Of a stretch of 64,000 nt of DNA, positions 1-64,000 are shown piece after piece. Where the stretch lies: the IMG/VR virus record IMGVR_UViG_3300034073_003631, positions 1 through 64,000 of that record. One strand, written 5' to 3'. Every line of letters starts with the position of its first letter. Position 1 is the first letter of the stretch. Under the pieces are notes generated by a model. That model was given only the letters and a program-made list of their open reading frames with translations, was not told where the DNA came from and made no database searches. The position numbers and the translations under genes were made by a program. Source of the stretch: a virus.

Positions 1-2502
1 ACCATCACCAACCACATCTTCAAAACCCAAGAATGTTTTTGGTATTCTTAATGCTGTAACCAATTTCTTTTGAATATATTCAATATCTGCTATTTCTCCA
101 AGATTTGAGTTTTTAATAAAAATACCAGATTCAATTGCAAATGTATGATAATTATGATACATTTCATTACCATCAATTGTTATTGTGCCAGTATCCATTC
201 TTTCTTCCATAATTTCAATTGATACTATCTTATGATTATTATATTTGTGCCCCTTCCAAGATTTCCAATTAGTATAACCAAATGCATTTAATAGTTTGTT
301 TAAATTATTATGTGTGAAAACAGTTAAATTAACAAGACTACTTCTAATACCGTTATTCAAATTACTAAACTCTGTCATAAAATTTTCATCATTATTTAAT
401 GATGTTATAATTTCATTAACTTTATTGTATTGTTTTGTTTTTTCAACAAAAATATTAAACAATAAATCATTAAAAATTAATTTCTGGGGTTTTGAAAAAA
501 CTTTATCCCTATAATATGGTGATTCCCAATTTTTCTTTGCTAATTGAGATGATTTTAATTTATTTTCATAAAGTTGCTTTGTTGCACTTATTAATGCGCC
601 TTTTTTCTTTAAATTATCAATATCTTTACACCAAGATAATAAACTACTTATAGTTTTAGATTTTGCTTGAGGAGTATGTATATTTTTAGAAAACCTATCT
701 TTTTTCTCATCTTCTGTAAGATTTTGTATATATTTCTTCAAACCATTTGATTGTTTTTCTGATATTATTTCAATATCTTCTATACTTCTTTTACTCCATA
801 TCTTTTTACTATTAATAGATGCTCTTATAGCCAATTCTTCCTTTAATTTAGGGTTTTCTATTAACTTATTCTTTAATGCTTGACCACCTAATTTGCAATG
901 TTCAATATTTATATTATGTGAATGATATCCATAATGATCTCTATTATTCATAAATACCAAATTACTAGGTGTGTTATTGTATCTATTAATATCTAAATGA
1001 TGTATTGTTTTCTTATCCTCTAAAATAAAATTATCATTATAAACAAACTCAACATGTTGATTTAAATCTTTCATAAAGTTTGCAACCATTCTATGTGTAA
1101 AATTCCATTTTTTTGTTTTATTATTCCAAACTTGATGATATTTTGACTTTGATTTATTTATTTGTGATTCTTTTGAATAAAAAGGCATTAATGAATCTCC
1201 CACCTTTAAATTTTGTGCCTCCACAAACCCATTTGTCCTATGAACAAATTTATGATCAGGTGTTGTAATAACTTCTTCACCATTATCTAATGTTATTTTT
1301 AAAACATTAGTGTCTTTTCTTGTAACACCTGCCCAAGTTATTAAACCTGGAGCTAAATCACCAGTATGGGGGTCACAAGAATAAGCCCATAAATTTCTAT
1401 TACCATTATCCCATTCTTCAATTAATTTACTCAATTCTAAAACTCTACCATCTAATAAGGGTATTCTAGTGTCTAATGATATACAAGCACCTGCTAAAGT
1501 TTCAATTGGACTTGCTTGACCTGGATCCCTAACTGGAACAAAATAATCTTGGTCAACAGCCATTTGATTATATCTCATATCAACATTACCAGTTTTGCTA
1601 TCAACAATCTGTTCTCTCTTGAATTTATTTGCAACACGTTGTACGTACGCTTCAACATCATTATCATCCATATTTCCAACAAACACTTTAAACACCCTTC
1701 TTTCTGGCGCTCTTGATGTTCTGTATATTAACATTGCATCTTCTGATAATAAAAGTTGCTTCCAGATACGTCTTGCTTTTTCCAATAAGGATGTTCCATA
1801 TGGTAATTTTCTATCATCCCCCAATATTCTAAAGTGTGCAATTTCCCAAGGTTGGAATTCCATCTGTTTATTTTTCCATTTAAATTTAAGGGAATCATTT
1901 TCTGATGATAGTTCTCCATAGCCTGATGCCTTTTCTGCACTACCTGGTTCTAATCTTTCAATTTCAATATTTGGTAATTGATTGCATCCAACAATACCTT
2001 TTTCTGGATCCAACTTTAAAAAGACAAAATTATCACCAAACTTACATGTGTTCCTAGTCCACATTGGTAATGATGTATTTATATCCAAAACATTATTAAA
2101 TAAATCTGTTAATACAGATTTTATTCTTTTTGATTCTGAATATATTTGCAACATATGTCCATCTTCATTTGAAGTTGTTGATTCTTCTGCATATATATCT
2201 AATGCTGCCCCAATTTCTGGAGTGTACTCCATACTTTCGAAATCATAGACTGATGCCAATCTTGTTGGTTCATAATAAACTGCTTGGGTATATAAGTGGT
2301 TATCAATTTTTGCCCATTGGTTTGATAGATAAAAAGATTGCTGTGCTTGTAGTTTTTCTCTTTCAAATTCAACTTTATTTTGAGTTCTTAATAGTTCTTT
2401 CTTATCAAACTTATATGTGGGTATATCTTGATTTAAAAGGGAATTTGGCCCAAAAGTTGCTGATAACCTTTGCCATACTGTTAGATTTTCATTATTGCTC
2501 AT
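1..2502 (-). CDS. Portal protein (gp20-like), interrupted by an intein; 3' end beyond the window
   Basis: The reading frame is open from an ATG at 2502 to the left edge (834 codons, no stop), so the gene is partial. The first 339 codons are the N-extein, ending in SPIETLAGA. After a 459-codon intein the C-extein resumes as SNLGEIADIEYIQKKL, which resembles the conserved NLGEIDDVxYFQKKL stretch of T4-type portal proteins (from memory of the family). Portal subunits form the dodecameric ring at the head vertex through which DNA is packaged and ejected. The gene sits directly downstream of the large terminase on the same strand, a normal packaging-module order. Prohead protease and capsid genes would be expected to the left. 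I am confident of the portal call and of the interruption. Confidence 0.86.
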   Translation of the reverse strand, partial: MSNNENLTVWQRLSATFGPNSLLNQDIPTYKFDKKELLRTQNKVEFEREKLQAQQSFYLSNQWAKIDNHLYTQAVYYEPTRLASVYDFESMEYTPEIGAALDIYAEESTTSNEDGHMLQIYSESKRIKSVLTDLFNNVLDINTSLPMWTRNTCKFGDNFVFLKLDPEKGIVGCNQLPNIEIERLEPGSAEKASGYGELSSENDSLKFKWKNKQMEFQPWEIAHFRILGDDRKLPYGTSLLEKARRIWKQLLLSEDAMLIYRTSRAPERRVFKVFVGNMDDNDVEAYVQRVANKFKREQIVDSKTGNVDMRYNQMAVDQDYFVPVRDPGQASPIETLAGACISLDTRIPLLDGRVLELSKLIEEWDNGNRNLWAYSCDPHTGDLAPGLITWAGVTRKDTNVLKITLDNGEEVITTPDHKFVHRTNGFVEAQNLKVGDSLMPFYSKESQINKSKSKYHQVWNNKTKKWNFTHRMVANFMKDLNQHVEFVYNDNFILEDKKTIHHLDINRYNNTPSNLVFMNNRDHYGYHSHNINIEHCKLGGQALKNKLIENPKLKEELAIRASINSKKIWSKRSIEDIEIISEKQSNGLKKYIQNLTEDEKKDRFSKNIHTPQAKSKTISSLLSWCKDIDNLKKKGALISATKQLYENKLKSSQLAKKNWESPYYRDKVFSKPQKLIFNDLLFNIFVEKTKQYNKVNEIITSLNNDENFMTEFSNLNNGIRSSLVNLTVFTHNNLNKLLNAFGYTNWKSWKGHKYNNHKIVSIEIMEERMDTGTITIDGNEMYHNYHTFAIESGIFIKNSNLGEIADIEYIQKKLVTALRIPKTFLGFEDVVGDG
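109..1485 (-). mobile_element. Intein with internal HNH homing endonuclease, in the portal gene
   Basis: The frame carries a 459-residue insertion starting with Cys in CISLDTRIPLLDG (splicing block A) and containing TTPDHKF (block B, TxxH). It ends YHTFAIESGIFIKN before Ser+1 of the C-extein (blocks F and G). The penultimate residue is Lys instead of the usual His. An HNH-type nuclease core (IHHLDINRYNNTPSNL, then HYGYH) lies near 913-1005, so this is probably a mobile, homing-competent intein and not a mini-intein. Protein splicing would join A to S and restore the portal sequence without a gap. Confidence 0.88.
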
Positions 2503-2517
2503 AATATTTTTTATATT

Positions 2518-4269
2518 TTATTTTACACCAAATAGCCAACCATATTTTTGATAATCATTGACATTTGGTTTATTTGATACATTATTATCTGTTGAACTTG
2601 ATATCATAGGATTAAAGAACATAGATTGTTCTGTATATATGTTCTTGAATGAACTCCAAGAGTTAATCATAGCCTTTGTATGGTTTGTCACTTTTTCCAA
2701 AACCTGGAATGATTTTTCTGCAACATATGTAGCCATAGCAATTGCCATAATACAATCATCATGATGTCCCTTTTGATGATCAGGTCTTCCATTTATATAT
2801 ATAAACGTATTCATCTCATTGTATAGTCTATTTGAATATATTTTAAACTCATGCCTCAATGCTTCCTCAAAAGACGCAATCATCTGCACCCTTTTATTAT
2901 TGAAATTTATTCCTGGGATTTTATCTGCCATTTTTGAATCATATTTCCATTTATTGTTATTATCAATATTATCATAATACAAACTTGGATAATTCATTTC
3001 TTGCAATTTTCTTGATGTTGCAACACCCATCCCACCAGTTAAATCAACAACAACAAATGCCTTATATAATGAACACCATTTAAAAACAACTTCTGCCAAT
3101 ATATCTGGTGGTATTTTGCCAACATATTCCAAAACTTGTTCTTGCGTATCAAAATCAATAATCTGGATGGTTGAAAAATCTTCTGAATCCCCCCTAGACA
3201 CATCCACACCTGCAACATATCTATGACCATTTTCTGGCTCTTTAAACATCCATAAACTATTCCCCATCAATTTTGATATGGGATTTGTTAGTTGGTTTTT
3301 TAAAATATTTGATAATAATTCAGAATCAAACACATTATCCCCAGACCCCAAGAAATTACTTTCAATCTCTTGTGACACCTTTCTCTTATCATATTTAAGT
3401 TTTTTAACCATACCCTCATACCAAGATGAGCATGGTTTATAACCTTCTTCAATATATTCAATAACTTTCTGATGGTCTCTCTCATAAGAATTTTCATGTG
3501 ATAAATCAATTAAATCATCTTTGCTATACTCCTCCTTATTTAATAGATAGTGAATCATATCCTTTGTCTTCACCATATACAAATCTTTTGTGTATCTTGG
3601 ATCCCTATACCAAACCATTTCTGTAATCTTGAACTCATTCATATTACGTAACGCTTGGTCATATATTTCATAATATATTGGGTCATATCCATTGGGTGTT
3701 GATATTACTACAACTTTACCACCAGTACTCAAAGATGCCATAGATGCAGCCCAAAAATCAGGGTCAGCATCAATATAAGCAGCCTCATCAAATATTAATG
3801 TGGTTGGGGTATAACCCCTCAATGCATCCTTTGATGTTGCCACAGCCTTAACCTCACAATCATTGTTTAATTTAAAATGTCTTGCAGAATTCTTTTCAGA
3901 TGAAAAACCAATTCCAACCCAATTTGGCCATTGCTCAATAAAATGTCTAACCTTATTTGCCATTTCCACAGCTGTATCCAACTTATTTGCAATAATCAAT
4001 ATCTTTTCAGGTTTATTCCTATTTGCAAATGCCAACCTTTTTGATATCCAGGCTGCTGTCACAGTTGATACACCAGCCTGTCTATACTTTAATGCAATAT
4101 TTTCATTATATAAATCAAAATCCTCAATCAACTTAATTTGGTCAGGAAATAAATCTAATGGTACATATCTTTTTGCTGTATTGTCATATGTCTGCAAATA
4201 TGTCTTTAAACAGTATGGTGTGCTCTTTATGCATTTGGCAGATTCAATCAATACTTGATCTCTTGTCAT
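2518..4269 (-). CDS. Terminase large subunit (gp17-like packaging ATPase/nuclease)
   Basis: 583 residues from the ATG at 4269. A longer in-frame start at 4302 would place the late-promoter motif inside the gene, so I reject it. The N-terminal ATPase shows a Walker A-like RQAGVST (about 63-69) and Walker B LIFDEAA (158-164). The C-terminal RNase H-fold nuclease shows AGVDVSRGDSEDFS (353-366) and a late acidic DDC motif. The length fits T4 gp17 (about 610). It pumps DNA through the portal and cuts concatemers. It lies just upstream of the portal gene with a 15-bp gap. The small terminase subunit was not recognised in the window. Confidence 0.93.
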   Translation of the reverse strand: MTRDQVLIESAKCIKSTPYCLKTYLQTYDNTAKRYVPLDLFPDQIKLIEDFDLYNENIALKYRQAGVSTVTAAWISKRLAFANRNKPEKILIIANKLDTAVEMANKVRHFIEQWPNWVGIGFSSEKNSARHFKLNNDCEVKAVATSKDALRGYTPTTLIFDEAAYIDADPDFWAASMASLSTGGKVVVISTPNGYDPIYYEIYDQALRNMNEFKITEMVWYRDPRYTKDLYMVKTKDMIHYLLNKEEYSKDDLIDLSHENSYERDHQKVIEYIEEGYKPCSSWYEGMVKKLKYDKRKVSQEIESNFLGSGDNVFDSELLSNILKNQLTNPISKLMGNSLWMFKEPENGHRYVAGVDVSRGDSEDFSTIQIIDFDTQEQVLEYVGKIPPDILAEVVFKWCSLYKAFVVVDLTGGMGVATSRKLQEMNYPSLYYDNIDNNNKWKYDSKMADKIPGINFNNKRVQMIASFEEALRHEFKIYSNRLYNEMNTFIYINGRPDHQKGHHDDCIMAIAMATYVAEKSFQVLEKVTNHTKAMINSWSSFKNIYTEQSMFFNPMISSSTDNNVSNKPNVNDYQKYGWLFGVK

Positions 4270-4282
4270 ATTCTTTTTTTTA

Positions 4283-4290
4283 TATAAATA
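4283..4290 (-). promoter_or_regulatory. Late-promoter-like TATTTATA motif before terminase
   Basis: Minus strand reads TATTTATA ending 13 bp before the terminase ATG. It is one member of the recurrent motif described in the findings. Confidence 0.5.
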
Positions 4291-4303
4291 CACATAAAAC
4301 AAA

Positions 4304-4335
4304 AAAACCCCAACCTAATTAAAGATTGGGGTTTT
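4304..4335. terminator. Rho-independent terminator hairpin
   Basis: AAAACCCCAA pairs with TTGGGGTTTT around a 12-nt loop. It lies downstream of the 4349-5689 gene on the minus strand, with an A/T run on both sides, and separates that gene from terminase. Confidence 0.75.
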
Positions 4336-4348
4336 AAATATTATTTTA

Positions 4349-5689
4349 TTAGTTTCTTCTAATGTTTAAATCTTTCAATAATTCATCAAGTGATATGTCC
4401 TCAAAATCTGAGGGGTCAAAATTTGTTTGCTTACCACCAGTATAATCATCTGGTGCTTGATTAGATGCAAATTCATCATCATCATAAGCATCTTCATCAT
4501 CCATATCATCCATATACTGGCTTTGTAGGTAATCAAGATATCTCTCTTTACTAACTCTAGCTTGTGAAATTAATTCATCAAATTCTCTTTTAGCATAATC
4601 TTGATCAGATGGTGTATCTGATATTACATATTTCATCAAATTAATAAATTCATCTGCTGGTATTTTATATAACTCAACAAAGAAAAATCTAATCAAACCA
4701 ATATCTGATTTATCAAATAATTCAGCAGGTAAAATATTCCTTATTTTTTCCAAAATGGCTGGACCAATTCTTAAACCTTCTGTTTCTGATTTTAATGTAT
4801 CTGCTTGACCTAATGTCATATTAGCCATATTATCATCACTAGAATAACCATGTCTTGCTAATGCTTCTTCAATTCCTTTTGCAATTTCATGACATAATAT
4901 TGGAAACATAAATGCTGTGGCATTGATTACAGTCTTTGTTTCACCAGTTTCTGGATCCTCTTCATCATCAACATCAACAGCTGCAGAAACTCCACCACCT
5001 TTTGCTGCCATATCCATCATTGATTCATTCAAGAAATATAATGCATCAACTAAAGGGATTGTTGTTGAGTATAGTTGGTATAATTTTGGGTCAATTGCAT
5101 CTAATTGAGATTTAACCTCTGGCTTCTCATATATATAATGAGTTTTCCTTGCAACCCCACCAATGATAGCATTAATGATATCCCTTTTGAAAACTTCATT
5201 TGATAATTCTTCTTCTTCTTCTGGGGATAATTCTTGTTTAATTTTATCTTTTTCTTTTCTCATTTTACCAACAACATCATTGCCTGGCATCCCTAAACTA
5301 GCATTAATGATGAACTCATCATCACTAACTTCCATTTCATTTAATGTTTCACTAATTGCTAATTCAACTAATTCATCACTATACCTAGATTCTAATTGTT
5401 GAATTGCAGAAGCATTCTGATATACTCTTGATGTTACAATTGAAACTAATTCATTTGCAGTTAATGTTTCTTTACCTGCAATCTTTCTAACTCTATTTAA
5501 TACATCATTAAATGAACGGCTATATAGTTTTTGAACATCTGCTGAACCCCTCTTTAAGGCAGGGTTTTGTCCAAACATAGAATTTGGGTCTGCAAGTTTT
5601 TTCTCCAATCTAGGATCCATACGTTCAGGACCAGTGTATTCTAACTGTTCTCTTAATTTTTTGTTGATTAGTTTGTCTATGTTCTTCAT
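4349..5689 (-). CDS. Putative structural protein in the head module
   Basis: 446 residues, not recognised. The N-terminus MKNIDKLINKKLREQ has the leader pattern ending L-R-E followed by Q. The middle is charged and helical and the C-terminus is strongly acidic (runs of D and E near 395-420). It sits between terminase and a chain of overlapping structural-like genes, overlaps the upstream gene by 1 bp (TAATG), and ends at a hairpin. A head-internal or scaffold-like role would fit the location, acidity and leader, but no known domain was identified. Confidence 0.6.
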   Translation of the reverse strand: MKNIDKLINKKLREQLEYTGPERMDPRLEKKLADPNSMFGQNPALKRGSADVQKLYSRSFNDVLNRVRKIAGKETLTANELVSIVTSRVYQNASAIQQLESRYSDELVELAISETLNEMEVSDDEFIINASLGMPGNDVVGKMRKEKDKIKQELSPEEEEELSNEVFKRDIINAIIGGVARKTHYIYEKPEVKSQLDAIDPKLYQLYSTTIPLVDALYFLNESMMDMAAKGGGVSAAVDVDDEEDPETGETKTVINATAFMFPILCHEIAKGIEEALARHGYSSDDNMANMTLGQADTLKSETEGLRIGPAILEKIRNILPAELFDKSDIGLIRFFFVELYKIPADEFINLMKYVISDTPSDQDYAKREFDELISQARVSKERYLDYLQSQYMDDMDDEDAYDDDEFASNQAPDDYTGGKQTNFDPSDFEDISLDELLKDLNIRRN

Positions 5690-6468
5690 TATCCTTTGAA
5701 ATTTATTAATTGCATAATGTTATCAATAATAGCATCTTTTGCTTTATTTGGTCCTATTGCTTTTGGAACAGTTTTTACACCTGGGCGTGGGTTTTGGAAT
5801 GGGTTATCTCTCCTTGATGGTTTTATTTTTGGATTTGCTGGTTTTACAACTGGTTTTGTTGTTGTATCAGCCTTTGGCATAGGGTTTATTTTTGGATTTG
5901 GGTTTTGGAATGGGTTATCTCTCCTTGATGGTTTTATTTTTGGATTTGCTGGTTTTACAACTGGTTTTGTGTCAGGGGCTTGTTCTTTTAAATGATTTAA
6001 CAAACCTCTCTTTGTAACTTGTGGTCTTAATTTTGATTCAACCATTTTATTCATTTGGTCTTCAATAAAAGAATCAATCATATTTGATTCCTTCATATCT
6101 TTTTTTGAATTACCCTTAACATCCATAACACATCTTTCATATTTGTTTTTTTGTGCTTTTGTCCACTCACTTCTTTCAGAAGTACCAAATTCTTTCTTTA
6201 ATTGTGCTGTGCAAATAGCCCAAGGATTGGATTTAGACTTTTTAGCCTCACCCATCTCTCTTTTCTCTAATCTAACATTATAACCTTTAGCCGCTAATTG
6301 CATAGCCTTTGGTTCATTTTTAGTTGAGATGCTTCCTTTTGTTGTGGTTGATTGTTCACCTAATAACTTTGAGTATAAATAATTTATATTATTATCACTC
6401 ATACCTTTTAAAGCGTTTATAGAAAAACCCTCCTCCAATAAGGTTAATACTTTTTTATTAATTTTCAT
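5689..6468 (-). CDS. Pro/Lys-rich putative virion protein with internal repeat
   Basis: 259 residues, unrecognised. A leader-like N-terminus ends LLGE before Q39, and a second candidate site (HLKE before Q) lies near residue 166. The C-terminal half holds two copies of a basic Pro-rich segment built on KPVVKPANPKIKP and SRRDNPFQNP, 37 residues apart. The central SNPWAICTAQLKKEFG stretch, with a later Cys, looks like a compact conserved domain. It overlaps both neighbours (1 bp and 11 bp), so it is part of a coupled head-gene operon. Basic Pro-rich tails and protease-like sites suggest a DNA-associated internal protein; this is inference. Confidence 0.6.
   Translation of the reverse strand: MKINKKVLTLLEEGFSINALKGMSDNNINYLYSKLLGEQSTTTKGSISTKNEPKAMQLAAKGYNVRLEKREMGEAKKSKSNPWAICTAQLKKEFGTSERSEWTKAQKNKYERCVMDVKGNSKKDMKESNMIDSFIEDQMNKMVESKLRPQVTKRGLLNHLKEQAPDTKPVVKPANPKIKPSRRDNPFQNPNPKINPMPKADTTTKPVVKPANPKIKPSRRDNPFQNPRPGVKTVPKAIGPNKAKDAIIDNIMQLINFKG
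5790..5970. repeat. Two ~70-bp direct repeats inside a coding region
   Basis: 5790-5859 and 5901-5970 are near-identical, offset by 111 bp (37 codons). They encode the duplicated KPANPKIKP/SRRDNPFQNP segment. They could expand or contract by slippage or recombination without shifting frame. Confidence 0.85.
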
Positions 6469-6850
6469 ATACTATGGTTTTTTCAAATTCTAAGATTAAA
6501 TCTCTTTCATACAGTTTATTTTTTATTTCTTGTTCAGTTTCACCAAACTTAAATACCAATCTATTTTTTGCATCTTCATTAACTTCCCAGCCTAATGCTA
6601 TAACACCATCAACAGAATCAATCATAGAGAAATAATCAGAGTTTTGTATTAAATACAATGATACATCTTCTGTTGTTAATTGTCCAACTTTTGTTATATA
6701 TTTTAATTCTGGCGGTTTTGGATAACCATTGGCAGGTTTTGCTTCCCAACTCTCCCCCCAAACTGAATCAGAGGATGAAAAGATAAACTCATATATATAA
6801 TCACCTTTATAATTGATACCCAAAGAATTTATGAAAATTAATCTATTCAT
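6458..6850 (-). CDS. Conserved-looking hypothetical protein of head operon
   Basis: 130 residues. No signal peptide or membrane segment is visible. It is rich in aromatics (VWGESWEAKPANGYPKPPE) and ends acidic. It overlaps the upstream gene by 4 bp (ATGA) and the downstream gene by 11 bp, so its stoichiometry is probably tied to theirs. I do not recognise the family. The position between the 436-residue acidic protein and the repeat protein implies a structural or assembly role. Confidence 0.55.
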   Translation of the reverse strand: MNRLIFINSLGINYKGDYIYEFIFSSSDSVWGESWEAKPANGYPKPPELKYITKVGQLTTEDVSLYLIQNSDYFSMIDSVDGVIALGWEVNEDAKNRLVFKFGETEQEIKNKLYERDLILEFEKTIVYEN

Positions 6851-8157
6851 TTTATGATTTCTCCTTTTTTTGTTATTTTTACAGTGTTTTCATTTAACTT
6901 CAACATAATATTACCCAAGTTAGTCTTACCCATAACTTTGAATCTCTTAAACTTATTTAAGAAATTGTTTGCAGCAGAATATTGTTTCTCTGTTTCAGAT
7001 AAAATTTTAATTGATTTTAAATTTTCATTTAATGATTTTTCTATTTTTCTTTTCTTCTGCTCTGACAACACTTTTTCTTGTGGGCTTAATTCAAAATAGT
7101 TTGAAATAATTCTATCCACTTTTGATTCTGAATATCTCTTTTTTGGTGCATATTCTTCACCACCTTGAGGCATAGCACCCATATCTGGCATTTCACCTCC
7201 CATACCATCAATCCCTTGCATATCTGGCATTTCACCATCCATTCCTTCCATATCAGGCATTTCACCATCCATGTTAGGCATTTCACCATCCATTCCTTCC
7301 ATATCAGGCATTTCTTCCATATTGCCCTCTTCTCCACCTCCTTCAAATTTTGAAAGAATGTCATCAACATCTTCTTCATCAAGAATGTCAATATTTAAAG
7401 ATGATATGACCATATTAATGACATATTTAATTTCTTCAGATGTTAAACCTTCTTCATTTTCAAGTGTCCTAATCTTTTGTGTTAATCTTCCTGTTAATTT
7501 TTGGATAGTTTTAAAGGTAACTTCCTCATCACCTTTGCCTTGTTTTGGTTCCATAGGTTCATCCTCCATATCCATATCTGGCATTTCATCACCCATATCA
7601 TCCATTCCTGGTTCAGCAGGTGGTGGCATTTCACCTTCCATACCTGGTTCACCCATATCAGGCATTTGCCCTTCACCACCTTCCAATGGAGATGGGGGTA
7701 ACTCTGGATTTGGAACAGCTGGTGGTTCTGGTGGTGGAGCAGGCATATCACCCATTTCATTATCAGGTTGTGCAGGTTTTGGTGTTTTTAATGTGTATTT
7801 CTTTTGCTCACCAAATAATGATATACCATTTGGATTATCATATAGTTCATTTAATTCCTTTGTTATTAGATTTAATTTCTTAAATGCTTGAGAATAAGAT
7901 CTGTAATATTTTCTGTTTCTTATTGGGTCTATATAATCTAATGTGGATTCATTTAATCCCTTTTTAATAACATAACCAACTTTCTCTTTAACAATAGCAT
8001 ATACATTACCATCTGTTAATTGTATGTCATATTCCTTTGAAGAAGTTTCATTTATATTAGCTTTATCAACTTCTTTATACATAGCAATTTCTAACATTCT
8101 ATTTAGTTTTGCACTACCTTGTAGCTTTTCACTGCCTATTGGTTTTAATTTACTCAT
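6847..8157 (-). CDS. Acidic Met/Pro-rich putative virion protein
   Basis: 436 residues. An N-terminal domain of about 125 residues is followed by a proline-rich linker and two low-complexity acidic tracts made of repeated EMPDM, MEGMDGEMP and PDMG units (near 165-205 and 275-335). A short helical domain (TFKTIQKLTGRLTQKIRTL) lies between them and a basic C-terminus follows. Candidate (I/L)-x-E sites occur near the C-terminus (VLSE before Q; ILSE). The function is unknown. The acidic repeats, location in the head module and possible protease sites make a scaffold or core protein plausible, but nothing identifies it directly. Confidence 0.6.
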   Translation of the reverse strand: MSKLKPIGSEKLQGSAKLNRMLEIAMYKEVDKANINETSSKEYDIQLTDGNVYAIVKEKVGYVIKKGLNESTLDYIDPIRNRKYYRSYSQAFKKLNLITKELNELYDNPNGISLFGEQKKYTLKTPKPAQPDNEMGDMPAPPPEPPAVPNPELPPSPLEGGEGQMPDMGEPGMEGEMPPPAEPGMDDMGDEMPDMDMEDEPMEPKQGKGDEEVTFKTIQKLTGRLTQKIRTLENEEGLTSEEIKYVINMVISSLNIDILDEEDVDDILSKFEGGGEEGNMEEMPDMEGMDGEMPNMDGEMPDMEGMDGEMPDMQGIDGMGGEMPDMGAMPQGGEEYAPKKRYSESKVDRIISNYFELSPQEKVLSEQKKRKIEKSLNENLKSIKILSETEKQYSAANNFLNKFKRFKVMGKTNLGNIMLKLNENTVKITKKGEIIK

Positions 8158-8170
8158 TTTTTTATATTTT

Positions 8171-8365
8171 TTAATTATTTAAGCCATTTATTCCACCTAA
8201 TTTAACTGCTGACATTTCAATAACTGTATCAGTCCCCCCTGTTGTGTTTACAATAACAGCCTGTGGATGAGGTACTTGTGTTGTCCCAGTCAATGGATCA
8301 CCACTGAAAAACCCCAACATACCTTTGGTATATTCATAAAACGTGTTTGCACTAATTACTGCCAT
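8171..8365 (-). CDS. Small hypothetical protein
   Basis: 64 residues with a late-type motif upstream. The sequence is rich in Gly, Thr and Val (AVIVNTTGGTDTVIEMSAVKL), consistent with a small beta-structured protein. It precedes the head operon on the same strand. I do not recognise it. A small decoration, fibre or capsid accessory protein is possible but unproven. Confidence 0.5.
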   Translation of the reverse strand: MAVISANTFYEYTKGMLGFFSGDPLTGTTQVPHPQAVIVNTTGGTDTVIEMSAVKLGGINGLNN

Positions 8366-8381
8366 TTTTATTTTATTTATA

Positions 8382-8390
8382 TATAAATAT
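8382..8390 (-). promoter_or_regulatory. Late-promoter-like ATATTTATA motif
   Basis: The minus strand reads ATATTTATA, 16 bp before the start at 8365. It likely drives the 8365-to-4349 operon. Confidence 0.5.
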
Positions 8391-8428
8391 ATCTATTATG
8401 TCAAATATTAATATAGTAAAAATAAAAT

Positions 8429-9172
8429 TTAATAAATTTCATTTTCAATAGATAATTCTTTGGTTCTTTTATTATATTGATAATTAAATACCTTGTCTAA
8501 TAACCCACTACGCCTTAAATACTTATAAACCAAGTTTTCATTTGAAAATTCACCCCCCTTCTCCAAGCCACCTTTCCTAAACTTTCTTAATTTATCTGTT
8601 AATTTTTTTATTTTTGTTTTTGAAACTTTTAATGATGCCTCATCTGCATCTTTTAATGTTTTCTTAACAAATTCAACCCAATGGTTTATTTTTAATTTTA
8701 ATTTTGTTTTATTAACTGGGGGTTTTTCTTTTTTGGGAACAACTATCCACTCCTCATTCATTAATGAGTATTGACCTTCTGCTGTATGTTCTTCTTTTTC
8801 ATCTTGTGGATATACTTCAACATCATAACCTTTGATTGTTAAATTATGCTTATCATTAAAAATTAATTTCTTTGCTGAAAATAATTTTAAATAAACTTCA
8901 CCTTCATCCTCAAATTGATCCAAATCAATAATTATATGCAAATCAAAATCAGAATATTCTGACCAGTTATAATTGGATAATGACCCAGTTAATATTATAT
9001 CTTCAACAAAAACATCCTCATCCAAAAATTCAATAAACTCTTTTGCAATATCCAATAACCCTTTTTTAATTTCAGGCTTCATCTTTGCCTTCTTTACATT
9101 ATTGGGACTGTCCCAAACTTTTGGGTTCAATGTATCTTTAACTATAAAACTTTTTATTATATTATTCTCCAT
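8429..9172 (-). CDS. Nucleotidyltransferase-fold protein
   Basis: 247 residues. Residues about 60-85 read LTGSLSNYNWSEYSDFDLHIII, in which the GS and the later DFD match the polymerase-beta nucleotidyltransferase core (GSxxxx then DxD). A third acidic residue may be in YDVEVYP. The C-terminal half is a basic helical region (KTKLKLKI, KKLTDKLRKFRKGG). Such phage proteins could add nucleotides to RNA or proteins, but the substrate cannot be read from the sequence. It is followed 3 bp away by the KTSC-domain gene and lies upstream of the head operon. Confidence 0.7.
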   Translation of the reverse strand: MENNIIKSFIVKDTLNPKVWDSPNNVKKAKMKPEIKKGLLDIAKEFIEFLDEDVFVEDIILTGSLSNYNWSEYSDFDLHIIIDLDQFEDEGEVYLKLFSAKKLIFNDKHNLTIKGYDVEVYPQDEKEEHTAEGQYSLMNEEWIVVPKKEKPPVNKTKLKLKINHWVEFVKKTLKDADEASLKVSKTKIKKLTDKLRKFRKGGLEKGGEFSNENLVYKYLRRSGLLDKVFNYQYNKRTKELSIENEIY

Positions 9173-9174
9173 AG

Positions 9175-9417
9175 TTATTTTTTTACATATTTGTAAGTTT
9201 TAGCAATAGTTGTACTAAAGAATTTCCCTTGAGATTCAGCCATCCTAAATTGGGTGTAAATTTTGTGTGGAACATCATCATATTCATATTTTATTCCATT
9301 ATTAAATTCAACCAATAACTTTTTTGTTTCCAAATCATATTCAGTTTTTTTAACATTGCTAGATTTGACCTCATTGATGATTTTTTTGCCACTTATAATT
9401 TCTTTTGTTATTGCCAT
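9175..9417 (-). CDS. KTSC-domain protein
   Basis: 80 residues. The segment with VKKTEYDLETKKLLVEFNNG and the ending SQGKFFSTTIAKTYKYVKK match the KTSC family, a short beta-rich domain seen in phages and bacteria and linked by some to nucleic-acid or RNA-associated proteins. The exact function is unknown. It starts 12 bp after a late-type motif and is probably co-transcribed with the nucleotidyltransferase. Confidence 0.7.
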   Translation of the reverse strand: MAITKEIISGKKIINEVKSSNVKKTEYDLETKKLLVEFNNGIKYEYDDVPHKIYTQFRMAESQGKFFSTTIAKTYKYVKK

Positions 9418-9429
9418 AGTATTTTTATA

Positions 9430-9438
9430 TATAAATAT
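9430..9438 (-). promoter_or_regulatory. Late-promoter-like ATATTTATA motif
   Basis: The motif ends 12 bp before the 9417 start, on the minus strand. Confidence 0.5.
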
Positions 9439-9450
9439 ATAAAATGAAAA

Positions 9451-9486
9451 AAGCCTCCAGAAATATCTAAAATATTTTGGAGGCTT
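9451..9486 (-). terminator. Terminator after lipoprotein gene
   Basis: AAGCCTCCA pairs with TGGAGGCTT. On the minus strand the hairpin is followed by a run of T, so it ends the 9508-9972 transcript. Confidence 0.75.
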
Positions 9487-9507
9487 AACAAAAATGATTA
9501 ACCTAAA

Positions 9508-9972
9508 TTAAGGTGTGGAAACAATAAAAGGATATTTGTAATGGAAAATAGTATCACATTTTTTGTTATGTAACTTCACATCTAATACCCCAAATTCAGG
9601 AGTTGATGTTTTTATACTAAATAATAAACCTATATTACCCCCCACTTTAGTCTTATCCAGGATAGTTATCCTGCTTTTGGATAATGGGTATAACTCATAT
9701 TTGACAAAGTAATTACTATCTATAACCATATTTGTCAAATTAGTAATATTACCTAAACTATCATTATGATAAAATTTAGTAGAAACTACATATGTAGAAC
9801 TTGATGCAATTGAAAACCAATCTTCATTTATACTAGAATATTTTGTTGTAGAATCAATTGATAATTCAACTGCATTTATATTCCTGTTTGATGTAACTTG
9901 TTGCAAGGTAAATACTTCATTATCACAAGATAATATCAAGGATAGAATAAGGAGGGGGATAATAGTTTTCAT
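9508..9972 (-). CDS. Predicted lipoprotein of unknown function
   Basis: 154 residues. The N-terminus MKTIIPLLILSLILSC is a signal peptide with a lipobox (LILSC), so it should be lipidated at Cys16 and exported to the envelope. The rest is beta-rich with no domain I recognise. A single-gene transcript is implied by its own late-type motif and terminator. Phage lipoproteins sometimes block superinfection or act as outer-membrane spanins. Either is possible, and the length (about 138 residues mature) does not decide it. Confidence 0.65.
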   Translation of the reverse strand: MKTIIPLLILSLILSCDNEVFTLQQVTSNRNINAVELSIDSTTKYSSINEDWFSIASSSTYVVSTKFYHNDSLGNITNLTNMVIDSNYFVKYELYPLSKSRITILDKTKVGGNIGLLFSIKTSTPEFGVLDVKLHNKKCDTIFHYKYPFIVSTP

Positions 9973-9982
9973 AGTTTTTTAA

Positions 9983-9991
9983 TATAAATAT
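9983..9991 (-). promoter_or_regulatory. Late-promoter-like ATATTTATA motif
   Basis: The motif ends 10 bp before the lipoprotein start at 9972. Confidence 0.5.
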
Positions 9992-9998
9992 ATTATGT

Positions 9999-10430
9999 TT
10001 ATGAAATGCTTATTGTTTTCTTTCCTGTTTCAACATAATTTGGCAAGAATAATGTCAAAATACCATTTGAAACTGTTGCTTCAATATTACCCTCATTTAT
10101 TTGGTAATTATTCAATTTGAAATTGTGTCTTATTGTTTTAGTTTCACCCTTCTTGTTAAATACCCTTTTTCCGGTTATCTTTATTTCCTTGTTCTCCAAA
10201 ACAATTTCCAAATTGTCTTTTGTGTAGCCTGGAACTTCAAAGGATATATAAGCACCATCCTTGGTTGATTCAATATCATATTCATCATTAAAAATACTAC
10301 GACTTTGGGTTGATTGTGATGAAATGTTTTGGTCTGATGAACTAAAAGGGTTGTAAGTTGAATGTGATGTAAACACAAATGGGCTTGAAGAACCAAATAA
10401 TAACTCTGCTAAAAAATCTCTCTCTTTCAT
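9999..10430 (-). CDS. Hsp20-family small heat-shock protein
   Basis: 143 residues. An alpha-crystallin domain is clear from about residue 48 to the end: AYISFEVPGYTKDNLEI, ENKEIKITGKR, and the signature GILTLFLPN before a short Ile-rich tail (KKTISIS, matching the IxI anchor). The N-terminus is Ser/Phe-rich as in other small heat-shock proteins. Such proteins hold unfolded clients for ATP-dependent chaperones or proteases. It diverges from the ClpC-like gene across an intergenic region with three identical-type palindromes, so the two are probably co-regulated. Confidence 0.88.
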   Translation of the reverse strand: MKERDFLAELLFGSSSPFVFTSHSTYNPFSSSDQNISSQSTQSRSIFNDEYDIESTKDGAYISFEVPGYTKDNLEIVLENKEIKITGKRVFNKKGETKTIRHNFKLNNYQINEGNIEATVSNGILTLFLPNYVETGKKTISIS

Positions 10431-10501
10431 AATTTTGTTTTTTTTATAAATGTTTATTTTTTTTATGAGAAAGTCAAATTTAATACCAACTTATTTTCAT
10501 A

Positions 10502-10576
10502 TGACATTTTGTCAGTTATAAGCATTGTTAGATGACATATTGTCATATGAATCATTATTTTACTGACAATTTGTCA
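10502..10576. promoter_or_regulatory. Three phased TGACA-N3-TGTCA operators
   Basis: Perfect palindromes at 10502-10514, 10533-10545 and 10564-10576, each TGACA, three bases, TGTCA. Start-to-start distances are exactly 31 and 31 bp (about three helical turns), so a dimeric regulator would sit on one DNA face. They lie between the divergent hsp20 and clpC-like genes. The regulator is not identified, and the motif does not match CIRCE. Confidence 0.85.
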
Positions 10577-10629
10577 AAACTATTGGATTAGTCCAAAATT
10601 TGTATGATATTTATAAAAAAACATAAGAT

Positions 10630-12642
10630 ATGAATGTTGACTATTTTGATGATGAAAAAACAACAAGAGGCAAGAAAAACACCTCTGGTTCAAAAACTCC
10701 AGTATTGGACAATTTTAGTAGGGACTTATCCAAATTGGCTGAGATGGGAAAATTGGATATGTCAATTGGTAGGGAGAAAGAGGTTAAGAGATTGGCTCAA
10801 ATCTTATCAAGACGAAAAAAGAACAATCCATTAATCCTTGGTGATGCTGGGTGTGGTAAAACAAACTTAATTGAAGGTGTTGCATTGATGATTTCAAAAG
10901 GTGAGGGTCCACAAAATCTATTAAACAAAAGAATTGTAAATTTAGATTTAACCTCTGTTGTTGCTGGAACTAAATATAGGGGTCAGTTTGAGGAAAGAAT
11001 GAAAGTAATTCTTGATGAATTGATTGCAAATCCAAATGTTGTTGTATTCATTGATGAAATACATACATTAATTGGGTCTGGAAACTCATCTAATGCTATG
11101 GATGGTGCAAATATATTCAAGCCAGCATTAGCATCTGGGGATATTCAATGCATTGGTGCAACCACATTTGATGAATTTAAAAAATCAATAGAGAAAGATG
11201 GGGCATTAGCAAGGAGATTTCAAAAAATCAAACTTGAACAACCTTCAATAAGTGAAACAATTAAAATTGTTAAACAATCTATTGATAAGTATGAATCCTT
11301 CCACAAGGCATCATATAGTGATGAGGTTATTGATTTATGTGTCAAGATGGCAGATAGATATATTAATGATAGAGCATTTCCTGATAAGGCTTTTGATGTT
11401 ATTGATGAAGTTGGGGCAAAACTACAAGTTGAGGTTAAAATACCTGAATCAATTGTAAAATTAAAAGAAAAGATTAATGACTTAAAACAGGAAAAAACAA
11501 GAGTTGTTATAAACCAAGAATATGAATTGGCTGCTGAAATTAGGGATAAAGAGTTAAAGTTATTAACAAAACTTGAATCTGAAACAAAAAAGTTTGAAGA
11601 GGATAAGTTAAAGAATAAGCGAAAGATAGATATTGAAGATGTCTATTCTGTTGTTTCAATTATGACAAATATTCCTTTGGAACAAATGAATATTGATGAA
11701 AAGCAAAAACTAATAAATTTAGATAAAAAGATTAAGGAAAATCTTATTGGTCAAGACGCTGCTGTTGAATCTATTACAAGATCAATTAAAAGAAATAGAC
11801 TTAACATTAAAGACCCAAATAGACCAGTTGGTAGTTTCATATTTTTAGGATCCACAGGAGTTGGTAAAACACATTTAGCAAAACAATTAGCCAAACAATT
11901 ATTTGGAAATGAGAAATCATTGATTAGGGTTGATATGAGTGAATACCAGGAAAAACACACCATATCAAGATTGATTGGTTCGCCTCCAGGCTATGTTGGT
12001 CATGATGAGGGTGGTCAATTGACTGAAAAAGTTAAGAATAACCCATATTCAATTATCTTGTTTGATGAGATTGAAAAAGCCCATAAGGATGTATTTAACT
12101 TGTTATTGCAGATATTAGATGAAGGTCATTTAACTGATAGTCTAGGTAAAACTGTCAATTTCAAAAACACAATCATCATTTTAACAACAAACTTGGGTAT
12201 CAAAAAATTCCAAGACTTTGGAACTGGAATTAGTTTCACATCATCCAAATATGGCAATGAAGTTGCTAAAAAAGAAATGCTAATGAAAGAATTGAAAAAG
12301 TTCTTCTCACCTGAATTCTTGAACCGTATTGATGATACCATTGTATTTAACACATTGAATGATGAGAATGTTAAAAAGATAACTGAAATTGAACTTAACA
12401 AACTAATTACAAGATTAATAGAATCTAATTACATTGTTTCCTTTGATTCATCTGTTATTGATTTAATTAGCAAAGTTGGATTTGATGACACTTATGGAGC
12501 AAGACCAATCAAGAGAGCAATCCAGGATAAGATTGAGGATTTAATATCTGATGAGGTTTTAAATGGTTTCATTAAAGAGAATGAACCTTACCACCTAGTG
12601 GTTGAAGATGAAAATGTTATAATTAAAAAGGGGGTCGCTTGA
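10630..12642 (+). CDS. ClpC/ClpA-type AAA+ unfoldase lacking the N-domain
   Basis: 670 residues with two AAA+ modules. D1 has GDAGCGKT (71-78), pore loop KYRGQFE (115-121) and VVVFIDE (137-143). A UVR-like coiled segment lies at about 275-320. D2 has GSTGVGKT (407-414), GYVGHDE pore loop (454-460) and SIILFDE (474-480). The usual ~140-residue N-terminal adaptor domain is absent. The P1 site is only about 70 residues from the start, so adaptor-dependent substrate choice may differ. Where ClpA/ClpC carry the ClpP-docking tripeptide (IGL, VGF), this protein has ISF (534-536). The phage also encodes a ClpP-like protease (23116-23784), its likely partner. Confidence 0.9.
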   Translation: MNVDYFDDEKTTRGKKNTSGSKTPVLDNFSRDLSKLAEMGKLDMSIGREKEVKRLAQILSRRKKNNPLILGDAGCGKTNLIEGVALMISKGEGPQNLLNKRIVNLDLTSVVAGTKYRGQFEERMKVILDELIANPNVVVFIDEIHTLIGSGNSSNAMDGANIFKPALASGDIQCIGATTFDEFKKSIEKDGALARRFQKIKLEQPSISETIKIVKQSIDKYESFHKASYSDEVIDLCVKMADRYINDRAFPDKAFDVIDEVGAKLQVEVKIPESIVKLKEKINDLKQEKTRVVINQEYELAAEIRDKELKLLTKLESETKKFEEDKLKNKRKIDIEDVYSVVSIMTNIPLEQMNIDEKQKLINLDKKIKENLIGQDAAVESITRSIKRNRLNIKDPNRPVGSFIFLGSTGVGKTHLAKQLAKQLFGNEKSLIRVDMSEYQEKHTISRLIGSPPGYVGHDEGGQLTEKVKNNPYSIILFDEIEKAHKDVFNLLLQILDEGHLTDSLGKTVNFKNTIIILTTNLGIKKFQDFGTGISFTSSKYGNEVAKKEMLMKELKKFFSPEFLNRIDDTIVFNTLNDENVKKITEIELNKLITRLIESNYIVSFDSSVIDLISKVGFDDTYGARPIKRAIQDKIEDLISDEVLNGFIKENEPYHLVVEDENVIIKKGVA

Positions 12643-12657
12643 CCCCCTTCCTTTTTT
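12628..12657. terminator. Bidirectional terminator overlapping the clpC-like stop codon
   Basis: AAGGGGGTC pairs with GACCCCCTT around a 4-nt loop, followed by a T run. The TGA stop of the unfoldase gene lies within it. It also serves the convergent peptidase gene. Confidence 0.8.
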
Positions 12658-13468
12658 ACCTCTTTTCCCTAAAAGATGGTCTTATAACTGGTATATGTTT
12701 CTTTTCATATTTTTCATAACCTAGACTTGCAATCATTTCCCTCCCTATTTTAATCCCATTCTCCACATCTTCTAAAACAACATACTCATCTGGTGTATGA
12801 TAATCATAATAACCAATGGATATGTTAAGGCAACTAAAATCAAATAACTTCTTTAATGCATATACATCTGTATAAGGATGTGAGCCAAACCTGGGGGTTG
12901 TATTCTCTACTAATACACTGTTAATCTTATTGAAGAACTCACTATCCCTATTAAATAAAGGAACACCAGATGAAATTTCAGTCACCATCCAATCAAAAGG
13001 GGCATCAAACTGTATGGCATATCCAACGTTTTTGAAGAATTCTGGATCTGCTTTTAATGAACCAATACACCCAATTTCTTCTGATACAAAAAAAGCAGCC
13101 TTTAAAACTGGTAATTCTGTCAATAAAGTTAAACAGGCAAAAACACCAGCTTTATCATCACCCCCAATTCCAGTTGGTTGCCCAATCTTATTATAACCCT
13201 TATAAGCCTCTTTTAAGACACCTTTTGAATTTTCCCTTAGTTCAGTTCTAACATCTATATAAGTGTTGTTGTGGACTGTATCTGTGTGTGCTACAACACA
13301 AGGATAGGTTTCTGTTTCACCCTTTGTGCAATATATGTTGGACATCTTATCAACCTCATATGGTATATTATTCTTTTTTAGAAATTCACATATGTAATTA
13401 ACTAATTTTAATTCCCTGTCACTATATGATGGAATTGATAACACTTCTTTTAATAATTCTTTGTTCAT
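12656..13468 (-). CDS. M20-family (peptidase T-like) metallopeptidase
   Basis: 270 residues. Metal-ligand motifs in order: VVAHTDTVH (His61, Asp63), IGGDDKAG (bridging Asp), SEEIGCIGS (catalytic Glu pair), IQFDAP, and a final YYDYHTPDEYV. This is the arrangement of di-zinc aminopeptidases of the M20/M28 group, but shorter than peptidase T (about 400), apparently without the dimerisation lid. It would trim small peptides to amino acids in the cytoplasm. It converges on the clpC-like gene and could finish degradation of Clp products; that link is inference. Confidence 0.82.
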   Translation of the reverse strand: MNKELLKEVLSIPSYSDRELKLVNYICEFLKKNNIPYEVDKMSNIYCTKGETETYPCVVAHTDTVHNNTYIDVRTELRENSKGVLKEAYKGYNKIGQPTGIGGDDKAGVFACLTLLTELPVLKAAFFVSEEIGCIGSLKADPEFFKNVGYAIQFDAPFDWMVTEISSGVPLFNRDSEFFNKINSVLVENTTPRFGSHPYTDVYALKKLFDFSCLNISIGYYDYHTPDEYVVLEDVENGIKIGREMIASLGYEKYEKKHIPVIRPSFREKR

Positions 13469-13477
13469 GTTTTTTTG

Positions 13478-13486
13478 TATAAATAT
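13478..13486 (-). promoter_or_regulatory. Late-promoter-like ATATTTATA motif
   Basis: The motif ends 9 bp before the peptidase start at 13468. Confidence 0.5.
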
Positions 13487-13492
13487 AAGTGA

Positions 13493-13903
13493 TTAAATTG
13501 TTAAAAACTTAATTTCACCACCCTTTTCTTTTATCATATCCTTGATTTCTTTGTATGAATATTTTTCAGATAGAGTTGTGTATTTTGCAAACATTGAGTG
13601 TGCTTTTAGATTTTTTGGAATTGAATCTATTTCTAAAGCCGTTAGGTATAAATCACCATCAATAGTTAAATTATCTGGGAGAGTTTTTATTTTTGTCAAT
13701 CTTAAATCAAGATATCCTTTAACAGTAAAATTGTCTGGTAATCTTTTTACCCTTGCACCATATAAATCAAAATTATCATCATAAAATAAATCTTTATCAT
13801 CTATTGAATCAAAATCATTGATTAATTTCCATGTTAGGGGTGTTCTTTTGTTATCTTTTCCTTCAAGGAATTCAAATATTCTTTTTAATACTTCTTTTTC
13901 CAT
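13493..13903 (-). CDS. Leucine-rich-repeat protein, divergent member
   Basis: 136 residues. It shares the family N-terminus (MEKEVLKRIFEFLE, then a TWKLINDF segment) and C-terminal block with the seven-gene LRR array at 44.4-48.1 kb, but its repeats have drifted (FTVKGYLDLRLTKIKTLPDN). Three or four repeats of about 21 residues are visible. It overlaps the upstream LRR gene by one base. The role is unknown. LRR proteins usually bind other proteins, so a host- or virion-protein binder is possible. Confidence 0.8.
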   Translation of the reverse strand: MEKEVLKRIFEFLEGKDNKRTPLTWKLINDFDSIDDKDLFYDDNFDLYGARVKRLPDNFTVKGYLDLRLTKIKTLPDNLTIDGDLYLTALEIDSIPKNLKAHSMFAKYTTLSEKYSYKEIKDMIKEKGGEIKFLTI

Positions 13904-14373
13904 TATCTAATTATTTTTCCTTTTATAAATCCAGGTTTAACCATTTCCCTTAATTCATCATCTGAATATTTTGTTAATTTTGTATTACCTATAACCAAAA
14001 AAGATTCAACTTCCAAACCTTTTGGTAATGATGTTACTTTTGTAAATCTTAAATCCAAAGCACCACCAACTTTCAATCCTTCAGGTAATGAAGTTATTGA
14101 ATCACAACCCAATAACCACAAAATACCACCAACTTTTAAGTCTTTTGGTAGTGAGGTTATATTAATAGAACCATTTAAATCCAAATCACCACCAACTTTT
14201 AAACCTTCTGGTAATGATTTCACTTTTGACCTTTCTAAACTAAAATTACCTTTAATATTCAAATCTTTTTTTGTTAATGGTATATTATTTTCCCATTTCC
14301 ATAAAAATGGTGCTCTATGTTCTTGATTATCTTCCAGGAATTGAAGTATTCTTTTTAATTGTTCTTTTTCCAT
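13903..14373 (-). CDS. Leucine-rich-repeat protein
   Basis: 156 residues. N-terminus MEKEQLKRILQFLEDNQEHR with PFLWKWENNIPLT, then about five repeats of the form xITSLPxGLKVGGxLxLxG. It ends KYSDDELREMVKPGFIKGKI as in the distant LRR array. It is transcribed with the gene after it (1-bp overlap) from a late-type motif at 14392. It is a cytoplasmic protein with no signal peptide. That it belongs to the same paralogous family as the 44.4-48.1 kb array shows the family has spread within this genome. Confidence 0.85.
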   Translation of the reverse strand: MEKEQLKRILQFLEDNQEHRAPFLWKWENNIPLTKKDLNIKGNFSLERSKVKSLPEGLKVGGDLDLNGSINITSLPKDLKVGGILWLLGCDSITSLPEGLKVGGALDLRFTKVTSLPKGLEVESFLVIGNTKLTKYSDDELREMVKPGFIKGKIIR

Positions 14374-14391
14374 TGTTTAGTTAATTTCAAT

Positions 14392-14400
14392 TATAAATAT
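14392..14400 (-). promoter_or_regulatory. Late-promoter-like ATATTTATA motif
   Basis: The motif ends 18 bp before the LRR start at 14373. Confidence 0.45.
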
Positions 14401-14533
14401 ATAAAAAAAACTATTTTTAATACCACATTCAACTAATATCACTATAACTAATCTCTTATGTAAAGATAAGTCTTATTATTGACTTTATCATACCCCAAGC
14501 AAACTATTTTATTTAAAATAAATGAAAAAAACA

Positions 14534-14565
14534 TTTGGAAAATCAAAAAAAGGGATGTATATTTG
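14534..14565 (+). promoter_or_regulatory. Bacteroidota-type promoter of the tmRNA
   Basis: TTTG at 14534-14537 and TATATTTG at 14558-14565, spaced by 20 bp, match the Bacteroidota housekeeping promoter (TTTG-N19-21-TAnnTTTG). The mature tmRNA begins about 38 bp downstream of the -7 element, implying a short processed leader. Confidence 0.75.
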
Positions 14566-14602
14566 TATTCTCAAAACAAGTGAGGTATTTATACAAAGAA
14601 AA

Positions 14603-15024
14603 GGGGACGAAAGGTATCGATTGGCGTGGATTGTGTGAGTAGGCATGTTGGGGCTGAATTAACCTCATTAACAACTGGTTCAAGCCTTTAACTGGCAACA
14701 CTTTAGAAACTTTAGCAACTTTAGGCTTAGTGCGTGAAGATGCTGTTGTTGCAGCTTAGTAGTTGTGACAACCCCAGGTCGGTGGGCATATAACCTAGGA
14801 ACAGAAGCCTCATAGTGTGATACTACTTATTGTGTCAAAGGTTTTAGTTTGGGGTGCTACCTGTTAGTCTATGCAAATAGCAGAAGTGAATCCTCCATAG
14901 TTGGCAGATCAAATGGCAAAATATGAACTGTCTTATGTGTCCATACAGAATCTATGGAATAAACATGTAGTCTATTTACTTAATTACGAGCAAGACCAGG
15001 GTTCAATTCCCTGCGTCTCCACCA
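14603..15024 (+). ncRNA. ssrA: tmRNA (ssrA)
   Basis: The 5' end GGGGACG pairs with CGTCTCC before ACCA at 15021-15024, so the CCA end is encoded. The T arm is CAGGG-TTCAATT-CCCTG. By comparison with Bacteroides tmRNA (CTGGCGAAAC), the tag probably begins at GGC 14694 and runs 21 codons: it starts GNTLETL, ends EDAVVAA and stops at tandem TAG codons (14757-14762). A later resume codon (GCA 14715) would give a 14-residue tag. The end -VVAA keeps the Ala-Ala degron but replaces the usual -LAA. The roughly 260 nt after the tag would hold the pseudoknots. tmRNA rescues stalled ribosomes and marks the product for Clp proteolysis. Confidence 0.92.
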
Positions 15025-15062
15025 ATGGAAGAACCATATTATTTGGTTCTTCCATTTATTTT
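15024..15062 (+). terminator. Terminator of the tmRNA
   Basis: A perfect 13-bp stem, AATGGAAGAACCA with TGGTTCTTCCATT, begins right at the CCA end and is followed by TATTTT. Confidence 0.85.
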
Positions 15063-15140
15063 AAACAAAATGTTACTTATTATTAATATTTATATTAAAA
15101 ATACAACCAATCTAGGGTAAAATCTTACCTTACATTTTAT

Positions 15141-15148
15141 TATCTTTG
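15141..15148 (+). promoter_or_regulatory. Host-type -7 element TATCTTTG
   Basis: TATCTTTG followed by an A-rich leader, 17 bp before the glucosaminidase ATG. No clear -33 TTG was seen. Confidence 0.55.
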
Positions 15149-15165
15149 CAAAAAAAAATAAAATT

Positions 15166-15771
15166 ATGAAAAAAATAATATATGCACTAGTTGCAGTATC
15201 AACTGTTGACTTGTTACAAATGACAAGTAATACCAAATTTCAAAAAAATGAAATTAATGAAATAAAAATAACCAGTCAAAAAGTTCTAAAGAATAAGGAT
15301 GCCAAATTATTATTCTTATATCTTGAGATAATTGAAAATGGTATCAAACATCCTGATATTGTTTTAGCACAAGCAATATTGGAAAGTGGTTATCTATCAA
15401 GCCAAATATTCATTGAGAATAAAAACCTATTTGGGATGAGATTTCCTGAAAGAAGGCCAACAGTTGCCTTATCAAAGAATAGGGGGTATTCTGTTTATGA
15501 TTGCTGGACAGATAGTGTTAAGGATTATAAGTTGTTCCAGGATTTTCTATTTAGAAGAAAAGAAAAGACAAGAGATGAATATTTTGATTACTTAAATAGA
15601 ATTTATGCAGAGGATCCAAATTATGTGCCATTCTTAAAAAAAGTTATTGAGGATAATAAGATTATCATAGAGTCCAATTTAGATTTATATAAAGAATTCA
15701 AAAACAACACAGAAACATATGAATATAATGAAAAAATATGTGAATTAGCAAAACCAATAAAAATAGTTTAA
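15166..15771 (+). CDS. Glucosaminidase-type peptidoglycan hydrolase (Bax/FlgJ-like)
   Basis: 201 residues. After a short hydrophobic start (KKIIYALVAVSTVDLL, possibly an uncleaved or weak signal) the sequence VLAQAILESGYLSS (Glu73) and NLFGMRFPERR matches the endo-beta-N-acetylglucosaminidase fold of Bax and FlgJ, with Glu73 as general acid. YSVYDCWTDSVKDYKLFQDF is the typical following segment. It should cleave the glycan backbone of peptidoglycan. Because it has a host-type promoter and is next to the M23 and holin genes, it probably belongs to the lysis set. Confidence 0.82.
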   Translation: MKKIIYALVAVSTVDLLQMTSNTKFQKNEINEIKITSQKVLKNKDAKLLFLYLEIIENGIKHPDIVLAQAILESGYLSSQIFIENKNLFGMRFPERRPTVALSKNRGYSVYDCWTDSVKDYKLFQDFLFRRKEKTRDEYFDYLNRIYAEDPNYVPFLKKVIEDNKIIIESNLDLYKEFKNNTETYEYNEKICELAKPIKIV

Positions 15772-15781
15772 TGATATTGTT

Positions 15782-15790
15782 ATATTTATA
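15782..15790 (+). promoter_or_regulatory. Late-promoter-like ATATTTATA motif
   Basis: The motif ends 17 bp before the M23 gene start. Confidence 0.5.
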
Positions 15791-15807
15791 TATATAATAT
15801 ATAAATT

Positions 15808-17094
15808 ATGATTTATGAAAATAAACTTTATGCCCCCATCAAGAACTATAGCCCAAGTATTATAACTTCAAAATATAATGAAGTTAGAAAAAATAAGCAA
15901 CACAAAGGTCTTGATTTGGGTGTACAATCTGGAACACAAGTATTAGCACCCCAGGATGGGACAATTAAAACTAGCCAAATAACCCAAGGTAATTGTGGTG
16001 GTTTGATTGAAATAACACATGCTGACAATATAACAACAAGATATTGTCATTTAAAAAAGATAGATGTTAGACCAGGTCAAACTGTTAAAGCTGGACAAGT
16101 GATTGGTTTGAGTGGTGGTGCAGCAAATGATTTTGGAAAAGGACTATCAACAGGCGCTCATTTGCATTTTGAAGTTCTTGTTGGAAACCAATTTGTTGAT
16201 CCAGAAAAATATCTATCAGGACAAGCAGCTACTTTTACAGGAGACACATCAAGTAATTCTTATAATTTAAGCAATGATGGAAGTACATCTTCCTCATCAA
16301 AAAGTTATATTGCAGGAGATGGAAGTACAAGTTCATCACAAAAAACATATAATATGTATAACCCAAATAAAGAAGCAGTTGTTCCTGAATCAATTAAAAA
16401 TGATGTTAAAAATATTAAAGAATATTATAAAAAATTAAACATACCAATTCTTTTGGAATATAATTTATTTGAACCAAATGAATTAACAAAACTTGGTGAA
16501 AAATTAGTTGATTCATTTAGTAAAAAAAGTAATAAAGAATTTTCAGATAATTACACCTACCAGCCAATTGGCACAGAGTTTAGATGCCAGTTTAGTAGAT
16601 GTGAAACCACTAAAAAAGGAAATTGCTATCTAACAGAGATATACTATGATAATAGTACTCATTATATTGAAGTATGTGCTGATAACTTTGAACTAAAAAA
16701 TAGAGTTGCAAGGAAAAATGATATTATTGCAAATATTAAATCAAATGATGATAATTATAGTGTAACTATATCAAGGGGACTTAGTACAAAAGTTGAATTA
16801 GTTAAGGGTGGTACTAGAGAAAAGAAACCATATAAATTCACATATGGGGGGACATCCTCCTCATCAAAAACATATAAACTAGGAAATGGTGATACTAGTA
16901 TGTCAAGAAAGACTTATAGCCTTGGGAAAGGGAAAACAAGTTCTTCAAAAGAACCCTATGCTTTAGGTAGGGGTGGTACAGATATGTCAAGTAAGAGTTA
17001 TGATATGCCTGGAAAAAGTGATAAAATTTTATCAAATGAAACATATAATTTAGATGTTAAAAATGAAATAAATAGAATACGCCAAATTTTATAA
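15808..17094 (+). CDS. M23 (LytM) peptidoglycan endopeptidase with repeat-bearing C-terminus
   Basis: 428 residues. The M23 domain (about 20-135) has HKGLDLG (zinc ligands His32, Asp36) and HLHFEV (His118, His120), so it is a complete zinc endopeptidase that cuts peptide cross-bridges. After it come Ser/Thr-rich repeats of about 17 residues (GDGSTSSSQKTY, GGTSSSSKTYKLG, GKTSSSKEPYALG), two before and four or so after a middle domain of about 150 residues with three Cys. No signal peptide is present, so export would need a holin, or the protein acts from the virion. It is followed 1 bp later by a holin candidate. Confidence 0.87.
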   Translation: MIYENKLYAPIKNYSPSIITSKYNEVRKNKQHKGLDLGVQSGTQVLAPQDGTIKTSQITQGNCGGLIEITHADNITTRYCHLKKIDVRPGQTVKAGQVIGLSGGAANDFGKGLSTGAHLHFEVLVGNQFVDPEKYLSGQAATFTGDTSSNSYNLSNDGSTSSSSKSYIAGDGSTSSSQKTYNMYNPNKEAVVPESIKNDVKNIKEYYKKLNIPILLEYNLFEPNELTKLGEKLVDSFSKKSNKEFSDNYTYQPIGTEFRCQFSRCETTKKGNCYLTEIYYDNSTHYIEVCADNFELKNRVARKNDIIANIKSNDDNYSVTISRGLSTKVELVKGGTREKKPYKFTYGGTSSSSKTYKLGNGDTSMSRKTYSLGKGKTSSSKEPYALGRGGTDMSSKSYDMPGKSDKILSNETYNLDVKNEINRIRQIL

Positions 17095-17095
17095 A

Positions 17096-17329
17096 ATGAA
17101 AAAATTCTTTAAATCATTATTAACAGCAAATGGTGATATATCAAGCAAACGATCAATAGGTATTTCTGCTGCAATGACTATCATATTTGCATCAATTGTT
17201 GATTTGTTTTCAGACTTCACAATAACTAATTATGTATTTGAAGGCCTTGTTTGGTTGGCTATTGCTGGATTAGGTTTTGTTGCTAGTGAAAAGTTTGCAG
17301 AGGTATTCAATTCAAAGAAGAATAGTTAG
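17096..17329 (+). CDS. Small membrane protein, holin candidate
   Basis: 77 residues with two hydrophobic helices (ISAAMTIIFASIVDLFS and YVFEGLVWLAIAGLGFVASE) and charged termini. The start is one base after the M23 stop, so the two are almost certainly co-expressed. Two-helix proteins beside endolysins are often class II holins. The second holin candidate (19014) is stronger by sequence; this one may be a partner or antiholin. Confidence 0.6.
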   Translation: MKKFFKSLLTANGDISSKRSIGISAAMTIIFASIVDLFSDFTITNYVFEGLVWLAIAGLGFVASEKFAEVFNSKKNS

Positions 17330-18936
17330 TTTGCAAAACAAAATAAATTTCTACTTTGTATATACCTCAAATCTCTTGTTTTAAAATTAGGTGGTAGTTG
17401 AAGAACTATAGCAACACCTCTACCTTGTTGACCAGTTTGACCACTATCTATTTTAATCTTCCAATCATTTGTTTTTTCTATATATTTTGGTCCATCAATT
17501 ATTAAACCTTTTATATTATCAAAAGTCCTTTTTATCTTTTCAAGATCTCCTTCAACAATTTTTTTAGTAGCCTCAATTATTATATCAATTATTTCTTCTA
17601 AAAATTTCTTAAAAAAATTTATATCAGAACCATAATCATTAAGAAAACCACTTTCTTTAATGTTTTTTAATATTTTTGGAATGTTTGGTTCTAATATTCT
17701 TGTAATATGGAGTGTGTTATTCTTTTTACTACTTGTAATATCATCTATTTTGAAATATTTTAATTCAATAATATCACCTTTAACTAAAACTTCACTTTTT
17801 TCTTCCATACATAATGAAACAGGGTTATCCACCATTATATCACCTTTTGTCATTTTATTATGTTCTTCAATTTCTAAAAAAACAGAGTTTTTGAAAATTA
17901 ATTCAATTTTATTTTTAATATCTTTATTTGAAGAAATACAATTACTATAAACATTATTTTGTTCATAACAATTTTTATAAAATTCTTTAATATTTTTACT
18001 TGATAACATTATTTTAATTGTGTCAGCATAAGCTAAATAAACTTTATTTTTTACTGTATTCTCACTATTTGCTTCACCTACTGCTTCAATATACAAAGCA
18101 CCATTCAAATCAGCTAATGTGCTTATTTGGTAATTAACATTACCTTTATATGATATAAATTGATTTGAATGTTCAAATCTTTTTTCAAATTTAAAAGCAT
18201 CAGTTGTCTCTCTTTTATGTGTCAATCCACAAAGTAATTTATCAATTGGTGTTGTTTTTTCGGTACAATCGTAAGAATAACTTGTACTTTTAGGTAATTC
18301 TTCTGAATCAAAATTTATTTGATAATCCACATATGTATTATATATTAAATTTTTTTCCTTACCTGCTTCAAGACTCATTAAACTTGTTTTATCATTTAGA
18401 TAAAAAGAATCATCATACATATTAACTAAATTCCTATATGAATAAAAATTAGGTTCATTTATTGATATCTTTCTTTCTCTATTTATAAAGAAATTTGTAA
18501 ATATATCAATATGAAGTGATACAAAATCATCAAACAAACCATCATCTCTTTTTTCTACACTTAATAGATTAGTAAAAATTTGACTAATATATATATTCAT
18601 AAATTTAGGAAGACTACTACAATAAAATTCAGCATTTAATTGGATTGATTCATTATCTAAATTTGATTTTTTTGATTTTTTTGATTTTTTTAATTGCTCT
18701 GTTGCTTTATCACAATCACTAAAATTTTTAAAATCAATAGATTTTAACTCAACATTTGGCTCTAAATATGATATAATTCTATTTTCTAATTTAGTTTTAC
18801 TATTATTTGGTACTATATCTTTAAATTTACCTTGTACACAATCATATACAAATTGAAACTCATCTGGTGTAATATATTTATGTTTCACACGTTTGCTATT
18901 ACCCTCATCTAATCTAAATAAATTAAAACTATTCAT
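17326..18936 (-). CDS. Large leader-bearing protein of unknown function
   Basis: 536 residues, not recognised. The N-terminus MNSFNLFRLDEG gives a candidate prohead-protease site (L-D-E before G12). The body is Lys- and Asn-rich with several Cys pairs (CDKATEQL, YDCTEKTT, CISSNKD) and an acidic-to-basic helical C-terminal third. It converges on the holin gene with a 4-bp overlap and has a good late-type motif upstream. I infer a virion-packaged protein from the leader; its activity is unknown. Confidence 0.6.
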   Translation of the reverse strand: MNSFNLFRLDEGNSKRVKHKYITPDEFQFVYDCVQGKFKDIVPNNSKTKLENRIISYLEPNVELKSIDFKNFSDCDKATEQLKKSKKSKKSNLDNESIQLNAEFYCSSLPKFMNIYISQIFTNLLSVEKRDDGLFDDFVSLHIDIFTNFFINRERKISINEPNFYSYRNLVNMYDDSFYLNDKTSLMSLEAGKEKNLIYNTYVDYQINFDSEELPKSTSYSYDCTEKTTPIDKLLCGLTHKRETTDAFKFEKRFEHSNQFISYKGNVNYQISTLADLNGALYIEAVGEANSENTVKNKVYLAYADTIKIMLSSKNIKEFYKNCYEQNNVYSNCISSNKDIKNKIELIFKNSVFLEIEEHNKMTKGDIMVDNPVSLCMEEKSEVLVKGDIIELKYFKIDDITSSKKNNTLHITRILEPNIPKILKNIKESGFLNDYGSDINFFKKFLEEIIDIIIEATKKIVEGDLEKIKRTFDNIKGLIIDGPKYIEKTNDWKIKIDSGQTGQQGRGVAIVLQLPPNFKTRDLRYIQSRNLFCFAN

Positions 18937-18961
18937 AAATTTTTACAATTTTTTATATATT

Positions 18962-18970
18962 TATAAATAT
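18962..18970 (-). promoter_or_regulatory. Late-promoter-like ATATTTATA motif
   Basis: The motif ends 25 bp before the 18936 start. It lies in the divergent region shared with the holin gene. Confidence 0.45.
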
Positions 18971-19013
18971 AACAATATTGTTATATCTAAACATTTTTTT
19001 AAAAAAAAACAAA

Positions 19014-19235
19014 ATGACAAAAGAACAAATCTTAGGAGTTGTTAGGCATTTACTTACATTCTTTGGTGGTATTTTGGTTACAAAAGGTCTTATTGATGAA
19101 ACAATTGTAACAGAAATAATTGGTGGTCTTTCCACTTTAATTGGTGCTATATGGTCTTTTATTGCTAAGACGCCAATTTTAGCACCTACTGAAACACCTG
19201 TTGAAACTCCAAAAGTTGCAAAAAAAGGTAAATAA
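19014..19235 (+). CDS. Phage holin (resembles the Pam3 gp28 family)
   Basis: 73 residues from the ATG at 19014. An upstream in-frame start (18978) would add a Lys/Asn-rich extension that is unlikely for this family. MTKEQILGVVRHLLTFFGGI, two glycine-rich transmembrane helices and IGGLSTLIGAIWSFIAK match my recollection of the Pam3-gp28 putative holin family, followed by a Pro/Thr/Lys tail. It would permeabilise the inner membrane to release endolysins. It ends at a strong terminator convergent with the ThyX-like gene. Confidence 0.78.
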   Translation: MTKEQILGVVRHLLTFFGGILVTKGLIDETIVTEIIGGLSTLIGAIWSFIAKTPILAPTETPVETPKVAKKGK

Positions 19236-19253
19236 TCAAATTTACCAAAATAG

Positions 19254-19286
19254 AAAAGGGCTTATATCACTATAAGCCCTTTTTTT
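19254..19286. terminator. Bidirectional terminator
   Basis: AAAGGGCTTATA pairs with TATAAGCCCTTT around a 4-nt loop, with A and T runs on both sides, between convergent genes. Confidence 0.85.
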
Positions 19287-19998
19287 ATAAGTTAAATGCT
19301 TTTAAGGAGTATTTAAATGGATTCCCAGGTATTTGCTTAATCTCATTAAGCATCTGTTCAACAACATCACCAATTTCATATTGTGATGGTGAATCTAAAC
19401 ATCTTTTCTTATATATCTGTACAAACCCATCAAATGATAGAAATTTATTGCTATTTAATTGTGAATTATACATCTTGAAGAACCTAGATGATTCTTTTGC
19501 CCTTGCTTTTGACATCCCTGCCTCAACCAAATCTTTAAAGCAATTATGATACATTTTATTTAACTTCTCACTTTGAGCATTTAATGTATCATACCAGAAT
19601 TTACCCTTATCACCAAATTCAAGCCAATCTTTTGGTAAGTAGAATTTATCCTCTTTCAATTCCTTGTATCTTGCTGACTCTGCATTCTCAGCTAATAATG
19701 CCACAGAATGCTTCAAAAATTGAATGTGAGTGGCTATCTCTGTTGTGGTGACAAAGTGTAGGGAACTAAATCTAAATGGTGAATTATGCCCTTCCTGTCC
19801 CAAATAAAATAATAGTTGTTCCACATTCCTAATCTTCTTTGAATTGTTCACAATGTAGTCAACAATTGCATCCACTCTTTCATCAATATTTTCTGGCATT
19901 GGTATTTCTAAATCTAAGAAAGTTGAACTCCATGCCGCCAAACTATGTGTATTATCTCCACCATAGTGTCCAATCAAAATTGCCTTGTTGTCTGTCAT
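19285..19998 (-). CDS. ThyX-like flavin-dependent thymidylate synthase with an altered signature
   Basis: 237 residues. The stretch HNSPFRFSSLHF, then HIQFLKHSVALLAENAESARY, KELKEDKFYLPKDW and SSRFFKMYNSQLNSNKF aligns with phage ThyX proteins, which make dTMP from dUMP using FAD, NADPH and methylene-folate. In the ThyX signature (RHRxxSxNxxSxRY) the N, second S, R and Y are kept (N105, S108, R110, Y111). The second Arg of RHR is Ser (KHS) and the first Ser is lost, with one extra residue between. It could be a changed-specificity or weakened enzyme. There is no nearby nucleotide-metabolism operon. Confidence 0.75.
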   Translation of the reverse strand: MTDNKAILIGHYGGDNTHSLAAWSSTFLDLEIPMPENIDERVDAIVDYIVNNSKKIRNVEQLLFYLGQEGHNSPFRFSSLHFVTTTEIATHIQFLKHSVALLAENAESARYKELKEDKFYLPKDWLEFGDKGKFWYDTLNAQSEKLNKMYHNCFKDLVEAGMSKARAKESSRFFKMYNSQLNSNKFLSFDGFVQIYKKRCLDSPSQYEIGDVVEQMLNEIKQIPGNPFKYSLKAFNL

Positions 19999-20052
19999 AT
20001 TTTTAGTTTTTGTTTTAATAATAGTAAAATTTAAACATCATTCAAATAACAA

Positions 20053-20958
20053 TTAAAATCTTTTGGTGATTTTTTGTTGGGTAGGTTTCTGTTTTGGTTG
20101 GTATTGTGCAGGATCTGTTGAATCTTGTGCATTCATTGGTATATTTGATGGGGAATAAACATTTGGATTAGTTTCTACTTTTGGATTAGGACTTGTTAAG
20201 ATTGTTTCTACACCACTTTTCAAATTTTCAGCGTTTTGACCAGAAAAATAAACATTTGCACTAGATTCAGCTTTTTTCAAAACACCACCCCCTACTGTTT
20301 TCATATATTCAACCATTTTTAAAAACCAAGAACTTATAGCGTCAAATTTATCTAAAAGAAACTTACATATATTTGCCAATAAATCAAAATTTCTTTCTGA
20401 AAAGAAAACAAACATATCATTTAATGATTTATTAATAGTTTTAAAATGGTCTTCTATTTTTCTCCAAAATGGAGTAAATATACTATTAACTTTATCTATT
20501 GATTGAACAAGTGGTTGATTCACTATAGTATCTTTCCATTTTGCAACTGGTGTCAATTCAGCAAAACCTGGCACAGCCAATACTAATTCAATAACACCAA
20601 GTATAAATTTTTTGGTTTTTTCCTCATTAGTTTCAGGTAAATTTAAACCCTCATAAAACCAATAAAGTGAATGTAATAAACCAATATAATTATCTGCAAC
20701 ACCACCAGTTGCAAATGCTGCTGTAAGTTGTGCATCATTTAATAAATTATGGATACCATTTGATGTACTAACATCATATCTAGTGATAACATTATTATAT
20801 GTGTTTATTAATTTTTTTGTTTCTTTTTCATTATACCCAGAATATTGGGTAGAATCCATAAAAGACCTAGGGGAATCAGCAGAACCTTGCTCATTTATAT
20901 TCTTAGTATAATATAATGACCTTATGTATTTTTTTTCATTTTTGTTTATATATAACAT
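20053..20958 (-). CDS. Leader-bearing protein with hydrophobic centre, possible internal virion protein
   Basis: 301 residues. The basic N-terminus ends NINE before Q24, a candidate prohead-protease site. Residues about 115-140 (FILGVIELVLAVPGFAEL) form a hydrophobic segment, followed by long amphipathic helices and a Pro/Asn/Gln-rich tail (NIPMNAQDSTDPAQYQ). No enzymatic motif is visible. A packaged protein that enters membranes during DNA ejection would be compatible, but this is inference. It starts 15 bp after a late-type motif. Confidence 0.6.
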   Translation of the reverse strand: MLYINKNEKKYIRSLYYTKNINEQGSADSPRSFMDSTQYSGYNEKETKKLINTYNNVITRYDVSTSNGIHNLLNDAQLTAAFATGGVADNYIGLLHSLYWFYEGLNLPETNEEKTKKFILGVIELVLAVPGFAELTPVAKWKDTIVNQPLVQSIDKVNSIFTPFWRKIEDHFKTINKSLNDMFVFFSERNFDLLANICKFLLDKFDAISSWFLKMVEYMKTVGGGVLKKAESSANVYFSGQNAENLKSGVETILTSPNPKVETNPNVYSPSNIPMNAQDSTDPAQYQPKQKPTQQKITKRF

Positions 20959-20973
20959 ATTTTATATTTTATA

Positions 20974-20981
20974 TATAAATA
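20974..20981 (-). promoter_or_regulatory. Late-promoter-like TATTTATA motif
   Basis: The motif ends 15 bp before the 20958 start. Confidence 0.45.
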
Positions 20982-20990
20982 CATAAAAAT

Positions 20991-21311
20991 TTATTTTAAT
21001 CCACTAACCAAACCCTCCAATTCAGAAATACTTGGCAACCCAACAATTGTTTCATTTTCTTTTGAATTTAAGTAACTTTTTATTGTTGGCACACCCCTAA
21101 CTCCAACTTCATTAACTGCATAATTTACATCATTCTGCACATTAAATGTATATAATGACACATCTGAATTATTCTCTTTCAATTTATTGGCCAATTGCTC
21201 AAATATAGGTTTAAGCATTCTGCATGGTCCACAAGTTGTGGAGTAGAAATCAACAACCATTTTTTCACCAGCATTGATTTTTGACACTAATTGTTCTTTT
21301 GTAAGTTCCAT
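20991..21311 (-). CDS. Thioredoxin-like protein
   Basis: 106 residues from the ATG at 21311. The longer open frame upstream (to 21446) runs through an A/T-rich leader and overlaps the neighbouring gene, so I reject it. VVDFYSTTCGPCRMLKPIFEQL is the thioredoxin active site (CGPC), and GVRGVPTIKSY carries the cis-proline loop. It would act as a cytoplasmic disulfide reductase. In other phages thioredoxin serves ribonucleotide reductase or acts as a polymerase clamp. No partner is visible here. Confidence 0.88.
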   Translation of the reverse strand: MELTKEQLVSKINAGEKMVVDFYSTTCGPCRMLKPIFEQLANKLKENNSDVSLYTFNVQNDVNYAVNEVGVRGVPTIKSYLNSKENETIVGLPSISELEGLVSGLK

Positions 21312-21360
21312 ATTTTTTTTTCTAAATATAATATAATATTGTATAATGTATTTAATAATT

Positions 21361-22332
21361 TTATGATTTTTTTGTACAGAGATTTTGTACTGCTGTTTTT
21401 GTGTTAATAAGAATACCTGGCCTATTTTCTGTTTTATTATCACCAATATTAAATTTAAATGTAAAATAACCTTTATCTAAATTTGGACCACATTCTGTAT
21501 AAAATAATATTTTACTCTTTTCATTTTTTATCTGTATAGTGTTATTATATTTTTCAGCAATAAAACTATTACCTACATTGATATTAACTTTATACTTTTT
21601 TCCCAAAGTAATTAAATCACTTTTAACTGCATTAGTCACACTAATTCTATTTGTATTTTTACAAAAATAATTATATACATTAGATATAAAGTTAGAATCT
21701 GTTGTGTCAGTAATAGATTTAACAAACCCAGTTGCATTTAAATCTTTAAATTCACGTGGTTTTTTCATTAATGATTCACAGTTAGTACTATAAATTGGTT
21801 GATTTTGTTTATTTCTAAAAAATATTTGCCCCCATTGAGTGTAAGCATCCTTAACAAATCCAAGTGACTTTGTTTCTTGGTTTATTTTTCTAACAAGACC
21901 AGCTGTTGATAATTGTTGATTGGTTGTGGCTTGAGCATTAGACACAGCACTAGCAGGAGGTGTTTTTGCATTAGGTGCAATAGTTTTAATATCCCCATCA
22001 GTTACTGATATTTTTCCAAATTTAGCAAAAACAGCTCTTAATGTGTTTGTACCAAATTTACCATCAGGATTAACCTTCAATGCCTGTTGTAAGGGTTTGA
22101 TATTTTCGCTTTCTGAACATACGAAATAAGGGCCACTATTTACTTTTTGATAACCATATGGACAATAGTTTGCAGATTGTTGTTGGGTTGATGCTGCTGG
22201 TTGTTGTTGTGGAGCAGTTTGTTGTTGTCTTTGTGCTAAAGTTTCTGGAGTGTCCATATCATCTTGTTCTAACAACACCCTTTTTATTAATGAAATAAGA
22301 TTATTTTCACTTAAACGTAATTTATTTTTCAT
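21361..22332 (-). CDS. Leader-bearing protein with peptidoglycan-binding-like domain
   Basis: 323 residues from the ATG at 22332. The open frame extends to 22359 but would cover the late-type motif. The N-terminus MKNKLRLSENNLISLIKRVLLEQ is the best-formed leader in the window, ending L-L-E before Q23. A Gln/Pro-rich linker follows, then CPYGYQKVNSGPYFVCSES and PLQQALKVNPDGKFGTNTLRAVFAKFG, which resembles a PG_binding_1 domain. The C-terminal 170 residues are unrecognised. The likely role is a packaged cell-wall-associated protein; enzyme activity is unknown. Confidence 0.68.
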   Translation of the reverse strand: MKNKLRLSENNLISLIKRVLLEQDDMDTPETLAQRQQQTAPQQQPAASTQQQSANYCPYGYQKVNSGPYFVCSESENIKPLQQALKVNPDGKFGTNTLRAVFAKFGKISVTDGDIKTIAPNAKTPPASAVSNAQATTNQQLSTAGLVRKINQETKSLGFVKDAYTQWGQIFFRNKQNQPIYSTNCESLMKKPREFKDLNATGFVKSITDTTDSNFISNVYNYFCKNTNRISVTNAVKSDLITLGKKYKVNINVGNSFIAEKYNNTIQIKNEKSKILFYTECGPNLDKGYFTFKFNIGDNKTENRPGILINTKTAVQNLCTKKS

Positions 22333-22345
22333 AAAATATTTTATA

Positions 22346-22354
22346 TATAAATAT
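22346..22354 (-). promoter_or_regulatory. Late-promoter-like ATATTTATA motif
   Basis: The motif ends 13 bp before the 22332 start and decides that start over 22359. Confidence 0.5.
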
Positions 22355-22529
22355 ACCAATAATAAGTTATTTATATTTTTATAAACAAATTGCTATATAG
22401 TTTTTTATAAACAAATATTTATTAAACATAACAATAAACAATATGAAAATATCAAACATGTTATGTCTTTTTGAGAGAAATTGGATAATGAATTTGAACA
22501 CACGGCTTCAAGCCATAAACTTATAATTA

Positions 22530-22566
22530 AAAAGGGTTGCCAAAATACTTGCAACCCTTTTTTTAT
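22530..22566. terminator. Terminator hairpin in the 22.36-22.59 kb gap
   Basis: AAAGGGTTGC pairs with GCAACCCTTT, with A and T runs on both sides. The rest of this 230-bp gap holds only a doubtful 27-codon frame (22443-22526) and no clear signal. The hairpin insulates the HNH gene. Confidence 0.75.
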
Positions 22567-22591
22567 TTTATTATATTTTTAATAAAAACAG

Positions 22592-23080
22592 ATGGAAACA
22601 ATATTAGTTCTAAATTCAGATTATACCCCCCTAAATATCACAACGTTTAAAAGAGCAATCATATTGGTGATTAAGGGGAAAGCAGAAATTATAAAAAATG
22701 ATGTGGATTTTATAAGAACAGAAACAATAAATTATGAAAAACCATTGATAATTAGACTTCTTAAATATATTTCACATAAGATGAAGAATTTAAGGGTTAA
22801 TAGACAAAGATTATATAAAAGAGATAACCATGAATGTGCATATTGTGGTTCAAAAAAGGAATTAACCATTGATCATATAATACCAAAATCAAGAGGGGGT
22901 AAGAACTCTTGGGGAAATCTTATAACTTGCTGTTTACCTTGCAACCTAAAGAAGGGTGATAAGACACCAGATGAGGCAAGAATGCCTTTAAGGTTTGCAC
23001 CAAAAACACCATCATTCCTATCAAATGATTCATCCATCATAAAAATATGGGAAGATTATAAATCATCATTTGCCTATTAA
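22592..23080 (+). CDS. HNH endonuclease
   Basis: 162 residues. The C-terminal half has a complete HNH domain with zinc ribbons: CAYCG, then LTIDHIIPKSRGGKNSWGNLITCC and PCN. The N-terminus (ILVLNSDYTPLNITTFKRAI) matches the widespread 5-methylcytosine-restriction-related HNH family of phage and bacterial genomes. It could be a free-standing homing nuclease or a packaging-associated nicking enzyme; it lies directly upstream of clpP, away from terminase, so homing or a host-directed role is equally open. Confidence 0.82.
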   Translation: METILVLNSDYTPLNITTFKRAIILVIKGKAEIIKNDVDFIRTETINYEKPLIIRLLKYISHKMKNLRVNRQRLYKRDNHECAYCGSKKELTIDHIIPKSRGGKNSWGNLITCCLPCNLKKGDKTPDEARMPLRFAPKTPSFLSNDSSIIKIWEDYKSSFAY

Positions 23081-23115
23081 TTTGTTTTTTATTATATTTT
23101 CAAAAAAAGGATAAT

Positions 23116-23784
23116 ATGAAGAATGAATTTAAATCTTATTATGTGGGTCATTTGGGAAAGCCATCATCCCATTTGGATTATTTTGAAAAAAATGTATCTG
23201 CATCTATGACACCTTATATCCTTGAAGAAAGGGAAATGAGGGCAACACAAATTGATATCTTCTCAAGATTAATGAGAGATAGGTTAATATGGGTGGCTGG
23301 TCCAGTTGAAGATAGAATGTCCACCATAATCCAAGCTCAACTTATGTTCTTGGATTCAGCAGATTCATCTGATGTAACATTACACATAGATAGCCCTGGT
23401 GGCTCTGTGAAGGCAGGTTTATCAATTGTTGATGTTATGGATTACATTAAGTGTGATGTAGCCACAGTGAACACAGGAATGGCAGCATCAATGGGTTCAA
23501 TATTGCTTGGTGCTGGAACAAAAGGAAAAAGGTCTTCATTAAGATTTTCCAAAACAATGTTACACCAGAGTTCTGGGGGTGCAGTTGGTAATATTCAAGA
23601 TGCAGAAATAACAATGAAAGAATGGCAAAAAACAAATGATATTTTGTTTAATTTGTTGGGTCAATATTGTGGAAAAGACCCAGAGGTTGTTAAAACAGAT
23701 GCTAGTAGAGATTTGTGGTTGGATGCAAATGAGTCTTTGGCTTATGGTATAATTGATAAGGTTATTGTGTCTAAGAAGGGTTAA
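23116..23784 (+). CDS. ClpP-like serine protease
   Basis: 222 residues. The catalytic triad is intact: Ser125 in GMAASMGS, His150 in MLHQSSGG and Asp199 in the SRDLWLDANESLAYGIID block. SPGGSVKAGLSIVD gives the oxyanion and handle region. An N-terminal extension of about 50 residues precedes the axial region, longer than in host ClpP, and could replace or modify the pore loops. With the ClpC-like ATPase at 10.6 kb it would form a phage Clp protease; it could instead dock on host unfoldases. Its own terminator follows. Confidence 0.9.
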   Translation: MKNEFKSYYVGHLGKPSSHLDYFEKNVSASMTPYILEEREMRATQIDIFSRLMRDRLIWVAGPVEDRMSTIIQAQLMFLDSADSSDVTLHIDSPGGSVKAGLSIVDVMDYIKCDVATVNTGMAASMGSILLGAGTKGKRSSLRFSKTMLHQSSGGAVGNIQDAEITMKEWQKTNDILFNLLGQYCGKDPEVVKTDASRDLWLDANESLAYGIIDKVIVSKKG

Positions 23785-23788
23785 AAAA

Positions 23789-23817
23789 GAAAAGGTTGGC
23801 TAAACACCAACCTTTTC
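23789..23817 (+). terminator. Terminator after clpP
   Basis: GAAAAGGTTGG pairs with CCAACCTTTTC around a 7-nt loop. It begins a few bases after the ClpP stop. Confidence 0.75.
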
Positions 23818-23890
23818 CAAATTTTGAACACCTCCTCTTTTTTTAAAATCCGATTTATAATCAACAGATGCTATCTGTATGATTCAATTA

Positions 23891-24544
23891 TTATGCAAAA
23901 AATTTACTCTTTAATTGACCCCAAGCAGTAGATAAGAATTTACAAATAATAGGGGTTAATGCTTTCATCATAATTTTCTTTGTTTCATTATTTTGTAAAA
24001 ATTCTGCAATTGTATTTCTAAACACTCCTCCCAATAAAGTTCCAAAAAAACCATTTTTAAAAATACTATCTTGTGCTTTACCTAGGATAACTGTTTCAGC
24101 AATAGCATCTATAAGTTTTTCAGTAAACACATTACAATCACCTGACAATGCTTTTACTAAGGAAGCTGGATCATCTAATAAAAAGTTAATAATTGTTTTT
24201 AATAACCAACCATCTGGAATTTTCAAATATTTAGTTAAAATTAATTTTAAGAAATATTCTAATATTGTTTGCCCAACACCTGAACCAACTGTGGAAGATG
24301 CCATATTTGCAAGATTTCCAGGGTTTAAAAAACTACCAATACTATTCATAGTATTAGCATTCAAAAATTCTCTTAATACTTTTGTATTATTTAACTTATT
24401 AAGTTCATTTATATAATGAACTGACACATATAGTTTTTTCTTTTCTGAAAATGAGTTAAATTCTCTTATAGTTAAATTAGAAAATTTATTTTCAAATTTT
24501 TTCTGTTCTCTTATTAATTCTAATATGTTTCTTTTAGTTATCAT
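23891..24544 (-). CDS. Leader-bearing protein with several hydrophobic helices
   Basis: 217 residues. The leader MITKRNILELIREQ ends I-R-E before Q14. A Gly/Ser/Asn-rich stretch (SIGSFLNPGNLANMASSTVGSG) precedes long hydrophobic amphipathic helices (QTILEYFLKLILTKYL, WLLKTIINFLL, FGTLLGGVF). This composition suits a protein that inserts in or crosses a membrane, such as an ejected internal protein. It is the last gene of a run that begins at 27219. Function unknown. Confidence 0.6.
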   Translation of the reverse strand: MITKRNILELIREQKKFENKFSNLTIREFNSFSEKKKLYVSVHYINELNKLNNTKVLREFLNANTMNSIGSFLNPGNLANMASSTVGSGVGQTILEYFLKLILTKYLKIPDGWLLKTIINFLLDDPASLVKALSGDCNVFTEKLIDAIAETVILGKAQDSIFKNGFFGTLLGGVFRNTIAEFLQNNETKKIMMKALTPIICKFLSTAWGQLKSKFFA

Positions 24545-24547
24545 TTT

Positions 24548-25648
24548 TTATCTTTTTATTTTAAAGAAATCAGGAACATTTGCATAATCACCAATAACAT
24601 CTAATGCTTCCAAATTTTTACCAAATTTTTTATCTTTATATGTATTATAACAAACTTGAATTTTATTTTTTAACCCTAATAAACTTGGTGGTATTCCTGT
24701 TGTATCATTCTTATACCTATATAAAGCATTTGTGAACTTTTCTAAATCAAGATTACATTGTCTATATGAAGCATCACTAATATTTAGTGATCCATAATCA
24801 TCTTCCTTTGATTTACCTGTTTTCTTTGGTTGAAAAAGAATATAATCATATGAAAATATATTTGGATATAAATCCTTTAAATTAGTTTTAACATAATTAG
24901 CCTCCTGAGTATAGTCAAATTTAGCATCAGTTACCCAACCATTTTTTTCCAAAGTTGCAATAACTTGCTTTTGTTGGGGTGTTATACCACCAACATTTGC
25001 CCCAGTTGCTGGTTTATAGAAAAATTGGTCTTGTGTGCTTGGATATAATTTTGGATTGAAATTTGGTTCATTTGATAGGAATTCAAATATTTGTGTGATA
25101 CTTAATTTTTCATATTGTTCAGGTGAATTTAAAAATCTCCTTTCTTGAACCGGAAATTGTGAAGCACCTTTAAATCCATAACTAGCAACTGATTCATTAA
25201 CTTTTTTTATTGTTTCAGAAATCTTTTGACTTAATCCAGAACAAGTAAATGGTTGTGAACTTGTGAAATATTTTTGCCCATTATTATTACCAATAAGATA
25301 GGTGTTTAAAGTTCCATCACTATTTATATTCTCCAAATCAAAGAAAACAGCACTATCAACAGCATAATTATTATTAGTTTCATTAAGCCCTAAAATGCCA
25401 ATTCTACCTAATTGTTTTGATGGTCTAGGTTTTCCTGTTATTTCTTTAGTGTTTGGATTCCAACCTTTAAATCCAGTGAAATCACAAAGATTTTGATTAA
25501 CTATTTGATTAGCTAATGATTGAGTGTGATTTGGTGTGAAACTCTTTGTTGGATCAAAAGTATTATTTGTTGCCTGCTCTTTTAGAGCATTATGCATATA
25601 TAATATTCTTTTCTTTTCAGAATTTTCAATATTTAAGTTAATTTTCAT
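24548..25648 (-). CDS. Leader-bearing protein of unknown function
   Basis: 366 residues. The leader ends ALKE before Q25. The rest is soluble-looking and rich in Asn, Phe and Tyr, with CDFTGFKGWNPNTKEITG, LEKNGWVTDAKFDYT and scattered Cys. The pattern PQQKQVIATLEKNGW hints at a small helical domain. No catalytic motif is obvious. It is spaced 3 bp from the downstream gene and 11 bp from the upstream gene, both also leader-bearing, so these three probably form a packaged set. Confidence 0.58.
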   Translation of the reverse strand: MKINLNIENSEKKRILYMHNALKEQATNNTFDPTKSFTPNHTQSLANQIVNQNLCDFTGFKGWNPNTKEITGKPRPSKQLGRIGILGLNETNNNYAVDSAVFFDLENINSDGTLNTYLIGNNNGQKYFTSSQPFTCSGLSQKISETIKKVNESVASYGFKGASQFPVQERRFLNSPEQYEKLSITQIFEFLSNEPNFNPKLYPSTQDQFFYKPATGANVGGITPQQKQVIATLEKNGWVTDAKFDYTQEANYVKTNLKDLYPNIFSYDYILFQPKKTGKSKEDDYGSLNISDASYRQCNLDLEKFTNALYRYKNDTTGIPPSLLGLKNKIQVCYNTYKDKKFGKNLEALDVIGDYANVPDFFKIKR

Positions 25649-25659
25649 ATCTTTTTTTT

Positions 25660-27219
25660 TTAAAAATTTTCAATAGATAAATCCTCCCCACCTAACCAAT
25701 CAAATTTATTTTTTGCTGGTTGTGTAACAACTGGTGGCACAACAACATTACTTTGACATAAAGTAGCCAAATCTTGTTCAGTAAATTGTGTAACCCTTTT
25801 TTGTGATTGAAGTGCATTAAATGTGTTTGGCCCAAAAAACCCATCAACAGTAACACCTAAACATTGTTGTAACTTTTTAACAGGTTCACCTTTTGAACAT
25901 TTTTTATAAACACCATCAGAAGGGAATTGAAAACCATTTGGACAAAATCTTGTTACTCCACCTCCACCAGTAGTTGCTCCTCCACCACCTATTGTTGTTT
26001 CATTTTTCTTATTTTTATTCTTTTCATAGCAAGAATGAATATAGAAAGTTTTACCACTAGTATTAATAAATTTTATACAACCATCATCATCACAAACAGT
26101 CTTTCCATAAGAACTTCTATCTTTAAAATACCAGTTAGTACCATATGTTGTGGAAGGGTAATATAATTTCAAAACAATACCACCATGTTTCTCCACTTCT
26201 GGATTCTGTGTTGAATTAATAAGGATACCTTCCCTAGGTAGGGGTGCATTTGGTTGAATACCATAATTATTATACAAGAAATTACTAATACATTTTGGTG
26301 CAGCATTTTTACCCCCAAAGCATTTGCCAGTGTAATAAGATTTACCATTTTTATCAGTAAATTTAACACAACCATTTGCATCACAACTAGTAAACCCATA
26401 AACTGAATTATCACCAAAATGCCAATTATAACCAGTTCTTGGATCAGGATATAATGATGTTAATACAATTCCACCACGTTGTTGAATTTCAGGGTTATTT
26501 GTTGTTATTTTATAACCTCCACTTGGGAAGGGGTCAGTTTCTTTCTTATTAAATTGATTTTTTATTAAATTAACAATACAAGGAACTTCTTTGGTTGCCA
26601 TTTTTTTGGTATAGTTATCTAATAACTTACCAATCATTTGATTTACTTGGGATAACTCCTCTGCCTTTACATGTTCTTTTTTCATTACAGTATATAACTG
26701 TATGTTATTTTCATCCCAATATGTTTGTTTTGTTAGGCAAAAATCATTGAAAGTTTTCAATTCTTTTAAAGCCCCATAAACTCTTTCTAATATTTTACCT
26801 TCAATTAAACCTTGTGCTGGATCTGTAAGAGTATCCCAAAAAACGCCAGGTGAAAAACTTGAAGTTGGATTATACGCATTTTTTAATTTGGATGCTACAC
26901 TACTAGCAATATCACTAGAACCTTTCTTTGTTATATTTGGAATTCTATCACACATTGCAAAATAACTATAAAGTTCATCTAAAGGTCTATTTCTACCTCT
27001 AGCATCAATAGCTTGTTTTGCCCAATAAGCAGCTGTCAAACCCCCTATAACATAACCAGCTGCTTTTAAAAAAGGCCAAATTAAAAAACCTGCCTCATTT
27101 AACAATTCCTTACTTTCTGATGCTTTTTGAATATTTTCCTTTAAGTTAAAACTTGGATCATATCCCATCAATAATTTCTGTCTTAATATTATATCTATTT
27201 TGTTATCAATATCTTTCAT
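25660..27219 (-). CDS. Leader-bearing protein with membrane helix, duplicated domain and PG-binding domain
   Basis: 519 residues. A leader of about 42 residues ends LLNE before A43 (also LKE at 26-28). Immediately after it lies a hydrophobic helix (FLIWPFLKAAGYVIGGLTAAYWA), which cleavage would expose as a new N-terminus. Residues about 240-400 hold two copies of a roughly 90-residue domain (GGIVLTSLYPDPRTGYNWHF with CDANGCVKFTDKNGKSYY; GGIVLKLYYPSTTYGTNWYF with CDDDGCIKFINTSGKTFY). A PG_binding_1 domain follows (EPVKKLQQCLGVTVDGFFGPNTFNAL). It could tether to peptidoglycan during entry. Confidence 0.68.
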   Translation of the reverse strand: MKDIDNKIDIILRQKLLMGYDPSFNLKENIQKASESKELLNEAGFLIWPFLKAAGYVIGGLTAAYWAKQAIDARGRNRPLDELYSYFAMCDRIPNITKKGSSDIASSVASKLKNAYNPTSSFSPGVFWDTLTDPAQGLIEGKILERVYGALKELKTFNDFCLTKQTYWDENNIQLYTVMKKEHVKAEELSQVNQMIGKLLDNYTKKMATKEVPCIVNLIKNQFNKKETDPFPSGGYKITTNNPEIQQRGGIVLTSLYPDPRTGYNWHFGDNSVYGFTSCDANGCVKFTDKNGKSYYTGKCFGGKNAAPKCISNFLYNNYGIQPNAPLPREGILINSTQNPEVEKHGGIVLKLYYPSTTYGTNWYFKDRSSYGKTVCDDDGCIKFINTSGKTFYIHSCYEKNKNKKNETTIGGGGATTGGGGVTRFCPNGFQFPSDGVYKKCSKGEPVKKLQQCLGVTVDGFFGPNTFNALQSQKRVTQFTEQDLATLCQSNVVVPPVVTQPAKNKFDWLGGEDLSIENF

Positions 27220-27231
27220 GATAGTTATTTT

Positions 27232-27456
27232 TTAATTTAAAGGATTAGCCTTGCCCCTACTTGCACCAGATTCCCACTTTGACTTGCTATCTATTGGGTT
27301 TGCTTTACCTCTTGTTGCACCAGACTCCCATTTTGACTTGCTATCTATTGGGTTTGCTTTGCCTCTTGTTACACCAGACTCCCATTTTGATGATGATGTC
27401 CCACCATTTGATGCTGGTGCTTCTTCTTGTTCACCAAATTGTTTCTTAAATTTCAT
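27232..27456 (-). CDS. Small tandem-repeat protein with leader
   Basis: 74 residues. MKFKKQFGEQ (candidate site before Q10) is followed by a short Ser/Gly linker and three perfect-to-near-perfect 18-residue repeats (SKWESGVTRGKANPIDSK). The repeats are basic and hydrophilic, so the mature peptide would be a small repetitive polypeptide, reminiscent of T4 internal peptides in size. Function unknown. It is followed by the 25660-27219 gene in the same transcript. Confidence 0.65.
   Translation of the reverse strand: MKFKKQFGEQEEAPASNGGTSSSKWESGVTRGKANPIDSKSKWESGATRGKANPIDSKSKWESGASRGKANPLN
27239..27400. repeat. Three 54-bp tandem repeats
   Basis: Three 54-bp units (18 codons) inside the small gene at 27232-27456. 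Copy-number change would keep the frame. Confidence 0.85.
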
Positions 27457-27458
27457 AA

Positions 27459-27761
27459 TTAATAATTTTGTGGTTTTGGTAATAAATTTGGATTAACTGT
27501 ATAATATTCAGTTAAGAAATTTATTAATTCTATTTTATCAACATCAATATCTTCAAATTCATCAATATCAGTATCAATTAACTCATCATCTGGGATTGAT
27601 AGGTGATTTGGAACTATTGAATAGCCATACTCTTCTGCTAAATCATAATCAATTTGATCCTGTCTAATAATATCATCAGAATCATCAATCAATCTAAATG
27701 TGACATCAAGTATGTTTGTTTCTTTATCAACAAAAAATGCTGTAAGTTCTTTAATTTCCAT
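27459..27761 (-). CDS. Acidic hypothetical protein
   Basis: 100 residues, very acidic, with a DDELIDTDIDEFEDIDVDK stretch. No membrane or signal segment. It is 2 bp from the neighbouring repeat protein gene and 3 bp from the upstream gene, so it is part of the same late operon. Not recognised. Acidic proteins of this type could mimic nucleic acid or act as chaperones, but the sequence does not say. Confidence 0.5.
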   Translation of the reverse strand: MEIKELTAFFVDKETNILDVTFRLIDDSDDIIRQDQIDYDLAEEYGYSIVPNHLSIPDDELIDTDIDEFEDIDVDKIELINFLTEYYTVNPNLLPKPQNY

Positions 27762-27764
27762 TTT

Positions 27765-28316
27765 TTAATATTTTGCAATTCTATGCATAAAGTTTTTGAT
27801 TTCAACTAATTTATCATTAACAGGATTATTTTTTATATAATTTTCATTAATAATTTTTGCTGTTTTATTTTTTCTTGATTCAGATAAAATCAACTTTTTT
27901 GCTTGCCTAACAAATGATTCCACCATTGGGCTCATCTCATCATATTCATCATATTCAAATTCATAAATGGTTTCATCATCATCATCATAAGACATTTCAT
28001 CCATTTCAATAAAATCCATTTTATTTTCATTGTCAATGTCTTCAGTATTCCAGTTCTCATTCATTGAACCACATTCCATACATTCACCTTCATACATACC
28101 ACCACCACATTCAGAACACATTCCACCTGTGTTTTCTTTTATTAAATCTGAATTCTTTAAAGTAAATCCTTGTTTATCTGAAATATCATCATAAGTTGAT
28201 ATTCTTGTTGGATTGTTTTTTTGTTGCATTGAAAGATAACCATTATACAATTCCTTATGCTTTCTTAAAATGTCATTTTGCTCTTCTTCTGTTATTTTGA
28301 AAAAATATGAGTTCAT
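27765..28316 (-). CDS. Acidic zinc-ribbon-like virion-associated protein
   Basis: 183 residues. The N-terminus MNSYFFKITEEEQNDILRKH is leader-like. A zinc-ribbon pattern CSECGGGMYEGECMECG lies near residues 65-81, and highly acidic runs follow (YDDDDETIYEFEYDEYDE). Candidate (I/L)-x-E sites: LIKE before N (about residue 62) and LILSE before S (about 146). Cleavage would release the Cys-rich and acidic pieces. It has its own late-type motif and heads the operon 28316 to 23891. Confidence 0.58.
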   Translation of the reverse strand: MNSYFFKITEEEQNDILRKHKELYNGYLSMQQKNNPTRISTYDDISDKQGFTLKNSDLIKENTGGMCSECGGGMYEGECMECGSMNENWNTEDIDNENKMDFIEMDEMSYDDDDETIYEFEYDEYDEMSPMVESFVRQAKKLILSESRKNKTAKIINENYIKNNPVNDKLVEIKNFMHRIAKY

Positions 28317-28331
28317 AATTTTTGATTTTAT

Positions 28332-28340
28332 TATAAATAT
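28332..28340 (-). promoter_or_regulatory. Late-promoter-like ATATTTATA motif
   Basis: The motif ends 15 bp before the 28316 start; it likely drives the operon running to 23891. Confidence 0.5.
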
Positions 28341-28362
28341 TACAAACTATCCAAAATTTTTA

Positions 28363-28370
28363 TATCTTTG
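28363..28370 (+). promoter_or_regulatory. Host-type -7 element TATCTTTG
   Basis: TATCTTTG followed by a run of A, 12 bp before the ATG at 28383. It is divergent from the late motif at 28332, so this region carries one promoter of each class. Confidence 0.55.
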
Positions 28371-28382
28371 CAAAAAAAAAAG

Positions 28383-28853
28383 ATGAACATATTCTTCTTG
28401 GATGAAAATCCCCAACTAAACGCCCAATATCATTGTGACAAACACGTGGTTAAGATGATATTGGAAACAGCACAATTGCTATGTTCTGTGCATCATATGT
28501 GTGATGAGATTGATGTACCATATAAATTGGCGCATAAGAACCATCCATGTTCCATCTGGTGTAGAACATCATTAAGTAATTATTTTTCATTATGTGAATT
28601 GGGTCTTGAATTATCAAAAGAATACACCCATAGATATGGAAAGCACCATAAATCAACAGATGTGATTCATTGGTGCTTAGATAATCTTCCAAATATTAAA
28701 GATATTGGGTTCACCAAACCCCCACTTGCAATGCCAGAACAATATAAAGTAGATGATTATGTCCAATCATATAGGAACTATTATATTGGGGATAAAAAAA
28801 GATTTGCAACCTGGAAAAATAGAGATGTTCCTTCTTGGTTTAAGGACATTTGA
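28383..28853 (+). CDS. Conserved phage hypothetical protein, His/Cys-rich
   Basis: 156 residues from the ATG at 28383; a TTG start 15 bp upstream lies inside the promoter. Recurrent motifs QYHCDKHVVKMILETAQLL, HKNHPCSIWCR, YRYGKHHKS and KKRFATWKNRDVPSWF match a family I remember from many phage genomes without an agreed function. The number of conserved His, Cys, Lys and aromatic residues suggests an enzyme, possibly nucleic-acid-directed. The host-type promoter suggests early or middle expression. Confidence 0.7.
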   Translation: MNIFFLDENPQLNAQYHCDKHVVKMILETAQLLCSVHHMCDEIDVPYKLAHKNHPCSIWCRTSLSNYFSLCELGLELSKEYTHRYGKHHKSTDVIHWCLDNLPNIKDIGFTKPPLAMPEQYKVDDYVQSYRNYYIGDKKRFATWKNRDVPSWFKDI

Positions 28854-29583
28854 TGTTTTTTACTGTACCAAACCTTTTTATTAATTGTATATTTTGCATT
28901 AATTTATCTATATTACGCCTATAAACAGTAATTTGCAAACACACTTTTACTGAGTCTTTTCCTACTGGTATTGGTACAAAATCTATTTCACCTCCAGTCA
29001 AATATGGCTTTCTTAAAGTACTAGTATTATCTATTGGTGGTTGTTTTACTTGCATATTTTCTGTTGAAGAATATCTTATATTAACAAATTGTTCAGCATT
29101 TGCTTCTGGGCTATTAGGTACATTATTCTTACCAACAAGTGTTGCTTGTATTGAAAATTGTGTTTGCAAATTAGGTATTGCATTTTTCAAAGCAGCAATA
29201 AAAGACTTGGCTCTATTTTGACCCAAAGCAATATTTTTAGAACCATATGTGTCCTCACCTCTATATGTTACTGCTGAAACACCAGGTGTGATAATAGCAC
29301 TACTTACTTTATTATTTGAAAATAAATCCATAGCTCTCCTAAACTCATTAGAATTTGTATCAACAATACTAGAACCTAATTTAAATAATGCTTTACCTAA
29401 TTGTGTTTCTTGTGTCATTTGTGCATCTTGTGAAACATCTCCTCTATCTCTAACAGCATATGGATCAAATTCACCCCTCTCACGATTTGGGCTCAAATCT
29501 CTAGGTGGTAGTGCTTGCTCATATATTATTCTTTTTACTAATTTATTTAAACCAGATTCTGTTAATTTGTATTTTTTTTCCAT
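28840..29583 (-). CDS. Leader-bearing protein, possibly OmpA-like C-terminal domain
   Basis: 247 residues from the ATG at 29583; the longer frame to 29649 covers the late motif. The leader MEKKYKLTESGLNKLVKRIIYE before Q23 is almost a template of the family. The body contains SKNIALGQNRAKSFIAALKNAIPN, faintly resembling OmpA-type NxxLSxxRA segments that bind peptidoglycan, but the match is weak. It converges with the preceding gene by a 14-bp overlap. Confidence 0.6.
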   Translation of the reverse strand: MEKKYKLTESGLNKLVKRIIYEQALPPRDLSPNRERGEFDPYAVRDRGDVSQDAQMTQETQLGKALFKLGSSIVDTNSNEFRRAMDLFSNNKVSSAIITPGVSAVTYRGEDTYGSKNIALGQNRAKSFIAALKNAIPNLQTQFSIQATLVGKNNVPNSPEANAEQFVNIRYSSTENMQVKQPPIDNTSTLRKPYLTGGEIDFVPIPVGKDSVKVCLQITVYRRNIDKLMQNIQLIKRFGTVKNIKCP

Positions 29584-29595
29584 TTTATTTTTTTC

Positions 29596-29604
29596 TATAA
29601 ATAT
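29596..29604 (-). promoter_or_regulatory. Late-promoter-like ATATTTATA motif
   Basis: The motif ends 12 bp before the 29583 start. Confidence 0.5.
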
Positions 29605-29626
29605 ATCATTATTTGATTTTTTTTTG

Positions 29627-29634
29627 TATATTTG
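29627..29634 (+). promoter_or_regulatory. Host-type -7 element TATATTTG
   Basis: TATATTTG, 22 bp before the phosphoesterase ATG at 29657; divergent from the late motif at 29596. Confidence 0.5.
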
Positions 29635-29656
29635 TACTCCACAAAACACAAAACAA

Positions 29657-30310
29657 ATGAAATTAAAATTAAAAAAAGAAAGGCAAATCTGGGTATTTAG
29701 TGATCCCCACTACAACCACAAGAATATATGTAGGGGTACAACAAATTGGAGAACCAAAAATAATGAAGTCCCCACAGACAATACCAGGGATTTTGAAACA
29801 TTAGACAAAATGAATGCTGCAATTGTGAATAATATCAATGCAGTTGTTAATCAAGATGATATATTAATATGCTTGGGTGACTGGTCTTTTGGGGGATTTG
29901 ATTCAATACAAGAGTTCTATGATAAACTAATATGCAAGAACATACACTTGGTATTAGGAAATCATGACGACCACATTGAGAAAAACAAGTCTGACATACA
30001 GAGGCTGTTTATGAGCGTTAATTCCTATGTTGAACTTGAAGTTGATGGTAATAAGTTTGTATTGTGCCACTACCCCATAGCATCCTGGAATGGCTTAAAT
30101 AAGGGCATAATGCACCTACACGGACACTGCCACCTTCCAACCAATAAAAGGTTCGGAAAAGGGAAAAGAATTGACGTGGGGATGGATGGACACCCAGAAT
30201 TTAGACCATACAATTTGACAGAGGTTGTTGCATTACTAAACAAACAACCTATTGCATCAGATATGGGGTTTGACCACCATACTGAAGAACTTTTAAATGT
30301 TGTGGGATGA
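29657..30310 (+). CDS. Calcineurin-like metallophosphoesterase
   Basis: 217 residues from the ATG at 29657; the open frame upstream is antisense to the 28840 gene and is not used. Metal-binding motifs in order: FSDPHYNHKN (Asp, His), CLGDWSFGG, LGNHDDH and HLHGHCHLP. This is the layout of a dinuclear phosphoesterase. Related phage enzymes act on nucleotides or nucleic-acid ends; substrate unknown. It overlaps the next gene by 4 bp. Confidence 0.85.
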   Translation: MKLKLKKERQIWVFSDPHYNHKNICRGTTNWRTKNNEVPTDNTRDFETLDKMNAAIVNNINAVVNQDDILICLGDWSFGGFDSIQEFYDKLICKNIHLVLGNHDDHIEKNKSDIQRLFMSVNSYVELEVDGNKFVLCHYPIASWNGLNKGIMHLHGHCHLPTNKRFGKGKRIDVGMDGHPEFRPYNLTEVVALLNKQPIASDMGFDHHTEELLNVVG

Positions 30311-30759
30311 TACTAATTAGATATAAAGATAATGAATATTACATAGCCAAACCAATATCAAATATTGATGTTGGTAGCTATGTATTCATTTCTGGGTATG
30401 AAACATTTGGTGAAATATTGGGATATGCAAATACAGAGCATAATCTAATTAAAATTAAAGGTTCATCAACATATTTGTCTGTATCCCAAAATAAATTATA
30501 TGAAATTGTTGGTTCAACAAAGCCTGGATTTAAATACTCTTTAAATAGGAAAGATTTGGATTTTCAGTTTGGGGCGTTCACCCCAAAAGAAGTAATTCAA
30601 TATTATTTGAATTATTGTGAAAAACATAAAGATGCAACCATTGATGATTTCAATAGGTTTTTCTTAAATAAGAATAGAAATGTGATAAACATTGAGGAAG
30701 TAACTATTGATTCAAATTTTGAGTTGGTTTTTGGAAATGTAATACCATTGTTATATTGA
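30307..30759 (+). CDS. Hypothetical protein coupled to the phosphoesterase
   Basis: 150 residues, translated from an ATGA overlap with the phosphoesterase gene, so likely made with it. The N-terminal half is beta-rich (ILIRYKDNEYYIAKPI, NIDVGSYVFISG) and the C-terminal half helical (KEVIQYYLNYCEKHKDATIDDF). No domain recognised. No signal or membrane segment. Confidence 0.5.
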   Translation: MILIRYKDNEYYIAKPISNIDVGSYVFISGYETFGEILGYANTEHNLIKIKGSSTYLSVSQNKLYEIVGSTKPGFKYSLNRKDLDFQFGAFTPKEVIQYYLNYCEKHKDATIDDFNRFFLNKNRNVINIEEVTIDSNFELVFGNVIPLLY

Positions 30760-30831
30760 TTTTATTAAAAAAGTGCATATCTTTACATTAAGACAAATAT
30801 GTCAAACATAAACATTTAAAAACAAAACAAA

Positions 30832-31044
30832 ATGCAGACATTACTTTTCAACACAACAGAAAAAACTGTAAGACTTTATGAGGGGCCAAAACCAGAAGGC
30901 ACTATCATTTGTAAATTCAACTCAATTCCAACCGTTAAAATCTATGATGGGTATTATGAGGTTAAACAGAAAGATGAGGATGAAAAAACTTACCCTGTTG
31001 CACGATTTCCAGTAAATGGAACAAATATGTTTATTGAAAAATAA
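30832..31044 (+). CDS. Small hypothetical protein
   Basis: 70 residues (MQTLLFNTTEKTVRLYEG, ending ARFPVNGTNMFIEK). Beta-rich and soluble, with a host-type-like TATCTTTA about 50 bp upstream. It is the last plus-strand gene before a strong bidirectional terminator. Not recognised. Confidence 0.5.
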   Translation: MQTLLFNTTEKTVRLYEGPKPEGTIICKFNSIPTVKIYDGYYEVKQKDEDEKTYPVARFPVNGTNMFIEK

Positions 31045-31049
31045 ATCTA

Positions 31050-31085
31050 AAAACCCCCTACTTTATTACGGTAGGGGGTTTTTTA
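31050..31085. terminator. Bidirectional terminator
   Basis: AAAACCCCCTAC pairs with GTAGGGGGTTTT around a 9-nt loop, between convergent genes. Confidence 0.88.
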
Positions 31086-31086
31086 T

Positions 31087-33012
31087 TTATACCTCTTCTG
31101 CATCACTATTATTCAAAAATAGGTCTAATTTATAATTAAACATATTATTATATAATTCATCAACAGGCATATTTCCAGTATATTTATTTTTTGTCTTTTT
31201 ATCAATCAATATTACTTTAACATCCGCATCATCAAAATCAATTTCTGGATTTAAATATATCTTCACAAGTGAACCATCAAAAACTTTTGGGTAATCTCTA
31301 TATTCCCAATTGTATTCATCATTATTCTTATAATACTTTTCAAGTATATCAAACAACTTCATTCTAATTTTTAAATTTTCAGGATTTGGCTCATCCAAAT
31401 CACCAAATTCTTCCATAATGAAATCTTCTAATACATCTGCAATAACTGGGTGCATATCTCCATATGATGGATATACAGTATCATATTCAACATACCATTC
31501 ATCAGTTACAATATCAACATGATTAATATAATTTCCAAATAGTTCACAAAAATCATCTATTTCAGTAAGTCTTTGCCTATTAACATATTGTATAAACTCA
31601 TAAGAATTCACACTCAAAACTTGTGTCCTTGAATAATATCCTGTTTCAGTTATAAATGCGTATTTTTTTATATCATCTAAATCTCTTTCTATTGCCCCAT
31701 TATAATTTGATATGGTTGCATCATATGTTTTGTTTGAATGTGCGTCAAATATTTTATCAAAATATTTTGATTTTTTATTATTTATATGTTGTAAGAAATA
31801 TTTTTTAAATTTATCTAATGTTGCAAAATTATAATTCATATATTTTATAGAATTACTATTTTTTTCAAAATAATCATCTACATAATTTTCTAATGTTTCA
31901 TTAAAATCATATCTTTCCTCATATATTGATTCACTTAAATTATTATTCCTTTTTTCACCTTCTAGGTATGAAATATGATTTTCTAAATTACCTATTGAAG
32001 GATAGTTTTTACTTATCTTTGAACATGATGTTCTAAGTTCAAAATCAATGTCTGACCCATCATATGTGATATCATCAATATTACTATCAGTAATAAGTGC
32101 CATACTCTCATCATCATCTTCATCATACTCTGTCATTTGGTCATAAGTTTGATTTTCAGCAAAAGCCAAAGCAATTTTGTTGCTTATACCAGCTTCAATT
32201 AATCTTTGAATTCTAATATAATTTAATTTACCTGCAAACTTTTCTGATAATGCATCTATTCTGTCAAATTGCACATCCTCACTAAAAATACCTTCTTTAT
32301 TCACTAATAATGGAAAATAAAACTCCCTTAATTCTTCATGTTTAATAAAAAATCCTTTAACATTTATCATACCATCTCTAATATCTCTAAACTCATTCTT
32401 TTTAAACTGAAATTGGTATTTGTGTTTTTCATCACTCTTATCAATCATAATATATATTGGAGCATAATTATATGTTGTAAATAAATTACCCCTACTTTTG
32501 TATGCTGGGTCTAAACTGTATTTACCCCAAGTTGTACACCAGGATGAACCAACTCCAAGCCAGGCTGCTGCCTTCTCTGTTTTTGGCCTAAATACAACCC
32601 ATTTTTCACCATTGTGAAGAAGTTCATATGAATCTTTTGGCAATTCTTTTAAGATTTCTCTTATTGGTGTATTAATAGATACAATATAATCTTTTACAAC
32701 ATTATACAAATCTGATATTTGCTTGATAGACTTCAAATCAATGCTCAAATTTTTTGCATAAACAATTTTCAAGTATCTTGTGGCTTCAACCAAGTTCTCA
32801 AGATTTGGCATATTGCCAATCTTGTAGATGTTCAATAATACTTTGGCATATTTCCCTATAAGAATGACATTATCATTCTGTACTTTTGTTTTGGGATCTG
32901 CTTTCACAATTCTATCAAATATATTCCTTGGAATATCATTATAATATTTGGTATAAATGTCATCCACCCTGGATTCAATGATTAATTGCTCTAATGATTT
33001 TAATAATCTCAT
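31087..33012 (-). CDS. Large leader-bearing protein with WCT-type domain
   Basis: 641 residues. The leader MRLLKSLEQLIIE precedes S14 (I-I-E site). Residues about 145-225 contain GVGSSWCTTWGKY, FTTYNYAPIYIMID and KYQFQFKKNEFRDIRD, a domain also seen at the end of the 36450-37199 protein (YYVI, YQFHYESNQFKDRKD). The rest is acidic, Tyr/Asp-rich and helical (YDQMTEYDEDDDES, VDDYFEKNSN). The WCT-and-YQF domain occurs in many large phage proteins, without known function as far as I recall. It is followed 9 bp upstream by a second large leader protein. Confidence 0.62.
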   Translation of the reverse strand: MRLLKSLEQLIIESRVDDIYTKYYNDIPRNIFDRIVKADPKTKVQNDNVILIGKYAKVLLNIYKIGNMPNLENLVEATRYLKIVYAKNLSIDLKSIKQISDLYNVVKDYIVSINTPIREILKELPKDSYELLHNGEKWVVFRPKTEKAAAWLGVGSSWCTTWGKYSLDPAYKSRGNLFTTYNYAPIYIMIDKSDEKHKYQFQFKKNEFRDIRDGMINVKGFFIKHEELREFYFPLLVNKEGIFSEDVQFDRIDALSEKFAGKLNYIRIQRLIEAGISNKIALAFAENQTYDQMTEYDEDDDESMALITDSNIDDITYDGSDIDFELRTSCSKISKNYPSIGNLENHISYLEGEKRNNNLSESIYEERYDFNETLENYVDDYFEKNSNSIKYMNYNFATLDKFKKYFLQHINNKKSKYFDKIFDAHSNKTYDATISNYNGAIERDLDDIKKYAFITETGYYSRTQVLSVNSYEFIQYVNRQRLTEIDDFCELFGNYINHVDIVTDEWYVEYDTVYPSYGDMHPVIADVLEDFIMEEFGDLDEPNPENLKIRMKLFDILEKYYKNNDEYNWEYRDYPKVFDGSLVKIYLNPEIDFDDADVKVILIDKKTKNKYTGNMPVDELYNNMFNYKLDLFLNNSDAEEV

Positions 33013-33021
33013 ATCTTTTTT

Positions 33022-34575
33022 TTATTTTTTTATTGGTATATTATTTTCTGAACATATTTCATAAAAATTATCTACAAACTCACTTGTACTAATATATGCA
33101 TTACTATCAAGATATAACCTAGGTTTGCTTATCCTTTCTTCTTCATATACTAAATTATATAACTCATCTTTAACCTCTCCTGCTGTGGATAAAACTTTAG
33201 CAGAATCAATATCATCTTTAAAATCTAAAATATTAACTCTTATTAATGCACCCTCATAATTCAATTTTAAAACCTCACCATAATCAGAAAATGCTTTTTC
33301 AATACATTTATTGATATCATCATAGTAAGAACTTTCATAAGCACGATCCATTGCCTGTCTAATAACATCAGTAAGTTCATCTATTTCTAATTCTTTAATT
33401 TTATCAACTAATTTTAAATCCTGAAAATATTCATCATCATCATTTGAGTCATTTAAATCATTTATTTCCTCTTTAAAGTTATTTATCAAATATTCCTCAA
33501 TTTTATCCTCTAATTCACTACTTGAATAATAAGTGAAATCTTTCCAATTATTATCAAAATCAAAATAATCCAACCCATTTTCAAGGAAGTTTTCAATATA
33601 ATTAATATATTCTGAACTACCATTTTTTAATCGCCTTCTACTATCATAGTCATCTGAATTAATATATTGATACATTTCATCAGGTTTTATAAAAATATCA
33701 AAAATTACCTGTGGTTCTTTATTAATCAATCCTTTTTTGTATGCAGAATATAGGGCAATAGTTCCAAATAATTTTTCATTATGTTTCATAACAAGTTTAA
33801 ATAAATCATCATTTAAATCTGCTAATTTAAAATCACTAGCTGAATCATATTCAGAACCAAATCCAACAATATCAACTTTTGGGTCTATAAGTAATTGAGC
33901 AATATATTTATGATATTTTTCTGCTGGTTTTGAATTCTTCTGACCTTTTAGTTGTAATATTTTAAAACCCTCACTTTGTTCTTCTATGGCTGCTGTTAAA
34001 TGACTTTTATTTATTGTGAATTTATCATTTATTCTTCTTGCTTCACGCAATGAAAATAAAGTATCACCACGAGTTGAAGCGCAATGTCCCATTCTTTTCT
34101 GTTCATCATTACAATATGAAGTCTGCAAATCTATCCAATAAAATCCCATACCATCCTCATCCCTAAAATCAAGAATGATATTATCTTCATCCTCTTCATA
34201 ATTATATATACCAGAACCAACCTCTAATTCATCATGCCATTTTTTAGATTCCCTAACTAATGTTAAGTAATCATCATTTTTATGAGTTCCCAAATTACCA
34301 TTTAAACCTACCCTAATCCAGTCCATAATGGATACTAAATTTTCACTAAATATTCTATAATCTTTATTTAGCAAAATAATTGCTTGTTCTGTTGTGACTT
34401 TTGGGTTGTTCTTTACAATAATTTCAATAACTTTATTAGCCATTATAATTGCCAATTTACCACATTTTTCAACAAAGAAATCTGCGGCTTTATCACTTAA
34501 TTTTAACTTATTCACCAAAACATCTTTTGCAGATGCTTCTAGTATTAAACTTTTTGTAACATTAATTAATTTCAT
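33022..34575 (-). CDS. Leader-bearing PcfJ-like domain protein
   Basis: 517 residues. The leader MKLINVTKSLILE precedes A14. The central domain holds IMDWIRVGLNGNLG, GMGFYWIDLQTSYC, KRMGHCASTRGDTLFSLRE and LQLKGQKNSKPAEKYHKYI. The pattern GHC...SLR...(L/V)QxKGxxNxxP resembles PcfJ-like proteins of plasmids and phages (function unknown). The 54398-55954 protein is a clear paralogue. The acidic C-terminal third is unrelated-looking. Leader and late position suggest packaging in the head. Confidence 0.68.
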   Translation of the reverse strand: MKLINVTKSLILEASAKDVLVNKLKLSDKAADFFVEKCGKLAIIMANKVIEIIVKNNPKVTTEQAIILLNKDYRIFSENLVSIMDWIRVGLNGNLGTHKNDDYLTLVRESKKWHDELEVGSGIYNYEEDEDNIILDFRDEDGMGFYWIDLQTSYCNDEQKRMGHCASTRGDTLFSLREARRINDKFTINKSHLTAAIEEQSEGFKILQLKGQKNSKPAEKYHKYIAQLLIDPKVDIVGFGSEYDSASDFKLADLNDDLFKLVMKHNEKLFGTIALYSAYKKGLINKEPQVIFDIFIKPDEMYQYINSDDYDSRRRLKNGSSEYINYIENFLENGLDYFDFDNNWKDFTYYSSSELEDKIEEYLINNFKEEINDLNDSNDDDEYFQDLKLVDKIKELEIDELTDVIRQAMDRAYESSYYDDINKCIEKAFSDYGEVLKLNYEGALIRVNILDFKDDIDSAKVLSTAGEVKDELYNLVYEEERISKPRLYLDSNAYISTSEFVDNFYEICSENNIPIKK

Positions 34576-34587
34576 TTTATAAATTTT

Positions 34588-35295
34588 TTAAGTCCAGTAA
34601 TCATATGATTTTTTAAAAAACTCCGGATTATTTCTATTAAAGAAAGATTTGAGTAACATCTTACCCATATAATAAATACCCTTTGATTCAAATCTTCTAT
34701 TTAAGGTGTAAACATTGTAATTGCTAACCTTAAATTTCCTTGGCTCAATCTTTTTGCTCAATTCATAATCTTCTGCAAACACACACTCATTATTGAAACC
34801 CCCCAACTCACGCAATTTTAATGTTCTAAACAACATAAAACCGCCAAGACAGAATGGAGATATTTTTGAAACCATTTTTCTTAAAAAATCCAACATAATA
34901 TATGCAAAATCATATTTACCATTTATGGTCTTGAATTTTACAGTCTGCAAATCTAAATAATAATCAAGAGAAATCCTCATACAGTTTGTTAATAAATTCT
35001 TATCAGTTAAAAAAACATCAGCATCCAAAAATAACGTATATATTGTTTTTGAATGCTTAAACCCAATATTCCTTGCTTTTGCTGGTAAGCCACCACCTAA
35101 TATTTCAATATCCAAGTTTTTAAATTCATTTAATTTTATCAATGGTTTAGTTAGCCTATCATTTGATGAATCACAAATATAAACTTTTGTTCCTTTGATG
35201 TTATTCTGTCTATCTAAATAATTCAAACAATCTATAATGACATTTTTTTCATTTTTGCATGGAATGACAACTGTTAAATATTCATTAAGTTTCAT
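34588..35295 (-). CDS. Family 2 glycosyltransferase
   Basis: 235 residues. The GT-A fold is evident: TVVIPCKNEKNVI at the start, GGGLPAKARNIGF, LFLDADVF (the DxD metal site) near residue 92, and GGFMLFR and FAEDYELSKKI for the acceptor side and catalytic Asp. It transfers a sugar from a nucleotide donor. A role in decorating phage DNA, virion proteins or host surface glycans is possible. It precedes the two large leader genes and has a late-type motif upstream. Confidence 0.85.
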   Translation of the reverse strand: MKLNEYLTVVIPCKNEKNVIIDCLNYLDRQNNIKGTKVYICDSSNDRLTKPLIKLNEFKNLDIEILGGGLPAKARNIGFKHSKTIYTLFLDADVFLTDKNLLTNCMRISLDYYLDLQTVKFKTINGKYDFAYIMLDFLRKMVSKISPFCLGGFMLFRTLKLRELGGFNNECVFAEDYELSKKIEPRKFKVSNYNVYTLNRRFESKGIYYMGKMLLKSFFNRNNPEFFKKSYDYWT

Positions 35296-35307
35296 TTTGT
35301 TTTATTT

Positions 35308-35316
35308 TATAAATAT
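35308..35316 (-). promoter_or_regulatory. Late-promoter-like ATATTTATA motif
   Basis: The motif ends 12 bp before the glycosyltransferase start. Confidence 0.5.
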
Positions 35317-35377
35317 CCAAAAATGATATAATTAAACAATTAATAACAAATATATTGATATATTCCAAAAAAAATCA

Positions 35378-35386
35378 ATATTTATA
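35378..35386 (+). promoter_or_regulatory. Late-promoter-like ATATTTATA motif
   Basis: The motif ends 15 bp before the 35402 start; it is divergent from the motif at 35308. Confidence 0.5.
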
Positions 35387-35401
35387 AATAAACCTAATAT
35401 T

Positions 35402-36139
35402 ATGAATAAATTAATTTTCTTACTACTAATGCCTATTATTGGCCTTTCTCAAAACATTGAGAACAAACAAATGACACTAAATAAAGAAAGTGAAGAAAAA
35501 CAGAAATTAAGAACAGAAAAATATGCCCCAAAAACTAATACTGTAATTGTTAGAGATATTGAACCAATATTTGACCAAGGTTATGGATTATTTAATCCTA
35601 GGGTTATGTATTATCGTAATATGCGTTACGGTAATCCATATTACTATAATCCTACAACATTAGCCCCAAGACAATTTAGAGGAACAATTGGGTTAAGCAA
35701 AAGTGTTAGATTAATTGGTTTATTTTTTACATTAGGGGAAGATAAATTCTTGGTTGGAGATTTGATGTTTAGACCAAACATAGATAATAGTGAATTTTAT
35801 TCCAATATAAACATCCAGAATGCTATCCAGTGGAATGATGAACGTTTAAAGGATATAGAGAAGGGTTATAGGATTTATGTTGGTTATGGTCAACGTATAG
35901 GTCTTGTATCCCCATTTGTTTCAGTAGGGATTGGAAGCAGGGTTGTGAATTATCAGTTTATTGATGATTTGGTTATTTTGAATGGAAGTAAATCATATTC
36001 ATTTCCAAAATTTGGAAGGAGTTTTGTTGGAATTAAAATTGGAGGATTATTTGACTTTAAAAAATTTGTTTTTAAGTTTGATTTAGATCCAATAAACCCT
36101 GATTTCTCAATTGGGGCTGGATTTAGAATATCCAAATAA
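35402..36139 (+). CDS. Secreted or outer-membrane-type protein
   Basis: 245 residues. The signal peptide is MNKLIFLLLMPIIGLSQ with cleavage likely near the Gln. The mature part has a Tyr/Asn-rich segment (NMRYGNPYYYNPTTL) and then alternating beta strands with Gly turns (IGLSKSVRLIGLFFTL, IGLVSPFVSVGIGSRV, SIGAGFRISK). This looks like a small beta-barrel envelope protein. A phage could use it for superinfection exclusion or to alter the host surface; that is inference. It is translationally coupled (TAATG) to a membrane protein. Confidence 0.6.
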   Translation: MNKLIFLLLMPIIGLSQNIENKQMTLNKESEEKQKLRTEKYAPKTNTVIVRDIEPIFDQGYGLFNPRVMYYRNMRYGNPYYYNPTTLAPRQFRGTIGLSKSVRLIGLFFTLGEDKFLVGDLMFRPNIDNSEFYSNINIQNAIQWNDERLKDIEKGYRIYVGYGQRIGLVSPFVSVGIGSRVVNYQFIDDLVILNGSKSYSFPKFGRSFVGIKIGGLFDFKKFVFKFDLDPINPDFSIGAGFRISK

Positions 36140-36414
36140 TGATTATTGATTATATTTTAATTTTTATATTCCAGATTGTTTTTAACATATTTAAGACATT
36201 TGAGATAAAATACACATATGAAGATAAATTAAAAGAGTTATTAGTTAATTCTATTTGGATTAATTTAACTTCTTTATGTGTTGCTTATTATTCATTAGAT
36301 AACCTATTTAACCATAATTACTTTGTAATCCCTGTTTATATTGCAGGTAGCATTATTGGAAAATGGTTGAGTATGAGGGGCTTTGGTATGTTAATAAAAA
36401 AAAGGGAACCATAA
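36139..36414 (+). CDS. Small integral membrane protein
   Basis: 91 residues with hydrophobic helices near 3-20 (YILIFIFQIVFNIF), 38-55 (SIWINLTSLCVAYY) and 66-80 (FVIPVYIAGSIIG). The start overlaps the stop of the secreted-protein gene, so both are made together. A function in the envelope alongside that protein is likely; no family recognised. Confidence 0.55.
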   Translation: MIIDYILIFIFQIVFNIFKTFEIKYTYEDKLKELLVNSIWINLTSLCVAYYSLDNLFNHNYFVIPVYIAGSIIGKWLSMRGFGMLIKKREP

Positions 36415-36430
36415 TGTATGATTCCCTTTT
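36402..36430. terminator. Bidirectional terminator
   Basis: AAAGGGAA and TTCCCTTT pair, with an inner ATA/TAT, between convergent genes and with a T run on the plus strand. It overlaps the membrane-protein stop codon region. Confidence 0.7.
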
Positions 36431-36449
36431 TTATATATTTTAATTTTAC

Positions 36450-37199
36450 TTAAAATACATCTGCATCTTTTCTATCCTTGAATTGGTTTGATTCATAGTG
36501 AAATTGGTATGGTGATAATGGGTCATTTTGGTTGAATATCACATAGTATGAAGAACCTGGATGTTTTTCCAAGTAGTTCTTAAAGTGTGAGTATCCTGCA
36601 ATTGTACATATATGTATTGAAGCACCTTCTTTACATTTACCCAAGATAGTTCTATACACCTCCCAAGTTTGCTTGTCCATATTGGATACTTTGAATATTT
36701 GATACCCAGCAACTAAACCAATTAATTTAATGCCAACATCTTGTAATTTCAAGATATCTGATTTTGATACCAAAACTGAATCTGAATCCATTTCTTCCTC
36801 ATCACCTTCAACAGAACCAACTTCTTGAAACTGAATGGCAGCATCAATAAATGCTCTAACATCTGAAGATGATTTTATTTGGTTGATATCTAGGATAGGG
36901 AACATTGCTTTTCCTCTTGGAGTTTTCTTTGCTTTTTCAAATGCATCAATATACCCTTCAAATTTGTAGATATCCTCATCCTTAATTTTCTTTTCAGCAA
37001 CTCTTGCTGCCAACCATTTCACATAAGCACCTTTGCCTTTGGAAACTTCAACAATCTCATCAAATACTTCTCCTGATAATTTACCAGAATCAACAAATAT
37101 CTTTCTATAGTTTGAAATTGTTGCTTCATTTTGCTCTCTAATAACCCTCTTGATGATTATAGATAAGTCATGTTCTGTTAGTCTTATAGTCTTTGCCAT
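36450..37199 (-). CDS. Leader-bearing protein with C-terminal WCT/YQF-like domain
   Basis: 249 residues. The leader MAKTIRLTEHDLSIIIKRVIRE before Q23 is one of four in which the cleavage position is exactly residue 22. The C-terminal 80 residues (VYRTILGKCKEGASIHICTIAGY, SSYYVIFNQNDPL, YQFHYESNQFKDRKDADVF) share the domain of the 31087-33012 protein. The middle is helical. It may represent a minimal packaged version of that domain. Function unknown. Confidence 0.65.
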   Translation of the reverse strand: MAKTIRLTEHDLSIIIKRVIREQNEATISNYRKIFVDSGKLSGEVFDEIVEVSKGKGAYVKWLAARVAEKKIKDEDIYKFEGYIDAFEKAKKTPRGKAMFPILDINQIKSSSDVRAFIDAAIQFQEVGSVEGDEEEMDSDSVLVSKSDILKLQDVGIKLIGLVAGYQIFKVSNMDKQTWEVYRTILGKCKEGASIHICTIAGYSHFKNYLEKHPGSSYYVIFNQNDPLSPYQFHYESNQFKDRKDADVF

Positions 37200-37218
37200 A
37201 TTTTTTTTAGTTTTTATT

Positions 37219-37227
37219 TATAAATAT
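37219..37227 (-). promoter_or_regulatory. Late-promoter-like ATATTTATA motif
   Basis: The motif ends 19 bp before the 37199 start. Confidence 0.5.
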
Positions 37228-37270
37228 CAAAGATATTAAAAAAAAAATAGTAATCAAAATAATTTTAGGA

Positions 37271-37279
37271 ATATTTATA
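37271..37279 (+). promoter_or_regulatory. Late-promoter-like ATATTTATA motif
   Basis: The motif ends 15 bp before the amidase start. Confidence 0.55.
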
Positions 37280-37294
37280 ATAAACTTTTATAAA

Positions 37295-37828
37295 ATGATA
37301 ATTAATGAAAAATTTATTACTGAAAGACCTAATAAAAAATTAAAGAAATTAAAAGGAATTATAGTCCATTGGACAGCAAATACACGATCTGGGGCAGGGG
37401 CTGCCTCTCATTTGAATTATTTTAAAAATAATTGGAAAATAGGTTGTACTCATTATGTTGTTGATGATAAAGAAATTATTTACTTAATTCCAGATGATGA
37501 AGTTGCCTACCATGTTGGTGATAGGGAAAGAAAAAGCAATCTACCCATTAGAAAAGCATTAGTACCCCAAGGTGGAAGTCCAAATGATTATTTCATTGGG
37601 ATTGAAATGTGTGTAAATATAGACAATAATTGGGGAAAAACCATCAATAATGTAAAAGAATTATTACACCATTTATTTGAGAAATATAATTTAACAGTTG
37701 ATGATGTTCATCGCCATTTTGATATATCTGGAAAAGATTGCCCTTTTATGTATCAACCACAACTTGTGAATGAAAGGTATTTTGATTGGGGCTGGATTAC
37801 CTTTAAAGAATTTATAAAAGCAAAATAG
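37295..37828 (+). CDS. N-acetylmuramoyl-L-alanine amidase (amidase_2 type)
   Basis: 177 residues. IIVHWTANT (zinc His25), the WKIGCTHYVVDD beta segment, AYHVGDR and VDDVHRHFDISGKDCP (second His, Lys and Cys positions) are those of T7 lysozyme-like zinc amidases, which cut between MurNAc and L-Ala. The first ten residues, MIINEKFITE, also fit the leader rule (I-T-E before R), so it might be virion-carried and not, or not only, a lysis enzyme. Late-type motif upstream; transcribed alone on the plus strand. Confidence 0.88.
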   Translation: MIINEKFITERPNKKLKKLKGIIVHWTANTRSGAGAASHLNYFKNNWKIGCTHYVVDDKEIIYLIPDDEVAYHVGDRERKSNLPIRKALVPQGGSPNDYFIGIEMCVNIDNNWGKTINNVKELLHHLFEKYNLTVDDVHRHFDISGKDCPFMYQPQLVNERYFDWGWITFKEFIKAK

Positions 37829-37842
37829 CCCCAACCAAATTA

Positions 37843-38892
37843 TTATTTAAATAAACTATCAAATTTTGGATAACCCCAACCATACCAATCATCACGACCA
37901 GGCTTACCTCCATCTGTAAGATTTTTTGTTAGATATTCTTTTAAGTCATTTTGGGTTTTAATTTCTGGGTTATATTTTAGCAATAGACCAACTGCAGCTG
38001 TGCCATGTGGTGTTGCCATAGATGTTCCATCCCAACTTACATAAGAACCATTATCTTTAAAACAAGACCAAATCTGGACTCCTGGTGCAATACCTACCAA
38101 ATTACTACCATATTGAGAAAAGGATGCTTTATTACCTCTAACATCATGAGCACCCCAAGAGATGACATTTGGTAATGCACCTGGGAATGACAATATTCCA
38201 GTTCCATTATTACCGGCAGCAGCATTAACAAATGCACCATTATTCACAGCATCATTTATTGCACTTGTTATTGTCTTATTTTCAGTGGGTGCACCCCATG
38301 AGAAATTAAACACCAATAAATAATCTTTAAAGTTATCTTTCCATACATTCATTGCATGATTAATTGAATTAACCAAACTTTCTGTGGATCCGCCTCCATT
38401 ACCACCCAAACCTTTTTGAGCCATAATTAAATCCCCATGATTAACACCATTCACATAACCAACGCCTAATTTATATTGGGGGTGCTTACCTAATATAATA
38501 CCAGCAACGTGATGACCATGTCCATGTCCATCATTTTGGTTAGAATCAGTTGTAAAGTCTTTGCAATATTTCTTATCCACAAATTGGTTGTCTGACGTTA
38601 ATGCCGTATGAGTTGGATATGCCATTGTATCAATAACACAATAAAGAATCTTACGTTTAAACTTCTCCCCTAATTTTAATTTATTATCAAGAAATTGACT
38701 TTGTAAAAAAACCCATCCCCAACTTGGTTGATTATTTAAGGATGATTCTGTTGATAAAGCCTGTATTTGGGTTGGGGGCAAATCAAGAATAACATCATTA
38801 CCTTCTTCCAATGCTTTGAAATGTTTTGCAATTAAATCAAAATTAATTTTCTTTGCAAGAGCAACGTCTTTTGATGAAAAATTTAAATTCAT
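37843..38892 (-). CDS. Subtilisin-like serine protease (S8)
   Basis: 349 residues. Catalytic triad Asp88 (YCVIDTMAYP), His125 (GHGHGHHVAGI) and Ser291 (GTSMATPH), with oxyanion Asn228 (AAAGNNG). All are intact. There is an N-terminal pro-like region of about 80 residues but no signal peptide, so the enzyme stays in the cytoplasm or is packaged. Possible jobs are maturation of virion proteins or attack on host proteins. It converges on the amidase gene with no terminator visible between them. Confidence 0.92.
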   Translation of the reverse strand: MNLNFSSKDVALAKKINFDLIAKHFKALEEGNDVILDLPPTQIQALSTESSLNNQPSWGWVFLQSQFLDNKLKLGEKFKRKILYCVIDTMAYPTHTALTSDNQFVDKKYCKDFTTDSNQNDGHGHGHHVAGIILGKHPQYKLGVGYVNGVNHGDLIMAQKGLGGNGGGSTESLVNSINHAMNVWKDNFKDYLLVFNFSWGAPTENKTITSAINDAVNNGAFVNAAAGNNGTGILSFPGALPNVISWGAHDVRGNKASFSQYGSNLVGIAPGVQIWSCFKDNGSYVSWDGTSMATPHGTAAVGLLLKYNPEIKTQNDLKEYLTKNLTDGGKPGRDDWYGWGYPKFDSLFK

Positions 38893-38977
38893 ATAATTAT
38901 ATTTTTAGATAAATAGTATTTTTATTTATTTTTTTTGAATAAATATATATTTATTGTATATAAATACAAATAACAAT

Positions 38978-39475
38978 ATGAGCATAAAGTTTAATATCAC
39001 AAATGAAGATAAGATTAGAATTAAAAATCTTTATCTTAATGAGAAATCAAAAGAAGAAAACAAGCGTTTTTGTCATAAGAAAAATATCAAATCATTAGAA
39101 GAAATTGTTGGTGAGGATGACCAAGATGATTATATTGAAGGTATTAAAATTAGAAAGTCTGGAATTAATTCATTGACTGATATGATTGAAACATTGAAAA
39201 CAATGAGAACTAGACCTAACTTAACAGATAAAGGTGAAGACTTATGTTATAAAGTTTCAAATACAATTAACCAGTTTAAACCATATAATTACTTTGATGA
39301 AACAAGTAATCAATGTGTTTCTGCTATGGAAAAAATAATTGAATTATACAAGGAAAATAAACATGGTGAGGAATTAGTTAAAGATTTAGAAAAAATATAT
39401 AGTGATGAAAGTGTCTCACCAAGAGGTAGAGAATATATTAAGCACTGTCTAGGTGTTATCAAAGGTAAGAACTAA
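38978..39475 (+). CDS. Leader-bearing helical protein
   Basis: 165 residues from the ATG at 38978 (an in-frame ATG at 38954 lies in the A/T-rich leader). The leader MSIKFNITNEDKIRIKNLYLNE precedes K23, the cut position shared with three other leaders. The remainder is helical, Lys/Glu-rich and has three Cys (RFCHKKN, DLCYKVSN, QCVSAME) plus a late CLGVIKG. Function unknown. It ends inside a terminator shared with the opposing gene. Confidence 0.58.
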   Translation: MSIKFNITNEDKIRIKNLYLNEKSKEENKRFCHKKNIKSLEEIVGEDDQDDYIEGIKIRKSGINSLTDMIETLKTMRTRPNLTDKGEDLCYKVSNTINQFKPYNYFDETSNQCVSAMEKIIELYKENKHGEELVKDLEKIYSDESVSPRGREYIKHCLGVIKGKN

Positions 39476-39490
39476 GTTCTTACCTTTTTT
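39461..39490. terminator. Shared terminator with both stop codons in its loop
   Basis: AAAGGTAAGAAC pairs perfectly with GTTCTTACCTTT around a 3-nt loop TAA. The plus gene's TAA (39473-39475) and the minus gene's TAG (39474-39472) both sit at the loop, so the convergent genes overlap by 4 bp inside one hairpin. Confidence 0.85.
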
Positions 39491-39666
39491 GTTTTGCTAA
39501 CTTCTTTATTTAAGGCATCCTCATAAGCCTTTTTGTATTTTGTAACAACTTCTATTGGTCCTCTAGTTGTTATTGCCTCATCATAATACCAGGTTGTTGT
39601 TGAATTCTCATCAACAAATACTCTTGTGTATTTCTTTGCTGTGTTGGTTGGGGTTTCTTTTTTCAT
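39472..39666 (-). CDS. Small hypothetical protein
   Basis: 64 residues, basic at both ends (MKKETPTNTAKKYTRVF and KEVSKTKKVRT), with a central TTTWYYDEAITTRGPIEVV segment. Not recognised. It follows the coiled-coil membrane gene on the same strand and ends in the shared hairpin. Confidence 0.5.
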   Translation of the reverse strand: MKKETPTNTAKKYTRVFVDENSTTTWYYDEAITTRGPIEVVTKYKKAYEDALNKEVSKTKKVRT

Positions 39667-39696
39667 CTTTTTTTTTGTAAAGATAATGAAAAATAA

Positions 39697-39993
39697 TTAA
39701 TGCTGGTTAGATTTTAATGTTTTATTTTCTTCTTCTAAAAACTGTACTTTAACAGTTAAAGCTGAAACTTGCTCAACTAATTTAAGGATTGTATCTCTCA
39801 TTTGATCCTTTTCTTCTGAACTTTTTAATAATAGAACTTCTAATTTTGCAATTCTATCTCTACAATCTTCACGGATAAAATTATCCTCATTCCTTTTACG
39901 TTCTTCTCTTTTTTCATAAAACCTCCAAGCACTTGCTGAACCTAAAACTGTTATTGCTGTAATTAAAACAGTTGCTATTGTATTTTCATCCAT
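39697..39993 (-). CDS. Membrane-anchored coiled-coil protein, spanin-like candidate
   Basis: 98 residues. One N-terminal transmembrane helix (IATVLITAITVLGSASAWRFY) is followed by a charged region and a heptad coiled coil (RIAKLEVLLLKSSEEKDQMRDTILKLVEQV, continuing to FLEEENKTL). This is the architecture of i-spanins and of small phage lysis-associated proteins. A holin-accessory role is also possible. A late-type motif lies upstream. Confidence 0.55.
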   Translation of the reverse strand: MDENTIATVLITAITVLGSASAWRFYEKREERKRNEDNFIREDCRDRIAKLEVLLLKSSEEKDQMRDTILKLVEQVSALTVKVQFLEEENKTLKSNQH

Positions 39994-40008
39994 TTATTTT
40001 TCTTTTAT

Positions 40009-40017
40009 TATAAATAT
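40009..40017 (-). promoter_or_regulatory. Late-promoter-like ATATTTATA motif
   Basis: The motif ends 15 bp before the 39993 start. Confidence 0.5.
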
Positions 40018-40035
40018 GCTAAATAGTGTAAATAG

Positions 40036-40068
40036 GAAAAGTTTGGGACACAAAATCCCAAACTTTTC
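40036..40068. terminator. Terminator hairpin
   Basis: A 13-bp perfect stem, GAAAAGTTTGGGA with TCCCAAACTTTTC, around a 7-nt loop. It ends the 40753-40088 transcript on the minus strand. Confidence 0.8.
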
Positions 40069-40087
40069 AATAAAAAGCATTTACATC

Positions 40088-40753
40088 TTAAATAAAGATA
40101 ATTTCCTTTGATTCTATATTATATTCTATATTAATTGGATTGTTTGCTAACTTATAATTCTCCCCCAAGACAGCAGCATTGAAATACTGAACACCATCGG
40201 CATATTTCTCACCATAACCAGAATGGATATGACCAAAGCAATGTATTTTTGGTTTAACGACCTCAACACGTTTTGTTAATTCCTCACAACCAACATTGGC
40301 CCCAATAGGCAACACATCTAGTATGTATTTTGGTGGACCATGTGTAATAAGGACATCCAGATTATTAGGTATTTTATCCCAGTAGTATTTTAAGTCCTTG
40401 CTTGTGTGCAAATTAAAAGCCCAGTTAAAAAATGCTGGTTGCCAAGGGGATCCATATACATTCAAACCATCTATATTCACAAAATGGTCAAATAAATAAA
40501 CAACACCTTTGTCTTTATATTTTTGTTCAATATCAAAGGCTTTCTCAAACCAGAAATCATGATTACCAGCAATGAATATTTTGTGAGTGTAATTCAAATC
40601 TTGAAACCAATCTAAAAAATCAGTTATTTCATGCTCATAACCCCGACCTGAAATATCTCCACTATGAATAATAACATCGCCACCAGGCAATAAGTTATTA
40701 TCCGTTAATTCTTTGTGTTTGTTATGTGTGTCTGAAATAAATGTTATTTTCAT
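40088..40753 (-). CDS. Metallophosphoesterase
   Basis: 221 residues from the ATG at 40753; the open frame begins with a GTG at 40774 inside the upstream gene. FISDTHNKH, IIHSGDISGRG, AGNHDFW, THGPPKY and CFGHIHSGYG give all metal-ligand blocks of calcineurin-type phosphoesterases. The order and spacing resemble UPF0046/MPPED-type enzymes (cyclic-nucleotide or phosphodiester hydrolases); substrate is not known. This is the second such enzyme in the window, not closely similar to that at 29657. Confidence 0.85.
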   Translation of the reverse strand: MKITFISDTHNKHKELTDNNLLPGGDVIIHSGDISGRGYEHEITDFLDWFQDLNYTHKIFIAGNHDFWFEKAFDIEQKYKDKGVVYLFDHFVNIDGLNVYGSPWQPAFFNWAFNLHTSKDLKYYWDKIPNNLDVLITHGPPKYILDVLPIGANVGCEELTKRVEVVKPKIHCFGHIHSGYGEKYADGVQYFNAAVLGENYKLANNPINIEYNIESKEIIFI

Positions 40754-40764
40754 TGTTTTTGTTT

Positions 40765-41115
40765 TTATGTCCACCAGGCTTTTACGCCATATTTTGCAAT
40801 TTCTTTGTTCCCTTTAAATATCTCACATAATTCATTCCATTCTTTTTCTTCTAAAGCCACTGCTTCTTTAACATCATTAGGGGTTTTTAAGTTTAAAAAA
40901 TAATCATCATTTAGCTGATTTTCTAATAATTGAATAAATCTTTTTAATTCTTGGATATTTTCTGAAGATGCCTCATTCTCAATATAAGACTTTAACATAA
41001 GTTCAGTTGATGCTTTCATATTTGCCAACATAAAAGTATAATCCCAGTGTGCATAATTCCAAAATATGGGAATAAATTTAAAAAGTTTAATAAAAAATTC
41101 AAAAAGTTTGTTCAT
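40765..41115 (-). CDS. Hypothetical helical protein
   Basis: 116 residues. The N-terminal part is hydrophobic and aromatic (LFEFFIKLFKFIPIFWNYAHW) and the rest is helical and acidic (ENIQELKRFIQLLENQLNDD). It ends 11 bp before the phosphoesterase start, so it is co-transcribed with it. The start lies near 170 bp of non-coding sequence carrying a terminator. Function unknown. Confidence 0.5.
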   Translation of the reverse strand: MNKLFEFFIKLFKFIPIFWNYAHWDYTFMLANMKASTELMLKSYIENEASSENIQELKRFIQLLENQLNDDYFLNLKTPNDVKEAVALEEKEWNELCEIFKGNKEIAKYGVKAWWT

Positions 41116-41163
41116 AGTGTTAATTGATTAGTTAGTTGATAGTACAAATATAGTCAAAAAAAT

Positions 41164-41190
41164 AGACCCAACAAGTTTTTTGTTAGGTCT
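41164..41190. terminator. Probable terminator in the 41.12-41.28 kb gap
   Basis: AGACCCAAC can pair with GTTAGGTCT (one mismatch) around a T-rich loop. Nothing else clear is seen in this gap. Confidence 0.5.
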
Positions 41191-41284
41191 CTTTGAAAGA
41201 AATCGGATATATAAAAAATTCCAAAGAAGAGGAATGATTTTTAAAAATAATCAATAAATATCATTACTTAAATAAAAATCCAAA

Positions 41285-43090
41285 CTATCTATCTTTTTTT
41301 ATGAATATTTTTTTATAAAACTCTCCATTTCTTGTTAAGAAATACAACCCAGTTTCAAATATACTTTCCCCCTCATTTAAATTAAATGGTCCAATTCCTT
41401 CTAAGACCTTTTGACCCAGAAAATTAAATAAAGCCCATCTATCAGATGGTAATATGCTAACATAAACATTGTTATCCCTATTAGTATTATGGATAACTCT
41501 ATCAGTATATTTTTTATCTTCAATATTTGGACAAATTGTTATTGTGTCATTGATAATATAAACATTATTTACTTGAAATAAAGTATCAAAACCATTTAAT
41601 ATTCTAAAATTAATCTTATTAAGATAAGGTGATTTTGCATTATGCTTCAATGTTAGAGTAAAACAAGAATCTGTTTTTAAACATATAATTGTATCAGTTG
41701 ATAACTTTTTTACATTCTTATTATATTCAACAACTGTAACACCATCTTGTTTTATACTATAATAAAAATCTTCAAAGAACTTATTCTTATCAATTTCTAT
41801 TTTTATTTTTGAATATGTTGAATCATTTGCATTACAATCTCTAGGTGCATCAACAAGTGGCAAACAAATGGCTTCTGAAATGTTTCTTCTTATTTTATTC
41901 CCAGGTTGTTCCCCAAACCCCCACTTATAGTTTATACCCACCTTTGGATTCAAATGACAATATGACATAATAGTTCCCTTTGTATCAGGAGTAACTTCTA
42001 ACTCTGGACATTTTACTGGTCCAGACTGTTCAACAAACCAACAACCATCTAAAGCAGTTCCATTACCATTCCACCAACAAGCATGAGTGTGGGGTGAACC
42101 AAGTAAATGACCAATTTCATGGGTCATTACTGTTGTATTCCAAGAATAGTTTGGAAATACACCTGTTTCCATATCCAAGCCAGAATAACTTGTTCTCCAT
42201 TTTGCAATATCACAAAGAGAATGAAGAAAAGCAACACCTAATCCACTTCTTAAAGAAACTAATTGTCCAAATGTTTCAGGTAATTGATCCTCAGATTTAA
42301 ATTGGTTGGCAAAGGAATATAACATATTAACTCCATCATAATTATAACCACTTGGCCTATCCCATAATTTAAACCTTGCAATTTTAATGTTAACCCCCTC
42401 TTTTAAATAAATTAAATGAGTTTGTGCAAATATGTTTTCAATAAATTTAATAACTTCTTTTCCTGACCCAAGTTTTTCAATCATATCATAATCTGCCTCA
42501 AAATACATTGTTATGACTTTGATTTTATTTGATTTTTCTTGTACATACTCAAACATTGGGGTTTCCTTAAAAAACTCTTCCTCATTTGGTAAAACACATT
42601 TAAATTCTTTTGTTTGTTTCACATCTAATTCATGCCAAACACCATGAAACCCCTTCTCTACTGGACCAAAAATCCAACCTTCACCATCACCCATAATATA
42701 GGTCTGAAAGCTATTATCATTGATTACAATAGATGCAAATCCGCTATCATTACCTTGAACCTTTCCAGAATAAATAAGCGATTGTGGTTCATATATAGTA
42801 TTACATTCAGAATATATTTTGGGGTTATCCACATATATTTCCATTTTGGTTAAGTTAAGGATTTTAACACCCTCTGGTGTTGGCAATTGTATTGTTAGAG
42901 AATCCAAATCATTATTTATGATTTCCCTAATAATATTTTTGTTCAATATGAGGGGGGTTGCATAATTGTGTGATGTTGTTCTCAACTCCTTTGAATTTGT
43001 TTCAAAGAAAATGGATATAGGTTTATTATTCTGTGAGAATAATGAGAATGTTAATATTGAATAAATCAATATTAATTTTAATTTTTTCAT
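41285..43090 (-). CDS. Secreted M12B-type zinc metalloprotease with T9SS-like C-terminal domain
   Basis: 601 residues. The signal peptide is MKKLKLILIYSILTFSLFSQ. The reprolysin-like catalytic domain has HEIGHLLGSPH (324-334, zinc site) and the Met-turn in GTIMSYCH. The last ~80 residues (SDRWALFNFLGQKVLEG, then GLYFLTRNGEFYKKIFIKK) match the type A sorting domain that Bacteroidota use for type IX secretion. A phage gene with both signals should deliver the protease to the cell surface or medium. It may be host-derived. No leader of the packaging type and no late motif. Confidence 0.85.
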   Translation of the reverse strand: MKKLKLILIYSILTFSLFSQNNKPISIFFETNSKELRTTSHNYATPLILNKNIIREIINNDLDSLTIQLPTPEGVKILNLTKMEIYVDNPKIYSECNTIYEPQSLIYSGKVQGNDSGFASIVINDNSFQTYIMGDGEGWIFGPVEKGFHGVWHELDVKQTKEFKCVLPNEEEFFKETPMFEYVQEKSNKIKVITMYFEADYDMIEKLGSGKEVIKFIENIFAQTHLIYLKEGVNIKIARFKLWDRPSGYNYDGVNMLYSFANQFKSEDQLPETFGQLVSLRSGLGVAFLHSLCDIAKWRTSYSGLDMETGVFPNYSWNTTVMTHEIGHLLGSPHTHACWWNGNGTALDGCWFVEQSGPVKCPELEVTPDTKGTIMSYCHLNPKVGINYKWGFGEQPGNKIRRNISEAICLPLVDAPRDCNANDSTYSKIKIEIDKNKFFEDFYYSIKQDGVTVVEYNKNVKKLSTDTIICLKTDSCFTLTLKHNAKSPYLNKINFRILNGFDTLFQVNNVYIINDTITICPNIEDKKYTDRVIHNTNRDNNVYVSILPSDRWALFNFLGQKVLEGIGPFNLNEGESIFETGLYFLTRNGEFYKKIFIKKDR

Positions 43091-43094
43091 TTTT

Positions 43095-43721
43095 TTAATT
43101 TAGTTTTTTATAAAATTTATTGAAATAGGAAATCCTTGAATCTAACCCGTGTGTTCCACCATTTACTCTTTTTGTAATTCTTGTAATAATATCTCTTGTT
43201 GCACCAAGATCTGCAATCTCATTCAATTTGTTTTTATCAAAAAACCAACCAGCAGATGCCAATGGATATGTTGTTGCAACTAAATCTGGATTGCCAATTA
43301 TATCAACATCCATACCTGCCTCATTTAATGATTTATTAAATAATAAGTAATTATTTTTACCAGTCAATTGTATGTAACCCCTACCTCTGTATTTATACCC
43401 TTCAATGCTATCTTCATCACCATTTCCCATTCTATTTGCATAAACAAGACTTGCAATCTTGGATGGTTTCCTTTCATATAACAATGCTTTTGCGTGTGTG
43501 GTAAAATACTTGCCAAAAACCTCTTGTAATCTTTTTGCTGAATAGTTTAAATTCTCTTGTACAGCAGTAAAATTTCCTGATTCATGAGCGCATTGTGCTA
43601 AGAAATGTGCTAACCTTAATTGTGTGTTTATATCATATTTTTCATAGATTAAATCAATCTGATTGATGATTGATTCTGGAATAATTCCAATTAATTTTTG
43701 CTTGGCACTTGACTGATCCAT
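43095..43721 (-). CDS. GH19-type endolysin (chitinase-like muramidase)
   Basis: 208 residues. FLAQCAHESGNFTAVQENLNYSA (catalytic Glu47), FGKYF, YRGRGYIQLTGKNNY and NPDLVATTYPLASAGWFF are all typical of GH19 phage endolysins. It hydrolyses peptidoglycan glycan. No signal peptide, so holin-dependent release is expected. It lies 5 bp from the secreted protease gene on the same strand. Confidence 0.88.
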   Translation of the reverse strand: MDQSSAKQKLIGIIPESIINQIDLIYEKYDINTQLRLAHFLAQCAHESGNFTAVQENLNYSAKRLQEVFGKYFTTHAKALLYERKPSKIASLVYANRMGNGDEDSIEGYKYRGRGYIQLTGKNNYLLFNKSLNEAGMDVDIIGNPDLVATTYPLASAGWFFDKNKLNEIADLGATRDIITRITKRVNGGTHGLDSRISYFNKFYKKLN

Positions 43722-43759
43722 AATATTTTTATATTTTTGTTATATATTAGTTATTATTG

Positions 43760-43767
43760 TATAAATA
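43760..43767 (-). promoter_or_regulatory. Late-promoter-like TATTTATA motif
   Basis: The motif lies 38 bp before the endolysin start and is farther than usual; a divergent TATTTATT precedes the 43798 gene. Confidence 0.35.
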
Positions 43768-43797
43768 CTGTATTTATTGTTATAAATTATAACAAAT

Positions 43798-44418
43798 ATG
43801 GATAATATTACAAAATTAATTAAAGAGAATTTAGAAAAATTCACTAATAGAACATTGGTATTAAAGAAAAATGTAAATATATCAGAAGAACTTGAATACC
43901 ATATTAATGAAAACTTAACATTAACTAATAATGTTTTTATGGTTTATTCCAAAAAATACTTTGACTTGATTAATGAGGTTAGAGATTTATGGATGAGAGA
44001 TTTAATCCAACTAAATGAAGAAGATGAACAAATGGTAATGTCAGATACTGGCAAAGTTGCATTATTTGAAGGTGAAATGGTTTATCTTGATGCACCTGTA
44101 CTTGAAAGTGATGATTTTGATTTCTTAAATGAGGCTGAACATAGGGGTAAAAAAGTTAATATAGGAAAACCATTTAGAACTCCTGGTGGACCAAAGAAAT
44201 TTGCAGTTTATGTTAAAACACCAGGTGGGGGCGTTAAAAAGGTTACATTTGGTGATCCAAATTTAAAGGTGAGAAATAAAAACAAAGGTGCAGCCAAATC
44301 ATTTAGAGCAAGACATAAGTGTGACCAAAAGAAAGATAGAACCACAGCAGGATACTGGTCATGTAATGTGGGCAGATATTCAAAACAACTTGGATTAAAA
44401 TCTTCAAATAGTTGGTAA
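43798..44418 (+). CDS. Head-maturation-associated domain protein with internal LNE site
   Basis: 206 residues. The first ~112 residues are acidic and helical and end FDFLNE before A, a good prohead-protease-type site. The following part, KKVNIGKPFRTPGGPKKFAVYVK, VTFGDPNLKVR, KSFRARHKCDQK and YWSCNVGRYSK, matches a domain I remember from marine T4-like phages, often near prohead protease or core genes. Cleavage would free the basic Cys-bearing domain. It is translationally coupled (TAATG) to the first LRR gene. Confidence 0.7.
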   Translation: MDNITKLIKENLEKFTNRTLVLKKNVNISEELEYHINENLTLTNNVFMVYSKKYFDLINEVRDLWMRDLIQLNEEDEQMVMSDTGKVALFEGEMVYLDAPVLESDDFDFLNEAEHRGKKVNIGKPFRTPGGPKKFAVYVKTPGGGVKKVTFGDPNLKVRNKNKGAAKSFRARHKCDQKKDRTTAGYWSCNVGRYSKQLGLKSSNSW

Positions 44419-45008
44419 TGGAAAAAGAAGCATTAAAAAGAATATTTGATTTTCTTGAAGAAAAAGGAGAACATAGGGGTCCATTATTTTGGAAGCATAA
44501 AAATAATATACCATTAACAGATGAAGAATTAAATATTGAAGGTAATTTGGATTTAAGTGATACAAATATAACCTCTTTACCAAAAGGATTGAAAGTTGGT
44601 GGTGATTTGGATTTATCATTTTTAAACATAACCTCATTACCAGATGGATTGAAAGTTGGTGGTTATTTAAATTTATCATATTCAAACATAACTTCATTAC
44701 CAGATGAATTGAAAGTTGATGGTAATTTAGGGTTAGCTTTTTCGCCAATACAAACATTACCAAAAGGATTGAAAGTTGGTGGAACTTTGAATTTGAATAA
44801 TTGTGATGATATAACCTCATTACCAGAAGGATTAAAAGTTGGGAAATGGTTCAGTTTATCCGGTTCTAAAATAACTTCCTTACCAAAAGGATTGGAAGTT
44901 GGTGATGATTTATTTATAAGTTGGACAACTTTAACCAAATACACAGATGATGAATTAAAAAAAATGATTAAACCTGGATTTATAAAAGGTGAGATAGTAA
45001 GAAAATAA
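44418..45008 (+). CDS. LRR protein 1 of tandem array
   Basis: 196 residues; start chosen at 44418 (TAATG with the upstream stop) over an in-frame ATG at 44412. The N-terminal module MEKEALKRIFDFLEEKGEHR with LFWKHKNNIPLTDEEL precedes about seven repeats of 20-21 residues, SLPKGLKVGGDLDLSxxxIT. It ends KYTDDELKKMIKPGFIKGEI. The most divergent repeats are the fourth (TLPKGLKVGGTLNLNNCDD) and the sixth. Coupled by overlap to the next gene. Cytoplasmic, with no signal. Ligand unknown. Confidence 0.85.
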   Translation: MEKEALKRIFDFLEEKGEHRGPLFWKHKNNIPLTDEELNIEGNLDLSDTNITSLPKGLKVGGDLDLSFLNITSLPDGLKVGGYLNLSYSNITSLPDELKVDGNLGLAFSPIQTLPKGLKVGGTLNLNNCDDITSLPEGLKVGKWFSLSGSKITSLPKGLEVGDDLFISWTTLTKYTDDELKKMIKPGFIKGEIVRK

Positions 45009-45532
45009 TGAAAAAAGAAACCCTAAAAAGAATATTTGATTTTCTTGAAGAAAAGGAAGGGAAATCATCTATTAAATGGAAATTAATTAATGATATACCA
45101 TTAACAGAAGAAGACTTAAATTTTGAAGGTGATTTATTTTTAAGAAATTCAAAAATAACCTCATTACCAGAAGGTTTGAAAGTTGGGGGGACATTAAATT
45201 TATTCAAATCAAAAATAAAATCATTGCCAGAAGGATTGAAAGTTGGTGATGATTTGGATTTAAGTGAATCTGATATAGAGTTTTTACCAAAAGGATTGGA
45301 AGTTGGGGGTGATTTGTATTTACTTGATACACCCATAACTTTTTTACCAGAAGGTTTGAAAGTTGGTGGTTATTTGGATATAAGAGATACAAAAATAACT
45401 TCCTTGCCAAAAGGATTGGAAGTTGGGGGTAATTTGTATATCTATAGAACACCATTAAAAAAATACACAGATGAACAAATAAGAGAAATGATAAAATCTG
45501 GATTTATAAAAGGAAGAATATTTAGGCAATGA
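45008..45532 (+). CDS. LRR protein 2 of tandem array
   Basis: 174 residues. Same N-terminal module (MKKETLKRIFDFLEEKEGK; IKWKLINDIPLTEEDL) and C-terminal cap (KYTDEQIREMIKSGFIKGRI) as its neighbours, with about six repeats. The N-terminal segment differs from gene 1 mainly in the loop after the first helix, and the repeats differ mainly in the face-forming positions xxSxI. One-base overlap (TAATG) with gene 1. Confidence 0.85.
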   Translation: MKKETLKRIFDFLEEKEGKSSIKWKLINDIPLTEEDLNFEGDLFLRNSKITSLPEGLKVGGTLNLFKSKIKSLPEGLKVGDDLDLSESDIEFLPKGLEVGGDLYLLDTPITFLPEGLKVGGYLDIRDTKITSLPKGLEVGGNLYIYRTPLKKYTDEQIREMIKSGFIKGRIFRQ

Positions 45533-46356
45533 ACAAAGAAATAGTAAAAAGAGTATTTGATTTTATTGAAAAAGAGGAAGGGCATAAAGTACCATTTTTA
45601 TGGAAATTATTTAATAATATACCATTAACAAAAGAAGATTTAATTGTTAAAGGGGATTTGAATTTAGAAGATTCAGAAATAACCTCATTACCAGAAGGCT
45701 TAACAATTGAAGGTGATTTCTTTTTTTATCATACACCTGTTGAACTACCAAAAGGGTTGAAAGTTGGTGGTAATTTATCTTTAATTGGTCCAAATGTAAC
45801 CTCATTGCCAAAAGGATTGGAAGTTGGTGGTAGTTTGTTTGTATCAGATACAGAAATAACCTCACTACCAGAAGGATTGAAAGTTGGGGGTGATTTAGAT
45901 TTAGCAGATACACAAATAACCTCATTACCAGAAGGATTTAAAGTTGGGGGTAATTTAAACTTATCACATTCAGAAATAACACGATTACCAAATGATTTGG
46001 AAGTCAATGGCAATTTGACTTTAAGTTTTTCAAATATAACCACATTACCAAAAGGATTAAAAGTTGGAGGTGATATTAAGTTGTTGGGTTCAAAAATAAG
46101 ATCCTTACCAGAAGGATTGAAAGTTGTGGGTCGGTTGGATTTAAGAGATACCACTATAGGTTCATTACCAAAAGGCTTGGAAGTTGGTGAGAAATTAGCT
46201 TTAAATGATTGCAAAAAATTAACTTCATTACCAAAAGGATTGAAAGTTGGGGGTGATTTAATTATAATTCGGACAAATTTAACCAAATACACAGATGATG
46301 AATTAAAAAAAATGATTGGTTCGGGTTTTATAAATGGTGAGATAATAAGAATATAA
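45529..46356 (+). CDS. LRR protein 3, the longest of the array
   Basis: 275 residues with about ten or eleven repeats, compared with five to seven in its neighbours. It starts MNKEIVKRVFDFIEKEEGH and ends KYTDDELKKMIGSGFINGEI. Extra repeats may come from internal duplication, since neighbouring repeat DNA is nearly identical. Overlaps gene 2 by 4 bp (ATGA) and gene 4 by 1 bp. Confidence 0.85.
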   Translation: MNKEIVKRVFDFIEKEEGHKVPFLWKLFNNIPLTKEDLIVKGDLNLEDSEITSLPEGLTIEGDFFFYHTPVELPKGLKVGGNLSLIGPNVTSLPKGLEVGGSLFVSDTEITSLPEGLKVGGDLDLADTQITSLPEGFKVGGNLNLSHSEITRLPNDLEVNGNLTLSFSNITTLPKGLKVGGDIKLLGSKIRSLPEGLKVVGRLDLRDTTIGSLPKGLEVGEKLALNDCKKLTSLPKGLKVGGDLIIIRTNLTKYTDDELKKMIGSGFINGEIIRI

Positions 46357-46760
46357 TGGAAAAAGAAACATTAAAAAGAATATTTGAATTCCTTGAAGCA
46401 AAAGGAGAACAGAGAATACCATTCTTGTGGAAATGGAAAAATGAAATACCATTAACAGAAGAAGACTTAAATGTTCAAGGTGATTTGGATTTAAGTAATT
46501 CAAACATAACCTTATTGCCAGAAGGTTTGAAAGTTAGTGGTACTTTTGATTTAGGATATTCAAATATAACATCATTATCAGAAGGATTGAAAGTTGGTGA
46601 TGATTTGTATTTAAGTAATTCAAACCTATCCTCATTACCAAAAGGATTGGAAGTTGGGGGTTTTATATTTATATATAATACACCATTAACAGAATACACA
46701 AATAATGAATTAAGAGAAATGATTAAGCCTGGATTTATAAAAGGAAGAATAATTAGATAA
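46356..46760 (+). CDS. LRR protein 4 of tandem array
   Basis: 134 residues, about four repeats. N-terminal module with PFLWKWKNEIPLTEEDLNVQGDLDLS, identical or nearly so to gene 5, which shows recent duplication. The cap reads EYTNNELREMIKPGFIKGRI. Overlap of one base with both neighbours. Confidence 0.83.
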   Translation: MEKETLKRIFEFLEAKGEQRIPFLWKWKNEIPLTEEDLNVQGDLDLSNSNITLLPEGLKVSGTFDLGYSNITSLSEGLKVGDDLYLSNSNLSSLPKGLEVGGFIFIYNTPLTEYTNNELREMIKPGFIKGRIIR

Positions 46761-47233
46761 TGAATATAGAACAACTAAAAAGAATATTTAATTTCCTTGA
46801 AGAAAAAGGAGAACAGAGAATACCATTCTTGTGGAAATGGAAAAATGAAATACCATTAACTGAAGAAGACTTAAATGTTCAAGGGGACTTGGATTTTTCA
46901 CAATCAGAAATAGAATCTTTACCAGAAGGATTAAAAATTAGTGGTGATTTGGATTTATCCTACACATATATAAGGTCATTACCAAAAGGATTGAAAGTTG
47001 GTGGTCATTTGGATTTAACTGAAACAGATATAGAGTTTTTACCCAAAGGATTGGAAGTTGGGGGTGATTTAATATTAGATGGTTGTGCCAATATAAAAAC
47101 CTTACCCAAAGGCTTGAAAGTTGGGGGTAATTTGGAATTAACAGGTATAACATTAGGTGAAGATTATGATGATGATGAACTAAGAAAAATGATTAAACCT
47201 GGATTTATAAAAGGAAGAATTAATGCAGAATGA
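46760..47233 (+). CDS. LRR protein 5 of tandem array
   Basis: 157 residues, about five repeats. The first ~45 residues after the start are nearly identical to gene 4 (GEQRIPFLWKWKNEIPLTEE), including at DNA level, while the repeats differ. The cap contains GEDYDDDELRKMIKPGFIKG. Overlaps the next gene by 4 bp. Confidence 0.83.
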   Translation: MNIEQLKRIFNFLEEKGEQRIPFLWKWKNEIPLTEEDLNVQGDLDFSQSEIESLPEGLKISGDLDLSYTYIRSLPKGLKVGGHLDLTETDIEFLPKGLEVGGDLILDGCANIKTLPKGLKVGGNLELTGITLGEDYDDDELRKMIKPGFIKGRINAE

Positions 47234-47697
47234 AAAAAGAAGTACTAAAAAGGATATTTGAGTTCCTTGAAGAGAAGGAAGGACATAATTTACCATTCTT
47301 ATGGAAGTTGATGTCTAATGAACCATTAACAGAAGAAGAATTAAATGTTAAAGGTCATTTGACTTTAAGTAATAAAGGAATAGAAACATTACCAAAAGGA
47401 TTGAAAGTTAGAGGTGATTTGGATTTGCAAGATTCCTCTATAAAATCATTACCAGAAGGATTGAAAGTTAGGGGTAATTTGATTTTAATTGATACACCCA
47501 TAACTTTTTTACCAAAAGGGTTAGAAGTTGGCGGTTATTTGGATATAAGATATACAAAAATAACCTCCTTACCAAAAGGATTGGAAGTTGGTGCTACTTT
47601 ATATATTAAAAATACAGCATTATTAGAATACACAGATGAAGAATTAAAAGAAATGGTTAAACCTGGAATTTTAGCAAGAAGAATATATAGAGAATGA
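47230..47697 (+). CDS. LRR protein 6 of tandem array
   Basis: 155 residues. MKKEVLKRIFEFLEEKEGHN, then PFLWKLMSNEPLTEEELNVKGHLTLS, about five repeats, and cap EYTDEELKEMVKPGILARRI, where the usual GFIKG is GILAR. The first ~60 bp are almost the same as gene 7. 4-bp overlaps on both sides. Confidence 0.83.
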   Translation: MKKEVLKRIFEFLEEKEGHNLPFLWKLMSNEPLTEEELNVKGHLTLSNKGIETLPKGLKVRGDLDLQDSSIKSLPEGLKVRGNLILIDTPITFLPKGLEVGGYLDIRYTKITSLPKGLEVGATLYIKNTALLEYTDEELKEMVKPGILARRIYRE

Positions 47698-48098
47698 AAA
47701 AAGAAGTACTAAAAAGGATATTTGAGTTCCTTGAAGAGAAGGAAAATAAAAATCCACCATTTATATGGAAATATGAAAATAATCTACCATTAACAAAAGA
47801 AGAATTAAATGTTGAAGGTGATTTGAGTTTGGTTCAATCAAATATAGAATCATTACCAGAAGGATTGAAAGTTGGGCGTGATTTGGATATTTTTGGTTCA
47901 AAAATAACCTCATTACCAAAAGGATTAGAAGTTGGGCGTTTTTTGGATATAAGAGATACAAAAATAACCTCCTTGCCAAAAGGACTAGAACTTGGTAGTA
48001 GTTTGTATATTAGACATACAGCATTAGTAAAATATTCAGATGAAGAATTACAAGATATGGTTAAACCTGGATTTATAAATGGAATAATACATAGATAA
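47694..48098 (+). CDS. LRR protein 7 of tandem array
   Basis: 134 residues. N-terminus MKKEVLKRIFEFLEEKENKNPPFIWKYENN, about four repeats with GLKVGRDLDIFGSKITSLP, cap KYSDEELQDMVKPGFINGII. It is the last LRR gene. A 1-bp overlap couples it to the cupin-like gene, so the array is embedded within a longer operon. Confidence 0.83.
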   Translation: MKKEVLKRIFEFLEEKENKNPPFIWKYENNLPLTKEELNVEGDLSLVQSNIESLPEGLKVGRDLDIFGSKITSLPKGLEVGRFLDIRDTKITSLPKGLELGSSLYIRHTALVKYSDEELQDMVKPGFINGIIHR

Positions 48099-48373
48099 TG
48101 GAAAAAGAAACATTACCATTCAAACAAGAAAATAAAGAAGGGAAATTGATTAGAGAGTTTAGTCAATTTGTTGATATTGAAGAATTACATTGGCATAGAG
48201 ATAGAACAAATAGAGAGGTTAAGATAATCCAGGGTGGAGGATGGAAATACCAAAGCTGGGATGCTTTACCTATTAAACTAAAAAATAATGACACTATATC
48301 CATACCAAAAGGGTTATGGCATAGAGTTATTAAGGGTGACGAACCCCTAATTGTAGAAATAACTGAATTATGA
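48098..48373 (+). CDS. Small cupin-like protein
   Basis: 91 residues. LHWHRDRTNREVKIIQGGGW, LPIKLKNNDTISIPKGLWHRVIKG and LIVEITEL form the strand-turn pattern of a single small cupin barrel, with WHRD and WHRV as possible metal ligands. A similar small cupin is widespread in phages (from memory), without known activity. Overlaps both neighbours (1 bp and 4 bp). Confidence 0.7.
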   Translation: MEKETLPFKQENKEGKLIREFSQFVDIEELHWHRDRTNREVKIIQGGGWKYQSWDALPIKLKNNDTISIPKGLWHRVIKGDEPLIVEITEL

Positions 48374-49539
48374 AAAAACAAATGAATGAGGCTAGGGGTG
48401 TCCCAGCAGGCATCACTAATTATGCCACAAAAATATTTAATGATGTATTAGAAAAATTAAAAAGTAATAAATTTAAAAGACAATCTCCATTTGATACGTA
48501 TAGTGCAGTTGTAGATGCACCAGGTAAATTCTTAAAAGATGATAAACCAGTTCAAATTAGTAAAATAAAGGTTAATATAAATTTTGACTTTTATCCTAGT
48601 TCTGATATAAAAAAAATAATAGCAGCCAACCCCAAAGTTAAAACAAAAACAGATAAATTATTATTGACTGGTTTGGGTATGGAGTTTTTTTTAACAAAAG
48701 ACTTAACAAAAAATTATAACTTAAAAGTTGCTTCAACTGAAAACCCAATTTTACATATTAATTTTGTAGCAAGTGAAGATTTAAATGATATTGAAAATAA
48801 TGTGTATAAGTTATTAAATGATAATTATGATACTTTTTTAAGTACATTTGGTCATGAAATTCAACATCATATTAATATGGAGGCAAAAGGGGAAGATGAT
48901 ATAGCATTACGAACAAAATATAGAGTAGTTTCAAATCCAAGTGATGTTACAGAGTATAAATCATTAAGTGATTTTGTATTTAATTTATATTATCTTTCAC
49001 TAATTGAAAATATTGTTAGACCTACTGAGTTAAAAACTACATTAGATAATAAAAAGGTAACAAAAAAACAATTTCAACAAGTTTATTATGATTCTGAAAT
49101 GTATCATAAATTTGAGATATGTGAGAATACAACATATGAAAAATTATGCAATGAATTGCTAAAAGATTTAGAAAAATCTTTACCGCCTATAATATTTAAA
49201 CATAAAACTAAATCTGAGATTATAGAAATAATGTTAACAAAAACCTTTATTAATATGATTGATGAAGGTGCAAGTTTTTTGAAAATGGCTATTTTTGATA
49301 AAATGCCTAATGCTCCCATAGATGAAATAGATAGTGTTTTTAACAACAAATTTGAAGTTTTTTTGAAAAAACATATGTTTATCAAATACAAACCAAGTAA
49401 GGATATATATGGTGAAAAGGATTTAGATGTTGAAAAAACATATAGATCCTTAATAAAAGACATGAATATTACAGCAACTAAAATGAAGAAAAAAATTGCT
49501 AAATTATATGAAGATTTACCATATGAGTATGAGAATTAA
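48370..49539 (+). CDS. HExxH protein with prohead-protease-type leader
   Basis: 389 residues. MKKQMNEARG fits the leader rule loosely (Met in place of I/L, M-N-E before A8), and the next gene's paralogue starts MRKQMNEARG. STFGHEIQHHINMEAKG gives a metallopeptidase HExxH site near residue 160, followed by a conserved IENIVRPTEL segment whose Glu may be the third zinc ligand. The C-terminal SLIKDMNITATKMKKKIAKLYEDLP is shared with the paralogue. Probably a virion-packaged zinc protease; substrate unknown. Confidence 0.7.
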   Translation: MKKQMNEARGVPAGITNYATKIFNDVLEKLKSNKFKRQSPFDTYSAVVDAPGKFLKDDKPVQISKIKVNINFDFYPSSDIKKIIAANPKVKTKTDKLLLTGLGMEFFLTKDLTKNYNLKVASTENPILHINFVASEDLNDIENNVYKLLNDNYDTFLSTFGHEIQHHINMEAKGEDDIALRTKYRVVSNPSDVTEYKSLSDFVFNLYYLSLIENIVRPTELKTTLDNKKVTKKQFQQVYYDSEMYHKFEICENTTYEKLCNELLKDLEKSLPPIIFKHKTKSEIIEIMLTKTFINMIDEGASFLKMAIFDKMPNAPIDEIDSVFNNKFEVFLKKHMFIKYKPSKDIYGEKDLDVEKTYRSLIKDMNITATKMKKKIAKLYEDLPYEYEN

Positions 49540-49550
49540 AAAATAAATTG

Positions 49551-49558
49551 TATTTTTG
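49551..49558 (+). promoter_or_regulatory. Host-type -7 element TATTTTTG
   Basis: TATTTTTG followed by a run of A, 17 bp before the small gene at 49576. Confidence 0.5.
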
Positions 49559-49575
49559 CAAAAAAAACAAAAGAT

Positions 49576-49701
49576 ATGTACATTGTTAACATTAGAATAC
49601 CAGATGATTTGAAAGGTAAAGTAAAGATAAACTTACCTGAACAAATAAAGATAAGAGAAACTAAAGAAAAAAGTTTGAAAGTAGAAATAACCAAATCATG
49701 A
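49576..49701 (+). CDS. Small protein, first copy of duplicated module
   Basis: 41 residues (MYIVNIRIPDDLKGKVKINLPE, ending KVEITKS). It has a host-type promoter and overlaps the following HExxH gene by 4 bp. A close paralogue lies at 50848. Beta-rich and basic; possibly a small partner or inhibitor of the HExxH protein, as its coupling suggests. Not recognised. Confidence 0.6.
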   Translation: MYIVNIRIPDDLKGKVKINLPEQIKIRETKEKSLKVEITKS

Positions 49702-50816
49702 GAAAACAAATGAATGAGGCTAGGGGAGTTCCAGAGGGACTTACTAGTTATGCAAAAAAAATATTAGATAAATTTTTAGAAGATTTAAATAGCCCTTTTC
49801 CTAATAAAACCACAGTTGTTAATATACCAGGTACTTTTTTTAAAAATGATAAAACACTTCAAATTAATGATGTAAGTGTTCTTATAAATTTAAAATTTTA
49901 TACTAGCCAGCAAATTAAGGCAATTGTAAAGGCTAACCCCCATATTAAAGAAAAAAGTGATGAATTACTGTTGAGTAGTTTAGGTATGCGGTTTGACATA
50001 GACAATAACCTAACAAAAAATTATAATTTAAAAATTTTCAAGAGTGAAAGTCCAACTATTACTATTAATTTTTTAGCAAGTAGAGATATACAAGAAGTTT
50101 ATAAAAAGATATACATAATATTAAAAGATAATTACGCTAGATTTTTAGATTCATTTGGACATGAACTTAAGCATTTTATTGATAACCAATTAAAAGTTGA
50201 AAAGGATATAGCATTAAGCGCAAAGTATCAAGTAGTTTCACAGGCAAGAAATTTTACTGATAGTCAAACATTAATTGATTTTTTCTTTGATGTATATTAC
50301 CTTTCATCAATTGAAAATCTTGTTAGACCTTCTGAGTTAAAAACAAAATTGGATAATGAGAATATAACAAAAAAAGATTTTAAGGAAATTTATTATAATT
50401 CTAAAATGTATAAAAAGTTTGATTTTTGTCAAAATATGACATATGAAAAATTATACAATAATTTGGGGGAAGAGTTAGCAACAAAAGTATCCCCTGAAAA
50501 ATTTAGTAAATCTAAAGATAAACTTATATCAAATGAATTAAGTAAAACCATAAGAAAAATGATTGCTAGTGGTAAAGATTACTTAAAAACAATGATTCCT
50601 ATCTCAAAAGGGGATATATCTATAACAAATGCTTATTTAAGCAAGTTTAAGAGTTTTTTAAAAAATCATTTATTTATTAAATATGCTTCAAATCAGGTTA
50701 TAGATACAGAAAAAACATATAGAGCAATAATAAAAGATATGAATGCTACAGCAATTAAAATGAAGAAAAAAATTGCTAAATTATATGAAGATGTGCCAGA
50801 TAATTATGAATCATAA
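49698..50816 (+). CDS. HExxH protein, second copy
   Basis: 372 residues. Paralogue of the 48370 protein along its length: MRKQMNEARGVPEG start, DSFGHELKHFIDNQL (HExxH), IENLVRPSELKTKL and the C-terminal DMNATAIKMKKKIAKLYEDVP. Sequence identity is clear but moderate, so the duplication is not recent. The zinc-binding and leader features are retained in both, which argues that both are functional. Confidence 0.7.
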   Translation: MRKQMNEARGVPEGLTSYAKKILDKFLEDLNSPFPNKTTVVNIPGTFFKNDKTLQINDVSVLINLKFYTSQQIKAIVKANPHIKEKSDELLLSSLGMRFDIDNNLTKNYNLKIFKSESPTITINFLASRDIQEVYKKIYIILKDNYARFLDSFGHELKHFIDNQLKVEKDIALSAKYQVVSQARNFTDSQTLIDFFFDVYYLSSIENLVRPSELKTKLDNENITKKDFKEIYYNSKMYKKFDFCQNMTYEKLYNNLGEELATKVSPEKFSKSKDKLISNELSKTIRKMIASGKDYLKTMIPISKGDISITNAYLSKFKSFLKNHLFIKYASNQVIDTEKTYRAIIKDMNATAIKMKKKIAKLYEDVPDNYES

Positions 50817-50827
50817 AAAATAAATTA

Positions 50828-50835
50828 TATCTTTG
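50828..50835 (+). promoter_or_regulatory. Host-type -7 element TATCTTTG
   Basis: TATCTTTG, 12 bp before the small gene at 50848. Confidence 0.55.
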
Positions 50836-50847
50836 TCAAAAAAAAAT

Positions 50848-50964
50848 ATGGATATCAATAACATTAAAATTCCTGATGCTTTGAAAGGTAAAATAAAGAT
50901 AAACTTACCTGATGAAATCAAGATAAAAGAAACTGAAGAAAAAACTTTGAAAGTAAAAAAATAG
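50848..50964 (+). CDS. Small protein, second copy of duplicated module
   Basis: 38 residues (MDINNIKIPDALKGKIKINLPDE, ending KTLKVKK), clearly paralogous to 49576-49701 and with the same kind of promoter. Here it is followed by the RNA ligase gene, not another HExxH gene. It seems to be the leftover of a duplicated unit. Function unknown. Confidence 0.6.
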   Translation: MDINNIKIPDALKGKIKINLPDEIKIKETEEKTLKVKK

Positions 50965-50968
50965 TCTG

Positions 50969-50976
50969 TATCTTTG
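50969..50976 (+). promoter_or_regulatory. Host-type -7 element TATCTTTG
   Basis: TATCTTTG, 32 bp before the RNA ligase ATG. Confidence 0.55.
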
Positions 50977-51008
50977 CTTAAACTTAATCACTAAATAAAA
51001 CCACAACT

Positions 51009-52067
51009 ATGAGATATGATTTAGATGTTTTGAACAAGTATGTGGAAGATGGGTTGTTAATGAGAGCAAAACACAAATTATACCCATTGTATATCTATAA
51101 TTATACTAGAACTGTTCAGTATGGTAATTTGTGGGATGATGTTACCATAAATTTTAGAGGAACTATATTGGATGAAGATGGTAATTTAGTTGCTAAAAGT
51201 TTCCCAAAATTTAAAAACTTTGAGGAACACTCTGCTGATGAATTACCAAATGAAGATTTCAACATCTATGAGAAAATGGATGGATCTTTGGGTATAGTAT
51301 ATTTCTATGACAACAAGTGGAATATGGCAACTAGGGGATCTTTTAACTCTGACCAGGCTATAAAAGGTTTGGAAATATTGAATAGATATGACTTATCCTT
51401 GTTGGATGTAAATTATACTTACTTATTTGAAATATTATATCCTGAAAATGTTATAGTTGTCCGCTACAATGAAGAGAAATTAGTTTTATTAGCAAAATAC
51501 AATGTTATAACTGGTGAAGAAGGTGATGTTCAAACTGAATATTACAAAGCAAATTTTGATGTTGTTAATTGCTATAATAATTTACCAAATAACTTTGCAG
51601 ATTTAAAGAGGGGTATAGAGGACAACAAAGAAGGTTATGTATTACGCTTCAAAAATGGAATGAGGGTTAAGATAAAGGGTGAACAATATGTTAGACTTCA
51701 CAAAATATTAACTAATATATCTAATATGGATATATGGTTATCTTTGAAAAATGGTGAAGATTTATCTTTATTATTGGATGCTATACCAGATGAAATGGAC
51801 AATAATGTTAGGGATTTTGTTGACTTCTTGAAAATAAACTATAATGTTGTATATGATACTGCATTAGATTTTTATGAGAACTTGTTAAATGAAAATGAAA
51901 TAAATTCCAAAAAAGATTTTGCTTTATTAATAAAGGATTTAGACCCAAAAAATAAATCTTTGTTGTTTGCATTTTGGGATAAAAAAAGATATGAGGATAT
52001 AATATGGAATATAGTAAAACCAGATGAATATTCTTTATTGTCTAAATTAGAACTTAATGAATCATAA
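51009..52067 (+). CDS. RNA ligase (T4 Rnl1-like)
   Basis: 352 residues. The nucleotidyltransferase motif I is YEKMDGSLGI (Lys89 forms the AMP adduct). FRGTILDEDG, YLFEILYPENVIV, EGYVLRFKNG and VKIKGEQY supply motifs Ia, IIIa, IV and V. The last ~130 residues form a helical C-terminal domain as in Rnl1. It seals 5'-phosphate and 3'-hydroxyl RNA ends. In T4 this repairs tRNA cut by host anticodon nucleases, usually with a polynucleotide kinase; no kinase gene was recognised in this window. Confidence 0.9.
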   Translation: MRYDLDVLNKYVEDGLLMRAKHKLYPLYIYNYTRTVQYGNLWDDVTINFRGTILDEDGNLVAKSFPKFKNFEEHSADELPNEDFNIYEKMDGSLGIVYFYDNKWNMATRGSFNSDQAIKGLEILNRYDLSLLDVNYTYLFEILYPENVIVVRYNEEKLVLLAKYNVITGEEGDVQTEYYKANFDVVNCYNNLPNNFADLKRGIEDNKEGYVLRFKNGMRVKIKGEQYVRLHKILTNISNMDIWLSLKNGEDLSLLLDAIPDEMDNNVRDFVDFLKINYNVVYDTALDFYENLLNENEINSKKDFALLIKDLDPKNKSLLFAFWDKKRYEDIIWNIVKPDEYSLLSKLELNES

Positions 52068-52185
52068 AATACCAGAGTTTAAGGTCTTAGTTGTAAGAAG
52101 TTGGTTTACCAAAGACAATGCTAATTCTAATATATCTGATTTAGTATCTGTCTTTGGTTTTAGATTAATAAAAAATGAAATATAA
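52057..52185 (+). CDS. Small protein in RNA ligase operon
   Basis: 42 residues (MNHKIPEFKVLVVRSWFT, ending RLIKNEI). It overlaps the end of the ligase gene by 11 bp in another frame and touches the next gene in a TAATG junction, so it fills the only gap in a coupled operon. The spacing favours a real gene. Not recognised. Confidence 0.5.
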   Translation: MNHKIPEFKVLVVRSWFTKDNANSNISDLVSVFGFRLIKNEI

Positions 52186-52820
52186 TGGCTTATTTGAATG
52201 CAAACATACCAACTATTACTTGTCTAATTAGGAATGAATTTTTATTCAATCATAAATCAGGCTTTAATGAATATACCCCAGCTGATGTACATTCAGTTGC
52301 ATCTATTCAAAAGAGAGTTCCATTATTTGAAGCATTTTTAGACAACGGAGTAAATTGGACCCGTAGGCCTATTCACTCCTTTGTATGGAAGGAAGGGGCA
52401 GAAGTATTACCTTTATCTGAACATATGTATTGGGATTGTTTCTCGTCATATATAGATGTAAATGTAAGAGAAAGGTTAGCAGGTCTTAGAGCTGACTTAA
52501 TATCAATAACTGGTGTTAAACGTTTAGGAACATATATGTTTACACTTGATTGGTCACATGAAAATAGAAATGTTATTGATACTAATTTTTCTGAAACCCC
52601 AGAACATAAATGTGGGCATCTTTTTAAGATGGATAATGGGAACTATTTCATATATCCAAACAATAGAATTATTTGGATGGATACCGCTTGGACTTATAAT
52701 AGGATAGACAAAAATCCTGGGTATAAGATAGATATGAATGTCTATTCAGTAGAAAATATGAGTGGATATGCAACAGATTATAATTATATAACTAATTTTA
52801 CAAAAGATGGAAAAGACTGA
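52185..52820 (+). CDS. Conserved phage hypothetical protein
   Basis: 211 residues. Notable stretches are TCLIRNEFLFNHKSGFNEY, FLDNGVNWTRRPIHSFVWKEG, LGTYMFTLDWSHENRN and GYATDYNYITNF. Soluble, aromatic-rich. Similar proteins exist in T4-like phages, as I recall, without known function. It overlaps both the small gene upstream and the SET-domain gene downstream (14 bp), so it belongs to the ligase-SET operon. Confidence 0.55.
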   Translation: MAYLNANIPTITCLIRNEFLFNHKSGFNEYTPADVHSVASIQKRVPLFEAFLDNGVNWTRRPIHSFVWKEGAEVLPLSEHMYWDCFSSYIDVNVRERLAGLRADLISITGVKRLGTYMFTLDWSHENRNVIDTNFSETPEHKCGHLFKMDNGNYFIYPNNRIIWMDTAWTYNRIDKNPGYKIDMNVYSVENMSGYATDYNYITNFTKDGKD

Positions 52821-53214
52821 TATTATATATAATATATTAAATAATACAAAATTAAAATTAAAACCATCTAAGGTATGCAATGGAGTTGGTGTATTTAGTA
52901 TTTGCAAAATAAAAAAAGATGAGAAACTATTTTCAGATGTAACTGTTGATACAATGTATATATCTTGGGATGATCTTAAAGGTATTCCTAAATCTACTGA
53001 ATCCTATTTAAGAACTATAGCAAACGTTGCTGATGGGGGGATTTATTTGTCAAGAACACCTAATAACATAAATCTATCATATTATGTAAATCATTCAAAT
53101 AAGCCAAATGTTTTTCACAACTTAGATACAGATGAATTTTATGCTATATGTGATATTGATGAAGATGAAGAAATTTTATGCACTTACACTGATTTAGAAA
53201 TTGATTGGGAATAG
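52807..53214 (+). CDS. SET-domain protein (putative protein lysine methyltransferase)
   Basis: 135 residues. The SET fold is indicated by GVGVFSICKIKKDEKLF, LSYYVNHSNKPN (the NHS cofactor and substrate motif) and the end FYAICDIDEDEEILCTYTD, with Tyr in the catalytic loop. Such enzymes move methyl groups from S-adenosylmethionine to lysine. A phage copy could act on host ribosomal, transcription or defence proteins; there is no sequence clue to the target. SET genes in phages are uncommon, so it merits attention. Confidence 0.82.
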   Translation: MEKTDIIYNILNNTKLKLKPSKVCNGVGVFSICKIKKDEKLFSDVTVDTMYISWDDLKGIPKSTESYLRTIANVADGGIYLSRTPNNINLSYYVNHSNKPNVFHNLDTDEFYAICDIDEDEEILCTYTDLEIDWE

Positions 53215-53248
53215 GTATTATGATATTTAACACAAAAAAACTAAAAAT

Positions 53249-53527
53249 ATGGATAACTTTAGATTAGGTAAGGAAATAAATATAACTGGATTAAGCAAGA
53301 AAAGCACAATTAGTGTTCCTTATCATATTCTTGAACATACCTTTGGAGTGCCAACCATTATTGAAGATAATAATTATGCAATCTGGAAATTAAGGTTTGA
53401 GGATACAGAAGAATCTATTGCAATACTAAATGATAATGAGAATTATCTTGAAACAAATAAATGGTTTGTTAAAGCACATAATTCAAAGGGTATTGAAAGA
53501 GTAAAAAACATTTTATCAAGTATTTAA
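53249..53527 (+). CDS. Hypothetical protein
   Basis: 92 residues, mixed alpha/beta, starting MDNFRLGKEINITGLSKKST. No signal, membrane or enzymatic motif. It follows the SET gene by 34 bp on the same strand and precedes a fresh promoter at 53537. Not recognised. Confidence 0.5.
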   Translation: MDNFRLGKEINITGLSKKSTISVPYHILEHTFGVPTIIEDNNYAIWKLRFEDTEESIAILNDNENYLETNKWFVKAHNSKGIERVKNILSSI

Positions 53528-53536
53528 TGGTATAAG

Positions 53537-53567
53537 TTGTTTTTTTAAAAAAACATTCTTATCTTTG
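53537..53567 (+). promoter_or_regulatory. Host-type promoter before tRNA cluster
   Basis: TTG (53537-53539), 20-bp spacer and TATCTTTG (53560-53567), the full Bacteroidota pattern. It likely drives the small Cys gene and both tRNAs. Confidence 0.7.
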
Positions 53568-53590
53568 TAGAGTAATAAAAAAGCAAACAT

Positions 53591-53749
53591 ATGAAGAATC
53601 CATTAAAAGTTTGTACATGCACACAGTGCAAAGCAAGTAAGCAGAGAATGAATAGTGCTTATAAAAAAAAGATGAGAATTTTATTAAATAAAAAATTAAG
53701 AAGAATGGACTTTGAAAATCCAAAGTACATAAACTTCTACTACGCATAG
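53591..53749 (+). CDS. Small CxCxxC protein
   Basis: 52 residues. VCTCTQCKASKQRMNSAYKK shows C-x-C-x-x-C near the N-terminus, followed by a strongly basic segment (KKKMRILLNKKLRR). This suits a small zinc-bound nucleic-acid-binding protein. It shares a transcript with two tRNAs, just 9 bp before the initiator tRNA. Confidence 0.6.
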   Translation: MKNPLKVCTCTQCKASKQRMNSAYKKKMRILLNKKLRRMDFENPKYINFYYA

Positions 53750-53758
53750 AAGAGACAT

Positions 53759-53833
53759 CGCAGGGTCGTATAAGGGTTAGTATATTGGGCTCATAACCCA
53801 GAGATATAGGTTCGAGTCCTATCTCTGCAACCA
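53759..53833 (+). tRNA. Initiator tRNA-fMet (CAT)
   Basis: Acceptor CGCAGGG/CTCTGCA leaves a C1:A72 mismatch, and the anticodon stem has GGG/CCC (three G-C pairs) around CTCATAA. These two features define bacterial initiator tRNAs. T arm ATAGG-TTCGAGT-CCTAT. The 3' CCA is encoded. Confidence 0.93.
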
Positions 53834-53840
53834 GTTAAAA

Positions 53841-53914
53841 TAGGATGTGGCGCAATCCGGTAGCGCACTTGCTTTGGGAGTAAGTAGTTGCAGGTTCAAA
53901 TCCTGTCATCCTAA
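53841..53914 (+). tRNA. tRNA-Pro (TGG)
   Basis: Acceptor TAGGATG/CATCCTA is a perfect 7-bp stem. The anticodon loop TTTGGGA has anticodon TGG between CTTGC and GTAAG. T arm GCAGG-TTCAAAT-CCTGT. No CCA is encoded after the discriminator A. Confidence 0.9.
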
Positions 53915-53921
53915 CAAATGT

Positions 53922-53952
53922 CCCCTAACCTAATTATGGTTGGGGGTTTTTT
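53922..53952 (+). terminator. Terminator of the tRNA pair
   Basis: CCCCTAACC pairs with GGTTGGGG (one G-U), followed by a T run on the plus strand. Confidence 0.75.
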
Positions 53953-54344
53953 ATTTCATCACCATTTTTTAAATGCGAGTTTGGGAAGAAGTTAAATCTT
54001 GTCTTTTTTGAAATCCATATTAATGTGGGCAATATTGGTAAAGGTAGTGGGACAAACCTGGTGCATATTAGAAAGAATACCTTAACAAGATCCAGGGATT
54101 GGTTTTTTAGGAAGGTTAACTCCTTTACAGTTACACCTTGATTTAAAATGTATTTTTTTAAGATGGAAAATGCAATTATTGTTTCTTCTTTTTCTAACTT
54201 TGTTGAGTCTTGTAATTTCTCCCAATTTTCTTGGATAAAGAAAATGGTTTTATTAAACCAATTTTTTAGTTTTTTTAAACTATCCAAATCATTGATTGAT
54301 TTTACCAAAACATCTAATTGTTTCTTACTAACAATTAACTTCAT
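53934..54344 (-). CDS. Hypothetical protein with hydrophobic C-terminal segment
   Basis: 136 residues. MKLIVSKKQLDVLVKSINDL resembles the leader start but lacks a clear I/L-x-E site. A long helical middle (WFNKTIFFIQENWEKLQD) precedes a hydrophobic Pro-rich stretch (FVPLPLPILPTLIWISKK) and RFNFFPNSH. Similar small proteins occur in phages and mitochondria-like LETM1 contexts; I cannot assign a function. Its stop lies in the tRNA terminator. Confidence 0.5.
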   Translation of the reverse strand: MKLIVSKKQLDVLVKSINDLDSLKKLKNWFNKTIFFIQENWEKLQDSTKLEKEETIIAFSILKKYILNQGVTVKELTFLKNQSLDLVKVFFLICTRFVPLPLPILPTLIWISKKTRFNFFPNSHLKNGDEIKNPQP

Positions 54345-54370
54345 ATTTTCTTTTGTTTTTGAAATGTATT

Positions 54371-54379
54371 ATATTTATA
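54371..54379 (+). promoter_or_regulatory. Late-promoter-like ATATTTATA motif
   Basis: The motif ends 18 bp before the 54398 start and argues against the upstream ATG at 54353. Confidence 0.55.
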
Positions 54380-54397
54380 ATAATAAATACATATTTT

Positions 54398-55954
54398 ATG
54401 AAAATAATTATAACAGAAAGTCAATTTGGTATCTTAACTGAAAATAAGGCTACTATTGATAATCTTGTGAAAATTGCCAAGCTATCCCAATCTGATGCTG
54501 AATTATTATATTCAGTTGCTGGTAAATTATCTATGTGGTTGGCAAAGAAAATTAAAGACAAAAGGATAAGGTCAAAAATTGAGGATATAACTGGGATAAT
54601 TGATTGGATTAAAACTGGATTAAATGGTAATATACAAACCATTAAGAATGTTGAATTCAATGAATTGGTTAATATGCAAGATAGATGGCACAAATCATTG
54701 AAAGCAAAAGATTATGATTTTGAATATTTTGATGAAAACATACCTGTATTGGATTTTAGGGATGATTCTGGGTTGGGGTATTATTGGGTCAAGTTAAAAA
54801 CCAATCCTTGCACAGAGGAGGCTGAAAGGATGGGGCATTGTGGTAGATCTGGAAAAGGTGATTTATATTCTCTTAGAGTCAATGAGTTAAAAGGTCAAAC
54901 TGGTAAAGTTAGTAATAAATCACTTATCACAGCATCAATTAAGGATGGGGTTGTTTATCAAATGAAGGGTAGATTCAACAAGAAACCAAGTGAAGAATAT
55001 TATGATTACATTATAAAACTTCTATTAAAGAAGAACCCAGATGGAGATTATATGATAAAATCATTTGGTTCAGAATATGCTTCAAAGGAAGATTTTAATG
55101 TTATGGATCTTGATTTCTCAAAGTATGTTGATTTTTTCAAAACTAGAATTGATTTGTTAATATCAGATGAAGTTCTTGAAAATAATGAAAAAAGATTAGA
55201 TAGTTTAGAAAGTGGAACATTGTTTTATGAAAATGAAGATTGTGTTAGACAAGCTGTTTATCAATTCTTGACTAGTTATGAAAAAATGGAAATAAGAGAT
55301 GAGAATAGTAATTTAGAATATGCTAATATTATTTTTAAATTATATGAAGAATCTAATGTTTTACCAAATGAAGAATTTATTGATTTATTAAATAGATATT
55401 TTGAGTTAAAGAATGATAAAGTTGATTTTTTTGATATGAAAATTGAAGAAAGATATGGGGGACATGTTTTTCATTTTGTAAATGAAAATGGTGTAAAAGA
55501 GGAATATGAAATCTTTAAAGAAGAAGATGCAAGAGAAAGAGCAATAACCTCAATTCATGATATTTATGATAATATAGCAGAGTTATTTAGAAATAGAACA
55601 TATTATGAAAATCGTGGAATTGATTTGGATAGTTTTGTTGAAATATCTAAAGATGAAATGATGGAATATATTTCATCTATGGTTTGGGATGATCCCAAAC
55701 ATTTTTTGGATAAAGATGATTATACAGATAAAGAAGTTTATGAATATATTGATAATGAAGTAAATGATTATGAGGAAAATCCAAAAAGTTTTATTCGTGA
55801 TTTTGATATCGATGAAACTAGTTATTTTAATAGAGATAAATTTGATGAAGCCATTTTTGAACATGATGGGTATTCCACATTAGCATATTATGATGGTGAA
55901 TGGGTAGAAATAAGAGTTTGTGATGAAACATATATAACATATAGAACTGAATAA
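54398..55954 (+). CDS. Leader-bearing PcfJ-like domain protein, second copy
   Basis: 518 residues from the ATG at 54398. The leader MKIIITESQFGILTE precedes N16. The central domain shares with the 33022-34575 protein GIIDWIKTGLNGN, GLGYYWVKLKTNPC, RMGHCGRSGKGDLYSLR and YQMKGRFNKKPSEEYYDYI. The C-terminal acidic half is divergent. Two packaged-type copies in one genome with different tails suggest they differ in target, or that one arose by duplication and drift. It sits 4 bp before a leader-bearing HExxH gene. Confidence 0.68.
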   Translation: MKIIITESQFGILTENKATIDNLVKIAKLSQSDAELLYSVAGKLSMWLAKKIKDKRIRSKIEDITGIIDWIKTGLNGNIQTIKNVEFNELVNMQDRWHKSLKAKDYDFEYFDENIPVLDFRDDSGLGYYWVKLKTNPCTEEAERMGHCGRSGKGDLYSLRVNELKGQTGKVSNKSLITASIKDGVVYQMKGRFNKKPSEEYYDYIIKLLLKKNPDGDYMIKSFGSEYASKEDFNVMDLDFSKYVDFFKTRIDLLISDEVLENNEKRLDSLESGTLFYENEDCVRQAVYQFLTSYEKMEIRDENSNLEYANIIFKLYEESNVLPNEEFIDLLNRYFELKNDKVDFFDMKIEERYGGHVFHFVNENGVKEEYEIFKEEDARERAITSIHDIYDNIAELFRNRTYYENRGIDLDSFVEISKDEMMEYISSMVWDDPKHFLDKDDYTDKEVYEYIDNEVNDYEENPKSFIRDFDIDETSYFNRDKFDEAIFEHDGYSTLAYYDGEWVEIRVCDETYITYRTE

Positions 55955-55958
55955 AGTA

Positions 55959-56555
55959 ATGAAATTAATAGAAATTTTTAAAACACTAATTAATGAGGAA
56001 ACTGATGGTATTACTATTTTTTTAAATAAAATACAAAAAGAGTATGATATATCAGATTCCTTATATACTGAATTGATGAATTTCATTGAGAAATCTAATT
56101 GTCAAAAAATAGAGTTTGCAAAATTCAATTATCCTGCCCTTGGATTGGCCTTACATAATGGTGTTATGATAAACTCAACTATGGTTGGTGGGAGTTTAAA
56201 TTTTTTGGTTTTTGTTATTTTCCATGAGATAGCACATCAATTCCAGTTTAAGAAATATGGTGATAAGATTATGTATGGTGTTTATTCTGGTGATGTTAGT
56301 ATTGATGAGGCTGCCAAATTTATGAAACACACAGAAGAGGTTGCTGATGAATTTGCTATGAGGAAGATAAGGGAGTTGCAGAAAAAAGGATTAATAGATG
56401 ATAAGTATAAACCAGCATCACAATATAAGAATGTATCAATTCACTCAATAAAAAGTATGATAAGTGGTTTTAGAAAACAATTAGAAAATCAAAACTTATC
56501 ATCCCCTACTGAAATTAGTAAATTTTTCTATAATCTAGTTAAAAGTAAAATGTAA
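55959..56555 (+). CDS. HExxH metallopeptidase with leader
   Basis: 198 residues. The leader MKLIEIFKTLINE precedes E14 (I-N-E site, position 13 as in three others). FVIFHEIAHQFQFKKYG provides the HExxH zinc site near residue 91, and HTEEVADEFAMRKI may add the third ligand. It lacks a signal peptide. It follows the PcfJ-like gene directly; the two are likely co-packaged. The protein family is different from the 48370/49698 pair. Confidence 0.7.
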   Translation: MKLIEIFKTLINEETDGITIFLNKIQKEYDISDSLYTELMNFIEKSNCQKIEFAKFNYPALGLALHNGVMINSTMVGGSLNFLVFVIFHEIAHQFQFKKYGDKIMYGVYSGDVSIDEAAKFMKHTEEVADEFAMRKIRELQKKGLIDDKYKPASQYKNVSIHSIKSMISGFRKQLENQNLSSPTEISKFFYNLVKSKM

Positions 56556-56559
56556 TAAT

Positions 56560-56862
56560 ATGCTTAATGTATTTAAATTTTTCAATCAAAAAAATAATAA
56601 CATAATCTTAAATGATTACATTGGTGAATATAAAGCTGATGATGGTAGAACTGGAAAATTATATGTGGAGGGTGATAAAATAAAGTTCACATATGATGGA
56701 AAGACAATAACCTTCAATCCAGAAGCTGAAGCAGACACTTTTAAAATAAGTTATTTCCCCTTTAAAGGGTTGGCAATATTCTCAAGGGATGGTAAGGGTA
56801 AAATAAAAGAGGTTAAGGCTGAATTGGCAGGGTATATCATAAATGCCAAAAAGATTGCTTAA
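56560..56862 (+). CDS. Small hypothetical protein
   Basis: 100 residues, beta-rich (DYIGEYKADDGRTGKLYVEGDKIKF). It reads like a small beta-barrel or C-terminal immunoglobulin-like domain, but no family is recognised. It is 4 bp after the HExxH gene, in the same operon, and the last gene before the methyltransferase block. Confidence 0.5.
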   Translation: MLNVFKFFNQKNNNIILNDYIGEYKADDGRTGKLYVEGDKIKFTYDGKTITFNPEAEADTFKISYFPFKGLAIFSRDGKGKIKEVKAELAGYIINAKKIA

Positions 56863-56937
56863 ATTTAATTTATGTGCCAAATTAGTTGTGTTTTTGATTA
56901 ATGTTTCTTATCATTGTTAAGAACAAAATAATCAAAG

Positions 56938-57798
56938 ATGAAAAGTGAAGGCATTAATGTTTTAAGTTTATTTGATGGAATGTCTTGTGGACAAATTGCA
57001 TTAAATAGGCTTGGTATAAAGATATCAAAGTATTATGCATCTGAAATAGATAAAGCACCAATAAAGGTGACACAGCATAATTATCCAGACACAATCCAGG
57101 TTGGGGATGTTACCAAAGTAAAGGGTGATGATTTACCGCAAATTGATTTGTTAATTGGGGGTAGTCCATGTCAAGGGTTCTCTTTTGCTGGAAAGAAACT
57201 TAATTTTGAGGATCCAAGAAGTATTCTATTCTTTGAGTTTGTTAGGTTGCTTGATGAATGTAAACCTACATATTTTCTATTGGAGAATGTGAAGATGAAG
57301 AAAGAATGGCAAGATGTCATTAGTGATTTGTTGGGGGTTCAACCAATGAGGATTAATAGTTCAAAATTTACAGCAGCAAAGAGAGATAGGTTATATTGGA
57401 CAAATATCCCAAATATTTCTGAACCTATTGATAAGGAAATATCATTTGATGATATTAATTCAAATATTGATGAATGGATTGAACCTGAAAGGATTGAAAA
57501 AATTGCTGCCTGGAAGGCACAACAAAAACCTTTAAAAAATGCCACATTTATTGGAAGAAAATCAAAATTGCCTTGTTTGACAGCAAGGGGATATAACCAA
57601 TATCATAGTGGAATGATATTGATAACAGATGGTGAGAAGTATAGGTATTTAACCAATGAAGAAGCAGAGATGGCACAAGGTGTTCCTGTTGGCTACACAT
57701 CTATATGTAATGATAGAGAAAGAAGCCATATGCTTGGGAATGGGTGGACAGTTGATGTAATTGCTCATATATTTTCACCACTAAAAAATGAATTATGA
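56938..57798 (+). CDS. C5-cytosine DNA methyltransferase 1
   Basis: 286 residues. Motif I is VLSLFDGMSCGQIAL; IGGSPCQGFSFAG holds catalytic Cys78; LLENVKMKKEW is motif VI; and LGNGWTVDVIAHIF is motif X. Motif VIII reads AAKRDRLYW, with K where QNRxR is usual. Short target-recognition region. It methylates cytosine in DNA, probably to protect phage DNA from host restriction. It overlaps the next methyltransferase gene by 4 bp. Confidence 0.9.
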   Translation: MKSEGINVLSLFDGMSCGQIALNRLGIKISKYYASEIDKAPIKVTQHNYPDTIQVGDVTKVKGDDLPQIDLLIGGSPCQGFSFAGKKLNFEDPRSILFFEFVRLLDECKPTYFLLENVKMKKEWQDVISDLLGVQPMRINSSKFTAAKRDRLYWTNIPNISEPIDKEISFDDINSNIDEWIEPERIEKIAAWKAQQKPLKNATFIGRKSKLPCLTARGYNQYHSGMILITDGEKYRYLTNEEAEMAQGVPVGYTSICNDRERSHMLGNGWTVDVIAHIFSPLKNEL

Positions 57799-58433
57799 AT
57801 ATATTAGAATTATTTGCTGGAAGTAGATCCATTGGTAAAGTTGGTGATAAATTGGGAATGAATGTTTTTTCTGTTGATTGGGAGAAATATGAAGATATTG
57901 ATTTATGTATTGATGTTGCAAAATTGAAGAAAGAGGATATTCCCTTTATACCTGATTTAATCTGGGCATCTCCCGACTGCACAACATATAGTATTGCTGC
58001 TATTTCAACCCATAGAAACAATACTGAACCAAAAAGTGAATATGCCAAAAAATGTGATGCGACAAATCAGCATTTCATATCCTTAATTAAGGAGTGGTTG
58101 GAGATTAATCCTGATATGGTTTTCTTTATTGAGAATCCAAGGGGTATGTTAAGAAAGATGCCCTGGATGCAGGAATTTAAAAGACACACCATATGGTATT
58201 GTGTTTATGGTGATGAAAGAGCTAAGCCAACCGATATATGGACAAATTCAGATAAATGGATTCCAAGACCAGTATGTCATAATGGAAATAAGGAATGTCA
58301 TCATGCACCTGCTCCTAGGGGGTCAAAAACTGGAACACAAGGCAGAAAAGGGTCATATGAAAGGAGTAAAATACCTGAACAATTATGTTATGAGGTATTA
58401 GAATCTCTCAATAAACCTAATATTACACAATAA
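57795..58433 (+). CDS. Divergent cytosine methyltransferase-like protein 2
   Basis: 212 residues. NILELFAGSRSIGKVGDKLG is motif I. The catalytic loop is LIWASPDCTTYS, with SPDC in place of the usual PCQ. Motif VI is FFIENPRGMLRKM, ENP instead of ENV. Residues WIPRPVCHNGNKECHHAPAPRG are Cys/His-rich, perhaps a zinc site. It lacks the classical long C-terminal recognition domain. The fold and cysteine suggest a cytosine-modifying enzyme, but the target or chemistry could differ. Translationally coupled to methyltransferase 1. Confidence 0.75.
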   Translation: MNILELFAGSRSIGKVGDKLGMNVFSVDWEKYEDIDLCIDVAKLKKEDIPFIPDLIWASPDCTTYSIAAISTHRNNTEPKSEYAKKCDATNQHFISLIKEWLEINPDMVFFIENPRGMLRKMPWMQEFKRHTIWYCVYGDERAKPTDIWTNSDKWIPRPVCHNGNKECHHAPAPRGSKTGTQGRKGSYERSKIPEQLCYEVLESLNKPNITQ

Positions 58434-58468
58434 AGTAATTAAGTTTATTGTGCAAAAACAACTTTATT

Positions 58469-59293
58469 ATGGAAATAAAAGGTCCTTTTTCATATAGTGG
58501 GAACAAATATAAGATATATAAGGCTCATTTAAAGCCCATTTTTGATGAATTTGACCAAGTTATTGAGCCATTTGCTGGTTCTGCGCCCCTATTATACAAT
58601 GCAAAGGGGGGTGGAATTGGCTCTGACACCAATAAAGCGGTTGTTTTTATGCATAATTCACTAAAAATTGATGAAATTGACAAGAAAATGGAGGAAATTT
58701 ACCATTTTTACTTCAAAAATGGGCTAAATAAGGACTCTTATATGGAATTAAGGTCATTTTTCAATGAAAAGTGGAAAATATTTGGGTTTTTTGATGAAAT
58801 TGCACCACATTTTCTATTATTATGCCAATTATCCTTCAATTCTTTGGTTAGATTTAGCAAAAATGGGTATAATGTACCATTTGGAATGAAAAAACCTGAC
58901 TTTAATAGGGTTTTAGTGCATTCAAACATCTCAAAATCAAGAAATATCACCATATTTGAGTTAGAATATGATAAATTGGACATTTCTTTGTGTAAAGATG
59001 CCATAATTTACTTAGATCCACCATATATTGCATCAAAATACCAATATAATGGGTGGAATGTTGAAGATGAGGTTAAATTATTGGAATATATTGATAATTT
59101 GCACAAAATTGGGAGGAAATTTGTATTATCCAACACATTATATCATAGAGGAGTTAAAAATGAACACCTAAATGCCTGGATTTCCAAGTATAATGTTAAA
59201 TATATTGATAAAAACTACAATTCTTGGTCTGCGGCAGTCAAATCTGTTAAAAATGACTATAAAACATGTGAAATTATTGTAGATAATCTATAG
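58469..59293 (+). CDS. Dam-type adenine N6 methyltransferase
   Basis: 274 residues from the ATG at 58469 (the TTG at 58448 is rejected). GPFSYSGNKYKIYKAH at the start, VIEPFAGSAPLL (SAM binding) and IIYLDPPYIASKYQYNG (catalytic DPPY) match Dam-class adenine methyltransferases. The central domain (residues about 90-150, FLLLCQLSFNSLVRF) recognises DNA. It is followed 11 bp later by a C5 methyltransferase gene. Confidence 0.88.
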   Translation: MEIKGPFSYSGNKYKIYKAHLKPIFDEFDQVIEPFAGSAPLLYNAKGGGIGSDTNKAVVFMHNSLKIDEIDKKMEEIYHFYFKNGLNKDSYMELRSFFNEKWKIFGFFDEIAPHFLLLCQLSFNSLVRFSKNGYNVPFGMKKPDFNRVLVHSNISKSRNITIFELEYDKLDISLCKDAIIYLDPPYIASKYQYNGWNVEDEVKLLEYIDNLHKIGRKFVLSNTLYHRGVKNEHLNAWISKYNVKYIDKNYNSWSAAVKSVKNDYKTCEIIVDNL

Positions 59294-59303
59294 AATTAAG
59301 AAT

Positions 59304-60458
59304 ATGAATGTATTAAGTTTGTTTGATGGGATGAGTTGTGGCCAAATTGCTTTAAATAAAGCAAATATTCCATATAATAACTACTATGCTGCTGAAATAG
59401 ACAAGTATGGTATGCAAATAACAAAGAAAAACTACCCCAACACAGTTCATTTGGGTGATGTAACTCAAATAAGGGGTAATAATTTGCCAAAAATTGACTT
59501 ATTGATTGGTGGTAGTCCTTGCCAGGGGTTTTCATTTGCTGGGAAACAACTTAATTTTGATGATCCAAGGAGTAAATTGTTCTTTGAGTATGTTAGAATA
59601 CTAAATGAGGTTAGAGAAACTAATCCAAATGTTAAATTTTTGCTTGAGAATGTGAAAATGAAGAAAGAATTCTCTGATATAATATCAGAACATCTTGGAG
59701 TTGAACCTATTAAGATAAATAGTTCATTAGTTTCTGCCCAAAATAGACTTAGGTTATATTGGACAAATATTGAAGGTGTTGAACAACCAGAAAATAGGAA
59801 AATATATCTAAAAGATGTTTTAGAACCTATTGTGGATGACAAATATTACATATCACAGATTGCTGTTGAAAAACTAAATAGACATGGTAATAAAGTAATT
59901 AAGGAATTGGGCATTCCTAAAAAATCTGGAACAATACATGCTGGATATTATAAGATGGGAGGTAGAGATCAGCAGTATGTCAAGGATATTCCAGATTTAC
60001 AACCATCATTGCAAGATAGGATTTATTCAGATGATGGTAAATTTGTTGCAATAACCCCCTCCTTTATGCCATATGTTATTACAATTGATAATCATCATTC
60101 AGATTCTGAATTAAAATGTGTTGGTGCATTGGGTAAGAATAAAAAATGGCTTGATAATGGTAAAAACTTGCAAAGAAACTTTTCACAAGGGGAGAGAATA
60201 TATTCAACTGATGGTAAATCACCTTGTTTGTCTGCAAATAGTGGTGGTAGTGCTGGGGTTGGTAATACATTGATAACAGATGATATAAAAGATGAATACA
60301 AAATTAGGAAATTGACACCTATTGAATGTGAAAGGTTGCAAACAGTTCCAGATAATTATACAGAGGGGGTTTCAAACACTCAAAGGTATAAAATGTTGGG
60401 TAATGGATGGACAGTTGATGTTATTACACATATATTTGAAAAATTAAAAAGTTTATAA
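59304..60458 (+). CDS. C5-cytosine DNA methyltransferase 3
   Basis: 384 residues, the longest of the set. NVLSLFDGMSCGQIAL, IGGSPCQGFSFAGKQL, FLLENVKMKKEF, SAQNRLRLYWTNI and LGNGWTVDVITHIF are complete motifs I, IV, VI, VIII and X. A ~120-residue target-recognition region follows motif VIII, different from those of methyltransferases 1 and 4, so sequence specificity probably differs. The N-terminal ~120 residues are very similar to both. Confidence 0.92.
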   Translation: MNVLSLFDGMSCGQIALNKANIPYNNYYAAEIDKYGMQITKKNYPNTVHLGDVTQIRGNNLPKIDLLIGGSPCQGFSFAGKQLNFDDPRSKLFFEYVRILNEVRETNPNVKFLLENVKMKKEFSDIISEHLGVEPIKINSSLVSAQNRLRLYWTNIEGVEQPENRKIYLKDVLEPIVDDKYYISQIAVEKLNRHGNKVIKELGIPKKSGTIHAGYYKMGGRDQQYVKDIPDLQPSLQDRIYSDDGKFVAITPSFMPYVITIDNHHSDSELKCVGALGKNKKWLDNGKNLQRNFSQGERIYSTDGKSPCLSANSGGSAGVGNTLITDDIKDEYKIRKLTPIECERLQTVPDNYTEGVSNTQRYKMLGNGWTVDVITHIFEKLKSL

Positions 60459-60460
60459 CT

Positions 60461-60469
60461 ATATTTATA
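60461..60469 (+). promoter_or_regulatory. Late-promoter-like ATATTTATA motif
   Basis: The motif ends 11 bp before the 60481 start; it lies inside the otherwise early-looking methyltransferase block. Confidence 0.55.
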
Positions 60470-60480
60470 TAATAAAAAGT

Positions 60481-60969
60481 ATGGATAAATTATATAAACA
60501 AATTAATAGGGTTAAATTTTTAATGGAAGACCATAAAAATTTTGGGGATGAAAGATTTGGTATTGGAAACTCCATTGATTTACTTAAAAATAATTATAAC
60601 ATACACAAAGAAGATAAATTACCAGAAGAACTAATTAATGTACATGATTCTGCAACACATTCTGAATACTGGGAAGATACGTTAAAATATGTTTCATTAA
60701 AAAAAAAGAAATTAAGTAATAACAAAAAATTATATACAACTCAAAGTTATTTATCAAAATCATTTATTGATACAATAGATAATAATGTTTATAATTATTC
60801 TGATATAATTGTTGCAACTGCAAATGATGATAAATTATGGATTTTAAATGGTCATCATAGAATTTACTATGATAGATTAAATGATAGAAATTCTATAGCA
60901 TATATTTTATCAAAAAATGATGTAAAAGAAATTGACAATGTGTTTTACACAAGTGAAGATGATGAATAA
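60481..60969 (+). CDS. Leader-bearing ParB-like fold protein
   Basis: 162 residues. The leader MDKLYKQINRVKFLME before D17 fits the rule (L-M-E). IIVATANDDKLWILNGHHRIYYDRL near residue 105 matches the GHHR core of ParB/Srx-type proteins, which can be nucleases or bind nucleotides. It is the only gene of the late, leader-bearing class among the methyltransferases, so it may have inserted there. Its activity is unproven. Confidence 0.68.
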   Translation: MDKLYKQINRVKFLMEDHKNFGDERFGIGNSIDLLKNNYNIHKEDKLPEELINVHDSATHSEYWEDTLKYVSLKKKKLSNNKKLYTTQSYLSKSFIDTIDNNVYNYSDIIVATANDDKLWILNGHHRIYYDRLNDRNSIAYILSKNDVKEIDNVFYTSEDDE

Positions 60970-60982
60970 TAAATATTGAAAT

Positions 60983-61888
60983 ATGAATGTATTAAGTTTG
61001 TTTGATGGGATGTCTTGTGGCCAAATTGCATTGAATAGGGCTAATATTCAATACAACAATTATTTTGCATCAGAGATAGATAAGAATGCCATAAAAGTTA
61101 CACAGCATCATTACCCTAACACAGTTCAATTGGGTGATGTGACAAAAATTGAGTTTATTGCTTCAAAGATTGATTTGTTAATTGGGGGAAGCCCCTGCCA
61201 GGGTTTTTCATTTGCTGGGAAGCAACTTAATTTTGATGATCCAAGGAGCAAGTTATTTTTTGAGTTTGTTAGATTAATTGATGAGTGTAAACCAACATAT
61301 TTCTTATTGGAGAATGTTGTGATGAAAAAAGAATATGAGGATGTTATTACCCAATATTTGGGAGTAGAACCAATCAAAATTAATAGTTCGTTGGTTTCAG
61401 CACAAAATAGAATTAGATTATATTGGACAAATATACCAAACGTTAAAGAGCCAGAGGATAGGAACATTTCATTGAGTGATATTCTTGAGGATGATTCTAT
61501 TATAAATCCTGGTGCAATTAGGGGTAGGAGATTAAATAAAGCAACCATAATTGGTAGAAGGTTAAATTTTGATGGAAAGAGAAAAGATTATGACAAAGAT
61601 ATACCCATTACCCAATGCTTGGAAGTAAGAGCAACCAATACAAATAAGAGCAATTGCCTCACCACTGTTGATAAGGACAATGTATTGACCACAATGCCCA
61701 TTGGAAGGCATCCAAATGCTTTTAAAGATAAGTTACCATTTAGATACTACACATTAAAAGAGTATGAGAGGCTTCAAACAATACCAGAAGGTTATACAAG
61801 TGTTGTATCTACATCACAAGCAAAAAAAATGATTGGTAATGCTTGGACAGTAGATGTTATTTCACATATTTTCTCTTACTTAAAATAA
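60983..61888 (+). CDS. C5-cytosine DNA methyltransferase 4
   Basis: 301 residues. NVLSLFDGMSCGQIAL, IGGSPCQGFSFAGKQL, FLLENVVMKKEY, SAQNRIRLYWTNI and IGNAWTVDVISHIF (GNA for GNG). The short target-recognition region (GRRLNKATIIGRRL, EVRATNTNKSNCL) is unlike the others. Close paralogue of methyltransferases 1 and 3 in its first half. It has the last position in the modification block. Confidence 0.92.
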   Translation: MNVLSLFDGMSCGQIALNRANIQYNNYFASEIDKNAIKVTQHHYPNTVQLGDVTKIEFIASKIDLLIGGSPCQGFSFAGKQLNFDDPRSKLFFEFVRLIDECKPTYFLLENVVMKKEYEDVITQYLGVEPIKINSSLVSAQNRIRLYWTNIPNVKEPEDRNISLSDILEDDSIINPGAIRGRRLNKATIIGRRLNFDGKRKDYDKDIPITQCLEVRATNTNKSNCLTTVDKDNVLTTMPIGRHPNAFKDKLPFRYYTLKEYERLQTIPEGYTSVVSTSQAKKMIGNAWTVDVISHIFSYLK

Positions 61889-61944
61889 GTAAAATTTGGT
61901 TCACACCAAAAAGTTCACTATCATTGTATATAAGAAATACAACT

Positions 61945-62139
61945 ATGACAAATCAATGCATTGAGTTTGAAAAACTTCCAGACAACAATTTTTTTATGCT
62001 TGATGGTATAACATATTGCAAATTTGGAAGATATGGATTAGGGTTTAATGATGGTGAAAAAGCCTTCAAAATAGTCAATCCCAAAACATTGGTTGAGCAA
62101 TTAGATTTAAAAGATGTTTTTTCTAAAAAAAATACATAA
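61945..62139 (+). CDS. Small hypothetical protein
   Basis: 64 residues from the ATG at 61945; the longer open frame from 61843 lies in the methyltransferase gene and is rejected. CIEFEKLPDNNFFMLDGITYCKFGRYG suggests a small beta-structured domain. Not recognised. It stands alone, 57 bp after methyltransferase 4. Confidence 0.5.
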   Translation: MTNQCIEFEKLPDNNFFMLDGITYCKFGRYGLGFNDGEKAFKIVNPKTLVEQLDLKDVFSKKNT

Positions 62140-62166
62140 TTATACCTTTCTTATCAAAAATATATT

Positions 62167-62174
62167 TATCTTTG
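62167..62174 (+). promoter_or_regulatory. Host-type -7 element TATCTTTG
   Basis: TATCTTTG, 23 bp before the 62198 start. Confidence 0.55.
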
Positions 62175-62197
62175 CACTGTTATAAAGATGATGAGTT

Positions 62198-62455
62198 ATG
62201 GAAAAAGATGTAGCCAAAATACTTAGAGAATTACAATACTTAGCAACAGCTTCTAAGGACTTTAAGACAAATTACCACAACCTAATAATTGTGTCCACTC
62301 TAATACGTGGTAATTTGAATGAATACTACCTGCCAGATCATAATGGCAAACTAAGTATTGTATCTAAGGAAATGGCAATTGATTATATAAAGTCAATATC
62401 CGCTTTGCCTCAAAATGAAACTAGGGGCAAAGCGGAAAAAAGTGAAAACAATTAA
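62198..62455 (+). CDS. Hypothetical protein
   Basis: 85 residues, helical (VAKILRELQYLATASKDF, KEMAIDYIKSISALP) with a Lys/Glu-rich end. No motif recognised. It overlaps or nearly touches the membrane-protein gene that follows. Confidence 0.5.
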   Translation: MEKDVAKILRELQYLATASKDFKTNYHNLIIVSTLIRGNLNEYYLPDHNGKLSIVSKEMAIDYIKSISALPQNETRGKAEKSENN

Positions 62456-62465
62456 ATTATTTATT

Positions 62466-62735
62466 ATGATGATAATCTTTTTATTTGTATATATATCTCT
62501 TACAGTTCATTTATTATTTTATGAGTTTGATGATAAACATCTTAAAATATTTAGATTACTAGGCAAAGTTATGGGTACTACAATAACATTATTTATTCTA
62601 TTTATTTTAATGTCATCAGTAATTGGAAGATTTGTTGATAATCTTGAAGTTAATTACACCATTTTATTATTTATCTTACTTTTAACATTCCTTATTATTT
62701 TCTGGACTATAAAAGTTATAAAATTCTTTGAATAA
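62466..62735 (+). CDS. Small integral membrane protein
   Basis: 89 residues from the ATG at 62466; an in-frame ATG at 62415 would add 17 mostly basic residues and overlap the upstream gene by 41 bp, and either start is possible. Three hydrophobic helices: MMIIFLFVYISLTVHLLF, TLFILFILMSSVI and ILLFILLLTFLIIFWTI. Likely inner-membrane. No function assigned; anti-superinfection or lysis-timing roles are typical for such proteins but unproven here. Confidence 0.6.
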   Translation: MMIIFLFVYISLTVHLLFYEFDDKHLKIFRLLGKVMGTTITLFILFILMSSVIGRFVDNLEVNYTILLFILLLTFLIIFWTIKVIKFFE

Positions 62736-62788
62736 TTTCTTTTTTTTGATTTAGTTTTATTATCTTTACAGACCAAAACAAAAGAACA

Positions 62789-63196
62789 ATGAAACTCTTA
62801 ACAAAAACAGAAAACCTAAGTTTTGCAGATAGTACAGGATTAGCAAATGCTGTTATTGACTGGTGTGAAAAAAATATTGGAACTAATTGGAGATATCCAA
62901 GACCCAGGTTAAGTTTATTGGGTGGTATAGCAGATGATATGTCAAGAGACACATACGGGGAGTATGATGTTGAAAATAATCTTATCAATATTAATTTAGA
63001 ACGTAATGTGTATGTTAGGTGTCTTATAAAAACCATCATACACGAATATACACACTACCTTCAACCAGTTAGAACAAAGTATTGGAAACTGGCTAAAAAG
63101 CATGGATACTATGACAATCCATTAGAGGTTGAAGCAAGGTTTAATGAAAACACAAAGTATAGAGATTGTTTCAAGGACTTAAAAAAAATATTATGA
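62789..63196 (+). CDS. HExxH protein (putative SprT-like metalloprotease)
   Basis: 135 residues. TIIHEYTHYLQPVRTKYW gives an HExxH-type site (HEYTH) near residue 90, and the following NPLEVEARFNENTKY may supply a further ligand Glu. No packaging leader is seen, and there is a host-type promoter (TATCTTTA at 62761), so this would be an early cytoplasmic enzyme. Small HExxH proteins of this kind occur in many phages. Substrate unknown. Confidence 0.7.
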   Translation: MKLLTKTENLSFADSTGLANAVIDWCEKNIGTNWRYPRPRLSLLGGIADDMSRDTYGEYDVENNLININLERNVYVRCLIKTIIHEYTHYLQPVRTKYWKLAKKHGYYDNPLEVEARFNENTKYRDCFKDLKKIL

Positions 63197-63321
63197 AAAT
63201 TATTAGGTTTTTAGGAAAATTATCATTATATTTGCTAACCATTTTGATATTGAGTTTCCTTGTATATCAAGGGATATTAATGGGGATAGTTTTGTATTAC
63301 TTTTTAAAAATATTTGCATGA
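63193..63321 (+). CDS. Very small membrane protein
   Basis: 42 residues: a basic start (MKIIRFLGK) followed by one or two hydrophobic stretches (LYLLTILILSFLVYQG and MGIVLYYFLKIF). It overlaps the HExxH gene by 4 bp and the following gene by 4 bp, so its frame is held by coupling on both sides. Confidence 0.6.
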   Translation: MKIIRFLGKLSLYLLTILILSFLVYQGILMGIVLYYFLKIFA

Positions 63322-63503
63322 AAGAAATAAAACAAGAAAAAGACAAGTGTGTTCTTTGTGGTAAAGAAACACCATATTTAATAACTACTCATATTGATTA
63401 TAGAGTTGGGTATATTGAAGGTGGGGGACAAGGCTGCTTCCAGCCCCAGACATGTAATGATGAGAAATTTTATCAAACAACTAAAAATAAGAAAAATGAC
63501 TAA
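63318..63503 (+). CDS. Small Cys-rich zinc-ribbon-like protein
   Basis: 61 residues. CVLCGKETPY and later GCFQPQTC give two CxxC-type pairs that could bind one zinc ion. The GYIEGGGQG segment lies between them. It may bind nucleic acid or be a small regulatory protein. Overlaps both neighbours. Confidence 0.58.
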   Translation: MKEIKQEKDKCVLCGKETPYLITTHIDYRVGYIEGGGQGCFQPQTCNDEKFYQTTKNKKND

Positions 63504-63813
63504 AACACAATTTATTTCCATTCTTGAGAGATATAAAACTATTAATGATAAATTTTCAGAGTTGGCTAATATTGGGTTTGACTTTTTTGAGAATGCAAAA
63601 TTTCCATTGATTGAATTAACTGAAAGACAGTTTGATGCTTTTATGGAGACAAGATATAACAAAGAAGGTATTGAATGGATTTCTTGGTTTATTTTTGACT
63701 ATAACTGGGGTGAAACTGGACAGCCTAGTGCTTGGGATAAGGATAATAATCCAATTTGCACAGACATTGAATCCCTATATGATTATATAGAGGCAAATTG
63801 TAGAGTGGAGTAA
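63496..63813 (+). CDS. Hypothetical protein
   Basis: 105 residues from the ATG at 63496 (8-bp overlap with the upstream gene); an earlier in-frame ATG at 63394 lies within that gene and is rejected. FISILERYKTINDKF, GFDFFENAKFPLIELTERQFDAF and WFIFDYNWGETGQPS suggest a compact helical domain. Similar proteins occur in other Bacteroidota phages, as far as I recall. No function known. Confidence 0.55.
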   Translation: MTKTQFISILERYKTINDKFSELANIGFDFFENAKFPLIELTERQFDAFMETRYNKEGIEWISWFIFDYNWGETGQPSAWDKDNNPICTDIESLYDYIEANCRVE

Positions 63814-63824
63814 TTTTTTTATTA

Positions 63825-63898
63825 GGATCTGTAGCTCAGTTGGTAGCAGCAAAACGCTCATAACGTTGAGGTCGCAAGTTCAAGTCTTGCCAGATCCA
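63825..63898 (+). tRNA. tRNA-Met or tRNA-Ile2 (anticodon CAT)
   Basis: Acceptor GGATCTG/CAGATCC. Anticodon loop CTCATAA with CAT. T arm GCAAG-TTCAAGT-CTTGC. Unlike the 53759 tRNA it has a normal paired first base, so it is elongator Met or a lysidine-type Ile2; sequence alone does not decide. The D stem has an apparent mismatch or extra base (GCAGC). Confidence 0.85.
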
Positions 63899-63912
63899 CA
63901 ACATTATTAATT

Positions 63913-63987
63913 TGGCATATAGCTCAAAGGTGGAGCACAATTCTGATAAGATTGAGGTTGCTGGTTCAAGTCCAGCTATGCCAACCA
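63913..63987 (+). tRNA. tRNA-Ile (GAT)
   Basis: Acceptor TGGCATA/TATGCCA is a perfect 7-bp stem, with encoded CCA at 63985-63987. Anticodon stem CAATT/GATTG around CTGATAA gives GAT. T arm GCTGG-TTCAAGT-CCAGC. It lies at the right edge; more tRNAs may follow outside the window. Confidence 0.9.
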
Positions 63988-64000
63988 AAAAACAAAACAA

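Follow-up and report, generated by a model that had tools for sequence, protein, structure and literature searches.

Sequence evidence supports a real, modular N-terminal tag on many proteins encoded in the window (the whole 64,000-nucleotide stretch of virus DNA that was analysed), and we consider it very likely (probability of about 0.82) that these leaders are T4-like propeptides for capsid targeting, in enlarged, clade-specific versions, the proteins bearing them being predicted to be packaged, cleaved and ejected. Apparent in the DNA are a modular tag located at the N-terminus and ending in (I/L)-x-E, a linked protease gene, and sites of the same type in capsid and scaffold-like proteins. 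Taking T4 as the model for docking, cleavage, packaging and ejection, a short amphipathic, basic N-terminal helix would attach the new protein to the prohead core during assembly, the S77 (gp21-type) prohead protease that the phage itself encodes would then cut after (I/L)-x-E and free the mature protein within the head, and the freed protein could pass into the next host along with the DNA. The leader would act as a swappable address, with one leader on unrelated proteins and different leaders on homologous ones. Given that short interchangeable tags ending at the expected protease cut occur on many unrelated proteins, sequence alone probably suffices to list the packaged proteins of this phage. 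This interpretation, offered in the first-pass annotation, is partly supported: the modular tag, the S77 protease and the capsid and scaffold-like sites of the same type speak for it, and several of the function labels were not confirmed.

Enrichment was counted in 71 non-LRR window proteins of at least 70 aa, with E at residue 8-30 and the expectation taken from protein interiors. The strict motif, [IL]xE[QASGN], was observed 21 times against 7.0 expected (Poisson P 1.4e-5), so that chance should account for about one in three motif-only matches; the control [IL]xD gave 16 against 19.9, and [IL]xE followed by any other residue gave 25, with 15.5 expected. Positions 1487-64000 of the window are 99.98% identical to a 270-kb contig, G001, where the strict motif occurred 59 times against 22.7 expected, and where it was present in 52 of 320 proteins, whereas a resampling control of 2000 draws gave 29.7 +/- 4.8 and never more than 50. 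From these excesses we estimate roughly 22 (excess proteins) to 36 (excess sites) true leaders in this phage. Random viral contigs showed 83 strict matches against 78.6 expected (1.06-fold), a mild rise of [IL]xEQ (20 against 12.0), and 266 against 197.8 (1.34-fold) for [IL]xE before other residues; given these mild rises, the larger excesses alone are informative. Q at P1' was enriched 4.8-fold (16 of 143 sites), and the residues preceding the site were basic, with a net charge of +0.61 versus -0.21 internally. The cultured Flavobacterium phage immuto 2-6A (NC_055915; immuto below), which has S77, also showed the N-terminal motif in excess (31 against 13.6). The excess was weak in relatives G003 (1.53) and G009 (1.41), and in the first 98 kb of G001 (1.49) it did not rise above the [IL]xD control (1.52).

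The clearest leader, family F1, reads LTESDLxxIVKRVIxE and is a virus tag; at least 120 viral stretches match its pattern versus 4 stretches in 84,980 cellular genomes. The pattern left out the last three residues of the leader, so E at P1 was not required; among the 140 matches listed, in 124 loci, E nevertheless stands at P1 in 137 and I/L at P3 in 130, P1' is Q or N in 80, and an ATG lies within 14 codons in 139. The viral matches listed have glutamate at P1 in 134 of 136 and an ATG at most 14 codons away in all 136. An upstream stop within 14 codons in 97 of 137 F1 hits leaves a distant start no room. Among the matches listed, the 137 mature parts of at least 40 aa (3 of them from cellular-genome contigs) form at least 72 clusters (BLAST, E 0.01). 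Each of 26 tag contigs, picked by a stricter form of the pattern, had 1 to 9 matches to a relaxed form, and 14 random contigs had none; G001 itself gave no match to the relaxed DNA pattern, its F1 leaders having diverged. No match was obtained by tblastn with a near-canonical 23-residue leader against cultured phages, for which the query was possibly too short. It is highly improbable that composition and chance account for these leaders, with I/L/K/E-rich N-termini yielding I/L-x-E accidentally and the shared look being coincidental: the motif is common (about 1.3% per position), 7.0 strict window sites are expected anyway and [IL]xE before other residues is up 1.34-fold even in random viral contigs, yet the strict motif stands at 1.06-fold in random viral proteins, E occupies P1 in matches to a pattern that did not demand it, and one leader precedes at least 72 mature clusters. 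For the whole set, chance is refuted by the controls (window, G001 resampling, random contigs); single motif-only entries may still be due to it.

All 18 I/L-x-E strings named in the first-pass annotation occur in the genes where it placed them, and its cuts after residue 22 and after residue 13, in four genes each, agree with our ATG starts. Genes were called with a simple greedy caller that accepts ATG starts only, so some starts may be wrong; residues below are counted from these starts, the slash marks the predicted cut, and genes are named by their left coordinate. The following leaders are backed beyond the motif:

4349..5689, minus strand: leader-tagged protein adjoining the terminase gene, leader MKNIDKLINKKLRE/Q, residue 14
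17326..18936, minus strand: leader-tagged protein, leader MNSFNLFRLDE/G, residue 11
21361..22332, minus strand: leader-tagged protein, F1 leader MKNKLRLSENNLISLIKRVLLE/Q, residue 22
28840..29583, minus strand: leader-tagged protein, F1 leader MEKKYKLTESGLNKLVKRIIYE/Q, residue 22
31087..33012, minus strand: leader-tagged protein, leader MRLLKSLEQLIIE/S, residue 13
33022..34575, minus strand: leader-tagged protein, leader MKLINVTKSLILE/A, residue 13
36450..37199, minus strand: leader-tagged protein, F1 leader MAKTIRLTEHDLSIIIKRVIRE/Q, residue 22
38978..39475, plus strand: leader-tagged protein, leader MSIKFNITNEDKIRIKNLYLNE/K, residue 22
54398..55954, plus strand: leader-tagged protein, leader MKIIITESQFGILTE/N, residue 15
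55959..56555, plus strand: leader-tagged protein, leader MKLIEIFKTLINE/E, residue 13
60481..60969, plus strand: leader-tagged protein, leader MDKLYKQINRVKFLME/D, residue 16

Modularity appears in both directions. The leader families F1-F4 of G001 have 17 members, among which only two mature-part similarities were found (one inside F4 at E 9e-70, the other between F2 and F3 at E 0.005); the five F1 genes are spread over both strands, and the mature part of 28840 showed no similarity to other F1 members. Conversely, homologous mature proteins bear different leaders: a 41% homolog of 55959 carries a full F1 leader, MKKIVRLTESDLTRIIKRVISE/Q; a 45% homolog of 38978, whose alignment starts at residue 23, has an F1-like leader ending INRVLAE/Q; 33022 and 54398 are paralogues with different leaders (33% identity in alignment A2, 37% over 268 aligned residues); and other such swaps occur. 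One further swap, between 36450 and a G022 protein, was dropped because the match spans only 61 C-terminal residues. Homologs of 21361 that carry canonical F1 leaders are limited to weak matches (30% over 107 residues including the leader, E ~1e-4). Sites at matching positions were seen in orthologues of 36450 (RRIINE/A in a full-length G004 orthologue, 46%), of 31087 (SIISE/A in G004, 77%), of 4349 (26-27% identity, ending KIIKE/A in the near-duplicate contigs G010 and G011 and SRINE/A in G022), of 17326 (LLNE/G in G003 and G004, which share most proteins, and RLDE/G in G005), and of 60481 (FLME/D in G005, the sole orthologue found). Homolog support for the site, in counts that include near-duplicate contigs, stood at 7 of 9 for 4349, 3 of 3 for 17326, 2 of 4 for 31087 and 1 of 2 for 25660 (listed below). 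Some sites with homolog support of this sort fall in ordinary conserved proteins, such as the terminase.

The remaining candidates of the window are:

5689..6468, minus strand: candidate, LLGE/Q, residue 38
20053..20958, minus strand: candidate leader, INE/Q, residue 23, motif only
23891..24544, minus strand: candidate leader MITKRNILELIRE/Q, residue 13, motif only
24548..25648, minus strand: candidate leader, LKE/Q, residue 24, motif only
25660..27219, minus strand: candidate leader, LKE/N at residue 28 or LLNE/A at residue 42, motif
37295..37828, plus strand: Amidase_2 protein (70.7 bits), doubtful leader MIINEKFITE/R, residue 10
43798..44418, plus strand: candidate long propeptide of about 112 residues, LNE/A cut before a conserved basic C-terminal domain

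Three of the named strings do not end short leaders, those of 5689 (residue 38), 25660 (residue 42) and 43798 (residue 112); the looser matches FGE (27232) and MNE (48370, 49698) do not fit I/L-x-E and were rejected. The amidase leader is doubtful because R at P1' falls outside the enriched set. Relative L014 has LVTE/Q at the matching place of 5689, so conservation extends to E/Q but not to the P3 residue. The junction of 43798 reads LNE/A, ISE/A, INE/A, LNE/A, ITE/A and LDE/G in 6 of 6 aligned sequences (itself and immuto included, the latter with LDE/G), and the protein also has a short N-terminal site, LIKE/N.

The expected protease was located from the head-module anchor near the left end of the window:

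2518..4269, minus strand: T4-type terminase large subunit (phrog_2, E 1.8e-36)

Leftward from this gene, G001 continues with the portal and then a T4 gp21-type (S77) prohead protease (G001 104848-105549; PF03420, 78.7 bits against a cut-off of 27), just past the left end of the window, where the first-pass annotation had predicted it; PF03420 had no match in the window's own record, which stops before reaching it. The family also matched in 11 of 12 IMG/VR relatives and in both annotated phages, and all 20 protease homologs contain ELxHP and G[IV]SSRG, which we take to be the conserved catalytic His and Ser motifs of S77. In L024 the order is terminase, portal, two genes, protease, LRR-like genes, scaffold-like protein and capsid protein, which places the protease between the portal and the scaffold and major capsid genes. 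The capsid protein has a site LINE/A in G001, conserved in 12 of 12 aligned IMG/VR relatives, and immuto has VSE/A there, which is not I/L-x-E; LxE/Q is present in 15 of 18 aligned rows of the scaffold-like protein, with that of G022 lacking it. S77 was found in 22 of 26 tag contigs longer than 90 kb, the same 22 having a terminase match and the other 4 neither. Given that S77 occurs in 8 of 14 random long viral contigs as well, protease co-occurrence alone is weak evidence and was rejected as stand-alone proof. Among five random contigs, the motif count was 70 against 32.4 expected in S77-positive and 48 against 37.4 in S77-negative ones, a contrast that lends weak support since G043 (2.86-fold), one of two positive contigs, carries most of it (G046, 1.55; S77-negative G051 and G052, 1.47 and 1.43).

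Leaders of this kind could instead address another compartment or partner (membrane, phage nucleus, host chaperone or protease), with the E as a helix cap or docking residue and not a cut site. The F1 leader is indeed strongly amphipathic (hydrophobic moment 0.76 versus 0.35 +/- 0.02 in shuffles), and LTESD presumably resembles a helix N-cap. We regard this as distinctly unlikely, given that P3 and P1 match gp21 specificity, that the 43798 junction keeps [IL]xE/[AG] at residue 112, far from any leader helix, and that sites of matching type occur in the capsid and scaffold-like proteins.

Under the propeptide reading, the tagged proteins are predicted cargo, most of it without known function. 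Among them are a Tae4-type amidase (G001 176492-177172; PF14113, 37.7 bits against a cut-off of 27), in which the residue mutated in Ssp1 4bi4 (C50A) aligns to a Cys, taken as that of the active site, and an ART-PolyVal ADP-ribosyltransferase (G001 217730; PF18760, 70.6 bits against 31.2); ART-PolyVal scores at G001 178322 and 175399 were below that cut-off (25.9 and 22.2 bits). At most 9 of 72 tagged mature representatives match any Pfam family (E 0.01) and at most 16 any PHROG (E 0.001), so most tagged proteins would be new. Of the functions first assigned to the window proteins, Amidase_2 (37295, with its doubtful leader) holds, PG_binding_3 in 25660 is a weak Pfam match under its cut-off (21.6 against 24.6 bits), with NCBIfam matches to peptidoglycan hydrolases also weak and far under cut-off, and no match named peptidase, PcfJ or ParB was found with 20 window proteins against Pfam (E 0.01) and 7 against NCBIfam (E 1). 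Fold predictions for an ART-like protein (pLDDT 33) and the 33022 family (pLDDT 49) were too poor for use; a PDB fold search with the latter gave nothing at E <=0.001, and phmmer against the PDB gave no match for the weaker ART-like protein.

Tagged proteins might also be scaffold or core parts consumed in head assembly and not delivered effectors, which for single genes such as 4349, a conserved gene adjoining the terminase, is compatible with the propeptide reading; the same protease cuts the T4 core proteins gp22, gp67 and gp68, according to the available part of PMC5694885. As an account of the set it is unlikely, since Tae4, ART-PolyVal, PG_binding_1 and LysM are enzymatic or wall-binding domains, not core-like, and since the cargo seems to turn over: in IMG/VR single-sequence scans, which detect close relatives only, just one relative beyond the same phage was found for 36450 and none for the Tae4-like protein. 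The relatives that IMG/VR gave for these two proteins and for 4349 were few and close.

We think it likely that a whole clade of large T4-like phages shares an interchangeable N-terminal address with which dozens of effectors are loaded into each head, drawn from a rapidly changing pool of at least 72 clusters, mostly unknown and with enzymes that target peptidoglycan or ADP-ribosylate among them. The proteins that phages inject mostly lack known relatives and are therefore hard to find; with a recognisable leader and its expected protease, identifying what a phage injects would become a matter of a search and a proteomics check and, if the reading is true, a catalogue of injected proteins could be drawn up for never-cultured phages. 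Natural leader sequences would be on offer for loading proteins into phage heads, and leader exchange suggests an evolutionary route to the capture of new effectors. No description of the leader was found in the literature covered, which excluded most subscription journals and all preprints, and "LTESDL" occurred in none of the papers covered.

Comparisons with known systems refer to the available parts of the papers cited. T4 gp21 cleaves at L/I-x-E, and T4 targeting propeptides have 10-19 residues (PMC9026906). Like IPI, IPII, IPIII and Alt of T4, the proteins described here are dissimilar, have a short N-terminal leader (here a predicted propeptide) with an L/I-x-E end and belong with an S77 protease, and an ADP-ribosyltransferase is among the cargo of T4 and the predicted cargo here (PMC9026906). 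Unlike in T4, there are several lineage-specific leader families of up to 22 residues, F1 has two I/L-x-E sites and the Q or N preference at P1' noted above, and the number of tagged proteins per genome, estimated at 22 to 36, compares with Alt and three IPs in T4. In SPN3US, PhiKZ and 201phi2-1, too, the prohead protease matures many head proteins by cutting after E (19 each in PhiKZ and 201phi2-1, 9 in SPN3US; PMC10052503). However, the PhiKZ site is S/A-x-E (PMC9026906), the eight N-terminal propeptides of SPN3US have 20 and 24 residues (two) or 111-254 (the others; PMC10052503), and no short tag common to dozens of proteins was found described for these three phages (PMC10052503, PMC9026906, PMC5694885), two SPN3US paralogues starting with an identical 15 residues (PMC5694885). 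In phage P1, 30 N-terminal residues of DarB suffice to bring a foreign protein into the capsid, but BLAST gave no common signal among Dar proteins and protease removal of the DarB signal was not found described (PMC9024508). Crassvirus phiCrAss001 likewise has large virion stores of capsid and tail cargo proteins thought to be ejected, but no leader or protease step was found, "protease" and "cleaved" being absent from the main text (PMC10172136). Polyvalent proteins, predicted to be packaged and injected, similarly include ADP-ribosyltransferase domains; those are multidomain proteins for which no common leader was found described (PMC5512222), whereas here the predicted packaging signal itself is visible.

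Comparison of sequences suggests, with a probability that we put at roughly 80%, that the short N-terminal leaders ending in I/L-x-E in the window would be capsid-targeting propeptides of the T4 kind, in clade-specific versions. The first-pass annotation had described about twenty window proteins with a basic amphipathic N-terminus of this type, and all 18 strings that it named were found. I/L-x-E is common in proteins, and a motif match by itself is weak. Among 71 window proteins, a set that excluded LRR-like paralogues and proteins shorter than 70 aa, [IL]xE[QASGN] with E at residue 8-30 was observed 21 times versus an expectation of 7.0 derived from interior stretches of these proteins. The control [IL]xD was observed 16 times versus 19.9 expected. 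The pattern is therefore genuine, and chance may account for about a third of the motif entries in the window.

The parent virus record of the window is 76,565 bp long. Window positions 1487-64000 correspond to bases 107649-170162 of G001, an IMG/VR contig of 270,075 bp, at 99.98% identity. Positions 1-1486 had no match to G001, with the break falling inside the portal gene; either a chimeric assembly or variation between strains may be the cause. The head genes are ordered as terminase, portal, two genes, prohead protease of the T4 gp21-type S77 family (PF03420), LRR-like genes, scaffold-like protein, and major capsid protein. A prohead protease had been expected left of the window, and its gene was indeed found in the near-identical G001; it would lie 0.6 to 1.3 kb past the left end of the window if the two are collinear throughout.

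G001 104848-105549: S77 prohead protease (Pfam match)

This protease scored 78.7 bits against the Pfam S77 profile (cut-off 27), and ELxHP and G[IV]SSRG were present in 20 of 20 homologs. The capsid protein had LINE/A in all 12 IMG/VR homologs and VSE/A in immuto, a cultured Flavobacterium phage with S77, at a place that we take to correspond to the T4 maturation site. The scaffold-like protein had L-x-E/Q in 15 of 18 rows and L-x-E with another following residue in two, one row being a fragment; the more distant contig G022 lacked L-x-E/Q in this protein. Most head substrates thus indicate the same specificity as the leaders.

The clearest leader family, F1 (LTExxLxxLIKRVIxE), is common to three window proteins, with gene starts at 21361, 28840, and 36450. 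Public collections were scanned with back-translated LTESDLxxIVKRV, omitting the last three leader residues, and the pattern occurred in at least 120 viral stretches versus 4 stretches in 84,980 cellular genomes. Among the 140 matches listed, an ATG lay at most 14 codons away in 139, E (outside the search pattern) stood exactly at P1, before the presumed cut, in 137, I or L stood at P3 in 130, and P1' was Q in 59, N in 21, E in 19, and S in 14. The three matches without E were an Aliarcobacter match within a long reading frame, also the only listed match without a near ATG, and the viral loci L130 and L211. In these two loci the frame ends 17 residues after the leader match, and the leader helix may occur at the C-terminus as well. 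LTESDL was encoded by 62 distinct 18-base strings in 127 of the listed matches, so F1 leaders are not recent DNA copies. From the listed matches, 137 mature parts of at least 40 aa fell into 72 clusters (BLAST, E 0.01), some of which distant kinship could merge; mean column identity was 5% in an alignment of the 72 representatives. Two genes with F1 tags, together with an S77 protease, were present on a contig of a Prochlorococcus single-cell genome (63,985 bp; L234, L235), which may derive from a phage through infection or contamination of the cell.

Co-occurrence with S77 was assessed in all 26 F1-tag contigs longer than 90 kb among the F1 loci listed. S77 was found in 22 and was absent in four even at E 10; a terminase match was likewise absent in these four, and all 22 contigs with a terminase match had S77, so the gaps look like missing genome pieces. 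Terminase identity to that of the window was 62-71% in 20 of the 22 contigs and 44-45% in two, by which the F1 phages and the window phage look like one clade. Co-occurrence is weak on its own, because 8 of 14 random contigs longer than 90 kb also had S77. Relaxed-pattern genes all lay on the protease-gene strand in 20 of 22 contigs (G034 and G036 were mixed), which is mild support given that ∼67% of genes in G001 and G022 lie on that strand anyway and the five F1 genes of G001 are on both strands. In five random contigs, three of which were used only partly, the strict N-terminal count was 70 versus 32.4 expected in two of the eight S77-positive contigs, and 48 versus 37.4 in three of the six S77-negative ones. 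Per contig, the excess was 2.86-fold in G043 and 1.55-fold in G046 (both S77-positive), versus 1.47-fold in G051 and 1.43-fold in G052 (both S77-negative); since G046 did no better than the latter two, the contrast rests on G043. The leader families of G043, MKPFKQFLTE/Q (pattern MKxFKQFLxE/Q), which presumably resembles T4 IP leaders, and M[ND]xDSxLIFE/A, suggest that S77 phage lineages have tags of their own.

Leaders are exchangeable between proteins. In the mature family that begins around YMFFxNLxQ, the G001 member carried MINPRIKRIIETAIKE/Q, those of G009 and L118 carried F1 leaders, and those of G011 and G022 carried MNLNRIIKKVLRE/E and MKNLNNIIKKVLKE/E, respectively; in the leader region of six aligned members, the only invariant residues were Met1, a single Ile, and the last Glu. 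Homologs of 55959 (MKLIEIFKTLINE/E; 41% identity), 38978 (45%), and G001 183418 (MNLQENINRIKQMMGILNE/Q; 43%) bore a full F1, an F1-like, and an F1 leader, respectively, and the paralogues 33022 and 54398 (33% identity), in one genome, had different leaders. One candidate swap was dropped on recheck. The LNE/A assigned to 43798 was present, but at residue 112, and so is not a short leader; it looks like a long-propeptide junction. Across six sequences, including its own and that of immuto, the junction read LNE/A, ISE/A, INE/A, LNE/A, ITE/A, and LDE/G, and an E that never changes, preceded by a variable P2 and by I/L at P3 and followed by a small P1', is as expected of a protease site.

The T4-like capsid-targeting reading of the first-pass annotation was partly supported, by the protease gene, head-protein sites, and modular tag; we lowered our confidence in it slightly, since the S77 contrast depends on a single contig and a swap had to be dropped. 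By analogy with T4 (PMC9026906), the leader would dock its protein onto the core and be removed at maturation, and the packaged protein would, we infer, then be ejected. At residue 9, F1 leaders have a further I/L-x-E, LTE, which belonged to the search pattern; the five F1 leaders of G001 also have LTE or LSE there. Such a second site is in line with other propeptides being cut more than once (PMC5694885). The underlying principle is already that of T4, and a passage in a T4 review raises such leaders as a possible evolutionary mechanism for packing varied proteins (PMC9026906). Judged by our literature searches, novelty lies in leader families that extend across the clade, in how many and how diverse the tagged proteins are, in the swapping of leaders, and in using a leader to find packaged proteins.

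In G001, the window (3.0-fold) and the 20 kb that follow it (12 versus 1.6 expected) held most of the strict-site excess; the excess was 1.49-fold in the first 98 kb, where the [IL]xD control reached 1.52, and 1.92-fold beyond 190 kb. Tagged proteins included a Tae4-family amidase in which a Cys aligned with that of the active site, an ART-PolyVal ADP-ribosyltransferase scoring above the family cut-off, two proteins with weaker ART-PolyVal matches, and, in other phages, PG_binding_1 and LysM proteins. At most nine of the 72 tagged representatives among the listed matches matched any Pfam family (E 0.01). The peptidase, PcfJ, and ParB labels proposed earlier found no match so named among 20 window proteins searched against Pfam and seven against NCBIfam; outside the window, G001 183418 had a SprT-like match below cut-off.

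Other repeated genes included 34 short paralogues in tandem arrays by pattern count, for which LRR-like is a descriptive label. Many start like MEKEALKRIFDFLEEK, with an L-x-E within that start.

Window 13493-14373: LRR-like array
Window 44418-48098: LRR-like array
G001 40173-44045: LRR-like array
G001 93366-96806: LRR-like array
G001 222371-228245: LRR-like array

On the minus strand of G001, 190490-201926 held 26 very small ORFs (60-85 aa), 21 of which start like MKNI. Three paralogous proteins starting with MNVLSLFDGMSCGQIALN or similar lie at window 56938-61888, with a fourth elsewhere in G001. ARAGORN placed a tmRNA gene at window 14603-15024, with the tag GNTLETLATLGLVREDAVVAA.
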